Under the pieces are notes generated by a model that saw only the letters and a program-made list of their open reading frames with translations, had not been told where the DNA came from and did no database searches. Source: Bacteroidales bacterium (lineage in GTDB: Bacteria; Bacteroidota; Bacteroidia; Bacteroidales; WCHB1-69). Taken from it: 42,385 nucleotides of DNA. The stretch lies in the NCBI GenBank assembly GCA_017438945.1, contig JAFRUI010000002.1, positions 1 to 42,385 of the forward strand, written 5' to 3'. A program made the position numbers and the translations under genes. Below are positions 1-42,385 of this stretch, piece by piece (within the stretch, counting starts at the first letter, position 1; each line of letters starts with the position of its first letter).

Positions 1-856
1 CCTTCTCCGCCTTGTCCATAATTTCGTCAGTAACAACGCCATCTTTTGGGGTGTATTGAATCATATAGTAGCCAATCAGTTGCATGAGGTAAGGGAATCC
101 TCGGGTTGAAATTGCTGCGCGGTCGAGTATTTCGTCCGAGATCTCAACCTTTATTGACTTGAAAGCACGCTCATAATAGGCTCTGATCAAGTTGGTCGAT
201 AACAGCCCTAATTCCACTTTGACGGCACGGTTCAGAAAGGTGAGTACGCTGTCGTTAAGTAAATTGGAAACGGAATATGGCAGTCCCGCCATTGCTATCG
301 CAACGTTCTTCTGGTCGCCAACCAGTTCCTGATAAGCGGCAGCCACCTCGCGCATGGCCTCCGAGGTACGCACTTCGTCTATGAGGATGAGAGCACCCTT
401 ACCCTTTTCTGCCAACTTGTCGCATAGCAGTGACATTTTCGAGCGAAATCCGTATTGCCGTTCTGCTGCTTCCGAGAAAGTCAGACCAAATGAAAACCCG
501 AGCACACCGGCGGTCACACCCGACAACTTCCTTTTTTCGTCATCGAAGTATTTCGAACCATTCAGTTGTAACTGCTCGATGATGGCTTTCGGCATCCCCT
601 CGTGAGCCGTCACGCGGGCAACAACGTACCCTTCTTTCTGCGCACGGTCATTGAGTTCAAGCAATAGTGCTGTCTTGCCCATGCCTCGTTGGCCGAGAAA
701 CAACGTGCAGCGGTTGCGCGACCCGACAGGCTCTTTCAGTCCCGCCATAAACTGTTCAATCACGCCATCGCGACCGATATACTGCATCGGACGGTTACCG
801 AATGTGGGCTGAAACAGTTCCTGAGCACTTTCATAAAAATCCTCTTTCTTTCTCAT
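1..856 (-). CDS. AAA-family ATPase (archaeal-ATPase-like), C-terminus cut by the window edge
   Basis: The frame opens at the ATG complementary to 854-856 and runs off the left edge, so about 285 N-terminal residues are visible. A Walker A motif (GQRGMGKT) lies near residues 55-62 and a Walker B-like strand (ALILIDEV) near residue 155. A helical stretch follows (RGFPYLMQLIGYY), the usual sensor-2/lid signature of STAND/archaeal-type AAA ATPases that begin with a YIGRD-type motif. Such genes are common in Bacteroidetes accessory regions; their substrate is generally unknown. Many family members carry a C-terminal nuclease-like or DUF domain, which cannot be seen here. Family assignment is fairly safe; the biological role is not known. 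Confidence 0.8.
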   Translation of the reverse strand, partial: MRKKEDFYESAQELFQPTFGNRPMQYIGRDGVIEQFMAGLKEPVGSRNRCTLFLGQRGMGKTALLLELNDRAQKEGYVVARVTAHEGMPKAIIEQLQLNGSKYFDDEKRKLSGVTAGVLGFSFGLTFSEAAERQYGFRSKMSLLCDKLAEKGKGALILIDEVRTSEAMREVAAAYQELVGDQKNVAIAMAGLPYSVSNLLNDSVLTFLNRAVKVELGLLSTNLIRAYYERAFKSIKVEISDEILDRAAISTRGFPYLMQLIGYYMIQYTPKDGVVTDEIMDKAEK

Positions 857-924
857 TTACTATGTTTTATTCTTCTTTATTCTCTTTTATTCTTCTTTAT
901 TTTCCTTTATTCTTTTTCCGAATG

Positions 925-932
925 CAAAAATA
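925..932 (-). promoter_or_regulatory. Bacteroidetes -7 promoter box for the AAA ATPase
   Basis: TATTTTTG on the minus strand fits the TAnnTTTG consensus and lies about 70 bp upstream of the ATPase start. Between them is an A-rich leader (857-920) made of repeated AATAAAGAAG-like words. No convincing -33 TTG was found. Confidence 0.45.
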
Positions 933-1033
933 CACATTTTTTGTCTCCTTTTGCAGATAGGAGATTATTTGTTTTCTAACGTGCTTTTTTCCGCCACAAC
1001 ATCCTATCCGATTATTTTTCTTATCTCTTTGCA

Positions 1034-1137
1034 AGTTCGAAACCTGGAAAATTTCAAATGCAATGCCGAGGTGCTTGCGGTTTACAGCCGTGAGCTTTCT
1101 TTGTTTGGCATTGCAGGTTTTTCCAGGACCTCGAACT
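1034..1137. repeat. Imperfect 104-bp inverted repeat
   Basis: Three exact complementary blocks are nested symmetrically: AGTTCGA (1034-1040) with TCGAACT (1131-1137), CCTGGAAAA (1043-1051) with TTTTCCAGG (1119-1127), and TGCAATGCC (1059-1067) with GGCATTGCA (1107-1115). The centre is a further weak stem. It could fold as a long RNA hairpin or be a relic of a small inverted-repeat element. Confidence 0.7.
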
Positions 1138-1240
1138 CAAGACAATGAAGTTCGCGGTTTTTTTGTGCCTTGTTCCCTGCAAGAGAACCCCCTTGCAAAA
1201 AGAACCTAAAAAGAACCTAACTGCGTGAGGGAAAGAGAGG

Positions 1241-1248
1241 TACTTTTG
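1241..1248 (+). promoter_or_regulatory. -7 promoter box (TACTTTTG) for the TerB/SPFH gene set
   Basis: TACTTTTG matches TAnnTTTG and precedes the ATG at 1301 by about 50 bp. The next three genes are closely packed behind it, so it may drive all four. Confidence 0.5.
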
Positions 1249-1300
1249 CGGCAGAGAAAAATTATTAGCTTAGACATAAAATAATTAAAGACTTAACGAT

Positions 1301-2098
1301 ATGTACAACGAAGAATTAGAAAACCTAATTGATGCCGCCTTGGCGGACGGTGAACTTACCGAAAAAGAGAAACAAGTTCTTTTTAAAAAAGCACAAAGTT
1401 TTGGGATAGATTTGGACGAGTTTGAAATGGTGTTGGATGCCAGATTAGTAAAACTCAAAAAATCCGAAAAACCAGAATCTGCAGCTCCAAAATCAAACAA
1501 ATTAGGAGATGTTAAAAAATGTCCTTCTTGTGGTGCAATGGTTCAATCTTTTCAAGGCTTTTGTCCAGACTGCGGGTATGCGTTTGAGGATGTTGCCGCA
1601 AATGAGTCCGTGAAAAAACTTTCTGAACTTTTGAACAAGGCGGAACTGGATGAGATGAGAGACGAAGACGACTATGTAGAAAAAGAAACCATTATCAAAA
1701 CCTTTCCCATTCCCTCGTCTAAAGCTAATCTAATAGAGTTAATCAGTTTTATCCAAACCTCAATTTCAAATGAAGAAGATTCCTATACTCGAAAGGCTTT
1801 TGAAGCCAAACTTCAAGAATGCTTTATGAAAGCCAAATTGATGTTCCCTAATGATGCACATTTGCAGAGTTTGATACAGGATGTGAATAAAATCAACACA
1901 CAACTGAAATCTGAAAGAAAAAAAGCCAACGCAAAAGGAGCCGTGCTGGGCGTGATTTTGATCGTTATTGGGTTAGTAGTGGGTTATGGTGTCTGGTGCT
2001 TGGAGTGGAAAGTGATTTGGAGGGTACTTACCTTGTTGTACACAGCTTTGCCATTAGTGAGTTTTGGAATTTTAAAATTAGTGGACAAAAAAGATTAG
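1301..2098 (+). CDS. TerB-like / zinc-ribbon membrane protein
   Basis: This 265-residue protein starts with a helical acidic segment (residues 1-50, including LADGELTEKEKQVL) resembling the TerB-like fold of tellurite-resistance proteins. A zinc ribbon follows with cysteines at 74, 77, 88 and 91 (CPSCG...CPDCG), then a charged coiled region. Two hydrophobic segments near the C-terminus (about 216-233 and 242-258) should anchor it in the inner membrane with the ribbon in the cytosol. It stands 6 bp before an SPFH gene, so the two are probably co-transcribed. TerB, zinc ribbons and SPFH proteins are recurrent partners in envelope-stress systems; the exact role is inferred only. Confidence 0.65.
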   Translation: MYNEELENLIDAALADGELTEKEKQVLFKKAQSFGIDLDEFEMVLDARLVKLKKSEKPESAAPKSNKLGDVKKCPSCGAMVQSFQGFCPDCGYAFEDVAANESVKKLSELLNKAELDEMRDEDDYVEKETIIKTFPIPSSKANLIELISFIQTSISNEEDSYTRKAFEAKLQECFMKAKLMFPNDAHLQSLIQDVNKINTQLKSERKKANAKGAVLGVILIVIGLVVGYGVWCLEWKVIWRVLTLLYTALPLVSFGILKLVDKKD

Positions 2099-2104
2099 AG
2101 CATT

Positions 2105-3508
2105 ATGGGACTTTTCAATAAAAAAGAGGGCGGATTAATGGATGTCATCCGCTGTGACGAACAAGAGTATTTGATCTGGAAATGGCGTCCTGCGGGTGCA
2201 GAACTCAAGTCCACAAAAAAAGAAAACGCCATTCGTTATGGCAGCAGCTTGCGCGTGAAAGATGGAGAAGTGGCTGTCTTTGTCTATAAACAGAATGACG
2301 GCACAATGGAGGACTTCATTGTAGGGCCGTACGACGACACTATAAAAACAGCCAACTTCCCTATCCTCACGAGCATTGTGGGATTGGGCTTTGGAGGAAG
2401 TTCCCCGTTTCAGGCGGAAGTCTATTACATCAACCTCTCGGGGGTGGTGCAAATCCGATTCGGAGTGCCGTTCTTTGATGTGTTTGACCCACGTTTTTTG
2501 GATTTTGCCGTACCTATGTCTGTAAGAGGAACTATTACATTCAACATTACTGACTACAAGGCTTTTATCAAATTGCACCGTCTCATAAATTTTGACCTTG
2601 AGGATTTTAAAAAGCAGGTGAAGGATGCCGTGATTCGATATGTAAAGGGAGTTGTAACAAACATTCCGCAAGACAACGGCATTCCAGTGTTGCAAATGGA
2701 AAGAAAAATTCTGGAGGTAAATGATATAGTGACCCAATTTTTGAAGTCGAGACTTGAATCTGACTTTGGTGTGAATATGAAAGCCATTGATATTTCTGCC
2801 ATTGAGCCAGACAAAGAGAGCGATGGATATAGTGAGCTCCGAAAGATTACTGCCGAACAACAAATGAAAACTATAGAAATGCAGTCGGAGGTTAATCTGA
2901 AGAATTTGCAGGACTCGCAACGTATCAATGCCAAGAACATGGAAGAGACCTTGCGCATTCAGCGCGAAGAAGCTCAGCGGGCACAGAAGCTGCAATCCGA
3001 GCAAACTTTCATCGGTGCACATTCTATCAACCAGCAGACCGAGGTGCTTAAGCAGGCGGCCAATAATCTTGGTCAAATGGGTTCTATGGATTTGGGCAAC
3101 GGCAACAACGGAGGTGGTGGCATGAACCCAGCCGCCATGATGACGGGCATGGCCATGGGAGGTGCCATGGGTGGACAAATGGCCGGCATGATGAACAATA
3201 TGGGTCAGCAGATGCAGCAGGCCATGCAGCAGCAATCGCCACAACAACAGCAAATGACCCCACCGCCGATGCCGGGTGCGGCCAATATACTTTATATGGT
3301 ATCAGTCAACGGGCAGCAGTTCGGTCCGTTCAATATGCAGCAGTTGCAACAGATGGTGCAGAACGGGCAGTTGACAGTCCAAACCTACGTGTGGAAGCAG
3401 GGAATGGCCAACTGGGAACTGGCTGGCAACGTGCAAGAATTGGCATCGCTGTTTGGTGCCGTTCCGCCGCCAATGCCACCAGCACCACCTACTCCTCCTA
3501 TGCCGTAA
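2105..3508 (+). CDS. SPFH/Band-7 protein with C-terminal GYF_2 domain
   Basis: Residues about 20-240 match the YdjI/'virion core' type of SPFH proteins (LIWKWRP..., GSSLRVKDGEVAVFVYKQ, SVRGTITFNITDY). These form membrane-associated oligomers. A charged coiled-coil follows, with repeated Q/E/K up to about residue 310. Then comes a Gly/Met/Gln-rich linker and a GYF_2 (DUF4339) module near 395-440 with the typical GPF...LQQMVQNGQL...YVWKQGMANW pattern. The tail is proline-rich. Bacillus YdjI ends in a zinc ribbon instead, so here the ribbon sits in the neighbour and the SPFH protein has a GYF_2. No transmembrane segment is evident. It is likely a scaffold at the inner membrane. Confidence 0.8.
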   Translation: MGLFNKKEGGLMDVIRCDEQEYLIWKWRPAGAELKSTKKENAIRYGSSLRVKDGEVAVFVYKQNDGTMEDFIVGPYDDTIKTANFPILTSIVGLGFGGSSPFQAEVYYINLSGVVQIRFGVPFFDVFDPRFLDFAVPMSVRGTITFNITDYKAFIKLHRLINFDLEDFKKQVKDAVIRYVKGVVTNIPQDNGIPVLQMERKILEVNDIVTQFLKSRLESDFGVNMKAIDISAIEPDKESDGYSELRKITAEQQMKTIEMQSEVNLKNLQDSQRINAKNMEETLRIQREEAQRAQKLQSEQTFIGAHSINQQTEVLKQAANNLGQMGSMDLGNGNNGGGGMNPAAMMTGMAMGGAMGGQMAGMMNNMGQQMQQAMQQQSPQQQQMTPPPMPGAANILYMVSVNGQQFGPFNMQQLQQMVQNGQLTVQTYVWKQGMANWELAGNVQELASLFGAVPPPMPPAPPTPPMP

Positions 3509-3527
3509 AACCTTAAATGCTAATAAT

Positions 3528-3872
3528 ATGGAAAACAGTTTTTTTTCAATTGACAGACTTATTGAATTTGGAATGGGCATAGCTGTTGCCCAACAGATGG
3601 TTCGCATGATGAACGAAACCATGCAGAACATGTACGTCCCGGGCACTATGAATCCGATGCAACCCTCTCCGAACAACATCTACTATGTGATTATGGACGG
3701 ACAGCAATCGGGTCCCTATACGGAAAGCGAACTGGCCCGCCTGATTGGGCAGAAAAAAGTAACTAAAGACACCTACATCTGGAAACCCGGCATGACAGAC
3801 TGGCAGACTGCTGAAAGGCTCCCCGATGTGTTGCGTTTGGTAGCCTTAACCCCTGTTCCGTTCAACAAATAA
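3528..3872 (+). CDS. Small GYF_2 (DUF4339) domain protein
   Basis: The protein has 114 residues when started at the ATG at 3528, which lies 19 bp behind the SPFH stop; an upstream in-frame start would overlap the SPFH gene and is less likely. The N-terminal half is helical and Met-rich (GMGIAVAQQMVRMMNETMQNM) and the C-terminal half is one GYF_2 module (GPYTESELARLIGQ...YIWKPGMTDW). The module is closely similar to the tail of the SPFH protein just upstream, which suggests partial duplication and a shared binding partner. It overlaps the next gene by one base. Confidence 0.7.
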   Translation: MENSFFSIDRLIEFGMGIAVAQQMVRMMNETMQNMYVPGTMNPMQPSPNNIYYVIMDGQQSGPYTESELARLIGQKKVTKDTYIWKPGMTDWQTAERLPDVLRLVALTPVPFNK

Positions 3873-4228
3873 TGAAAGCTATGAAAGTGAATGCTCTCTA
3901 CAGTATCATTGCAGTTGCTATTGCTGCTTTGATTGCCTATGGCATCTATTCCTTTTGCCGTAGCGAAAATGAATTGCTCATGGCTATTGGCAGTTTCCTG
4001 TTCATCGGTTTCCCGTTGTTTTTGGCAATGGGAGTGAGCAGTCCTGCCAAACGAAGTTCCGCCAATATGAAAGTGCTGGCGGTAGTTTTCTTTCTGCTTA
4101 TGTTGGCACTCAACATATTGTTTGCGTGTCTGTCGCATTTTTCAACACCATTGTACATCATCACCAATGGCATTGCCGTTTTGGTATTCTTCATCATTTA
4201 TCACAGTATTTATTCAACGAAACAATAA
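3872..4228 (+). CDS. Small four-helix membrane protein
   Basis: The start overlaps the preceding stop as TAATG, indicating translational coupling with the GYF_2 protein. The 118 residues form four predicted membrane helices (about 8-27, 36-55, 67-87, 92-112) with short loops, and no catalytic motif is visible. I do not recognise a family. Position suggests a membrane anchor or partner for the SPFH/GYF_2 proteins. Confidence 0.6.
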   Translation: MKAMKVNALYSIIAVAIAALIAYGIYSFCRSENELLMAIGSFLFIGFPLFLAMGVSSPAKRSSANMKVLAVVFFLLMLALNILFACLSHFSTPLYIITNGIAVLVFFIIYHSIYSTKQ

Positions 4229-4287
4229 CAGAAACGAGAAAGCCGATTCGCGTGAAAGGAGATAGGCAACATTAAAAAGTATTAAAA

Positions 4288-5925
4288 ATGAGAAAAGTAT
4301 TATCATTGTTTTTAACCATTGCATTTACTGCCAGTTTTGTAACAGCACAAGGCCAGGAATTGAAAACATTTCACTATGCTTGCCCTGGTGATAAGGATGA
4401 TCCGGAAATCACATATACCGGATACGAAGATGAACTGGGAAACATAACCAAACATGGGCGATACTTAGCAAATATCTTTACTGATCAAAATCATAAAATC
4501 TCATTAAATTATAAACAAGGAAAATTGGATGGATTAGGAACCATAAATTCATCTAATATTACTGCTACACTCAAATATGATACTGACAAATTGATTAGCA
4601 TAAATTGTGTGGGAGAGTGGACTGGAGGTGGAAAACTTATTCTCAATTATTCATTAGGGGACAATGGTTGTCTGAAAGGTGCTTTTGAATTAAAAGAGTA
4701 TAGTTTTTATAATAGGTATCAAATAAAAGGACAGGTTGATGAGAAAGGGAGGGCAACAGGATGGTTTGAAATAAATGGAAATAGGCAATATTACGAGCAA
4801 GGATACTGTCTGGGTTCAGATGATAAAATTATTGAAACAAGTCGCGCTTATTTTATAGAAAAAAAACTTTCAGAAAAAGAATTGCACGACAAAGGTTTTT
4901 ATGTAAAAACTGACAGTGTTGTTGAAGTAAGTTTTAAGAAATTGGTTGACCGTCTTCAAAAGTTTTTACAAGAGGAGTATGGAGTACCTATGAGGGTTAG
5001 ATGCGTTGATTTAAAAGTAGAAAACACTATTAATTTGGACAATGTTTTCAAACGATCTTCAATAGTCGAGTCCCCACTCACCTATATGTCGGCGGAATTA
5101 TATCAAAAAATCCTTGCTCAAATTAAAGACAATAATTTACAAACACCAATCATGTATGATTCTCGATTAGAAAAGTATTATATATTAAAAGTTGATCGGG
5201 AAACACGTCTATACATTCCGGTTGAGGCAGAAGATGAATTCAAAGAAATAACAGGTGATAAAAAGGAAAAAATCAGCCACAACAACGAATCTTGTGGAGT
5301 CGTAACAGACTACGATGGCAACAAATATCAAACAGTAAAATTGGGCTCTCAATGTTGGATGAAAGAAAACTTACGTTCTACCCATTATGCGGATGGTACA
5401 GAAATAGGGAAAGCAAGTCGATACAATCCAAATAATGATGCATCTAAGGTGTCAGAGTATGGTTTTTTATATACATGGACGGCTGTGATGCATGGAGCTA
5501 CATCTAGCAATGAAACACCATCGAACGTACAAGGAATATGCCCCAATGGTTGGCATGTTCCAAGCGATGCTGAATGGAGATTACTTGATTCCTATGTGAG
5601 AGACAAACCCCAGTACTTGTGTAACAATGAAAAAGCATATATTGCTAAATCATTGGCTTCCACAAAAGGATGGGGTGAAGGTGGTAACGGCGAGACATGT
5701 AAAGTTGGAGACAACCCACAATATAACAATGCTACTGGATTTAGTGCATTGCCTGCGGCTTCGTATTGCAGTGGTAATTACACTAAATATCTGGAGGCCT
5801 TTTTTTGGAGTACTACTGGATTTTCAAGACCAGAAGGACGTAAACTCAGCAGTGGAGACTATAACCTGGATCGTTTCACAATGAACAAAAGCGATGCTGC
5901 CTCCGTGCGCTGCCTCCGTGATTAA
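4288..5925 (+). CDS. Secreted protein with C-terminal FISUMP domain
   Basis: A signal peptide (residues 1-20, ending FVTAQ) precedes a region of short glycine/tyrosine repeats (GKLDGLG, GRATGWF) reminiscent of MORN repeats up to about residue 165. A linker follows, and from about 340 comes the 'Fibrobacter succinogenes major paralogous' (FISUMP) domain: DYDGNKYQTVKLGSQCWMKEN, GICPNGWHVPSDAEW, GFSALPAA, and a terminal SVRCLRD. FISUMP domains have a C-type-lectin-like look and occur on surface or secreted proteins of Fibrobacter and Bacteroidetes; their ligands are unknown. Low GC matches its neighbours. A single gene with 60 bp of spacing from the upstream gene, it may or may not share that transcript. 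Confidence 0.75.
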   Translation: MRKVLSLFLTIAFTASFVTAQGQELKTFHYACPGDKDDPEITYTGYEDELGNITKHGRYLANIFTDQNHKISLNYKQGKLDGLGTINSSNITATLKYDTDKLISINCVGEWTGGGKLILNYSLGDNGCLKGAFELKEYSFYNRYQIKGQVDEKGRATGWFEINGNRQYYEQGYCLGSDDKIIETSRAYFIEKKLSEKELHDKGFYVKTDSVVEVSFKKLVDRLQKFLQEEYGVPMRVRCVDLKVENTINLDNVFKRSSIVESPLTYMSAELYQKILAQIKDNNLQTPIMYDSRLEKYYILKVDRETRLYIPVEAEDEFKEITGDKKEKISHNNESCGVVTDYDGNKYQTVKLGSQCWMKENLRSTHYADGTEIGKASRYNPNNDASKVSEYGFLYTWTAVMHGATSSNETPSNVQGICPNGWHVPSDAEWRLLDSYVRDKPQYLCNNEKAYIAKSLASTKGWGEGGNGETCKVGDNPQYNNATGFSALPAASYCSGNYTKYLEAFFWSTTGFSRPEGRKLSSGDYNLDRFTMNKSDAASVRCLRD

Positions 5926-5935
5926 TATATTAAGC

Positions 5936-5969
5936 CCTATTCCCTGCAACATAAAGAGCGGGGAATAGG
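5936..5969 (+). terminator. 9-bp hairpin behind the FISUMP gene
   Basis: CCTATTCCC (5936-5944) pairs exactly with GGGAATAGG (5961-5969). No T-run follows, so it may protect the mRNA end rather than act as a classical intrinsic terminator. Confidence 0.4.
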
Positions 5970-6053
5970 ACTTGCATATGATAATGTCAATAATGGTAGA
6001 ATCGCATACGTGCAAAGCAGAAAATATTAATATATTAATCATAAGTAATAAAA

Positions 6054-6920
6054 ATGACATCTATAACCGAAATCAACAAAATCATACATGAGACGGTGCG
6101 CAATAGAAAGGCAACTGTCAATAATAAGTTCGCCGAACCTAAATATACGGAAGTGTTATCTGTTGAATTCCCCAATGCTCTGAAAAAAAGTAAAAGATTA
6201 CCACACAATATCAAGTTTGGTGGTTGTTTTATTCATCAAAGTCCTAAAGCCGAATTTGTTAGCACACATAGAAACAAGAGTTGTGAATTGGGCGACCTGT
6301 TGGTTTTTGTTAGAAAAATGACCATCGATGGAGAAAGATTTAATGCAGCCCTCGTGCAGCTGAAAAAAACAACAAGCAAAACAATTGCTGTAAAAGGCGA
6401 CGGGGACTTGAAACAATTATTTCTATATGAGAAATGGCCGTGCTTTAATATTTCTCAACTTGGTCATCAATACAATATATTTCCTAAAACGGTCACGAAA
6501 GGCGGTGTGTACAGCATTATTCTTGAGAAGTCTGGCATTTTTTCACAGATTTATTATTCTCTACCAATCTCTTCTATGCAGTGTGATAGAGACAAAACGT
6601 TTGGAAGATTTATTGCCAATATGATTGACTGGAAAGCGGGGAGAACAGTGGCAGATGAAAAAAATAAAGACACCGATGAATGGTCCAGATTGATATGGGA
6701 TACGATAAGGCTTGTTGAACATAAAACATTCAATGCAAATTCCAGATTAGCAGGTCACTCTAAAAGTTCAATCAATTTCCTACAAATGATGTTGAAATAT
6801 TCTTTATCTGACGGGGAAATAACTCCATCAGAAAACAAATCCAATAATGAGGAATCAGATTCTGGTTTTGGAATCTTGTTTGTTGAGGTGGATGAACGAG
6901 AACGTTCTCTCGAACAATAG
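6054..6920 (+). CDS. Hypothetical protein with a possible PD-(D/E)xK nuclease core
   Basis: The 288-residue protein is not one I recognise by name. Residues about 75-110 read ELGDLLVFVRK, a short gap, then AALVQLKK. An acidic residue at the end of a strand followed by Q-x-K on the next strand is the layout of PD-(D/E)xK nucleases of the QxK type, as seen in some defence nucleases. No signal peptide or membrane segment is visible. The C-terminal 30 residues are acidic and low-complexity. It stands alone between an AT-rich secreted-protein gene and phage-like gene debris, a typical accessory setting. The nuclease idea is inference from one motif. Confidence 0.5.
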   Translation: MTSITEINKIIHETVRNRKATVNNKFAEPKYTEVLSVEFPNALKKSKRLPHNIKFGGCFIHQSPKAEFVSTHRNKSCELGDLLVFVRKMTIDGERFNAALVQLKKTTSKTIAVKGDGDLKQLFLYEKWPCFNISQLGHQYNIFPKTVTKGGVYSIILEKSGIFSQIYYSLPISSMQCDRDKTFGRFIANMIDWKAGRTVADEKNKDTDEWSRLIWDTIRLVEHKTFNANSRLAGHSKSSINFLQMMLKYSLSDGEITPSENKSNNEESDSGFGILFVEVDERERSLEQ

Positions 6921-6953
6921 TCATCAGCTTTAGATGAGCCTTAAATGTTAACC

Positions 6954-7067
6954 CCGCTCGCCGGCTTCTCCTCCATCACCTTCTACGCCTACGGCCGCGA
7001 GATCCGTGTCCATGGCTTCCTGCAGCGCGAGGTGCGGGAAATGAAACGGCTGGTGGAGGAGAGGTAG
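6954..7067 (+). pseudogene. Orphan C-terminal gene fragment (IRVHGFLQREV...)
   Basis: An open stretch without a start codon encodes about 37 residues ending EIRVHGFLQREVREMKR... and a TAG stop. The piece IRVHGFLQREVR recurs inside the broken KilA-N gene at 7965-8000, so this is a fragment of an unidentified coding sequence scattered by rearrangement. Its GC content is much higher than the flanking DNA. Confidence 0.5.
7002..7037 (+). repeat. 36-bp dispersed repeat, copy 1 (IRVHGFLQREVR)
   Basis: Copy 1 of a 36-bp segment also present at 7965-8000, with three differences at positions that are third bases of codons in the shared frame. This suggests the piece was conserved as protein before being scattered. 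Confidence 0.7.
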
Positions 7068-7085
7068 GCGTGCGTTCCGCACGCC
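7067..7085. repeat. Perfect GC-rich hairpin
   Basis: GGCGTGCG (7067-7074) and CGCACGCC (7078-7085) with a 3-base loop, starting at the last base of the TAG above. No T-run follows. Confidence 0.6.
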
Positions 7086-7295
7086 GCTTCTACGCTTTGC
7101 ACGGTCCCCGCCAAATTCTTCCAAAAATCCACCTGCCCCATCCGAGCGCACGTGCATCTGGCATTGTTCAATTTTTACAATTTGCAACTTTTATCACGGA
7201 ATTGGCAACTTTTATATTGAAAAATGTCGTTTTTATATATTTGATATTTAATTAGTTATATCGATATTGCTCGTGGTTTTCTCGAAAAGATTTGG

Positions 7296-7303
7296 TATGT
7301 TTG
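7296..7303 (+). promoter_or_regulatory. -7 promoter box (TATGTTTG) for the KilA-N remnant
   Basis: TATGTTTG fits TAnnTTTG and lies 27 bp before the ATG at 7330. Confidence 0.45.
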
Positions 7304-7329
7304 CGAGCGGAAAATATAAAAATAATTAT

Positions 7330-8011
7330 ATGGCAAAAATCAAAGTACAAGACACGGAAATAACCATTATCACAAACGAGGATCAAGATTTTATTAGTCT
7401 GACCGATATGGCAGGGGCAAAAGGCAAGGATTCTCGTGCCGCTGACGTGATAAAAAGTTGGTTAAGAAATAGATATACAATTGAATTTCTCGGAGTATGG
7501 GAAATAATCCATAACCCAAATTTTAAAGTGGTCGAATTTGACCACTTTAGAAAACAGGCAGGACTTCCGTCCTTTGTGCTTAGTTGCAGCGACTGGATTG
7601 AAAGCACTCATGCCATTGGAATCGTTGTAAGAAAAGGCCGCTACGAGGAACATACGCACATAAGGATATCGCTTTTGAATTCGGATCGGCCATAAGTGTC
7701 TCGTTCAAGCTGTATCTTATAGAAGAATTTCAACGGCTGAAAGAGGCCGAGCAGAAGCAGTTAGGGTGGAGTGTGAAGCGTGAACTGGCGAAGATAAATT
7801 ATAGAATTCATACCAGTGCGATTAAACATCATCTGATCCCTGTAGAACTCACCCCCGAGCAGAGATCTTACGTGTATGCTGACGAAGCAGATTTGCTGAA
7901 TGTGGCAATGTTCGGGATGACAGCCAAGGAGTGGCGTGAGGAGAATCCCGAATTGATGGGGAACATCCGCGTCCACGGATTCCTGCAGCGCGAGGTGCGG
8001 TACAGGAAGGG
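7330..8011 (+). pseudogene. KilA-N domain protein, frameshifted and 3'-truncated
   Basis: From ATG 7330 the frame gives a KilA-N domain (FISLTDMAGAKG, VIKSWLRNR, WIESTHAIGIVVRKGRYEEH) but ends early at 7695. The expected continuation of the family (KDIAFEFGSAISVSFKLYLIEEFQRLKE..., then WSVKRELAKINYRIHTSAIK..., MFGMTAKEWREENPELMGNIR) is found in another frame from about 7665 to 7965. So there is a frameshift near 7660. After 7965 family similarity stops and the IRVHGFLQREVR repeat takes over. KilA-N proteins are DNA-binding proteins of phages and mobile islands. The gene is dead unless the frameshift is a sequencing error. Confidence 0.8.
7965..8000 (+). repeat. 36-bp dispersed repeat, copy 2
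   Basis: Second copy of the segment at 7002-7037, here spliced in frame to the KilA-N remnant at the point where the normal family sequence ends. Confidence 0.7.
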
Positions 8012-8278
8012 TACACTGACGCACTGGATGCCCAATGTGTTCAGACCTTGGCCAAAAACTATCCCAACAACCGCGCAAGCGCCTTCCTCGACTGGTTCGT
8101 CTATAGCGACAACACCATCGACGGTCAGAGTAAGAAGAAAGCCTACACGCTGTTTGAGAGCGGCATTCTCGACAATATGAAGTCTGGCACGGTGGAGTGC
8201 CTCCAGCAGATCCATGCCTACCTCTTCGGCGGGCTCTACAACTTTGCCGGAAAGATACGCACCAAGACCATATCGATA
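8012..8278 (+). pseudogene. Fic/DOC family protein fragment
   Basis: The frame from 8012 reads YTDALDAQCVQTLAKNYPNN, ASAFLDWFVYSDNTIDGQSKKKAY, QQIHAYLFGGLYNFAGKIRTKTIS. This matches the N-terminal and inhibitory-helix-proximal part of Bacteroidetes Fic proteins up to the AG.IRTKNIS segment. The catalytic HPFxxGNGR motif and the rest are missing: similarity ends around 8275 and a trpS promoter follows. Fic proteins AMPylate target proteins and often act as toxins; this copy cannot. Confidence 0.75.
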
Positions 8279-8293
8279 GGTTGCCATTCCCTG

Positions 8294-8323
8294 TTGCCTT
8301 TAACCCAAAAAATTGTATCTTTG
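8294..8323 (+). promoter_or_regulatory. Promoter of trpS
   Basis: TTG (8294-8296) and TATCTTTG (8316-8323) are separated by 19 bp, matching the Bacteroidetes -33/-7 consensus. The ATG follows at 8344, leaving a short leader. This is the clearest promoter in the window. Confidence 0.7.
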
Positions 8324-8343
8324 CGCCCTAAATATTTTGGAAT

Positions 8344-9339
8344 ATGGATAGAGTAGTTAGCGGCATCCGGCCGACCGGTTTTTTACATTTAGGCAACTAT
8401 TTCGGTGCCCTCCGGAACTTCATCAAAATGCAGGAAGAGAACGAATGCTTCTTCTTCATTGCTGATTATCACTCTCTTACAACGCATCCAACCCCGAAGG
8501 ATCTTCATTCTAACGTGAGGAATATCCTCATTGAATATATTGCGGCGGGACTCGACCCCGAAAAGGCGACCATCTACGTGCAGAGCGATGTGCCGCAGGT
8601 GTGCGAGCTTTCCCTGCTGCTCTCTATGAATGTCTATATCGGTGAATTACAGCGCGTTGCATCGTTCAAGGAGAAGGTGCGCCGCCAGCCCGACAACGTG
8701 AACGCCGGTCTTCTGACGTATCCCGTGCTCATGGCCGCCGACATCCTGCTGCATCGCGCCGACAAGGTGCCCGTGGGCAAGGACCAGGAGCAGCATCTGG
8801 AGATGACCCGCGATTTCGCGCAGCGCTTCAACCGCATCTACAAGAACGAGTATTTCAAACTGCCCGTGGCCTATAACTTCGGCAGCGAGCTGGTGAAGAT
8901 CCCCGGTCTGGACGGTTCCACCAAGATGTCCAAGTCCGATAACGAGAACTCCTGCATCTACCTTTCTGACGCTCCGGAAGTTATCCGCAAGAAGGTGATG
9001 AAGGCCGTCTCCGACAGCGGTCCAACAGAGCCGGGACAACCCAAGACGCAGGCCGTGGAGAATCTCTTCCAGCTGATGAAGGCCGTTTCCGCGCCCGACA
9101 CGCTGCAGTATTTCGAGGACCAGTACCAGAACTGCGCCATCCGCTACGGCGACATGAAAAAGCAGCTCGCCGCCGACATGATCGCGTTCGTGCAACCTGT
9201 GTATGAGCGTATCCAGGAGCTGAAACAACAAGAGGACTATATCAGCAAGGTGGCTCGTGAAGGGGCTGAGCGCGCTCGCGAGAGTGCCGCCAAGACGGTG
9301 CGCGAGGTGCGTGACATTATCGGTATAAAATCTTTCTAA
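8344..9339 (+). CDS. trpS: Tryptophan--tRNA ligase
   Basis: A class I aminoacyl-tRNA synthetase of normal length (331 residues) that charges tRNA-Trp in the cytosol. The HIGH-type motif is GFLHLGN (residues 12-18) and the KMSKS motif is at 194-198. The Trp-binding regions (SLLLSMNVYIGELQRV, VLMAADILLHRADKVPVGKDQEQHLE) are intact. The start is fixed by the promoter 20 bp upstream and by GIRPTG directly after it. A VWA-domain gene follows 9 bp downstream and is probably co-transcribed. Base composition rises sharply here compared with the accessory DNA to the left, marking the return to core genome. Confidence 0.97.
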   Translation: MDRVVSGIRPTGFLHLGNYFGALRNFIKMQEENECFFFIADYHSLTTHPTPKDLHSNVRNILIEYIAAGLDPEKATIYVQSDVPQVCELSLLLSMNVYIGELQRVASFKEKVRRQPDNVNAGLLTYPVLMAADILLHRADKVPVGKDQEQHLEMTRDFAQRFNRIYKNEYFKLPVAYNFGSELVKIPGLDGSTKMSKSDNENSCIYLSDAPEVIRKKVMKAVSDSGPTEPGQPKTQAVENLFQLMKAVSAPDTLQYFEDQYQNCAIRYGDMKKQLAADMIAFVQPVYERIQELKQQEDYISKVAREGAERARESAAKTVREVRDIIGIKSF

Positions 9340-9348
9340 CCAACTGAA

Positions 9349-11442
9349 ATGTCATTACTTACACAGTATCCGCTTTGGCTGGCGATTTTCGCTGTCCTGC
9401 TCGGTGTCGGTTACGCGCTGTACCTCTATTTTCGCAATGACAATGTGACTTTCGAGAAACGCGACCGCATCATCATGGCTTCGCTGCGCGGGCTCGCCAT
9501 GTCGCTGCTCGCATTCCTGCTGCTTGCGCCGATGCTCAAGATGATTCGCAAGCAGACCGACAAACCCGTGATTATCTTCTCGATAGACAACAGTGAATCC
9601 GTCAAATCCGGGAAAGATGCGGATTTCTACACGACTGAATATCCGAAGCAGTTGCAGAATGTTGTCAACGAACTCGCCAAGCAGTACGATGTGGATGTCT
9701 ATCTCGTGGGCGATGAAAACCAATTGGTTGACAAGGAGAATGTTAACGTGGATTTCTCCGACAAATCGACGAATCTTTCCGCTTTGTTCGATGACATCAG
9801 TCTGCTGTATTCGAACCGTAATGTAGGCGCAGTGGTGATGCTCACCGACGGTATCTACAATATCGGTTCGAATCCGTATTATGCCGCCCAAAAGGTTGGT
9901 TTTCCGGTATATACCGTCGCTCTCGGATCTGACGAGCAGGCCACGGACCTCTTCATCGCCGACATTGTCCACAACAAGGAGGTGCTGAAGGGCAACCGCG
10001 CTCCCGTGGAGGTGAAGGTGCAAGCGGGCAAGCTTGCCGGCAAGAGCGCAAAGATCACCGTTTCCGATGATAAGGGCGAAGTTTTCAGCAGAACATTGCA
10101 AATATCAGGGAATCAGTATTTTGAGACGGTCTCTTTCTTGGTGGATGCCGAAAATCCCGGTCTCAAGAAGTTCAAGGTCGATTTGGACGAGTTAGACGGG
10201 GAGGTGACGCACAAGAACAACCACGCTCAGTTCTTCATCCGCGTGATCGAGTCCAAGGACAAGATCGCGATAGTTTATGATGCACCGCACCCCGATGTGG
10301 CCGCCATCCGTTCTGCCTTGGAACTCTCTGACAATTACGAAGTTGTCGTGAAGTCCGTGGAGGAGTTCAAGGACAACCCTTCCGATTTCGGGCTGGTCAT
10401 CCTGCATCAGTTGCCGTCACAGAAACACCCCGCTTCCTCGCTGCTTTCGCAGATCCGTCAAAGCGGAGTATCATCTTTGTATATTGTTGGCACACAGACC
10501 GATCTGAATGCCTTCAATGGCTTGAACACAGGATTGCAGATTGCGCAGGGCAAGAATATGACGAACAATGCCACGGCCTCATACAACAACAATTTCATGC
10601 TGTTCTCTTTCTCGGAAGAGGCCCAGCAGTTGTTGCCCTCGTTGCCGCCGTTGCAGGCCCCGTTTGGAACGTATAGAGCCGCTGTCTCTGCAAATCTGTT
10701 TATGACACAGAGAATTAGCGGTGTGGAGACCAAATACCCGCTGATTATGTTCAACGATGTGAACGGAGCTAAGACGGGTGTCATTTCGGGTACGGGACTT
10801 TGGTCGTGGAAGGTTTATGACTACGTGAACACCCAGAACCACGACGCTTTCAACGAGATTGTGAACAAGACTGCGCTGTTCTTGGTGGCCAAGAACGACA
10901 AGAGTCCGTTCCGGGTGCGCCACAACGCCGTCTTCGCTGAGAACGCCCCGGTGGAATTCTCCGCCGAACTCTACAACGAGAGCCACGAACTGGTGAACAC
11001 GCCTGACGTGAAACTCTCCATCAAGGGTAGCGGCGATACCACTTACGATGCGCAGTTCTCCAAGCAGAATAACGCTTACTACCTGAATATGGGTGAATTA
11101 CCCGTTGGGACATATACATGGACGGCCAAGACGCAGCTCGGAAACAAAAGTTACGAGAAGAGCGGCACCTTCTCTGTGCAGGAGATTTTCGTGGAGACCG
11201 CCAATCTGGTCGCCAACCACGACCTGCTGAAGAGCATCGCCCAGACAAGCGGCGGCAAGTGCTTCGCCCGCAATGAGTTGGAAAAGGTGGTCAAGGAAAT
11301 CAAGGCCAACGACAACATCAAGCCGGTGGCCTCATACCAGAAGAAATACTCCATGCTGCTGAACTCTCCGTGGTATTTCGCCACCATCGTGCTGCTTTTG
11401 GGGATCGAGTGGTTTCTGAGGAAATGGCATGGCGGGTATTAA
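9349..11442 (+). CDS. VWA-domain membrane protein
   Basis: The 697-residue protein has two N-terminal membrane helices (about 8-27 and 43-64), then a von Willebrand A domain with a DxSxS metal site (Asp80, Ser82, Ser84) and the downstream LTDGIYN strand, and one C-terminal helix near 672-690. The intervening ~450 residues look like Ig-like/β-sandwich modules. This is the layout of Bacteroidetes 'BatA-like' membrane proteins without the MoxR partner; no MoxR or other Bat genes are present here. It probably works in the envelope, with the VWA and β-domains outside the inner membrane. Its function is unknown. Confidence 0.75.
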   Translation: MSLLTQYPLWLAIFAVLLGVGYALYLYFRNDNVTFEKRDRIIMASLRGLAMSLLAFLLLAPMLKMIRKQTDKPVIIFSIDNSESVKSGKDADFYTTEYPKQLQNVVNELAKQYDVDVYLVGDENQLVDKENVNVDFSDKSTNLSALFDDISLLYSNRNVGAVVMLTDGIYNIGSNPYYAAQKVGFPVYTVALGSDEQATDLFIADIVHNKEVLKGNRAPVEVKVQAGKLAGKSAKITVSDDKGEVFSRTLQISGNQYFETVSFLVDAENPGLKKFKVDLDELDGEVTHKNNHAQFFIRVIESKDKIAIVYDAPHPDVAAIRSALELSDNYEVVVKSVEEFKDNPSDFGLVILHQLPSQKHPASSLLSQIRQSGVSSLYIVGTQTDLNAFNGLNTGLQIAQGKNMTNNATASYNNNFMLFSFSEEAQQLLPSLPPLQAPFGTYRAAVSANLFMTQRISGVETKYPLIMFNDVNGAKTGVISGTGLWSWKVYDYVNTQNHDAFNEIVNKTALFLVAKNDKSPFRVRHNAVFAENAPVEFSAELYNESHELVNTPDVKLSIKGSGDTTYDAQFSKQNNAYYLNMGELPVGTYTWTAKTQLGNKSYEKSGTFSVQEIFVETANLVANHDLLKSIAQTSGGKCFARNELEKVVKEIKANDNIKPVASYQKKYSMLLNSPWYFATIVLLLGIEWFLRKWHGGY

Positions 11443-11580
11443 TTCATAATGCATAATTCATAATTCATAATTCATAATGCATAATGTAGAATGAAGAATT
11501 CCTTCGGTTTTGTTGGGTAGTGGCGGTCGAAGTCCAATTCCCCTTCTATTTTAGAAAGGGTGCCCGTAGGGCGGGGTAGT
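11443..11580. repeat. Word array plus double-hairpin repeat
   Basis: Positions 11443-11500 are tandem variants of ATTCATAATGCATA. Positions 11540-11560 form a hairpin (CCCCTTCTA with TAGAAAGGG), followed at once by GCCC-GTA-GGGC (11562-11572). The layout is that of the short hairpin-type repeats found between Bacteroidales genes. Confidence 0.6.
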
Positions 11581-11648
11581 AATATAAAGAATTCAAAAAA
11601 AACTTGTAAAAGTTAAAGAGCGCAAACTGCAAATTGTAAAAAGTTTTG

Positions 11649-11656
11649 TATCTTTG
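11649..11656 (+). promoter_or_regulatory. -7 promoter box (TATCTTTG) of the response regulator
   Basis: TATCTTTG lies 22 bp before the chosen ATG at 11679, which argues against the earlier in-frame ATG at 11646 because that codon lies upstream of the box. Confidence 0.65.
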
Positions 11657-11678
11657 CGCTTTCATAAATAAAAACAAT

Positions 11679-12362
11679 ATGGAACCGAAAAAGGTATTAT
11701 TAGCGGAAGATGACATGAATCTCGGCAAGGTGTTGACGACGGTGTTGACCGGCAAGGGATTCGATGTGAAACATGCCAACAACGGCGAGGCGGCGTATGA
11801 GCTGTTTTGTCTCAATGAGTTTGACATTTGTCTTATTGACGTGATGATGCCTTTGAAGGATGGTTTCACGTTGGCGCAGGAAATCCGTAAGATGGATAAG
11901 CGGATCCCGATTATCTTCTTGACTGCCAAGACGATGCAGGAGGATATGATCAAGGGGTTGTCCATCGGCGGTGATGATTACATCACGAAGCCGTTCACGA
12001 TGGAGATCCTGTTAGCGCGGATGCAGGCGCTGTTGCGTCGCACGGGGGTACAGGAAGAACCCGAAAGCTATATCGTCAGCATCGGGAATCTGCAGTTCGA
12101 CCGCAAACGTCAGGTCCTGATTTCCAACGGGGAAGAGCACAAGATGACCTCTCGTGAGGCGGCTTTGTTAGATATGCTCTATGAAAAGCGTAACGATGTG
12201 CTGTTCAGAAGCTATGCGTTGAAGAAAATTTGGGGGGAGGACAGCTTCTACAACAGCCGGAATATGGATGTGTATATCACCCGTTTGCGCAAATTGCTGA
12301 AAAACGAACCCAACGTGCAGATTATCAACGTGCACAGCACGGGGTTCAAGCTGGTCTGGTAG
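11679..12362 (+). CDS. OmpR-family response regulator (RprY-like)
   Basis: The 227-residue protein has a receiver domain with the acidic pair Asp11/Asp12, phosphoacceptor Asp54 (CLIDVMMP), Thr82 and Lys104 (ITKPF), then a winged-helix DNA-binding domain (about 130-227, with MTSREAALLDML, NSRNMDVYITRLRKLL and STGFKLVW). It is closely similar in pattern to RprY of Bacteroides. No histidine kinase gene adjoins it: the left neighbour is the VWA gene and the right neighbour is convergent lpxB. It is therefore an orphan in this window and its partner should be elsewhere. Confidence 0.92.
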   Translation: MEPKKVLLAEDDMNLGKVLTTVLTGKGFDVKHANNGEAAYELFCLNEFDICLIDVMMPLKDGFTLAQEIRKMDKRIPIIFLTAKTMQEDMIKGLSIGGDDYITKPFTMEILLARMQALLRRTGVQEEPESYIVSIGNLQFDRKRQVLISNGEEHKMTSREAALLDMLYEKRNDVLFRSYALKKIWGEDSFYNSRNMDVYITRLRKLLKNEPNVQIINVHSTGFKLVW

Positions 12363-12364
12363 GA

Positions 12365-13534
12365 TTAGTTGCGTGCGGCTTGGATGACTACTTCGGCGGC
12401 CTTCTGTGAGGCGGAGCCGTTGCCCAAGCGAGTGTATAATTCCTCATATTGCGCCTTCATCGCGGCGATGTTCTGATCGTCTTCCGTGATGAGGCGCAAT
12501 TCTTTTTCTAATCGTTCGGTGTTGTAGTCGTGTTGGATGAGCTCGGTCACCACGGGGGCGTCCATGATGAGGTTGGGCAGCGAGATGTAGTTGATGCCCG
12601 ATATCAAGTGCTTGGCTATCAGGTAGGAGAGTTCGCTGCCAGCGTAGCAGACCACCTGCGGGGTGCCGATCATGGCGGTTTCGAGGGTGGCGGTGCCGGA
12701 GGCCACGATGGCGGCCTTGGCGTTGGCGAGTAGGGGATAGGTCTGGTCGCAGACGGTACGTATATTGACGTTTTGTAGAGACGTGCCATGGCGCGTCTCT
12801 ACGGGGCGGATATAGGGATTTATATGTTTGTCGTACAGTTCTTTCGGGAGCCAAGAGACGGTGGAAATCACGAATTGGTATTGTGGGAACCGTTCGACCA
12901 TCTGCAGCATCTGCGGGAGGATGGCGTTGATTTCCTGCTTGCGGCTGCCGGGAAGCAACGCGATGATCTCTTTGTCTTCTAATTTGTTAATTGTCTTGAA
13001 GTTGCGGACATCCTCGCGTTCGAGTAGGTCGCGGCTGACGGCATCTAACAGCGGATGCCCCACATAGTGTACGTCCATGCCGTGCTTGGCGTAGAAATCC
13101 TTCTCGAAGGGCAGAATGACCATCATTTCATCGACATCGCGCTTGATTTGCTTGATGCGGCCTTTCTTCCACGCCCAAATCTGGGGCGAAATGTAGTAAA
13201 CGACCTTGATATGGTGTTGTTTGGCGAATTCGGCGATGCGCAGGTTGAAGCCGGGAAGATCGACCAGCACGAGCACGTCGGGTTTCCAGTCGAGGATGTC
13301 GGCTTTGCAGCGTTTCATGTTGCCGAGAACATCTTTCAGGTGCACGAAAACCTCCCAGAACCCCATGTAGGCCATGTCGCGGTAGTGGATGAGCAGCTCG
13401 GTGCCGGCGGAGCGCATCAAGTCACCGCCGCAGCCACGAAACTGAGCTGCAGAATCTTTCTCCCGTATGGCTTTGATGAGGTTGGAGGCGTGCAGGTCGC
13501 CTGACGCCTCCCCGGCCACGATATAATATTTCAT
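12365..13534 (-). CDS. lpxB: Lipid-A-disaccharide synthase
   Basis: A GT19 glycosyltransferase that joins UDP-diacylglucosamine and lipid X into the lipid A disaccharide at the inner membrane. The N-terminal AGEASGDLHASNLI motif and the C-terminal VASGTATLETAMIGTPQVVCY motif are intact, and 389 residues is normal. I start at ATG 13534, since the TTG two codons upstream has no merit. The ATG is 7 bp behind the YqeY stop, so the two form an operon. A 28-bp palindrome (12775-12802) lies inside the gene and encodes VETRHGTSLQ, in a variable region between the IRPx segment and the NVNIRTV strand. The rest of the gene looks undamaged. Confidence 0.95.
   Translation of the reverse strand: MKYYIVAGEASGDLHASNLIKAIREKDSAAQFRGCGGDLMRSAGTELLIHYRDMAYMGFWEVFVHLKDVLGNMKRCKADILDWKPDVLVLVDLPGFNLRIAEFAKQHHIKVVYYISPQIWAWKKGRIKQIKRDVDEMMVILPFEKDFYAKHGMDVHYVGHPLLDAVSRDLLEREDVRNFKTINKLEDKEIIALLPGSRKQEINAILPQMLQMVERFPQYQFVISTVSWLPKELYDKHINPYIRPVETRHGTSLQNVNIRTVCDQTYPLLANAKAAIVASGTATLETAMIGTPQVVCYAGSELSYLIAKHLISGINYISLPNLIMDAPVVTELIQHDYNTERLEKELRLITEDDQNIAAMKAQYEELYTRLGNGSASQKAAEVVIQAARN
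12775..12802. repeat. 28-bp palindromic element inside lpxB (copy 1)
   Basis: The arms GTAGAGACGTGCCA and TGGCGCGTCTCTAC are complementary except for one G-T pair. Read on the lpxB strand it gives V-E-T-R-H-G-T-S-L. The outer nine bases of each arm (GTAGAGACG) are the same as in the copies at 23024 and 29427; only the centre differs, and it differs symmetrically apart from one base. Confidence 0.85.
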
Positions 13535-13541
13535 CGGCAAA

Positions 13542-13994
13542 CTATTGGGCCAAAAGCCGTTTCACGATGTCGGACACCTGCTTGTTGTCGGCCTTGCCGG
13601 CAAACGTCTTGGTGGCCATGCCCATCACCTTGCCCATGTCTTTCATGCCGCTGAAGCCGTTGTCGGCGATGATGCCTTTGATTGTCGCTTCAACCTCCTC
13701 AGGGGAAAGCATTTGCGGAAGGTAGGCCTGGATGATGTCAAGCTGGAACTGTTCCTCGGCAGCCAAATCCTCGCGGTTTTGTGCCTTGTAGGTCTCCGCC
13801 GATTCCTGGCGTTGTTTCACCAATTGTTTCAGAATCTTGATTTCGGACTCCTCGTCAAGGTCCCCGCCACCGCCCTTTTGGGTTTTGGCTAACAGAATGG
13901 CGGATTTCACAGCGCGTAAAGCGTTGAGTTTCTGAGATTCACGGGCCAGCATCGCGGCTTTGATGTCTTCGTTGATTTTTTGCTCTAATGCCAT
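13542..13994 (-). CDS. GatB/YqeY domain protein
   Basis: The 150-residue protein matches YqeY, a stand-alone relative of the tRNA-binding tail domain of GatB: MALEQKINEDIKAAM, LNALRAVKSAIL, RQESAETYKAQNREDLAAEE, YLPQMLSPEEVE, DMGKVMG and a C-terminal VSDIVKRLL. The chosen ATG at 13994 gives the usual family length; a longer frame would overlap the promoter region. It precedes lpxB with 7 bp between them. The physiological role of YqeY is not settled. Confidence 0.92.
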   Translation of the reverse strand: MALEQKINEDIKAAMLARESQKLNALRAVKSAILLAKTQKGGGGDLDEESEIKILKQLVKQRQESAETYKAQNREDLAAEEQFQLDIIQAYLPQMLSPEEVEATIKGIIADNGFSGMKDMGKVMGMATKTFAGKADNKQVSDIVKRLLAQ

Positions 13995-14029
13995 AATGAT
14001 TGCTTTTTTAGTTTTAGGAAACAATGCGG

Positions 14030-14037
14030 CAAAAGTA
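14030..14037 (-). promoter_or_regulatory. -7 promoter box (TACTTTTG) for yqeY-lpxB
   Basis: TACTTTTGC on the minus strand lies 36 bp before the YqeY ATG and fits the TAnnTTTG consensus. Confidence 0.55.
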
Positions 14038-14066
14038 CATAAAATTTGTGTATCTTGCCCTCTTCT

Positions 14067-17027
14067 TTACAGCACTGTCACACTCCCGCTGATGCGGTAG
14101 GGCTTGCCATTGTGGTCGGTGCAGTGGATGACGTAGTTGTAAACCGTGTTGGGAATTATTTTGCCGTTTTTGGTGCCGTCCCATCGGAAATTCTTGTCTT
14201 CGGAGGCGTAAACGAGCTCTCCCCAGCGATTGTAGATGGCAATGTGGAAGGTCACGATCTGGTTGCGGTCGCGTTCGGTCAAGGCAAAACAGTCGTTGAG
14301 GCCATCGGAGTTGCCTGGGGTGAAAGCGTTGGGTAGGGTGAGTGAGGGCGGGCAGAACGGGACGAGGACGGTGGCGGTGCGTTCGCAGGCGTAGTTAGAG
14401 GCAACCACCGTGTAGTAACCGCTCCGGGTCACAAAAATGCTGCTCCCCGTCTCTCCGGTACTCCACAGATAGGTGTCGAAATTGCCATCGACGGAAAGAG
14501 TCGTCTCCTCGGTGAGGCAGAAGTCTGGATTCGAAGAGGTTGTGTGCAAGGTGGTGTCGACCACGGTGAGATGCAGGGTCACCACACTGTCGCATTCGTG
14601 GGATGACACGAAAGTCTTACTGTAAGTTCCGGATTTGGCAAAGATTTCATTTCCCCAGCGATAAGGGCCGCAGGATGTTGCCTCCACCTCGGTTTCGGAA
14701 GGGTGCCCGATGTTGAGTCGCAGCGTGAGCACGCTGTCGCAGCCGCGCGAGTTAGTATAGGTGCGGGTGTACTCGCCACTTTCGGTGTAAGTCTCCCCCT
14801 CCCAGAAAAATTGCTCGCAGGCGGTCACTTCAGTATGCTCTGTTGTCGATGGGTGAATGGTCAGGCTCAGGGTCACTATGCTGTCGCAACCGTTTTGGGC
14901 TGTGAGAGTGCGGGTAGTGGAATAAAGGTCGTTCACTCCCATGTCGGCGGCGGCGATGTGGAAGTCGTAACCGTTGTAGTCCGTGCCGGCACAAACCTCA
15001 TCGTTAACGCTCGTGGTGATGGCTGCGCTTTCCTGTACCTCCACGGTGTCGCTGCTCTGGCAGAGGATTTCCCCGCTCTTTATGACACGCGCGGACAACG
15101 AATAGACACCCGGGTCGGAGACCGATATGGCCGCCGTGGTGGCTCCGGTGTTCCAAAGATAGTTGTAGGCGTTGTTGGGATTGTCTGGTGTCAGCGTCAC
15201 GGAGTGACCGTTGCAGATTTTTCGGCTGTCACCAAGTGATACCTCTGGCCAAGCATGTGTGACAACATGCACGGTGGTGTCGTACCGGCATCCGAATTCA
15301 TCAACGAGGTTTATGGTAAATGGTTGGCTACCAGGGGTCTGCGGAATCAGTGTGGTCTCATCAATGACTTGATCTCCAGTGAAGTACAAAGAGTCGATGT
15401 TGATTGAGTATTCCCAGGTGCTCGGCAGCAGGTTCGGGTCAAGCGCCAGCTCCCATTCCACAATATAACCGTTGTCTTCTTGAATCATATCCTGCACTTG
15501 AATATACCAGTTGCCATTCAACGGACAGCCAATCAAGGTGTTGAAATTCTGGTAGGGATGATAGATTTGTGTCATTTCGGCCACATTGGAAGAATCCACG
15601 CTGTAGGAGTGTGTGTTGTTTCCGAAATACATGAAGTTGGAGTCGTCCCAATGGGGGTTATAATGGCTATGGAAATTTTCGGTCTCGAAGCAGCATCCGT
15701 TAGCGGCGGCATATTGGAATCCAAGAGTGTTGTTGTTGGACCAGATGTAGTTCCAGGGATCTCCCATTGGATTTAGTGAGGGAGAGCAGCCGCCGCCGTC
15801 GGGCCGACAGGCGCTTCCCATGTTGACCCGGAAATATTGCATGCTCCCACCCCAAAGAGTCTGATGGTTTGGGTTGGGAAGGATGGTGCTGGAACTACCG
15901 TTAGGACAGTAAATGTCTATTTTCAGGTCCTCAATGGCGGAATGTTCCATCTTGATGCGCACGTAGAGGATGTCGTTGGCGCTGTTGATCGTGGCACCCG
16001 GGGGAAATTCCGAGAAGGTAACGTTGGAACGGTAGTAAATGCCGTAGGGCGGACAGTAATTGCCGTCAGGGAGAAAGACAGTGTCGTTGACGATAAGGGA
16101 GGCTTGTTGCGAGTGCCCGACTGTCTTCAGAACGATTTGGTTGGTGTCCTCATATCCGTATGTGGGAGAGATGGACTGTCCAGTACACAGTTCGGGGAGC
16201 GTGGCGAGGTGTTTCACCGGATTGGCGGAGACGCGCACGCGAAATGTGACGGGCTGCGTGGCTGGGCATTGCAGCGTGTCTTTTGCCGTGACGACCACCT
16301 CGTATCCCTTACCAGCTGTAAACACGTGGGTGATCTCGTGCATTCCGGCGCCGATGAGGGTGGTGTCGGAACCCAAATTCCATGTGAAAACCGTGGTGGC
16401 GTCGCTTTGACTATATCCCGCCCCAGGCTGATAGATCCCGTTCACGGACAGATGCACTTCCTCGTTTGGACAGAGGTCAATATAGGGGTAGGGGTCGTCA
16501 GGATGCAGTGATGGAACATGTGAGCATCCGGCTTGGTCCAGGGTGATGTTGAAAGGGTGGCATGGAGCCACACATGTGGCATGCAGCGCAAAACCGGCCC
16601 CGTGGTTGTTGCCGAAAAGTGTTATGAAATAAGAGGACTTGAATCGCAGGGTAAGAGCACCCGAGGCATTGCTCTCCGAAGCCATGTAGATGTTGTTATA
16701 GTTGATGTAAGTGTAGTTTGAGTTGTTGATTACGGCTAAAGGGGTGCCTGTAGCCGTGGTTCCGTCGTAGATGTATAGCGTGTCATTGTGGTGGATATCT
16801 ATACTGGAGATTTCGATCGCTATGCGTCCGCTGCTGGCATTCGGGTGGATGGTCAAGGTGTGATTGTTTAGCGGTCCGTATGCCCCTGTAGGACCTCCTT
16901 CATCGTAAATGTTGAAGTCACAGCCAGTTATGCTGGAAGTACTCCCCATATTTATACTTGTCTGCGCGTATGAGGATAGACAGCACAATCCAATAATAGC
17001 TATATATAAAAACGCAGATTTTTTCAT
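14067..17027 (-). CDS. Large secreted protein with CUB-like, P-type and T9SS type B (gliding-motility) C-terminal domains
   Basis: The 986-residue protein has a signal peptide (MKKSAFLYIAIIGLCCLSSYA). A CUB-like module follows (residues about 25-150, with HNDTLYIYDGTT). Then comes a PKD-like segment, a proprotein-convertase P-type β-jelly roll (about 340-540, with VRIKMEHSAIEDLKIDIYCPNG and GNWYIQVQDM) and a series of repeats with conserved C-x-x-x-x-F/Y-W and CDSVVTLxLTV. The tail is the gliding-motility-associated C-terminal domain: LPNAFTPGNSDGLND, then IYNRWGELVYAS, RWDG and the final VTVL. That domain directs type IX secretion and cell-surface attachment. No protease domain is seen although P domains normally accompany one. 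Confidence 0.88.
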   Translation of the reverse strand: MKKSAFLYIAIIGLCCLSSYAQTSINMGSTSSITGCDFNIYDEGGPTGAYGPLNNHTLTIHPNASSGRIAIEISSIDIHHNDTLYIYDGTTATGTPLAVINNSNYTYINYNNIYMASESNASGALTLRFKSSYFITLFGNNHGAGFALHATCVAPCHPFNITLDQAGCSHVPSLHPDDPYPYIDLCPNEEVHLSVNGIYQPGAGYSQSDATTVFTWNLGSDTTLIGAGMHEITHVFTAGKGYEVVVTAKDTLQCPATQPVTFRVRVSANPVKHLATLPELCTGQSISPTYGYEDTNQIVLKTVGHSQQASLIVNDTVFLPDGNYCPPYGIYYRSNVTFSEFPPGATINSANDILYVRIKMEHSAIEDLKIDIYCPNGSSSTILPNPNHQTLWGGSMQYFRVNMGSACRPDGGGCSPSLNPMGDPWNYIWSNNNTLGFQYAAANGCCFETENFHSHYNPHWDDSNFMYFGNNTHSYSVDSSNVAEMTQIYHPYQNFNTLIGCPLNGNWYIQVQDMIQEDNGYIVEWELALDPNLLPSTWEYSINIDSLYFTGDQVIDETTLIPQTPGSQPFTINLVDEFGCRYDTTVHVVTHAWPEVSLGDSRKICNGHSVTLTPDNPNNAYNYLWNTGATTAAISVSDPGVYSLSARVIKSGEILCQSSDTVEVQESAAITTSVNDEVCAGTDYNGYDFHIAAADMGVNDLYSTTRTLTAQNGCDSIVTLSLTIHPSTTEHTEVTACEQFFWEGETYTESGEYTRTYTNSRGCDSVLTLRLNIGHPSETEVEATSCGPYRWGNEIFAKSGTYSKTFVSSHECDSVVTLHLTVVDTTLHTTSSNPDFCLTEETTLSVDGNFDTYLWSTGETGSSIFVTRSGYYTVVASNYACERTATVLVPFCPPSLTLPNAFTPGNSDGLNDCFALTERDRNQIVTFHIAIYNRWGELVYASEDKNFRWDGTKNGKIIPNTVYNYVIHCTDHNGKPYRISGSVTVL

Positions 17028-17058
17028 GAAATCATACCTTACTATATTTTAAAACGTG

Positions 17059-17066
17059 CAAAAATA
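17059..17066 (-). promoter_or_regulatory. -7 promoter box (TATTTTTG), leftward
   Basis: Leftward box 31 bp before the start of the T9SS-type protein gene, in the 102-bp divergent intergenic region. Confidence 0.5.
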
Positions 17067-17086
17067 TAAAAAAACTACGTAATTGC

Positions 17087-17094
17087 TATCTTTG
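17087..17094 (+). promoter_or_regulatory. -7 promoter box (TATCTTTG), rightward
   Basis: Rightward box 35 bp before the porin ATG. The two divergent boxes are 20 bp apart, so polymerase binding at one could hinder the other. Confidence 0.6.
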
Positions 17095-17129
17095 CATAAA
17101 TTTTTTTCCAGCGTAATTGTTTTGATAAT

Positions 17130-18305
17130 ATGTTGAATATGTTAGCTTTATGTTTTGGGATACGGCGTGTTTTGTCGAAAAGGGCCACCTTTGTTGCTTT
17201 TTTGTGCCTGCTTTTCCTCGTTCCGTGTGTGAAGGCGCAGCAGGACTCCATTGTTCCCGCGTCCAAGCAAAGACGAGACTGGAAACTCAGTGACTATCTG
17301 CAGGTTCACGGTTTTGTGGATACACAGTACGGCCACGATTGGCAGCGCGAGGACAACGGCACGCTGGTGCAGAGCGATGTCATCATGTTGCGCCGTGCCC
17401 GGTTTGATTTTTCCGGGCGTTTCCATCCGATGATAGATTTCCGTTTGCAGGCGGATATGGCTTTCACCCCGCGTCTGCTCGATGCATGGCTGCGGGTGAA
17501 ATTCTGCAAGTATGCCCATCTTTGGATCGGGCAGATCAAGACCCCTTACACTATGGACAACTTCCTGTCGCCGTTGGACTTGGAGTTCGTTGAACTGTCG
17601 CAGTCGGTTGCGGCGTTGGCCGGATTTGTGGATGTTTCTGGCATTCCCGAATATGCCAACGGTCTGGAAATCGGCGCGATGCTGTCGGGCACTTTGGCGG
17701 ATTACAAGCGCGGCGACGAGCGTATCCCGATTCTGAACTACTATGCCGGCGTTTTCGGTGGCGCTGGTATCAACATCCGCAAGGATAACTTGAGCAAGGA
17801 TTTCTCGGCACGGCTGGACTTCTACCCGTTTGTGAAGGATTTCCGGCTGTCGGGATCGGTTTATTACGGTAACTACCAGCTCTACAAAGAACGTAACGCA
17901 CCGCGCAATCGCTGGTCGGCGGGCGCGGAATACCTCGGCAAGCACTGGACGGCCCGTGCCGAGTACCTGCAGGGCACCACGGGCATCGCCGAGGACGACC
18001 CGATGACAGTCGATTCGGTGTATTTGGTGAAGACGCGGGGACTCTACGCTTTTGTCGGATACTGGTTCTACATGGGGTGGGGGAGCAAGAGTAACGTGCA
18101 GCAGCGCATACGCCCGTTGTTCCGTTACGACTACTATGTCCGCGACCGGCAGATTCCGGAATCCACCGCGCACTATTTCTCCTTCGACCTCGAATGGTGG
18201 CCCGAGGAGCACGTGCGCGTCCACCTCGACTACACACTCAAGCGCCGTGCCGCCTACGAGAAGTTGGGGCATTCGCTGGCGGCGAAAGTCTCGGTGAGGT
18301 TTTGA
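17130..18305 (+). CDS. OprO/OprP-like phosphate-selective porin family protein
   Basis: The 391-residue protein has a signal peptide ending near FLVPCVKAQ (residue 35) and then the porin O/P pattern: LQVHGFVDTQYGHDW, LRRARFDFSGRFHPMIDFRLQADM, LDAWLRVKFCKYAHLWIGQIKTPYTM, followed by alternating amphipathic strands and a terminal aromatic residue (VSVRF) as expected for BAM-inserted barrels. Family members form anion channels in the outer membrane; substrate preference in Bacteroidetes is not established. The signal peptide is unusually long because of an N-terminal extension; ATG 17130 or 17139 are both possible. Confidence 0.85.
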   Translation: MLNMLALCFGIRRVLSKRATFVAFLCLLFLVPCVKAQQDSIVPASKQRRDWKLSDYLQVHGFVDTQYGHDWQREDNGTLVQSDVIMLRRARFDFSGRFHPMIDFRLQADMAFTPRLLDAWLRVKFCKYAHLWIGQIKTPYTMDNFLSPLDLEFVELSQSVAALAGFVDVSGIPEYANGLEIGAMLSGTLADYKRGDERIPILNYYAGVFGGAGINIRKDNLSKDFSARLDFYPFVKDFRLSGSVYYGNYQLYKERNAPRNRWSAGAEYLGKHWTARAEYLQGTTGIAEDDPMTVDSVYLVKTRGLYAFVGYWFYMGWGSKSNVQQRIRPLFRYDYYVRDRQIPESTAHYFSFDLEWWPEEHVRVHLDYTLKRRAAYEKLGHSLAAKVSVRF

Positions 18306-18381
18306 GAATGTTGAATGCTGAATGGTTTAAGTAAATAGTCAATTTTTAGAATTAGCGTAACAATCATATTAAAGGATTTTG

Positions 18382-18389
18382 TATCTTTG
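18382..18389 (+). promoter_or_regulatory. -7 promoter box (TATCTTTG) of the DPP4 gene
   Basis: TATCTTTGC lies 20 bp before the ATG at 18410. Confidence 0.6.
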
Positions 18390-18409
18390 CAGCTTAAAAT
18401 TTTTCGCCG

Positions 18410-20599
18410 ATGAAGAAACATTTATTATTTACACTCCTTCTTGTGTTTATAGGGATTTGCGGATTCTCGCAGTCGAAGAAAATCACCGTTGAAGAGATTT
18501 GGGACAACTTTTCGTTCTACCCGCGCGGGGTGGCCGGCTACACCGCCATGTCCGTGAGCGACGATTACACCGTCATCAAACGCGCTGGCATCGAAAGGCA
18601 TCATTTCAGTGATGGCTCAGTCGCTGGTATTATATTGTCGCACAGTGATTTGACTGCAGCATCTAAAGAACGACTTTCAGTGCCGGGCATCAGCGATTAT
18701 ACCTTCTCTGCTGACGAGAAGAAGATTATGCTGGCCTTCGATCAGGAGAGCATCTACAGACGTTCTTCTTTGGCGCATTACTACGTTTATGACATTGAAA
18801 GTAAGAAACTTACTCCGATTTCCGACACGACGCATCTGCTCCGTTTCGCCGAATTCTCCAAGGATGGCAGCAAAGTGGTCTTCGCCCGTGATTGCGACCT
18901 CTACTATCAAGATTTGACTACGGGCAAGATAGTGCGCATTACCCGCGACGGCAAGCTCAACCACATCTTGAACGGTTTCGCGGATTGGGTTTATGAGGAG
19001 GAACTCGACATGTCGCAGGCCGCTTCCTGGTCGCCCGACGGTACCAAGATCGCCTACCTCCGTTTCGACGAGAGCCGCGTGAAGGAATACACCATCCCGA
19101 TGTACGACGAGCTTTACCCCACGGATTTCAAGTACAAATACCCGAAAGCCGGCGAGGACAACTCTCTCGTGGAGGTGCACATTTACGACCTCGCAACCGG
19201 CACCGACACACGTCTTGACCTCGGCGACAACAGTAACTGCTACTTCCCGCGTGTCTATTGGCTGCCCAACAGCCGCGACGCCATCGTGCTGAAGCTCAAC
19301 CGCCATCAGAACCAGCTCGACTTCATCCGTTACAATACTGTTACCAAAGCGCAAGATGTTGTTTATCAGGATGTCAACGAGAAATGGCTGGATGTGACTG
19401 ACAACTACTACTTCCTGAAAGACAACAACTCCATGATTGTCACTTCCGAGCGCAACGGTTTCAACCACATCTACAAAGTAACCTTTGGCGGCGAAATCAA
19501 GCAACTGACCAACGGACAATGGGAAGTGAATGAGATTCAATTTGTTGACGAAGCTAAAAAGCAGATTTACTACCTCTCAAATGAATCCGGTGTGTTGAAT
19601 CGCGACCTCTACGTCATCAATTATGACAGCAAGAAGATTAAGAAACAACTGCTGACTGCTGGAAACGGTTGGGCGAGCACGGAATTCTGTCCGAACGGCA
19701 ACTACTACCGCTTGCAATACTCCGACTTGAACACGCTTCCGAAATACACCATCAACGACAAGACTGGCAAGGAGTTGCGTGTGTTGAACGACAACCAGAA
19801 CGTGAAGAAAACGATGGACGAATATGGCTTCGTGAAGCGCGAGATCATCAGCTTCACCACCGCTGACGGTGTGACGCTGTACGGCTGGATGATGAAACCC
19901 GCCAATTTCGATCCTTCCAAGAAATACCCGGTAATGATGAACTGCTACGGCGGTCCCGGCTCCCAGCAAGTGATGAACGCCTACAGCAGCGCGATGGACC
20001 TCGCCTTCTACCAGATGTTGGCGCAGCACGGCTACATCAGCGTCTGCTTCGACGGGCGCGGCACGGCCACCCGCGGCGACGCCTTCAAGAAGGTGATCTA
20101 CCAGCAGATGGGCAAGTACGAGGCCATCGACCAGATTGCCGCGGCCAACTGGCTCAAGACGCTGAGCTACGTCGATGGCGAGCGCATCGGCATCTGGGGC
20201 TGGAGCTTCGGCGGCTATCTCTCCGCGTTGTCAATGTTCCGCGGCGATGGCGCCTTCAAGATGGCCATCTCCGTCGCGCCGGTCACCAACTGGCGTTACT
20301 ACGACAACATCTACACCGAGCGGTTCATGCGCACCCCGCAGGAGAACCCCGACGGCTACGACCTCAACTCCCCGACGACCTACGCCAAAGACCTCAAAGG
20401 CAAGTACTTGCTGATCCACGGCACCGCCGACGACAACGTCCACTTCCAGAACGCCATGGAGTTGGTGAAGGGCCTGAACGCGGCCGGCATCGACTACGAC
20501 CAGTTCTTCTTCCCGAACAAGAACCACTTCATCATGGGCGGGAACACGAGGACGTATTTGTACAACAAGTTGGCGAAGTATATTTTGGAGAATTTGTAG
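18410..20599 (+). CDS. Dipeptidyl peptidase IV (S9 family)
   Basis: The 729-residue protein has a signal peptide (LLFTLLLVFIGICGFSQ), an N-terminal β-propeller (about 40-460, with the DWVYEEEL helix that carries the two glutamates binding the substrate N-terminus) and an α/β-hydrolase domain. The nucleophile is in GWSFGGYLS, the acid in HGTADDNVHFQN and the histidine in FPNKNHFI. Known relatives in Porphyromonas and Bacteroides remove X-Pro or X-Ala dipeptides from peptides in the periplasm or at the surface. It is monocistronic by spacing. Length and all key residues are normal. Confidence 0.95.
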   Translation: MKKHLLFTLLLVFIGICGFSQSKKITVEEIWDNFSFYPRGVAGYTAMSVSDDYTVIKRAGIERHHFSDGSVAGIILSHSDLTAASKERLSVPGISDYTFSADEKKIMLAFDQESIYRRSSLAHYYVYDIESKKLTPISDTTHLLRFAEFSKDGSKVVFARDCDLYYQDLTTGKIVRITRDGKLNHILNGFADWVYEEELDMSQAASWSPDGTKIAYLRFDESRVKEYTIPMYDELYPTDFKYKYPKAGEDNSLVEVHIYDLATGTDTRLDLGDNSNCYFPRVYWLPNSRDAIVLKLNRHQNQLDFIRYNTVTKAQDVVYQDVNEKWLDVTDNYYFLKDNNSMIVTSERNGFNHIYKVTFGGEIKQLTNGQWEVNEIQFVDEAKKQIYYLSNESGVLNRDLYVINYDSKKIKKQLLTAGNGWASTEFCPNGNYYRLQYSDLNTLPKYTINDKTGKELRVLNDNQNVKKTMDEYGFVKREIISFTTADGVTLYGWMMKPANFDPSKKYPVMMNCYGGPGSQQVMNAYSSAMDLAFYQMLAQHGYISVCFDGRGTATRGDAFKKVIYQQMGKYEAIDQIAAANWLKTLSYVDGERIGIWGWSFGGYLSALSMFRGDGAFKMAISVAPVTNWRYYDNIYTERFMRTPQENPDGYDLNSPTTYAKDLKGKYLLIHGTADDNVHFQNAMELVKGLNAAGIDYDQFFFPNKNHFIMGGNTRTYLYNKLAKYILENL

Positions 20600-20671
20600 T
20601 GAGTAGTGAGCAGTGAGCAGTGAACAGTGAACAGTGAATAGTGAATTCAAATCACAAATCACAAATCACAA
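20598..20671. repeat. Word array (AGTGAGC/AGTGAAC) between DPP4 and hppA
   Basis: Tandem degenerate 7-base words AGTGAGC and AGTGAAC, followed by three AATCACA words. Related words recur at 22931-22965 and, inverted, at 26005-26087. Confidence 0.75.
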
Positions 20672-20716
20672 AAAAAGAAACAACTTAACTAAATTATTCA
20701 TAAAACCCAAAAAAGT

Positions 20717-22927
20717 ATGGAAAATCTTGTAAAGTATGTATGGATCGTGTTTTGCGCATCCATTGTCGCGTTGGGTTTCGCGTTCTTCTTCTATCGCAGA
20801 ATGCTGAAAGAAGACGAAGGAACTCCCACCATGCGTGAAATCGCCTCGCACGTCCGCAAGGGCGCTATGGCCTACCTGAAACAGCAGTATAAGGTGGTGA
20901 CCATCGTGTTCATCGTCTTGGCCATCCTGTTCTTCATCATGTCGATCTTCGACCTGCAGAACGGCTGGGTATGGTTCGCTTTCCTGACCGGCGGTTTCTT
21001 CTCCGGTTTGGCCGGCTTCCTCGGCATGAAGACCGCCACCTACGCCTCCGCACGTACCGCCAACGGCGCTCGCCAGAGCCTCAACAAGGGCCTGCAGATT
21101 GCCTTCCGCAGCGGTGCCGTCATGGGCTTGACCGTCGTCGGCCTCGCGCTGCTCGACGTCTCCGTGTGGTTCTTCATCCTCGACCACTTCATCCCCGAGG
21201 AACACCATCTGGTGATCATCACCACCACGATGCTGACCTTCGGCATGGGTGCCTCCACGCAGGCGCTGTTCGCACGTGTGGGCGGCGGTATCTACACCAA
21301 AGCCGCTGACGTGGGTGCTGACCTGGTCGGCAAGACCGAGTACAACATCCCCGAGGACGACCCGCGCAACCCCGCCACCATCGCCGACAATGTGGGCGAC
21401 AACGTGGGTGACGTGGCTGGTATGGGCGCCGACCTGTACGAGTCCTACGCTGGTTCCATCCTCTCCACCATGGCCCTCGGCGCGGCTGCTTTCGCCACCC
21501 TCGGCGCCGAGATGCAGATGCGCTCCATCCTCGCCCCGATGCTGATTGCCGCCGTCGGCGTGGTTCTCTCCGTGATTGGTATCTTCATGGTTCGCACGAA
21601 GGAAGATGCCACGATGACCGAGCTGCTCAAGGCCCTGAGCCGCGGCACCAACACTGCCGCCTGCCTCATCGCCGTGGCCACGTTCTGCATCATGTATGTG
21701 CTGTTCAAAGATTCTACCGACATCGTGTGGTGGCAGGTCTCCCTTTCAGTCGTTGTGGGTCTGCTCGCCGGCGTGATTATCGGTAAATCAACGGAATACT
21801 ACACTTCCCAATCCTTCAAACCGACGCAGAAGGTCGCTGAGGCATCCCAGACGGGTCCTGCCACGGTCATCATCTCCGGTATCGGCTTGGGTATGATTTC
21901 CACGGTCATCCCGGTGCTCACCATCGGTGTGGCTATCATCCTCGCTTTCTTGTGCGCTAACGGTTTCCAGATCGAGTTCAATGCCATCAACCTTTCCAAG
22001 GGCCTTTACGGTATTGGTATCGCAGCTGTGGGTATGCTTTCCACGCTGGGTATCACCTTGGCTACCGACGCTTACGGTCCTATCGCCGACAATGCCGGTG
22101 GTAACGCCGAGATGAGCGGTTTGGAACCTGAAGTTCGTAAACGCACTGACGCTCTCGACGCGCTGGGTAACACCACCGCTGCCACGGGTAAGGGCTTCGC
22201 CATCGGTTCTGCCGCTCTGACCGCCCTCGCACTGCTCGCTTCCTACGTGGAAGAGATCAAGATCGCCCTCGTGCGTATCGGTACTGACACCCTCGACCTT
22301 GGCAACCGCGTCGTCGAAACCGCTCAGGCATCCCTGATCGACTTCATGGAATATTACAATGTTTCTTTGATGAACCCGAAAGTGCTCGTGGGTGTCTTCA
22401 TCGGCTCCATGATGGCCTTCCTGTTCTGCGGTCTCACGATGAACGCTGTGGGTCGCGCCGCTCAGAAGATGGTGGAGGAAGTCCGCCGTCAGTTCCGCGA
22501 AATCAAGGGCATCCTCACCGGTGAGGGTACTCCGGATTACGCTCGTTGCGTGGCCATCTCCACGAAAGGCGCTCAACGCGAAATGCTGCTCCCGTCCATC
22601 CTCGCCATCTTGGCTCCCATCTGCACGGGCTTGATTCTCGGTGTGGCTGGTGTGCTCGGTTTGTTGGTCGGCGGTCTCGGCGCCGGTTTCGTGTTGGCTA
22701 TCTTCATGGCCAACGCCGGTGGTGCTTGGGACAACGCCAAGAAGTATGTCGAGGAAGGCAACTTCGGCGGCAAGGGTTCTGACAACCACAAAGCTACCGT
22801 CGTGGGCGACACCGTGGGCGATCCCTTCAAGGACACCTCCGGTCCGTCTCTGAACATCCTCATCAAGCTGATGAGCATGGTGAGCATCGTGATGGCCGGT
22901 CTGACCGTGGCGGTGCACTTGCTGTAA
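20717..22927 (+). CDS. hppA: Membrane-bound ion-translocating pyrophosphatase
   Basis: The 736-residue integral membrane enzyme with about 16 helices couples PPi hydrolysis to H+ and/or Na+ export. The catalytic segment [37 protein letters not shown] and the C-terminal [11 protein letters not shown] and [19 protein letters not shown] segments are intact. The site that separates subclasses reads [10 protein letters not shown]: alanine, not lysine, after GNTT is the mark of the K+-dependent class, which includes Na+ and dual Na+/H+ pumps of Bacteroides. It is a single gene followed by a terminator. Codon usage is strongly biased to C/G-ending codons, suggesting high expression. Confidence 0.97.
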
Positions 22928-22976
22928 TAATAGTGAACAGTGAGCAGTGATCTGTGAACTGTGATTTGTAAATAGA

Positions 22977-23007
22977 ACGGGGAGTCGGGAGATTCCCCGT
23001 TTTTTTG
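22977..23007 (+). terminator. Intrinsic terminator of hppA
   Basis: ACGGGGA (22977-22983) pairs with TCCCCGT (22994-23000), followed by a run of T, about 50 bp after the hppA stop. Confidence 0.85.
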
Positions 23008-23023
23008 TTGTGTAACTGAAATT

Positions 23024-23051
23024 GTAGAGACGTTTCATGAAACGTCTCTAC
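23024..23051. repeat. 28-bp palindromic element, intergenic (copy 2)
   Basis: A perfect palindrome with half-site GTAGAGACGTTTCA, base-for-base identical to the copy at 29427-29454 and sharing its outer nine bases with the copy at 12775. It lies between the hppA terminator and the ROK promoter. Confidence 0.9.
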
Positions 23052-23091
23052 TGCGGTGATTTTATCTGTCTGTGTATATTCGTAATTTATG

Positions 23092-23099
23092 TACCTTTG
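23092..23099 (+). promoter_or_regulatory. -7 promoter box (TACCTTTG) of the ROK gene
   Basis: TACCTTTGC lies 39 bp before ATG 23139, and downstream of any earlier in-frame ATG, which supports the start chosen for the ROK gene. Confidence 0.55.
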
Positions 23100-23138
23100 C
23101 GCCCTGTAATCCCTATTCCTTTACAAGAATCACGATTT

Positions 23139-24083
23139 ATGAACCATCTTGCCATAGGTATTGACATAGGCGGCACAAACACGGATATCGCATTGGTGAA
23201 TCCGGACGGCAAAGTGCTGCAACACAAGATCTTGAAGACTGCCGAATACGAAGACCACCATCCTTACATCCTTGACATGGCCGGTGCCATCCGTGCGATA
23301 CTGTCGGAGAACGGCCTCACGGAGGTTGCGGGCGTGGGCATCGGTGCCCCCAATGCCCATTTCGATACGGGCTGCATCGGGGCGGACACCGCCAACCTGC
23401 GGATGAAGAAGGAGATCCCGATATGTGAGATGCTGCAGCGGATGCTGAACATCCCGGTGACGCTCTCCAACGACGCGGATGCTGCTGCCCTCGGAGAGCA
23501 CATCTACGGTGGCGCGAAGCTGATGCAGCATTTCGTGACCATCACCCTCGGTACGGGCGTCGGCAGCGGCATCTTCGTCGATGGCCGCCTTATCCACGGA
23601 CACGGTTGCATGGCCGGCGAACTCGGACACGCTATCGTCAACCCACTGAGCGACCGGCTCTGCAGCTGCGGTCGCAAGGGCTGTCTGGAGATGTACGCCT
23701 CGGCGCGCGGTATCTGTCAGACCTACAAGGAATTGGCGGCCAAAGGAGACCTGCGGGACAACTTCTCTGGCAGCGAACTCACCTGCAAGGATGTGGGCGA
23801 GATGGCCGTCGCGGGCGACCCGCTGGCACTCAAGACTTACGATGTCACGGCCTACTGGCTCGCCATCGGCATGGCCAACGCCGCGTCGTTCTGCTCCCCG
23901 GAGGCCTTCTTCCTCATGGGCGGTCCCACCCGCGCCGGCGAAGCCCTGTTGAAACCGCTTCGCCGATATTTCGCCGAGAACCTGCTATACATCTACAAAG
24001 ATCGTATCTCCATCCAATTGTCTGAACTGCAATCCAACGACGCGGCCGTGTTGGGCGCTGCGGCGTTGATACATTTGAAATAA
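23139..24083 (+). CDS. ROK-family sugar kinase (glucokinase-like)
   Basis: The 314-residue protein starts with the ATP-binding phosphate loop AIGIDIGGTNTDIAL. The sugar-binding Asp is in VTLSNDADAAALGE, and TLGTGVGSGIFVDG follows. The ROK zinc site GH.IV...CSCGRKGCLEMYAS is complete. Such enzymes phosphorylate glucose or related hexoses in the cytosol; the exact sugar cannot be read from sequence. No sugar-operon partners lie next to it. A YfcC-type transporter follows after 175 bp of repeat DNA, so co-transcription is doubtful. Confidence 0.9.
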   Translation: MNHLAIGIDIGGTNTDIALVNPDGKVLQHKILKTAEYEDHHPYILDMAGAIRAILSENGLTEVAGVGIGAPNAHFDTGCIGADTANLRMKKEIPICEMLQRMLNIPVTLSNDADAAALGEHIYGGAKLMQHFVTITLGTGVGSGIFVDGRLIHGHGCMAGELGHAIVNPLSDRLCSCGRKGCLEMYASARGICQTYKELAAKGDLRDNFSGSELTCKDVGEMAVAGDPLALKTYDVTAYWLAIGMANAASFCSPEAFFLMGGPTRAGEALLKPLRRYFAENLLYIYKDRISIQLSELQSNDAAVLGAAALIHLK

Positions 24084-24088
24084 ATGCA

Positions 24089-24184
24089 AGGGTGTATGCG
24101 ATATGGCGTGTACAAATGGGCGTATGCAAAAATGGATGTACGCGAAAAAGGGCGTACGCGAAAAAGGGCGTATGCGATACGCCC
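24089..24184. repeat. Cluster of GGGCGTATGCGATACGCCC-type hairpins and degenerate units
   Basis: Four to five degenerate units around GGGCGTAYGCG are spaced 15-25 bp apart; the last (24166-24184) is a perfect 8-bp stem with a 3-base loop. The same motif occurs at 26728-26786. Confidence 0.75.
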
Positions 24185-24250
24185 ATACAATAACCTACAA
24201 TAACCCACAACCAATAACCCTCAATAACCAATAACCCATAACCAATAACC
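24185..24250. repeat. Word array (CAATAACC)
   Basis: About eight tandem, slightly varying copies of an 8-base word (CAATAACC/CCATAACC) end just before the transporter start and make up its 5' leader. Confidence 0.75.
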
Positions 24251-24258
24251 ATTACGAA

Positions 24259-25863
24259 ATGCGTACCAAATTCAACATCCCCCACACCTTCACCATCGTT
24301 TTCTCCATTATCGCCGTGTGCGCTGTCCTGACCTGGATTGTGCCGGGCGGACAGTTTGACCGTCAGACCGTTACAGTGGATGGGCACGAGCGCAACGTGG
24401 TCGTCGCTGACTCGTACCACCGGGTGGATCCCGCGCCGCAGACCTGGCAGGTATTCACCGCCTTCTTCAAGGGGTTCGAGCGCACCTCGGGTATCATCGT
24501 CTTCATCCTGATGATCGGCGGGGCTTTCTGGGTCATGAACGAGACCGACGCCATCAATCGGGGCATCTGGCTCTTCCTCGACAAAACCCAGCGGATGCAG
24601 GAGCACGCCTTCTTCCGAAAGGTCGGGGTCAACAACCTGCTGATTATCGCCATTATGCTGATGTTCAGTCTTTTCGGGTCGGTGTTCGGGATGAGCGAGG
24701 AGACTATCGCCTTCATTGTGGTCTTCGTGCCGTTGGCGGTTTCCATGGGCTACGACTCCATCACTGGGGTGCTGATGTGCTACGTGGCCGCGCATGTGGG
24801 TTTCGCGGGCGCGATGCTCAACCCCTTCACCATCGGTATCGCACAAGGGTTGTCCGGGCTGCCCACCTTTTCGGGCATCGGTTACCGGTTGATTTGTTGG
24901 ATTATTTTGACAGTTATCGCCATTGTTTTCACCCTGATATACGCCAACTACATCAAGAAGAATCCTGAAAAGTCGCTGACGTATAATATCGACAGCTATT
25001 GGCGTGAGAAGACCGCCGATACGGAGGACAAACACGAGCTGGTGAAGTCGGGTAGGGCGGCGTGGATTGTATATGGCTGTATATCTGCCATATTGCTCTA
25101 TTGTGCCGTCACGATGCCCTACACGGACATCACCGTGGGATTGGGCAGCCGTCACGTGGTGCTGTTCCCGATTTGGGCGGCGTTGTTCGTCCTCATCGGC
25201 TTCTTCGCCACCCGCAAGTCCGTCCACCACCTGATCCTCACCATCCTGCTGTTCACAATTTTGATTTTGGTGACGGGTGTGTTGGGCTACGATTGGTACG
25301 TGATGGAGATTGCGGGTCTCTTCTTCGCGATGGGTATCTCCGCCGGCATCGCCTTCGGGATGAAATTCGACAAGGTGGTCCGCAGTTTCTTGGAGGGCTG
25401 CAAGGACATCCTCGTGGCCGCGCTGGTCGTCGGTCTGGCCGGTGGCATCATCATCATTCTGGAAGACGGCCATATCATCGACACGATTCTCTACGCGGTG
25501 GCGCAGGGGATGCAGAATGCCGGCAGAATCGGCAGCACCGCCACCATGTACGTGATGCAGAACCTGCTTAACCTGATCATCCCGTCGGGTTCCGCGAAGG
25601 CCGCACTCACCATCCCGATGATGGCGGAGTGGTCCGATCTGATGAACATTCCGCGTCAGCTGACGGTGTTGGCATTCCAGTTCGGCGACGGATTCACCAA
25701 CATGATCACGCCTACTTCCGGTGTGCTCATCGGCGTGCTTGGCGTGGCCCGAATCCCGTATTCTACTTGGTTCCGCTTCATCTGGAAGTTCCTGTTGGCG
25801 CTCATCATCCTCGGATTCCTGCTGTTGCTTCCGCCGTTGTTCATGCCGTTCGCGGGATTCTGA
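24259..25863 (+). CDS. YfcC/DcuC-family transporter
   Basis: The 534-residue protein has roughly 12-13 membrane helices. The start MRTKFNIPHTFTIVF and the motif TWIVPGGQFDRQ are typical of the YfcC branch of the ion-transporter superfamily that includes C4-dicarboxylate and arginine/ornithine carriers. Conserved loops (GMSEETIAF, HVGFAGAMLNPFTIGIAQGL and, near the C-terminus, NLIIPSGSAKAALTIPMM and FGDGFTNMITPTSG) are all present. It acts in the inner membrane, probably in amino-acid or carboxylate transport; the substrate is not known. The leader is a repeat array rather than a recognisable promoter. Confidence 0.88.
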   Translation: MRTKFNIPHTFTIVFSIIAVCAVLTWIVPGGQFDRQTVTVDGHERNVVVADSYHRVDPAPQTWQVFTAFFKGFERTSGIIVFILMIGGAFWVMNETDAINRGIWLFLDKTQRMQEHAFFRKVGVNNLLIIAIMLMFSLFGSVFGMSEETIAFIVVFVPLAVSMGYDSITGVLMCYVAAHVGFAGAMLNPFTIGIAQGLSGLPTFSGIGYRLICWIILTVIAIVFTLIYANYIKKNPEKSLTYNIDSYWREKTADTEDKHELVKSGRAAWIVYGCISAILLYCAVTMPYTDITVGLGSRHVVLFPIWAALFVLIGFFATRKSVHHLILTILLFTILILVTGVLGYDWYVMEIAGLFFAMGISAGIAFGMKFDKVVRSFLEGCKDILVAALVVGLAGGIIIILEDGHIIDTILYAVAQGMQNAGRIGSTATMYVMQNLLNLIIPSGSAKAALTIPMMAEWSDLMNIPRQLTVLAFQFGDGFTNMITPTSGVLIGVLGVARIPYSTWFRFIWKFLLALIILGFLLLLPPLFMPFAGF

Positions 25864-25865
25864 CC

Positions 25866-26087
25866 AATGCTGAATGTTGAATGTTGAATGTTGAATGCTG
25901 AATGCTGAATGTTGAATGCTGAATGCTGAATGTTGAATGCTGAATGCTGAATGTAGAATGGAAACGCATTATCTTGCTTCTTCACTTAAGATTTGCCTTG
26001 TCCATAACTGTTCACTGTTCAACACTGTTCAACACTGTTCACTGCTCACTAATCACTGATCACTAATCACTGTTCACTGCTCACTAA
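25866..26087. repeat. Two word arrays (TGAATGCTGAATGT and CACTGTTCA)
   Basis: 25866-25960 is a run of 8-base words TGAATGCT/TGAATGTT. 26005-26087 is a run of CACTGTTCA/CACTGATCA words, the inverse of the AGTGAAC array at 20598. Between them is a short unique stretch. Confidence 0.8.
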
Positions 26088-26106
26088 AAATAATGTAACC
26101 TTTTCG

Positions 26107-26114
26107 TATTTTTG
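26107..26114 (+). promoter_or_regulatory. -7 promoter box (TATTTTTG) of the sigma factor
   Basis: TATTTTTGC lies 26 bp before the ATG at 26141. Confidence 0.6.
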
Positions 26115-26140
26115 CATCCTAATATCAGAGGCGAGAACGA

Positions 26141-26653
26141 ATGAAGAAAGAAGCATTCTGGGCGGAGCAATACCGACGCCACATCGGGAAGATGGTGGGC
26201 GCGTGCTACCGGTATGTCGCCGACTGGGATCTCGCGGAGGACTTGGCGCAGGACGCGTTCCTCGCCGCGATGGAGAAAGCCAGTACCTTCCGCGCTTTCG
26301 GCAGTTTCGAAGGCTGGCTGAAGAAGATCGCCGTCAACCAAGCGCTGATGCACGTGCGCGACTGTCCGGAGATGGTGGAGTGGGACGAGAACCTTCACAG
26401 TCAAGAAGTGGAGGAGATTGCCGACGACCCGGAGCTTTCGCGAACGGATTTCACGCAGGAGGAACTGTTGGAGGTCGTCGGGAAGCTGCCCGTGAAGCAG
26501 CGCACGGTCTTCAACCTCTACGCGGTGGAGCACTACTCCCACTCGAAAATAGCCGAAACGCTCGGCATCTCCGTCGCCAACTCGAAGGTTCTGCTTTCCC
26601 GTGCGAGGGCGGAGCTGCAGCAGCGGCTGAAGGCGGTGGCGAGGAAACGATGA
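26141..26653 (+). CDS. ECF-type RNA polymerase sigma factor
   Basis: The 170-residue protein has sigma region 2 (residues about 10-75, YRYVADWDLAEDLAQDAFLAAMEKASTFRAFGSFEGWLKKIAVN, given here only as the region around DWDLAEDLAQDAF) and region 4 (about 110-165, LPVKQRTVFNLYAVEHYSH and the helix-turn-helix KIAETLGISVANSKVLLSRA). Region 3 is missing, as in all ECF sigmas. Genes of this type in Bacteroidetes are usually followed by a one-TM anti-sigma protein and an outer-membrane protein; here those appear at 29118 and 29670, after four small lipoprotein genes. It probably controls the downstream envelope genes. Confidence 0.93.
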   Translation: MKKEAFWAEQYRRHIGKMVGACYRYVADWDLAEDLAQDAFLAAMEKASTFRAFGSFEGWLKKIAVNQALMHVRDCPEMVEWDENLHSQEVEEIADDPELSRTDFTQEELLEVVGKLPVKQRTVFNLYAVEHYSHSKIAETLGISVANSKVLLSRARAELQQRLKAVARKR

Positions 26654-26712
26654 TACGATGAGGCGATGAGGCGATGATGCGATGAAAGACGATGAAGGGC
26701 GATGATGCGATG
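26650..26712. repeat. Word array (CGATGA)
   Basis: Degenerate tandem words GATGCGATGA/GACGATGA; the same words recur at 27870-27890, 28959-29000 and, inverted, at 34321-34380. Confidence 0.75.
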
Positions 26713-26727
26713 TGTGAATCGGTAGGG

Positions 26728-26786
26728 GCGTATCGCATACGCCGTGTAAATAAAAACGCGTATCGCATACGCCGTGTAAATAAAAA
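26728..26786. repeat. Two tandem 29-bp GCGTATCGCATACGC units
   Basis: The two units (26728-26756 and 26758-26786) are identical; each begins with a hairpin GCGTAT-CGC-ATACGC and ends GTGTAAATAAAAA. They form the leader of the next lipoprotein gene. Confidence 0.85.
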
Positions 26787-26811
26787 ATTGTCAAATTAAA
26801 ACGATATTGAT

Positions 26812-27297
26812 ATGAAAAACATCATTAAAACTGCTGTAATTGCCGCATTAGCGGTTCTGGCAACCGCCTGCAACAAACCCGAAAAGCAAGCGCTCGCCGG
26901 CACGTGGCAGTGGTACTGCACCTCCGGCGGCATCGCGGGAGTCAACTATACACCAGAAAGCGAAGGCTTCGAAGCCGAACTCGTCTTCAAGGGCAACCAA
27001 TTCACCTTCTACAAGGATGGTAAAAAGGTTACTTCAGGCACGTATCACATTGATTATGATGTAGATGAAGTTATGTATACCAATAAAAGTGACAACGACG
27101 AGGCCTTCTACTCCTGGTTCAACCTGAACATACCAGAGACGCAATGCAAGAAGATAGCAGAAGCCACCAACGGCAAAGTGGCACCTCCAATGAAAAGTTT
27201 CGCCGTCATCAGCTACGATGACCGATATGGAGTGCAAGTACTTTCCATGAGCGAAAATTTCTATGACGGATTCAGTTACACTTTCATAAAACGCTAA
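26812..27297 (+). CDS. Small lipoprotein A, lipocalin-like (paralogue of the gene at 28019)
   Basis: The 161-residue protein has a lipoprotein signal peptide with lipobox LATAC (Cys20). The mature part begins LAGTWQW and continues with alternating β-strands (FEAELVFKGNQFTFYKDGKKVTSGTY...), the look of lipocalin-like DUFs in Bacteroidetes. It shares most of its first 80 residues with the gene at 28019, including GGIAGVNYTPESEGF, and then diverges. It probably sits at the inner or outer membrane. It is the first gene after the sigma factor and is likely in its regulon; the function is unknown. Confidence 0.8.
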   Translation: MKNIIKTAVIAALAVLATACNKPEKQALAGTWQWYCTSGGIAGVNYTPESEGFEAELVFKGNQFTFYKDGKKVTSGTYHIDYDVDEVMYTNKSDNDEAFYSWFNLNIPETQCKKIAEATNGKVAPPMKSFAVISYDDRYGVQVLSMSENFYDGFSYTFIKR

Positions 27298-27301
27298 TAT
27301 T

Positions 27302-27880
27302 ATGAAAGCATCATTCCTTAAACAGCCCCGAAGGGATAAGCTTTCAGCAACCCCACACAAACGTAGCGCAGTGGCCGCTATCTTCCTGACAGCTGTCACC
27401 CTAACACTGGCATTCCTAACCACCGCCTGCGATCCCGCCTATACCGAGGATGTGGCCATCCGCAATGCTTCAAAGCATTACGTCACCATCATCTCTCATG
27501 ACGCGATGCTCAACGATTCCACATTGGTGCCCTCTAATAAAGTCTATACGTTAGCCCCCAACGAAGAAATCGTTATTAAACAGCTGGGTGGCCTCGGCAG
27601 TGCCGGTTTCGACGCGGGTGTAAACTATTTCAAGACATTTTATGGCGATTCGGTGAAAATGAGTTTCGGAGGTTTCGGAGAAGACGGACTTGTGCGCGAA
27701 AAAAAGTATTATGCTTGGGAGACCGATGGTATCAGTCCTTACAATTTCCAATCTGCGAAATACACCTACGAAGAGAAGAGGAACACTGGGCGTGTCTTTC
27801 ATGACCTGCCCTATTACGGCAAGCTTTCGTTCACCATCACGGACGAGCATTACGACGAGGCGATTACGATGAAGCGATGA
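27302..27880 (+). CDS. Lipoprotein with repeat-derived N-terminal extension
   Basis: The 192-residue protein has a lipobox LTTAC at about Cys43, preceded by an unusually long basic N-region (MKASFLKQPRRDKLSATPHKR). That N-region is encoded by CAGCCCCGAAGGGATAAG-like DNA resembling an interspersed repeat. No better start exists: the only later candidate is a GTG at 27371, which would leave no positive residues before the hydrophobic core. The mature part (VAIRNASKHYVTIIS, LAPNEEIVIKQLGGLG) suggests a β-sandwich. It starts 4 bp after the previous stop, so both are co-transcribed. Family unknown to me. Confidence 0.75.
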   Translation: MKASFLKQPRRDKLSATPHKRSAVAAIFLTAVTLTLAFLTTACDPAYTEDVAIRNASKHYVTIISHDAMLNDSTLVPSNKVYTLAPNEEIVIKQLGGLGSAGFDAGVNYFKTFYGDSVKMSFGGFGEDGLVREKKYYAWETDGISPYNFQSAKYTYEEKRNTGRVFHDLPYYGKLSFTITDEHYDEAITMKR

Positions 27881-27896
27881 GTGACGATGAATATAT

Positions 27897-27982
27897 GAGG
27901 GCTTGCAGGCCGTTAGGTCTGCAGGGCTCGGTAGAAACGACGGAGAAACGGTTGGTTCGCACGCCGTTAGGTGTGCGGGCAA
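27897..27982. repeat. 86-bp double-hairpin repeat, copy 1
   Basis: It contains two hairpins with the same core and different stems: TGCAG-GCC-GTTA-GGT-CTGCA and CGCAC-GCC-GTTA-GGT-GTGCG. It is identical over all 86 bases to 29007-29092, and in both places follows a lipoprotein gene and a CGATGA word array. Confidence 0.92.
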
Positions 27983-28018
27983 TTGACAAGAATAAGAGTA
28001 ATTCCAAAATATAACGAT

Positions 28019-28486
28019 ATGAGACAAACAATGAAATTCACAGCAGTCATTCTGCTGGCATTGCTGGCAACCGCCTGCAGCAAGCCTGAAAAACACGAGC
28101 TCGAAGGCACGTGGCAATGGACACGCACCTCCGGCGGCATCGCAGGAGTCAACTACACCCCTGAAAGTGAAGGTTTCAATGCTGAAATTGTCTTTAAAGG
28201 CAGCAAATTCACTTTTTACAAAGATGGGGAAAAAGTCACTTCTGGCTCTTATAGAATTGACGTATCAGACTGTCCTGAGGTTTTAACCGAGTGTGGCAAT
28301 GCAACGTCCTACGTGCTACGTCTTCCTGAAGAGCAGTGCGAGAAAATTGCGAAAGCTACAGATGGTAAAATAGTCGTAGTCCCATCAGGTAGCGCAATTA
28401 TCAATTCCTTTTCTAACGAAGTGTCTCTTACGCTATGGGACAATATGATTGATGGGTTTAGTAGTGCTTTTGTTAAAAAGAATTAA
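28019..28486 (+). CDS. Small lipoprotein B, lipocalin-like (paralogue of the gene at 26812)
   Basis: Started at ATG 28019 the protein has 155 residues, with lipobox LATAC and the same KPEKxxLxGTWQW...SGGIAGVNYTPESEGF...FTFYKDGxKVTSG core as lipoprotein A. The C-terminal halves differ strongly while the ends (DGFSxxFxK) match again. This is a tandem duplication with an unrelated lipoprotein gene in between. An upstream in-frame ATG lies inside the 86-bp repeat and is less likely. The next gene starts 17 bp after its stop. Confidence 0.78.
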   Translation: MRQTMKFTAVILLALLATACSKPEKHELEGTWQWTRTSGGIAGVNYTPESEGFNAEIVFKGSKFTFYKDGEKVTSGSYRIDVSDCPEVLTECGNATSYVLRLPEEQCEKIAKATDGKIVVVPSGSAIINSFSNEVSLTLWDNMIDGFSSAFVKKN

Positions 28487-28503
28487 TGTATAAAGCCAAA
28501 ACA

Positions 28504-28932
28504 ATGAAAAAGAATGCATTTATTGTTGTTGTTACAGGAATAATGGCTGTTGTGGCCACCATGGTCACGGTGTTCTCATCTTGTGACCGCCGGCAAAATC
28601 CCCAAAAGCTGACCGTTTCCGATAACGAGCTTTCAGCATGCCATGCGGGGGAGAAGTCGGAATTTCCAGATCCTATTTTTAATTATGGGCACGGCGAGCT
28701 CCAGATTATCCACGAGCTCATGCTCAATTGCGCCGCCTCGTCGGTGGATGTGGATGCTCATGTTGTGGACAATGAGATTGTTATCAACTATCTGGTGGAT
28801 GATAACATTTCGGCCAACTGTTTGTGCCCTAAGACGTTGGAATATACGCTTCACAATGTTCCAAGAGGAACCTATACCGTCATCATTACGATCGGTGAGG
28901 CGGAAATTTATCACCATACGGTCACTTTATAG
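28504..28932 (+). CDS. Small lipoprotein C
   Basis: From ATG 28504 the protein has 142 residues; another ATG at 28486 would overlap the preceding stop. The signal peptide MKKNAFIVVVTGIMAVVATMVTVFSSC ends in a lipobox (FSSC). The mature part, about 110 residues, is β-rich with a Cys pair and ends in the strand GEAEIYHHTVTL, recalling short Ig-like NVEALA-type lipoproteins. Probably co-transcribed with the gene before it. Function unknown. Confidence 0.7.
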   Translation: MKKNAFIVVVTGIMAVVATMVTVFSSCDRRQNPQKLTVSDNELSACHAGEKSEFPDPIFNYGHGELQIIHELMLNCAASSVDVDAHVVDNEIVINYLVDDNISANCLCPKTLEYTLHNVPRGTYTVIITIGEAEIYHHTVTL

Positions 28933-28958
28933 GTGTTTGTTGCGATGCCTTGTATTAG

Positions 28959-29000
28959 CGATGAAGCGATGAGACGATGAAGCGATGAGACGATGATGAC
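28959..29000. repeat. Word array (CGATGA)
   Basis: Five tandem 8-base words alternate CGATGAAG and CGATGAGA. They directly precede the second 86-bp repeat. Confidence 0.75.
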
Positions 29001-29006
29001 ATAGGA

Positions 29007-29092
29007 GAGGGCTTGCAGGCCGTTAGGTCTGCAGGGCTCGGTAGAAACGACGGAGAAACGGTTGGTTCGCACGCCGTTAGGTGTGCGGGCAA
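29007..29092. repeat. 86-bp double-hairpin repeat, copy 2
   Basis: Identical to 27897-27982. It lies 25 bp before the start region of the anti-sigma-like gene. Confidence 0.92.
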
Positions 29093-29117
29093 ATAATAAA
29101 TGCCAAATAACAATGAA

Positions 29118-29666
29118 ATGAAAAACAACAGAACAGATATTGACCGCCTTTTCGAGAAAGGGGTGTCGGAGGTGTCGCGTGCGCCACGGAAAACGCTTTC
29201 GGACGAGCAGATCAAAACCGCCGCTGTCGCCTCAAAATCAGGTGCGGGCGTGTGGCTGCTGTCGCATGCCAAGGAGATGCTGATTGGGGTGGTTTCCTTC
29301 GTTACGGGCTGTCTCGTGACCTTTGCCGTTCTGCACTATGTCGCTCCGAAACCTTCGGAACCGCAAGCGGGAGAGAATGTTAATGTTGATACGATAGCAT
29401 TGCCGTCAGAATCTGAAAGGGTGGTTGTAGAGACGTTTCATGAAACGTCTCTACAGAATGAAGATCATTCCGTCCCCTCATCTGCAAATCCTACGTCCAA
29501 CATCACACGTCATACGTCACACCACCAAACTCCTGAGTCTCAAGTCCAAACTCCTGAGTCTCAAGAACCCGTTGTAGTGAAGAAGACCGTCGTACAGCGT
29601 GATACAGTCCATGTGAAGGAGACCGTTGTGGTGAAAGACACCGTGTATATGCTTAATGAAGAATGA
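29118..29666 (+). CDS. One-TM anti-sigma-like membrane protein
   Basis: The 182-residue protein has a cytosolic N-terminus (DIDRLFEKGVSEVSRAPRKTLSDEQIK), one membrane helix (about 57-75, IGVVSFVTGCLVTFAVLHY) and a long outer part that is low-complexity and ends in dyads VVVKKTVVQRDTVHVKETV, then VVKDTVYM. This is the geometry of Bacteroidetes anti-sigma partners. A 28-bp palindrome (29427-29454) inside the gene adds [10 protein letters not shown] to the outer part. ATG 29100 is an alternative start six codons earlier. The next gene begins 4 bp after the stop. The anti-sigma role is inferred from context and topology only. Confidence 0.7.
   Translation: MKNNRTDIDRLFEKGVSEVSRAPRKTLSDEQIKTAAVASKSGAGVWLLSHAKEMLIGVVSFVTGCLVTFAVLHYVAPKPSEPQAGENVNVDTIALPSESERVVVETFHETSLQNEDHSVPSSANPTSNITRHTSHHQTPESQVQTPESQEPVVVKKTVVQRDTVHVKETVVVKDTVYMLNEE
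29427..29454. repeat. 28-bp palindromic element inside the anti-sigma-like gene (copy 3)
   Basis: Base-for-base identical to the intergenic copy at 23024-23051. Read in the gene's frame it gives V-E-T-F-H-E-T-S-L, the same frame as in lpxB. Confidence 0.92.
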
Positions 29667-29669
29667 TAA

Positions 29670-30596
29670 ATGAAGAATGTGGAATATAGGGTGACTTTTG
29701 TGTTCTTGCTGATGATGGTGGGAATTGGACAATTGTGTGCGCAAAAACCTGACACGCTCTATATCTACGAAACAGTAATAGAGCACGATACGTTAGTCTC
29801 CCGCGACACCACCTGGGTACACGATACGCTCTATCTTCGTCAAAATCTGCAACAAAGGGAGGTCCGTGAGGATGCTGACTCTTTGGCAGGGATGTTTTAC
29901 GATGGATCTTTCGATATAGAATCCAAGCAGGAAAAGGAGAAGCGGCATCGTGAACCGCGAGAGAAACGCGAACGGGCGCCGATGCCATATTTCCGTCATG
30001 AGTTCAAGTTGGAATTGTGCGATCCGACAGGCATCGCGTTATTTGACCGGTATTTTGTGTTTGTCGTGCCCGTCGGTTTTGATTTGGATCTCGACCTAAA
30101 AAAAGGCCTGCTCAGTCCATGGTTCCACACTACACCGGTGTTCGCCTTCGCCTACCACTTCCGTGCCACGAAATGGCTGTGGATTGGTCTGCACACCCAA
30201 TACGTACATTATGTGGATTTGGAAATCAAGGACTTGACTCAGACCGTGCCAGGCATCTGCGACCGCCGATACCACGCCATCAGTATCTTGCCGGAATTGA
30301 GGCTCTCTTGGTTTAACCGACCGCACGTCACGCTATACTCCGAGCTTTCGTTCGGGGTGACCAAATTCATCGGCAGGGTGACGAACTACGACTTGAGCTA
30401 CGCCGACAACAGCACAACCTATTTCGATATAAATACCAATTCGAGCACGAACGACAAGAATCCCCGAACGTTGTTTTTCTCGCCGCATGTGACACTTTTC
30501 GGCATCCGGGCTGGTGGGGAGCATTGGTTCGGCAGCTTTGAGCTCGGTGTCGGATTCAAAGGATTTGGAGCGATTGGGGTGGGGTATGGGTTTTGA
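29670..30596 (+). CDS. Outer-membrane β-barrel-like protein
   Basis: The 308-residue protein has a signal peptide ending GQLCAQ (about residue 25). A short segment repeats DTLYIYETVIEHDT, then DTTWVHDTLYL, and a highly charged linker (about 85-110, KQEKEKRHREPREKRERAP) follows. Then come alternating amphipathic strands typical of 8-10-strand outer-membrane proteins, ending in aromatic GYGF. The start is 4 bp after the anti-sigma-like gene. The DT-repeats resemble the C-terminal repeats of that gene. It is probably a target and possibly a sensor partner of the sigma/anti-sigma pair. Confidence 0.75.
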   Translation: MKNVEYRVTFVFLLMMVGIGQLCAQKPDTLYIYETVIEHDTLVSRDTTWVHDTLYLRQNLQQREVREDADSLAGMFYDGSFDIESKQEKEKRHREPREKRERAPMPYFRHEFKLELCDPTGIALFDRYFVFVVPVGFDLDLDLKKGLLSPWFHTTPVFAFAYHFRATKWLWIGLHTQYVHYVDLEIKDLTQTVPGICDRRYHAISILPELRLSWFNRPHVTLYSELSFGVTKFIGRVTNYDLSYADNSTTYFDINTNSSTNDKNPRTLFFSPHVTLFGIRAGGEHWFGSFELGVGFKGFGAIGVGYGF

Positions 30597-30681
30597 ATGA
30601 TGAATGCTGAATGTAGAATGAAGAATGTAGAATGAAGAATGTAGAATGAAGAATTATGCATTATGCATTATGCATTATGAA
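30597..30681. repeat. Word array (GAATGTAGAATGAA, then TGCATTA)
   Basis: Tandem words TGAATGCTGAATGTAGAATGAAGAATG change into ATTATGCATTATGC. These resemble those at 11443-11510 and 25866-25960. Confidence 0.7.
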
Positions 30682-30739
30682 TTATAAAAAGGTGGTTTAG
30701 TAGATGATGAATAATATTTTGAGAATTAATTTGTTGAAT

Positions 30740-31186
30740 ATGAAAAAGATTATCGTTTTATTGTTGGTGGCTGTCGGGATTATGGCGGTTTCGTGTAGCC
30801 CTGCGCTGGTGGATAGAGAACCGATTGTGACGTTCTACATGGACAACGAAGAAATCACTGGCAACAGCGTGGAGGTGCCGCTGAACAGCTACCGTGAGAT
30901 TAAAATCAAGACGGAGGCAATTGGGATCAACTCCAACCGCGGGGTTTACTATTACTGGCAATACGCTACGGGATACCCCGTTGAATTGATTGTTGGAACG
31001 GACAATCTTATCCTGAACGGGACCTCTTTCGGGACCTATATACCCGAGTTAGAGTCCTCCGGGATGGTACAGTTCGCCACCTTCCGCATGATCTTTAGCG
31101 ACACGACCTACCATTCCGGCGATGAATGCCGTCTTTCGGTGAGCGTGGGGAATTACACGAAATATCTGAAAGTGATCGTCCAATAA
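30740..31186 (+). CDS. Small lipoprotein D
   Basis: From ATG 30740 the protein has 148 residues. The signal peptide (MKKIIVLLLVAVGIMAVSC) ends in a lipobox AVSC. The remaining 130 residues are β-rich (REPIVTFYMDNEEITGNSVEVPLNSYREIKIK, shown by the repeated alternation) with no catalytic motif, like a pilus-tip or PKD-type fold. ATG 30704 is in frame but would add residues ahead of the signal peptide. It is convergent with dxr with a 13-bp gap and no obvious terminator. Confidence 0.7.
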   Translation: MKKIIVLLLVAVGIMAVSCSPALVDREPIVTFYMDNEEITGNSVEVPLNSYREIKIKTEAIGINSNRGVYYYWQYATGYPVELIVGTDNLILNGTSFGTYIPELESSGMVQFATFRMIFSDTTYHSGDECRLSVSVGNYTKYLKVIVQ

Positions 31187-31199
31187 GAGGGATCTCTGT

Positions 31200-32369
31200 T
31201 TATTTGACCCGCGCCCGCGTCTCCGCATCTAACGCGATGTACTCTTCGATGGTTTTGGGACGTACGCTCGGGGCGGTGGCCAAGGCGTGCTCGATGATGC
31301 GCGGGATGTCCGTGAACTTGATCTTCTCCTGCATGAACATCTTGACGGCCACCTCGTTGGCCGCGTTCATCACACAGGGCATTCCTCCACCGGCAGCCGA
31401 TGCTTTGTAGGCCATATCCAAACAAGGAAATACCTCTTTGTTTGGTGTTTCAAAGGTTAGATTACAGTATTTGTTGAAGTCAAGGCGGTCATAAGGCAAC
31501 GGCAGTCGGAGCGGGTAGGAGAGGGCGTACTGGATGGGCAGCCGCATGTCGGGAACTCCGAGCTGCGCCTTCACGGAACCGTCTTCGAACTGCACCATGG
31601 AGTGGATGACCGACTGCGGGTGAACCACTACGTCGATCTTCTCCAACGGCATGTTGAACAACCATTTGGCCTCGATGACCTCCAGCCCTTTGTTCATCAG
31701 CGATGCACTGTCGATGGTCACCTTCGGCCCCATGCTCCAGTTGGGATGCTTGAGGGCGCTCTGCAGGGTGACCGTTTCCAGTTGCTCTTTGGTATAGCCA
31801 CGGAACGCGCCGCCGGAAGCCGTGATGATCAGCTTCTCCACGGGGTTGTACTGCTCGCCCGCCAGGCACTGGAAAATCGCCGAATGCTCTGAATCCACGG
31901 GCAATACGGGGGCATTATGCTCCTTCGCGGTGCGCATGATGAGCTCACCGGCCACCACGAGGGTCTCTTTGTTGGCGATGGCCAACGGGGTGCCGCACGA
32001 CACGGTGCGAAACGCCGGCTTGAGCCCCGCAATGCCCACGATGCACGACAGCACCATATCGACGCAGTCCATCTCGCACACGTCGCACAACGATTCCTCG
32101 CCGCAGAAGACCTTCACGTCCTCGTCAGCCAGCGCCTCTTTCACCTTGCGGTAGGCCTCTTCCTGCACCACCACGACGATGTTGGGATGGTACTTCTTGG
32201 CTTGCTCGATGAGCAGATCCGCGCTGGAGTTGGCGGCGATGATTTCCAGTTGCAGCACGTCAGGATGAAGGGCGATGACTTCCAGCGCCTGCGTGCCCAT
32301 GGAGCCCGTCGAGCCGAGGACGGCGATGCGACGAGGATGACTATCTTCTTGCTTGTAATTGTTGTCCAT
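31200..32369 (-). CDS. dxr: 1-deoxy-D-xylulose 5-phosphate reductoisomerase
   Basis: The 389-residue cytosolic enzyme of the non-mevalonate isoprenoid pathway converts DXP to MEP with NADPH. The dinucleotide motif is GSTGSMGTQALEVI (residues about 19-32), the metal/substrate site is PVDSEHSAIFQCL, the flexible loop is ASGGAFRG, and the C-terminal AANEVAVKMFM region is intact. I use the ATG at 32369 because an upstream frame reads through repeat DNA. It lies behind adk on the same strand with 135 bp of hairpin repeat between. Confidence 0.96.
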   Translation of the reverse strand: MDNNYKQEDSHPRRIAVLGSTGSMGTQALEVIALHPDVLQLEIIAANSSADLLIEQAKKYHPNIVVVVQEEAYRKVKEALADEDVKVFCGEESLCDVCEMDCVDMVLSCIVGIAGLKPAFRTVSCGTPLAIANKETLVVAGELIMRTAKEHNAPVLPVDSEHSAIFQCLAGEQYNPVEKLIITASGGAFRGYTKEQLETVTLQSALKHPNWSMGPKVTIDSASLMNKGLEVIEAKWLFNMPLEKIDVVVHPQSVIHSMVQFEDGSVKAQLGVPDMRLPIQYALSYPLRLPLPYDRLDFNKYCNLTFETPNKEVFPCLDMAYKASAAGGGMPCVMNAANEVAVKMFMQEKIKFTDIPRIIEHALATAPSVRPKTIEEYIALDAETRARVK

Positions 32370-32385
32370 AATTGTTGTTTCACTT

Positions 32386-32452
32386 CCAGGGGTGGCGGTG
32401 CTCGTTCCTCGCACCTTACCCCTGGCTACCAAGCTCTTGCCCCTAACGGGGC
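32386..32452. repeat. Hairpin repeat between adk and dxr
   Basis: CCAGGGGT (32386-32393) pairs with ACCCCTGG (32418-32425), with an inner GGTGC/GCACC stem. A second hairpin, GCCCC-GTTA-GGGGC on the minus strand, is at 32439-32452. The second belongs to the GTTA-loop family of the 86-bp repeats. Confidence 0.8.
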
Positions 32453-32504
32453 TGCTTAAGGAAATATGTTTTTAAATATTGCCTATTGCCTGTTGCCTAT
32501 TGCC

Positions 32505-33080
32505 TTACAACGCTTCCACCACCTTGCAGATATCCGCAAACACGTGCTCAATATCCTGCATGCCGTTGATTTCCACCAACTTGCCTTGTTTCTGGTAGTA
32601 TTCCACAAGCGGCATGGTCTGGGCGAAGAAGTTCTCCACGCGGGCCTTGACGGTGGCGGGGGTGTCGTCGGCGCGTTGCTCGATTTCGGCGCGTTTGAGA
32701 ATGCGTTTCTGCACCTCTTCCATTTCCACTTTCAGGTAGATGACCTTGGTGATGTCGAGGTTGTTGAAGAAGCTCTTGTCGTCGAGCATCTCGGCCTGTT
32801 TGATGGTGCGCGGCACACCGTCAAAGATAAAGCCCTTGGCGTCAGCGTGTTTCTCGATATGGTTGCGGAGCATCCCGAGGGTGATGTCGTCGGGACAGAG
32901 GTCGCCGCGGTTGATGATCTCCTGCGCCTTCAGACCCAGCGGGGTCTTGTGGGAGATCTCGTAACGGAACAGGTCGCCGGTGGAGACGTGTTCAAGTTGG
33001 AATTTTTCGGCCATCTGCTTGGCCTGGGTGCCTTTTCCACTGCCGGGGGCACCGAACATGACGAGGGTGATTTGGGACAT
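32505..33080 (-). CDS. adk: Adenylate kinase
   Basis: The 191-residue cytosolic enzyme interconverts ATP + AMP and 2 ADP. The P-loop GAPGSGKGTQ is at residues 10-19, the AMP-binding region STGDLFRYEI follows, then FDGVPRT with the conserved arginine. The LID is short, as in other ~190-residue Bacteroidetes enzymes. hpt lies upstream on the same strand, as in other Bacteroidetes where hpt and adk are neighbours. Regulation is not visible. The 97-bp gap to hpt holds a TTAGTAG word array. Confidence 0.97.
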   Translation of the reverse strand: MSQITLVMFGAPGSGKGTQAKQMAEKFQLEHVSTGDLFRYEISHKTPLGLKAQEIINRGDLCPDDITLGMLRNHIEKHADAKGFIFDGVPRTIKQAEMLDDKSFFNNLDITKVIYLKVEMEEVQKRILKRAEIEQRADDTPATVKARVENFFAQTMPLVEYYQKQGKLVEINGMQDIEHVFADICKVVEAL

Positions 33081-33114
33081 ATTTGTTTTAATTTATGTTT
33101 AAGCTTATGTGAAG

Positions 33115-33177
33115 TTAGTAGTTAGTAGTTAGTAGTTAGTAGTTAGCGATTTAGGGCCAACCACTAACTACAAACTG
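33115..33177. repeat. Word array (TTAGTAG)
   Basis: Five TTAGTAG words, then a short unique piece and inverse words (ACTAACTAC, AACTGC) that can fold back on them. Confidence 0.7.
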
Positions 33178-33717
33178 CTAACTGCAAACTTGATAAATGT
33201 CGGGGAGGTTGCGTCCATAGCCGTCGTAGTCGAGTCCGCGGCCGATGACGAACTTGTTGGGGATGTTGATGCCCACGTAATGGACGGGCAGTTCCCCTTT
33301 GTAGGCGTCGGGTTTCATCGTCATGGTGGCGATGCGGACGTCCTTCGCGCCTGCTTCTGTCAGCATCTGGTGCAGATGGCGGTAAGTGGCCCCCGTATCG
33401 ACAATGTCTTCGAGGATGAGGATGCGTTTGCCGCGAATGTCCTCGTTGAGCCCGATAAGCTGGTTGATCTGGCCGGTGCACTCAGTCCCGCTGTAAGAGG
33501 AGAGCTTCACGCAGGTGATGCGGCAGGGGAAATCGAGCCGTTTCAGCAGATCGACGGCGAAAACGATGGCCCCGTTGAGGGTGATCAACATAATCGGGTC
33601 GTCGTAGCGGTATTCCAGCATGATGTCCGACGCCACCTTGGCGATGGCCGTGTCGATTTCTTCTGACGAAATGTACTTGACAAATGTCTTGTCCAAAAAG
33701 GTCACTTTTTCGCTCAT
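33178..33717 (-). CDS. hpt: Hypoxanthine phosphoribosyltransferase
   Basis: The 179-residue purine-salvage enzyme makes IMP from hypoxanthine and PRPP. The PRPP-binding loop is ILILEDIVDTGATYRHL; the first strand is PIMLITLNGAIVFAVDL and the C-terminal VIGRGLDYDGYGRNLPDIY is standard. I start at the ATG at 33717; a GTG two codons upstream is unlikely. A promoter box lies just upstream. All motif residues are present. Confidence 0.95.
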   Translation of the reverse strand: MSEKVTFLDKTFVKYISSEEIDTAIAKVASDIMLEYRYDDPIMLITLNGAIVFAVDLLKRLDFPCRITCVKLSSYSGTECTGQINQLIGLNEDIRGKRILILEDIVDTGATYRHLHQMLTEAGAKDVRIATMTMKPDAYKGELPVHYVGINIPNKFVIGRGLDYDGYGRNLPDIYQVCS

Positions 33718-33737
33718 ATCCACTTTTTTTGTGAGTG

Positions 33738-33745
33738 CAAAAGTA
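33738..33745 (-). promoter_or_regulatory. -7 promoter box (TACTTTTG) of hpt
   Basis: TTGTACTTTTGC on the minus strand, 21 bp before the ATG at 33717. Confidence 0.6.
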
Positions 33746-33780
33746 CAATTTTTTTGTGATGTGTGATCAGCGAATAGTGA

Positions 33781-34320
33781 TCACACATCATGAATTATGA
33801 ATTGTTTCACCGCTTCCCACAGCACAATCCCCGTGGCCACGGAAACATTCAGCGAGTGCTTGGTGCCGAACTGCGGGATCTCGATGGCCGCATCACACAA
33901 GGGCAACAGTTCGTCGGAGATGCCGAACACCTCGTTGCCGACGAACAGGGCAATTTTCCCGTATTTGGAGAAATCAAAGTCCTGCAGCATGACGGAGTTG
34001 TCGGTTTGCTCCACCAGTAAGATTGAGTAACCTTCTGATTTCAAACGGTTTGCCAGTTCGGCAACGTGCTCCACGTATTCCCATTCCACGCTTTCGGTGG
34101 CGCCGAGGGCCGTCTTACTGATTTCCTTCTGCGGTGGCGTGGCGGTGATCCCGCACAGGTAGAGTTTTTCGATGTTGAAGGCGTCGCACGTGCGGAACGC
34201 GGAACCCACGTTGTGCATACTGCGTATGTTGTCCAGCACCAACACAATAGGCGCTTTCTCCTGTTTCTTGAACTCCTCGGGGGTGATTCTCCCCAGCTCA
34301 TCCATGGATAGTTTCTTCAT
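33781..34320 (-). CDS. SpoU/TrmH-family RNA methyltransferase
   Basis: The 179-residue knotted (SPOUT) methyltransferase shows the three family motifs: motif 1 LDNIRSMHNVGSAFRTCDAF, motif 2 ALFVGNEVFGIS and motif 3 IPQFGTKHSLNVSVATGIVLWE. It acts on tRNA or rRNA ribose in the cytosol; which nucleotide cannot be told from sequence. The start codon is itself the last ATG of a CGATGAAA word array. dnaB ends 60 bp upstream on the same strand, so the two may be co-transcribed. Confidence 0.92.
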   Translation of the reverse strand: MKKLSMDELGRITPEEFKKQEKAPIVLVLDNIRSMHNVGSAFRTCDAFNIEKLYLCGITATPPQKEISKTALGATESVEWEYVEHVAELANRLKSEGYSILLVEQTDNSVMLQDFDFSKYGKIALFVGNEVFGISDELLPLCDAAIEIPQFGTKHSLNVSVATGIVLWEAVKQFIIHDV

Positions 34321-34380
34321 CGTTTCATCGTTTCATCGTTTCATCGTTTTTCATCGCCTCATCGTCTCATCGTCTCATCG
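34321..34380. repeat. Word array (CGATGA on the minus strand)
   Basis: About eight CGATGAGA/CGATGAAA words fill the whole gap between the dnaB stop and the methyltransferase start and supply its start codon context. Confidence 0.85.
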
Positions 34381-35961
34381 TCAAAACGGTGTTTCGTTTT
34401 CATATCCCTGTTGCATGGGGTCGTCGAAACTACTGCCGCTGTCGGCGTCGTTGTTGGCCGCACTGTCGTAGTAGCCGAAATTCTCGTTCGGGGTGATGCC
34501 TGCCGAGGGAGACATGTAGTTGCTCTCGGGACCGAAGGAGCCTTCGCTGACATCACAGAACTTCGTGAATTGGCTCTGGAAGCGGACTTTCACGTTGCCG
34601 GTGCTGCCGTGACGGTTTTTCTCGAACATGATCTCGGCCATACCGTCGGCGGGGGTGTTGTCCTCGAAGGTGTCCAGATGGTAGTATTCGGGACGGTAGA
34701 TGAAGAGCACCATGTCGGCGTCTTGCTCAATGGAGCCGGACTCACGCAAGTCGGAGAGCATCGGGCGTTTGGAGCCGCCACGGGTTTCCACGGCGCGGCT
34801 CAACTGCGACAGGGCGATGACGGGGATGTTCAGCTCTTTGGCTAAAGCCTTGAGCGAACGTGAGATGTAGCTGATCTCCTGCTCGCGGTTGCCTCCGTGC
34901 TTGGAGTTGTCGTTGCCCGCCTGCATCAGTTGCAGGTAGTCCACGATGATCATCTGGATGTTGTATTTGTGCTTCAGACGGCGGCATTTGGCACGCAGGT
35001 CGAAGACGGACAGGGCAGGGGTGTCGTCGATGATCAGGTTCGAGCTTTGCAGATGGCCGACATTCTCCCACAGCTTCGACCATTCCACATCGGAGAGGTT
35101 GCCTTTGGAGATGTGGTCGGAAGGGATGCCCGACTCGATGGAGAAGAGTCTGTGAACCAGCTGGCTGGCGGACATTTCCAGTGAGAAGAAGGCTATTGGC
35201 ATGTCGAAGTCGATGGCGGCGTTGCGGGCGATGGAGAGCACGAAGGAGGTCTTACCCATACCCGGACGGGCGGCGAGGATCACGAGGTCGGACTTCTGCC
35301 AGCCGCCGGTCTTCTCGTCGATGGCGCGGATGCCGCTGGGCACGCCTTGCAGCTCTTCCTGCGACTCCCGGATCTCCGACAGCTCGTTCAACGCCATACT
35401 CACCACGTCGCCCAACTCCTTGCTGTCGCGCTTGAGGTTGCTCTCCACGATGGAGAATATCTTGGTCTCGGCCTCGTCAAGCATCGTGAGCACGTCTTTA
35501 CCGTCGTCGTAGGCGTCGTTGATGATGGTGTTGCAGTTGCGGATGAGCTCCCTCAGGATGAACTTCTCCATCACGATACGGGAGTGGAACTCCACGTTGG
35601 CCGAAGAGTTTATCCGGTTGGTCAGGCCGGCGATATAGGAGGCGCCGCCGGAGACTTCCAGCAGCTTGTCTTTCTTGAGCTGGTTGGTGACTGTCAGCAC
35701 ATCAATGGGTTGCGACGCGGAGAACAGCTTTTGGATGGCATTGAATATGTGTTGGTTAGCCTCGACATAAAACATCTCGGGCTTCAGGATGTTCAGCACT
35801 TCGTTTACGGCGTTGTCGTCGATCATCAGGGCTCCCAGCACCGCCTCTTCAAATTCCACCGCTTGGGGAGTCAGCTTGCCAGTTGTTCCGAGGAGGGTCT
35901 CGATGCGGTTGTAGGACAAAGTCCGCGTCGGTCTGTTTGTGGTAATCGTTTCGTTTTCCAT
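34381..35961 (-). CDS. dnaB: Replicative DNA helicase DnaB
   Basis: The 526-residue ring helicase has an N-terminal domain (residues about 35-140, LTPQAVEFEEAVLGALMID), a linker and a RecA-like motor with Walker A AARPGMGKTSFVLSIA, Walker B MIIVDYLQLM, and the arginine-containing SKRPMLSDLRESGSIEQDAD segment. The final ~50 residues are low-complexity (Asn/Ser/Asp), a common Bacteroidetes extension. It unwinds the fork for replication. No intein is visible. The start MENETITT follows a weak promoter. Confidence 0.97.
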   Translation of the reverse strand: MENETITTNRPTRTLSYNRIETLLGTTGKLTPQAVEFEEAVLGALMIDDNAVNEVLNILKPEMFYVEANQHIFNAIQKLFSASQPIDVLTVTNQLKKDKLLEVSGGASYIAGLTNRINSSANVEFHSRIVMEKFILRELIRNCNTIINDAYDDGKDVLTMLDEAETKIFSIVESNLKRDSKELGDVVSMALNELSEIRESQEELQGVPSGIRAIDEKTGGWQKSDLVILAARPGMGKTSFVLSIARNAAIDFDMPIAFFSLEMSASQLVHRLFSIESGIPSDHISKGNLSDVEWSKLWENVGHLQSSNLIIDDTPALSVFDLRAKCRRLKHKYNIQMIIVDYLQLMQAGNDNSKHGGNREQEISYISRSLKALAKELNIPVIALSQLSRAVETRGGSKRPMLSDLRESGSIEQDADMVLFIYRPEYYHLDTFEDNTPADGMAEIMFEKNRHGSTGNVKVRFQSQFTKFCDVSEGSFGPESNYMSPSAGITPNENFGYYDSAANNDADSGSSFDDPMQQGYENETPF

Positions 35962-36277
35962 ATATTAGATCGTTTCTTCTTGTGAGTTTTTTATGTTGCA
36001 AATATCAGAAAAAATAGGGCAGGAAAAACACATAGTTATCAACATTTCGTGAAGAGTTATTATTCACAAATGTTCATAAAAAACGGCACCCTCGCTGATG
36101 CAGTTGACTACTAACTTTTAATCGAGTTGCCGCACTTCGGTAACCGATGACCAGTGAATAACATTTCTTTCTGCGATAACGCACCATTTTTTTACAATTA
36201 TTTGTTAATAAATTGCTGATTATCAGCATGTTAAATAATTTTATATCTTTGCCGATTCATAAAAAAGAGAACCGTTG
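35962..36277. other. 316-bp AT-rich gap upstream of dnaB
   Basis: No gene is visible. It holds two DnaA-box-like 9-mers on the same strand (TTATCAACA 36036-36044 and TTATTCACA 36060-36068), a palindrome GCTGATTATCAGC (36215-36227) and a promoter box for the rightward gene. GATATTTG on the minus strand near 35999 could be a degenerate dnaB promoter. Confidence 0.5.
36244..36251 (+). promoter_or_regulatory. -7 promoter box (TATCTTTG) of the tRNase-like gene
   Basis: TATCTTTGC lies 26 bp before ATG 36278; the palindrome GCTGATTATCAGC lies 16 bp upstream and could be an operator. Confidence 0.6.
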
Positions 36278-36787
36278 ATGACAAAAAACACTGACAGGCA
36301 TCAGGTTGACCTCACTACGGAAGTGGTGGCGAGTTTCCCGAACGGCGGGAGGGTGGTGGTGTATAATGCCATTGACCGCAGCACGGGGGATTTCCACCGT
36401 ATCTTGAGCTGTGCAAAATATTTCGCCCAGCAGGGCAAACAGGTGGTGATGCCTCAAAAACTGAATGTAACGTATAAGAACCCGGCGTATGATAAAATAT
36501 TCGGCACCCTGCGCGGAACGCCATACTATGGGAAATGTCCGGATCTACTCATTGATGATGTTTGGTATGAGCATGAAGGTTTTTCAGGTGAGAAGCCTCA
36601 AAGATCTTTTCGTAACATGTGCTATCATGGATTGAAGCAGTGTGACAGGCTTATACTCGAAGATTGCGGATTGACTTTCGGCTATATGTATAGAAGCCTA
36701 TTAGGTAGACTTGACCGTGAAGAGAAAATCAAAGAAGTGTGGATACATTCAGGGCGTGAAATGAGATTGCTCTATAAAGCAGAATAG
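36278..36787 (+). CDS. Stand-alone CdiA-C-type tRNase domain protein
   Basis: The 169-residue protein matches the CdiA C-terminal tRNase family: FPNGGRVVVYNAIDR, ILSCAKYFAQQGKQVVMPQK, KIFGTLRGTPYYGKCPDLLIDDVWYEHEGF, MCYHGLKQCDRLILED and the final KEVWIH segment. The Asp...Glu/Lys pattern around KCPDLLID and YEHE is the PD-(D/E)xK-like active site of that family. In CdiA such domains cleave tRNA in target cells; here there is no CdiA passenger, no signal peptide and no immunity gene beside it. Stand-alone members are common in Bacteroidetes mobile DNA, often in multi-copy. The role is unknown. Confidence 0.8.
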   Translation: MTKNTDRHQVDLTTEVVASFPNGGRVVVYNAIDRSTGDFHRILSCAKYFAQQGKQVVMPQKLNVTYKNPAYDKIFGTLRGTPYYGKCPDLLIDDVWYEHEGFSGEKPQRSFRNMCYHGLKQCDRLILEDCGLTFGYMYRSLLGRLDREEKIKEVWIHSGREMRLLYKAE

Positions 36788-36804
36788 CAGAGCGTTAGCC
36801 CTGC
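36787..36804. repeat. GTTA-loop hairpin
   Basis: GCAG-A-GC-GTTA-GC-C-CTGC folds with one A·C mismatch and a GTTA loop, like the hairpins at 27897 and 32439. Confidence 0.5.
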
Positions 36805-37144
36805 CACCTGAATCGACGAATCCGTAGAATCGTCAGCCAAAGATAATCTCTGACTCCGCTGCAAAAATACATTTTTTTTAATTCCAGCAAGTTTTTGAAA
36901 AATTTTTTTCAAACTGTAAACCATATATTTTGTTTGTATAGACATTCGGGTCTTCGTGCCCTTGCGAGGAGGAGGTTCCGTCTCCTTACGTCGGTGGAAT
37001 TTCTAGCGACTTTGGACAATCCAAAACATTTATAAATAACTATTTTGGAAATCTTAACGAATCTTAACAAAAAATGGGGCTATCATGTCGGGCGTATTGT
37101 TTACTTTTGCCGCCTGAATGTTTAACCCCAAAATAGTAAATAGT
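36788..37144. other. 357-bp gene-free, AT-rich gap
   Basis: It starts with a GTTA-loop hairpin overlapping the previous stop region (36787-36804), then a GACGA/TCGTC stem near 36816-36835, a poly-T/A stretch, and a GC-rich patch at 36945-37000 with a possible GGAGG/TCTCC stem. The -7 box of the next gene is at its right end. No recognisable RNA gene was found. Confidence 0.5.
37102..37109 (+). promoter_or_regulatory. -7 promoter box (TACTTTTG)
   Basis: TACTTTTGC lies 35 bp before ATG 37145. The earlier in-frame ATG at 37118 would leave only 8 bp, which favours 37145. Confidence 0.6.
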
Positions 37145-37777
37145 ATGGAAGAATTGAAAAAATTATTGACTGATCCATTTAATAAAGTGGAAAAAAATGA
37201 TTTGAAAGGTTTTCAAGCCAAATGCAAAGATATCGCAGAAGACCTATTTTGCAATTATTGTATCAAGTGCAATGGAAAAGAATACTATTTTGCTGAGATA
37301 GAGTTTTATTATTACGACGAAAAACGTTTTGCTGACGATTGGAATGAGGTGACATACGAAAGAGATGGCTACAATCCTGGTGATCTTTTCTATCATTTGA
37401 GCGGAATGGACATTTGTTTTGATAGTCATCTTTTGAAAATCAAAAGGAAGAAAGTTGGCTGTGGAGGAGGCATTCTAATTAGAAGTATTGTGGATACGAA
37501 GGAAGAAATTACAGTGGGTCCACTTACGTGTGTAAACAAAATATTGAATGCGTGTAAAGGCGGGGAAATGCCAAAAATATTTGCTCCAAGACAACGTAAT
37601 TGTATTCCAAAAGAAACTTACAGGTATCTTGGGAAAAACGATTTTGAAGCGATTCCAAAAAAGAAAAACAAAGATGGAGAACTAAAATTGGCTTTTTTTG
37701 ATTCATCCTTGAGTGAAAAAGCATGGAATGAGGCTAGGTCTTCATATTATAAGAATAGACTTGTTAAGTATCAATGA
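37145..37777 (+). CDS. Protein resembling DNA-3-methyladenine (alkyladenine) glycosylases
   Basis: The 210-residue protein has a layout similar to the AAG/MPG fold: an acidic strand AEIEFYYYDE near residue 45, a helix region FYHLSGMDICFD, then GGILIRSIVDTKE, VGPLTCVNKILNA and a basic C-terminal part. In AAG enzymes the same order is EIEAY, YV.YG.H...N, GAVLIRA and GPGKL. Here the GPG is GPL and several active-site residues are not obvious, so it may be a divergent or non-catalytic relative. Low GC matches the surrounding accessory genes. The family call is inference. Confidence 0.5.
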   Translation: MEELKKLLTDPFNKVEKNDLKGFQAKCKDIAEDLFCNYCIKCNGKEYYFAEIEFYYYDEKRFADDWNEVTYERDGYNPGDLFYHLSGMDICFDSHLLKIKRKKVGCGGGILIRSIVDTKEEITVGPLTCVNKILNACKGGEMPKIFAPRQRNCIPKETYRYLGKNDFEAIPKKKNKDGELKLAFFDSSLSEKAWNEARSSYYKNRLVKYQ

Positions 37778-37790
37778 CAGGAAATAAAAT

Positions 37791-38633
37791 ATGATCACCG
37801 ACAACCTCACCTCTCGCGTCTATTTCTCCAGCATCCTGCCCGAGAAATGTCCCGTTTTGAACGGTCATATCATAGAAGCGTTGCAGAAACGAGGAATTCC
37901 GTATGCCTATTTGTCTGGAACTAAAGACATATGGTGCCGGGATTTCATGCCCATTCAGATTGAAGAAGGCCGTTTCGTTTTCTATAAATACACGCCAGGT
38001 TATCTGCAAGACAAATATGGACTCCAGCTGCAAACCAATCCCATGGAGGTGTTTCAGTTTGAAGCAAATCAATTGCATTCCATTCATCAATATGGTCACA
38101 AATTAGATCTTGTGCTTGATGGAGGCAACGTGGTGAAATGTGGCGACAAGATTGTGATGACGGACAAAGTGTTTCTGGAGAACAAAGAAAAATCTCCCGA
38201 AGAGGTGCAACGGATGCTTGAGGAAGCGTTCTGCTGCGAAATAGTATTCCTTCCATGGGATAGGTGGGAAAAATACGGACACAGCGACGGCATTATCCAT
38301 TACTTGGGCGACAACCGTGTGCTGATGACCAACTATCCCGATTTTGACAAGGCATTGGCTCATGATTATTTGCGGATTTTGGAGAATCATTTCGATGTTA
38401 CAACTCTGAAATACAACGTGGATAAAACGGACAAATACAGTTGGGCGTATATCAACTTTTTGCAGGTTGGCCATCTTGTGCTCGTTCCGCAACTCGGAAT
38501 ACCAGAGGATGAACAGGCGCTGGAACAAATCAGCAATGCGATGCCCGATTGCGAGGTAATTGGCATACCTGCGTTGGAAGCCGTGAGAAGAGGTGGCGCT
38601 CTGAATTGTATATCCTGGATTATCAAAGCGTAG
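37791..38633 (+). CDS. Agmatine deiminase / peptidylarginine deiminase family protein
   Basis: The 280-residue protein of the guanidino-group-modifying fold shows WCRDFMP (residues 48-54), LDGGNVV, GHSDGIIHYL and the C-terminal GGALNC motif with the catalytic Cys273. Normal bacterial agmatine deiminases have about 340-370 residues, so this is a short member. It probably hydrolyses a guanidino substrate; which one is not clear. It begins 13 bp after the glycosylase-like gene and ends 4 bp before a Sel1-repeat gene, so the three probably form one transcript. Confidence 0.85.
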   Translation: MITDNLTSRVYFSSILPEKCPVLNGHIIEALQKRGIPYAYLSGTKDIWCRDFMPIQIEEGRFVFYKYTPGYLQDKYGLQLQTNPMEVFQFEANQLHSIHQYGHKLDLVLDGGNVVKCGDKIVMTDKVFLENKEKSPEEVQRMLEEAFCCEIVFLPWDRWEKYGHSDGIIHYLGDNRVLMTNYPDFDKALAHDYLRILENHFDVTTLKYNVDKTDKYSWAYINFLQVGHLVLVPQLGIPEDEQALEQISNAMPDCEVIGIPALEAVRRGGALNCISWIIKA

Positions 38634-38637
38634 TATC

Positions 38638-39744
38638 ATGGAAGATAGCAAGAAAGAATATAATGCAAAATTAACGACCAAAGAATTGGAAGTTTTGGCC
38701 GAGCAAGGAGATTCATGCTCGCAAAACGACATCGGTATTTGTTACTTGAATGGATATGGGGTCGAAAAAGACTTACAAAAAGCCGTCGAATGGCTTACCA
38801 AGTCAGCTAAACAAGGATGTGCAAGTGCTCAATACAATTTGGCACTTTGTTATTTGGATGGTGAAGGCGTAGAACAAGATTTAAAACAAGCGGCGAAGTT
38901 ATTCACCAAAGCAGCTGACCAAGGCCATAAGTGGTCGCAAAACAATCTCGGTCTTTGTTATGAATATGGAGATGGTGTAAGAAAGAATTATAAAAAGGCA
39001 GTAGAGTGGTTCACTAAGGCAGCTGAGCAAGGTGTAGACATGGCACAATATCATCTAGCATTGTTTTATGAGTTAGGAATTGGCGTAGAATCAGATTTGA
39101 ACAAAGCTTTTGAATGGTACTCCAAAGCCGCAGAACAAGGCAATATGAAAGCCCAATATTCAGTTGCAATGTTCTATGAAATGGATTATGTTGTTAAAGA
39201 AGACCATGTTAAAGCTGTTAATTGGTACAAGAAATCAGCTATGCAAGGATTTGCTGATGCACAATATAATCTTGCAATATGTTATGAAGAAGGTGTTGGG
39301 GTCAGAAAGAGCTATGTTAAAGCGGTAGAATGGTACAAAAAAGCAGTTGAACAAGAAATGATACCGGCCTTTAACAATCTGGGATATTGCTATGAACATG
39401 GGCAAGGTGTAAAGAAGGATCTTACAGCAGCTTTTGAATTGTATTCCAAGGGGGCAGAACTTGGCGATGAAACCGCTCAATTCAGCTTAGCCCTATGTTA
39501 TCACTTTGGCAGAGGAATTGAAGTTGACCTTAAAAAAGCCATTGAATGGTACACGGTAAGCGCCAGACAAGGAACCCCAAGGGCTCAAAACAATCTTGGC
39601 GAATGCTATCTGAATGGATTTGGTGTCGAAAAAGACCTGAAAAAAGCAAAAAAATGGTTTATCAAAGCAGCTAAACAAGGTGATCCTGAAGCTCAAAAAA
39701 CGCTTAAAGACCTATTCGATGAGGCTTCACTAAAAGACATGTAG
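38638..39744 (+). CDS. Sel1-repeat (SLR) protein
   Basis: The 368-residue protein is almost entirely nine full 36-residue Sel1 repeats plus a partial tenth, with the consensus AQxNLxxCYxxGxGVxxDxxKAxEWYxKAAEQG. No signal peptide or membrane segment is seen, so a cytosolic scaffold is likely. SLR proteins bind partner proteins; some are effectors or regulators. It follows the deiminase gene by 4 bp. The reading frame stays open for 33 codons after its TAG stop, ending at 39843. Confidence 0.9.
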   Translation: MEDSKKEYNAKLTTKELEVLAEQGDSCSQNDIGICYLNGYGVEKDLQKAVEWLTKSAKQGCASAQYNLALCYLDGEGVEQDLKQAAKLFTKAADQGHKWSQNNLGLCYEYGDGVRKNYKKAVEWFTKAAEQGVDMAQYHLALFYELGIGVESDLNKAFEWYSKAAEQGNMKAQYSVAMFYEMDYVVKEDHVKAVNWYKKSAMQGFADAQYNLAICYEEGVGVRKSYVKAVEWYKKAVEQEMIPAFNNLGYCYEHGQGVKKDLTAAFELYSKGAELGDETAQFSLALCYHFGRGIEVDLKKAIEWYTVSARQGTPRAQNNLGECYLNGFGVEKDLKKAKKWFIKAAKQGDPEAQKTLKDLFDEASLKDM

Positions 39745-39866
39745 GGACAACCTATTGTCGAAGAACCCTTATCACAGCAGTTGGATATGAATGTTTTCAA
39801 AGAATTCGACGAAAACAAAAATTTCAATGATTTTCTGTTTTAGGGTGCACCCCCTCACAACACCAC

Positions 39867-39905
39867 ACAAAAAAGGCCGTCACCCTCCGGCAACGGCCCT
39901 TTTTG
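39867..39905. terminator. Bidirectional intrinsic terminator
   Basis: AAAAGGCCGT (39871-39880) pairs with ACGGCCCTTTT (39893-39903), with an A-run before and a T-run after. It fits between the Sel1 gene and the leftward korB remnant. Confidence 0.85.
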
Positions 39906-39955
39906 GCTTTTGGCCTTTGGCTATTAGCTTTTAGCCAATAGCCAACAGCTAACAG

Positions 39956-40339
39956 CTATATCTCCCACGTGTCCCCGCTGTTCAACAAATCGTCCACGCA
40001 TTTGTACTTGCCGTTGGCCATCTGCTCTTCCATCTGGTCTTCGTACAGTTGCGTGTAGGAGGTCTTCTTGACGTTGCGGATCACGCCGATGGCCACGGGG
40101 AGGTCGCCGCTCATGCGGGCCAGCATCATGTGGATGCCGGTGTCCTCGGTGTCCTCGTGGTGGATCATGATGTCGTCCATCGTGACACCGTTCTCGCCAA
40201 TGGTGACGGCTTCTAGGCAACGTCCGTTGAAACGCAGACCCTTGTTCTTCTCCTTGCCGAAGATCATGGGCTTGCCGTCCTCGAGGATGATGGTGCGGTC
40301 GTCACGGACAGCGCGGTCGGTGATGGCGGCGTGGGCCTT
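39956..40339 (-). pseudogene. Displaced copy of the korB 3' end
   Basis: It encodes the last 127 residues of KorB (KAHAAITDRAV... to GDTWEI) and a stop. It aligns without gaps to 41239-41619; I count about 14 base differences in 381, all of them silent, so the encoded residues are identical. It has no start or promoter of its own and begins exactly at the antitoxin stop codon, in the same frame as the antitoxin. Its own terminator (39867-39905) lies behind it. It looks like the original end of korB, cut off by the insertion. Confidence 0.9.
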
Positions 40340-40600
40340 TTACACGCTAATGAGGTCCACACCAATGTTGACGGAAATTTTGGCGATGGTTCGCAAGGTG
40401 AAATTGTGCGTTCCACCCACCCAACGGGAGATTTCAGATTCACTCTTTCCCATCCGTTTGGCAAATTCCTTGTGTGAAATGTTCTCCTTTTGGAGTGCGG
40501 CCTCTATTTTGTCCGCAATGGCAAACGACCAGTCCACCTCTTTCTTAACGTCGGGGGAGATGCCGTTCAAATACTCCTGAAGATTCAGTTTTGTACTCAT
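40340..40600 (-). CDS. HigA-like antitoxin, XRE-type helix-turn-helix
   Basis: The 86-residue protein has a helix-turn-helix (ISHKEFAKRMGKSESEISRWVGG) within residues about 40-65 and ends NIGVDLISV. It would bind and neutralise the toxin and repress the pair's promoter. Its ATG overlaps the toxin stop by 4 bp (ATGA), so translation is coupled and the order is toxin first, as in higBA. Its stop codon TAA abuts the displaced korB end. Confidence 0.85.
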   Translation of the reverse strand: MSTKLNLQEYLNGISPDVKKEVDWSFAIADKIEAALQKENISHKEFAKRMGKSESEISRWVGGTHNFTLRTIAKISVNIGVDLISV

Positions 40601-41076
40601 ATCGCAAAAGTTTTATCTGTGACACCTTCGATTTCTGTTTCGCTAATTGTCAGTGAGCCGTTGGCCACCTCCTTTTTGATTAACGAATCGAATTTTTGCA
40701 AATCCATCACGTAACCCAAAAGCTCTTCGCTCTCCTCGTATGTCTGAGTTGTTTTCAGGCCGCCGTTGCCAATTATGAGTATCTTGTCGGTGATCCGAAG
40801 GCAGTATAGTCTCAGCTTGCTCGAATCAACGGGTAATGCGCAAACATGGTCATTCATCTTGCCTTCTGGGCGGAAATAGCGTTCCAAAGCACCATTGTTT
40901 GAGATTTTAGACAAGGCATAGATAATGATCTGATAATCCCGATTCAGTTCACCGGAATCTTTGAATCGTTGGACAAATTTCTCAAATTCAGATAAGTTTG
41001 CGTCCGAAAACTGTAGGGTGTACATTTTTACAATGCCCTCATTCTCAATGTTCTTTACTGTAAGTTCTTTCATCAT
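40597..41076 (-). CDS. HigB-like (Gp49/RelE-ParE superfamily) toxin
   Basis: From ATG 41076 the protein has 159 residues; a second ATG follows immediately. An N-terminal region (LQFSDANLSEFEKFVQRFKD) leads to the toxin core RYFRPEGKMNDHVCALPVDSSKLRLYCLRITDKILIIGNGGLKTTQTYEESEELLGYVMDLQKFD. Only the parts ALPVDSSKLRLYCLRI and GNGGLKTTQTY are diagnostic. This pattern is shared with Bacteroidetes toxins of the RelE/HigB fold, which cut mRNA at ribosomes. The longer frame upstream of 41076 runs through the promoter and terminator, so I reject it. Confidence 0.8.
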   Translation of the reverse strand: MMKELTVKNIENEGIVKMYTLQFSDANLSEFEKFVQRFKDSGELNRDYQIIIYALSKISNNGALERYFRPEGKMNDHVCALPVDSSKLRLYCLRITDKILIIGNGGLKTTQTYEESEELLGYVMDLQKFDSLIKKEVANGSLTISETEIEGVTDKTFAI

Positions 41077-41096
41077 ATAGTTTTTATAAGATGGTG

Positions 41097-41104
41097 CAAA
41101 GATA
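41097..41104 (-). promoter_or_regulatory. -7 promoter box (TATCTTTG) of the toxin-antitoxin pair
   Basis: TATCTTTGC on the minus strand lies 20 bp before the toxin ATG; the pair thus has its own promoter behind the korB terminator. Confidence 0.65.
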
Positions 41105-41173
41105 CTCTTTTTTTTGATGTAATTCACATATAAGCTAATTGTTTGTTTTGCTAAAAAGACGCAGTTGCCACCA

Positions 41174-41202
41174 CAAAAAAAAGGCCCCCGTTCCCGAGAG
41201 CC
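41174..41202 (-). terminator. Intrinsic terminator of korB
   Basis: On the minus strand GGCTCTC and GGGGGCC pair (with G-T wobble) around GGGAAC and are followed by eight or nine T. Confidence 0.8.
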
Positions 41203-41235
41203 CTTCATCACTAATTACTAATTACTAATTTCTAA

Positions 41236-42267
41236 TTAGATCTCCCACGTGTCCCCACTGTTCAACAAATCGTCCACGCATTTGTACTTGCCGTTGGCCA
41301 TCTGTTCTTCCATCTGGTCTTCGTACAATTGCGTGTAGGAGGTCTTCTTGACGTTGCGGATCACGCCGATGGCCACGGGAAGGTCGCCGCTCATGCGGGC
41401 CAGCATCATGTGGATGCCGGTGTCCTCGGTGTCCTCGTGGTGGATCATGATGTCGTCCATCGTGACACCGTTCTCGCCGATGGTCACAGCCTCCAGACAA
41501 CGTCCGTTGAAACGCAGACCCTTGTTCTTCTCCTTGCCGAAGATCATGGGCTTTCCGTCCTCGAGGATGATGGTGCGGTCGTCACGGACGGCACGGTCGG
41601 TGATGGCGGCGTGGGCCTTGTCGTTGAAGATCATGCAGTTCTGCAGCACTTCCACCACGCTGGTGCCGTCGTGCTTGGCGGCGCGGGTCATGATGTCGGT
41701 GGTGAGCTGCGGCAGGCAGTCCAACGCACGGGCATAGAAGGTGCCTTGAGCGCCCATCACCAATTCGCCCGGGTTAAACGGGTAGTCGATGGTGCCGTAA
41801 GGAGAGGTCTTGGTGACCTGACCGAACTTCGTGGTCGGGCTGTACTGACCTTTGGTGAGACCGTAGATTTCGTTGTTGAAGATGGTGATGTTGAAGTCCT
41901 GGTTACGGCGCACCGCATGGATGAGGTGGTTGCCGCCGATGGCCATGGAGTCGCCGTCGCCCATGCTCACCCAGACGGAGAGAGCCGGGTTGGCCAGCTT
42001 CACGCCCGTGGCGATGGCGCAGGCACGCCCGTGGATGCTGTGGAAACCGTACGTGTCCACATAGTAAGGAATACGTGACGAGCATCCGATACCGGACACC
42101 ATGCAGATGTTCTCCTTCTTGTGGTTGGTCTTCGGGAAGGTGTTCAACAATGCGGCGAGGATAGCGTGGTCACCGCATCCGGGACACCATTTCACCATTT
42201 GGTCGCTGGTAAAGTCAGCTTTTGTATATTCGCGATCCGCTTTCGGAACAAAATGTTTTTCTGCCAT
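41236..42267 (-). CDS. korB: 2-oxoglutarate:ferredoxin oxidoreductase, beta subunit
   Basis: The 343-residue thiamine-diphosphate subunit starts with the Cys-rich WCPGCGDHAIL segment and has the TPP/Mg motif GDGDSMAIGGNHLIHAVRRN...NNEIYGLTKGQYSPTT. With the alpha subunit it oxidises a 2-oxoacid to its CoA ester and reduces ferredoxin, an anaerobic TCA or amino-acid step. The 2-oxoglutarate assignment rests on overall similarity to Bacteroides KorB; another 2-oxoacid is possible. Its last 127 codons are the segment repeated at 39959-40339. korA ends 33 bp upstream. Confidence 0.92.
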   Translation of the reverse strand: MAEKHFVPKADREYTKADFTSDQMVKWCPGCGDHAILAALLNTFPKTNHKKENICMVSGIGCSSRIPYYVDTYGFHSIHGRACAIATGVKLANPALSVWVSMGDGDSMAIGGNHLIHAVRRNQDFNITIFNNEIYGLTKGQYSPTTKFGQVTKTSPYGTIDYPFNPGELVMGAQGTFYARALDCLPQLTTDIMTRAAKHDGTSVVEVLQNCMIFNDKAHAAITDRAVRDDRTIILEDGKPMIFGKEKNKGLRFNGRCLEAVTIGENGVTMDDIMIHHEDTEDTGIHMMLARMSGDLPVAIGVIRNVKKTSYTQLYEDQMEEQMANGKYKCVDDLLNSGDTWEI

Positions 42268-42300
42268 AATTATCTGTGATTAAATGGTTCGTGATTGAAA

Positions 42301-42385
42301 TTATTTGGCAAGCAGTCTTTCGAACTCGGCTTTCAGCTCGCCCACCTCGAACGGGAGACCCATGATCTTGTTGTACTGGGTCATC
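42301..42385 (-). CDS. korA: 2-oxoglutarate:ferredoxin oxidoreductase, alpha subunit (C-terminal 27 residues)
   Basis: Only the end of the gene is in the window: MTQYNKIMGLPFEVGELK and then AEFERLLAK before a TAA stop. The sequence and the position directly ahead of korB identify it as the alpha subunit with good probability; the partner assignment is by context. Confidence 0.75.
   Translation of the reverse strand, partial: MTQYNKIMGLPFEVGELKAEFERLLAK

Follow-up and report, generated by a model that had tools for sequence, protein, structure and literature searches.

In the window analyzed, that is, the whole 42,385-nucleotide stretch of DNA, the pattern GTAGAGACG-N10-CGTCTCTAC was found three times without mismatch, at positions 12775 to 12802, 23024 to 23051, and 29427 to 29454, exactly where an earlier note on this DNA had placed a palindromic repeat. 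When the window was shuffled 100 times and up to 3 mismatches were allowed, a mean of 0.02 copies was expected by chance. The first copy lies in frame in lpxB (12365 to 13540, minus strand), encoding lipid-A-disaccharide synthase (TIGR00215 and PF02684), and its core is TGCCATGGCG, or CGCCATGGCA on the gene strand. The second copy, with the core TTTCATGAAA, is intergenic; among relatives, it is present in G013 too and, with a single mismatch, in G006. A promoter-like block (23074 to 23100, plus strand) is repeated at a distance of 22 bp behind some of the other TTTCATGAAA copies. The third copy, also with TTTCATGAAA, is read in frame as a 10-residue peptide within a 188-amino-acid open reading frame (ORF) (29100 to 29666, plus strand), and orthologous copies were found in G013, G006 (2 mismatches), and G020. 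This ORF, called anti-sigma-like in the earlier note, had no family match above the cutoff, with no match in NCBIfam and a sub-threshold one only in Pfam. As that note had stated, the second and third copies are identical and agree with the first in the outermost nine bases of both arms; the central CATG is common to all three as well. The description of the first copy as a palindrome held for its arms and not for its symmetry as a whole, since one T/G mismatch in the core TGCCATGGCG makes it imperfect.

Counting of the pattern over the whole genome, as the earlier note had proposed, gave 41 exact copies and 78 copies with up to 3 mismatches in the entire assembly (1.86 Mb, 63% complete), compared with none and one, respectively, for a reversed control pattern. 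Palindromes were present in 34 of the 36 genomes of the genus, this one included. The element often has a T before it and an A after it, which makes about 30 bp in all, and it folds as a single stem of 13 pairs, with GTAG paired with CTAC inside the stem. An Rfam search of the window returned nothing at the gathering threshold, and the possibility that the element is a known RNA was therefore rejected. A text search of the literature for GTAGAGACG gave no title on bacterial repeats among the matches listed.

The copy in LpxB is translated as VETRHGTSLQ, and the claimed frame, V-E-T-x-H-x-T-S-L-Q, was indeed used both there and in the 188-residue ORF. The idea of a dispersed element lying in frame in unrelated genes was also borne out. 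The in-frame hosts were LpxB, LspA, A2M, an M14 peptidase, two sigma-70 proteins, and GH97, and among them an empty orthologue was demonstrated only for LpxB. Frame 2 of the element always holds TAG. Frame 3 contains a stop with some cores (TGA in TTTCATGAAA) and none with many others, and frame 1 is almost always without stops. Frame 3 was used in one of nine ORFs of the same genome (L006, an A2M-family protein) and in six of nine RAYT-model genes with an internal copy; ORFs L002, L009, L028, L036, and L040 were called spurious by eye. Stops alone limit the frames, and both frame 1 and frame 3 are in use in genes, so that the shared frame needs no selection. Selection for one peptide was thus rejected, and with it the reading of the shared frame as a sign of a favored peptide.

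According to the earlier note, the insertion would be in doubt if LpxB orthologues generally had similar residues at this place. Among 81 sequences (the gene itself and the best 80 of 175 relatives; 80 were parsed, and L210 was later read as empty), the element was present in 8 and absent from 73, as is the case for an insertion. In a first set, 29 of 30 loci had been parsed (all except L097). Filled and empty alleles differed by a net gain of 30 bp with no clear direct repeat of the kind that a MITE would leave as a target-site duplication; other element-free sites were not clean. Placing the filled rows on the LpxB tree takes 5 changes, of which well-supported branches force at least 3, and the filled L181 is the sister of the empty L185. 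These two differ by 0.10 to 0.15 within 60 nt of the site and by 0.10 to 0.13 farther off; these values are about equal and give no sign of a long imported tract at this site. The residues QNGN directly follow the element in four of the eight filled alleles (L176, L177, L180, and L181) and are missing in the nearest empty ones. The element of L180, from G002, is decayed although G002 has a RAYT gene, L153. A comparison of the arms at this site used six of the eight filled rows (L177 and L180 were left out) and is biased toward intact arms because the rows had to fit an arm pattern.

A second coding site showed what happens to the core. At one GH97 codon, a palindrome was found in 17 of 24 parsed orthologues, with ten cores, one hybrid (24 of 30 loci were parsed; L358 and L360 to L364 were not). 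Leaving out the decayed row L349, the mean pairwise divergence (136 pairs) was 0.474 in the core, 0.019 in the arms, 0.199 in the flank, and 0.413 at flank third positions. Arm codons differed in 0.068 of the pairs; for 55 codons of the flank that encode invariant residues, the value was 0.399 (P of 5e-5 by resampling, a rough value because the rows are related). The GH97 tree requires 11 core changes among the palindrome-bearing rows, and L338 and L339, whose flanks diverge by 12%, differ at 9 of 10 positions of the core. In G017, the hybrid core TTTCATGGCG switches at the CATG common to both parent cores. The ten cores form 42 of 50 possible Watson-Crick pairs, whereas 10,000 shuffles gave a mean of 23.7 and a maximum of 41; at the L004 and L013 sites, few paired changes separate relatives. 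The GH97 core of G011 was present in only 2 of 60 genomes, G011 itself (6 copies) and G029 (13 copies and the RAYT gene L146). Two of five tested genome-core pairs, the GH97 cores of G027 and G006 (the latter assembly with 7% contamination), were not matched by another exact copy elsewhere in the same genome. In G033, where palindromes, Y1, and RAYT-model matches are all absent, the GH97 site appears decayed (n = 1). In a census of the genome's own sites, 38 of the 41 copies were used (the three window copies were compared separately), and for 31 of these, relatives offered a usable place. After 79 regions were taken and 78 used (L328 ends at a contig end), 29 of the 78 comparisons matched no palindrome in the relative, an upper bound because the census misses some palindromes visible in alignments.

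RAYT loci were examined in a set of 20 chosen partly for nearby palindromes and in a set of 30 best-per-genome loci chosen independently of them. In four of these 30 (L138, L139, L146, and L153, all from relatives), the gene itself contained an in-frame palindrome, located between its HUH and Tyr motifs, and a second palindrome lay beside it with a core that was the same or differed by one base. L156 and L131 had palindromes on both sides, those of L156 with TTTCATGAAA, and L138 and L139 had CGCCATGGCA on one side. The motifs seen were NH[IFV]H, WQ, and YIxNNP, with DH in place of NH in 4 of 12 aligned RAYTs and HLH in 3 of 12; the assignment to subclass 2.4 is by motif alone. On NF047646, L138, L139, L156, L146, L153, and L163 scored 48 to 65 bits, under the cutoff of 80, and L131 scored 83.6 with its neighbors in the frame. 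L163 is the one full-length RAYT gene of the genome under study; the palindrome inside it is an apparent decayed remnant, with a core that differs from those of the window. This 63%-complete assembly yielded no RAYT gene bearing either of the window's cores. G010 and G035 had palindromes and no RAYT-model match, and the correlation between palindrome count and RAYT-model matches (IS200-type genes included) fell to 0.33 (P of 0.05) once genome size was taken out. The genome's own IS200-type transposases, L048 and L049, both above the NF033573 cutoff, were not favored as movers. Only L048 has a damaged palindrome copy, 447 bp downstream, and a full or near-full element was found anywhere in the locus for 3 of the 31 best Y1_Tnp loci (L048 to L078).

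Based on these comparisons, we consider it rather probable that the element is a double-foot REP, mobilized by RAYT, seated in frame, and then rewritten in place in its core. The dispersal, the LpxB insertion, the like-cored RAYT loci in relatives, and the differing cores with conserved arms are established by the alignments and searches. The element would be a short hairpin of about 30 bp, GTAGAGACG-core-CGTCTCTAC, with families distinguished by their 10-nt core and mobilized by HUH endonucleases of the RAYT (TnpAREP subclass 2.4-like) type in this Bacteroidales genus. It could sit in genes because about 30 bp keeps the frame and stops are absent from frame 1 almost always and from frame 3 with many cores. 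A seated copy would be inherited and also rewritten, exchanging its core for one from another copy without a change in arms or flanks. RAYT is the candidate enzyme: it would cut single-stranded DNA at C|T in the element's own CTAC foot and join in another hairpin. We tentatively suggest, at somewhat less than an even chance, a cassette exchange, in which an incoming RAYT/REP family overwrites resident cores with the feet GTAG and CTAC as exchange sites. Of the earlier description, "mobile or gene-converting," the second part fits orthologous copies, which behave as if converted, with cores that differ at fixed sites. Support for rewriting is comparative throughout.

A RAYT-independent process is a less probable but serious alternative: the hairpin would stall replication and the 9-nt arms would prime copying from another copy, by template switching or gene conversion. 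The nearly invariant arms that bound the swapped part, and the switch of TTTCATGGCG at a CATG shared by both parents, are consistent with it, and a 1988 review asks in its title whether REPs evolve by gene conversion. However, 9 nt is very short for conversion, like-cored palindromes stand at RAYT genes, and the apparently decayed site belongs to the one genome in the genus that lacks both palindromes and RAYT matches (n = 1). Separate insertions at fixed hotspots, combined with precise losses and with no rewriting, would explain the palindrome-free orthologues at the GH97 and own sites, the repeated changes in the LpxB tree, and the L181-L185 pair, but we regard them as unlikely given ten cores at the same position of one codon, a hybrid suggesting recombination inside the element, and the QNGN that four filled alleles share and the nearest empty ones lack. 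Less likely again is whole-allele exchange among species, with differing cores coming from past long-tract transfers. The singleton cores of G027 and G006 fit such transfer better than resident-family rewriting, and the LpxB and GH97 states are incongruent; yet L181 and L185 differ alike near and far, and transfer by itself does not account for the origin of differing cores between identical arms. It is improbable that inherited copies are kept by selection on a hairpin of DNA or RNA, with compensatory core changes: the pairing of the GH97 cores and the paired changes at L004 and L013 agree with it, but not the L338/L339 contrast, the confinement of G011's core to two genomes, or a hairpin present in unrelated genes and intergenic places.

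If rewriting in place is true, a block of codons in conserved enzymes is overwritten in frame again and again by mobile DNA, with no new insertion needed, and, if confirmed, mobile DNA continually edits short peptides in such enzymes. Whether REPs spread by transposition or by conversion has long been debated, and the GH97 and LpxB sites offer allelic series for testing models of this spread. Coding copies are a rare clock, in which flanking codons date the gene split, the arms are nearly fixed, and the core turns over. In-place rewriting would be a new point beyond known double-foot REP biology; titles and abstract openings among the matches listed made no mention of in-place core change of REPs.

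Several known systems resemble the element. Cyanobacterial small dispersed repeats (SDR), reported by Elhai et al. in 2008, are reportedly very small dispersed hairpins with compensatory changes. Rickettsia palindromic elements (RPE), the comparison chosen in the earlier note, share in-frame insertion in unrelated genes. They are described in PMC3733652 as CGTC-tagged, and CGTC repeats as having no dedicated transposase, whereas here the ends are GTAG/CTAC and relatives have RAYT loci; a Rickettsia-type element was rejected on these two grounds, and the closest known relative is instead the RAYT-associated double-foot REP. GTAG REPs and REPINs share the GTAG tag, dispersed hairpins, the RAYT link, and REPs inside ORFs, according to parts of PMC3733652 and PMC3116915. 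Those classical forms have an unpaired GTAG at one end, and REPINs consist of two such units, whereas the present element is single and its GTAG is paired with CTAC. According to passages of PMC8266576, E. coli TnpAREP requires GTAG and cleaves at a CT located on the 5' or the 3' side of the REP. The double-foot REP of TnpAREP subclass 2.4, present in Bacteroidetes, has 5' GTAG and 3' CTAC (passages of Quentin et al. 2018, PMC6006769). Its features recur here: one palindrome with GT[AG]G 5' and C[TC]AC 3', many dispersed copies (41 exact), a RAYT with HUH, WQ, and YI..N, and in-frame copies between HUH and Tyr (relatives' L138, L139, L146, and L153). REPs also flank the RAYT gene in that class; here, flanking copies with these cores occur at RAYT genes of relatives, and no RAYT carrying the window's cores was found in the genome studied (63% complete). 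The apparent core rewriting at orthologous sites inside other protein genes is not described in those passages of PMC6006769.

The earlier note had placed three copies of a 28-bp palindrome in the window, at 12775-12802 (in lpxB), 23024-23051 (intergenic) and 29427-29454 (in the 188-aa ORF at 29100-29666). All three were confirmed, against a chance expectation of 0.02 with up to three mismatches. The element consists of two nearly invariant 9-nt arms and a variable 10-nt core. In its own genome (assembly of 1.86 Mb, 44 contigs, 63% complete), 41 exact copies were found, and 78 with up to three mismatches; a reversed control pattern gave 0 and 1, respectively. The cores CGCCATGGCA (16 copies, either orientation) and TTTCATGAAA (13) made up the majority of the 41 exact copies, of which 30 were directly preceded by T and 23 directly followed by A. 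The palindrome was present in 42 of the 60 genomes searched, its own included: 34 of 36 in the genus, with a maximum of 237 copies, and 8 of 24 in the rest of the order. At window positions 23024-23100 and at three other loci (L015, L291, L292), a conserved promoter-like block with TGTACMTTTGC at its end lay 22 bp after the TTTCATGAAA copies. The palindrome can therefore belong to a larger composite repeat. At L278 and L279, orthologues of L013, the arms co-varied too (GAAGAGACG..CGTCTCTTC and ATAGAGACG..CGTCTCTAT).

The earlier note had also argued from a common reading frame of the coding copies. This argument did not hold: frame 2 always contains TAG, frame 3 has a stop in TTTCATGAAA and some other cores, and frames 1 and 3 are both used, so the common frame is what stop codons leave open. 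Nine ORFs of the own genome read through a copy. Eight did so in frame 1, namely LpxB, the 188-aa window ORF, LspA (L005), L012 (no family), an M14 peptidase with a secretion tail (L030), two sigma-70 proteins (L032 and L033) and the glycoside hydrolase family protein GH97 (L042); an A2M protein (L006) did so in frame 3. Within genes for RAYTs, the TnpAREP-type HUH endonucleases associated with REPs, copies lay in frame 3 (L138, L139, L146, L153, L161, L168) or frame 1 (L160, L174 and L159, whose ORF stops immediately after the copy). The sigma-70-like genes (L032:544-1641 and L033:1-1131) held an intact copy together with apparently decayed ones (TVETCHGASPQ, VVETLHETC).

Different cores occupied one and the same place while arms and flanks were kept. 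Own copies were compared with their counterparts in three close relatives in 78 cases: 18 had an identical element, 21 a near one (differing at up to two core positions or in an arm), 10 another core and 29 no matching palindrome. Where the similarity of both flanks was 75% or more, 13 were identical, 14 near and 3 had another core. In GH97, the palindrome stood at the identical codon in 17 of 24 parsed orthologues and was missing from 6. The ten cores found there fell into six clearly distinct types, three close variants of those and one hybrid (TTTCATGGCG in G017, which joins halves of TTTCATGAAA and TGCCATGGCG). Averaged over 136 pairs, the core diverged by 0.474, the arms by 0.019, the 300-nt flank by 0.199 and third positions in the flank by 0.413. 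The GH97 tree required 11 core changes among rows bearing the palindrome, and the own gene and that of G020, with 6% flank divergence, differed in half of the core and had identical arms. The proportion of differing pairs was 0.068 in arm codons versus 0.399 in 55 flank codons for an invariant residue. Five of these 55 were singly as conserved as arm codons, and five drawn together reached the arm value with a P of 5e-5, a rough figure because the rows are related and palindrome-selected. Protein-level selection does not explain the arm conservation. The earlier note's idea of a mobile or gene-converting element was largely right. Palindrome-free orthologues (L351, L352, L354, L359) had a loop of nearly equal length (STIQQINNI or alike), so the palindrome there seems to replace the loop rather than lengthen it. 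In G033, the only genus genome with neither the palindrome nor a Y1 or RAYT-model match, the site reads VKTCDVNSLQ (versus VETCHGASLQ), apparently a decayed remnant.

That the LpxB copy is an insertion was borne out: 8 of 81 orthologues had the insert and 73 lacked it (of 175 relatives, the best 80 were retained). The cleanest filled and empty pairs were 10 codons apart, the own gene 15 and that of G026 25; in this last allele (L178, +25 residues), the left arm seems to have expanded in tandem to give ETRHEEMCHKETRHVETRHGTSLQ. Sequence alignment with a solved LpxB (5w8s) put a gap in 5w8s at the insert or close to it. In a tree inferred with the insert site left out, filled rows needed 5 changes, at least 3 of them forced, and L181 (filled) was sister to L185 (empty) with support of 100/99. 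The cores here were CGCCATGGCA, TACCATGGTG, CGCCACGGCA, ATGTGCACAT and one degenerate. QNGN followed the element in 4 of the 8 filled alleles, whereas the nearest empty alleles had QGHN or similar, so recurrent gain, loss and transfer would all fit at LpxB.

The element is a dispersed double-foot hairpin inserted in frame into genes, and RAYT loci with like cores occur in relatives. As a single strand it folded into one stem of 13 pairs (-12.3 kcal/mol as DNA, z -6.7) with GTAG paired with CTAC. Among the 30 best-per-genome RAYT-model matches, an unselected set, four (L138, L139, L146, L153) had an in-frame GTAGAGACG palindrome within the gene and at least one adjoining copy with the same core or one base different. 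Palindromes flanked L131 on both sides, L137 and L143 had one copy upstream, and L148 had partial copies; in a second set, chosen with bias, L156 had TTTCATGAAA copies on both flanks. Twelve aligned RAYT proteins shared MP[ND]H[ILV]H, WQ and YI..N; where scored, all except L131 fell below the cut-off of the NF047646 profile. The own genome had one full-length RAYT (L163), whose internal palindrome looks like a decayed copy with another core, and a fragment (L162). A RAYT with either of the window's two cores was not found in this assembly, which its 63% completeness may explain. Other double-foot families (GTAGGGGCG...) were present at L170, L172, L173, L162, L124:18687 and L125:3085 and seem to encode the RAYT linker peptides VGANDYSPLP, VGATLVVA and RGDPRGRP. 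Palindrome count correlated with RAYT-model matches (rho 0.66; 0.33 after genome size, P 0.05); G010 and G035, with palindromes and no RAYT-model match, count against a simple RAYT rule.

Further exact copies of a GH97 core were found in the same genome for three of five genome-core pairs tested and for two there were none. GTGCATGCAC, the GH97 core of G011, occurred in only 2 of 60 genomes, with 6 copies in G011 and 13 in G029, whose RAYT L146 carries it. TTGCRYGCAA occurred 30 times in G012, 4 times in G028 and, in G027, at the GH97 site only; YGCTGCAGCR was likewise confined to that site in G006. According to PMC8266576, the TnpAREP of E. coli cleaves single-stranded DNA at a CT next to the REP and requires GTAG, which was shown to guide the cut in another TnpAREP. 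By analogy, the CT within the element's own CTAC, on either strand, may be the cut site, so that a cut there followed by strand transfer could exchange hairpins. The main rival is template switching on the arms, which would also change cores; the competing explanations are not mutually exclusive, and their probabilities do not have to add up to one.

The earlier likening to Rickettsia palindromic elements was rejected because of the element's ends and its link to RAYTs; the anatomy is that of a double-foot REP. Quentin et al. (2018, PMC6006769) describe double-foot REPs with paired GTAG/CTAC for TnpAREP subclass 2.4, which occurs in Cyanobacteria, Bacteroidetes and other groups. They also report in-frame REPs inside RAYT genes, as a rule located between the motifs HUH and Tyr; in-frame copies were likewise found in the present RAYT-model loci. 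Internal REPs are, according to these authors, exclusive to subclass 2.4. In other genera of this order, three genes matching the RAYT model also bear a palindrome in the ORF and beside it (L140:1698-1731, L144:1711-1743, L145:1550-1588), unrelated, of 33 nt and without GTAG. By anatomy, the element is a member of the published double-foot kind. One behaviour, in-place core rewriting within coding sequence, was not found in the parts surveyed of the literature on REPs, RAYTs and dispersed palindromes.
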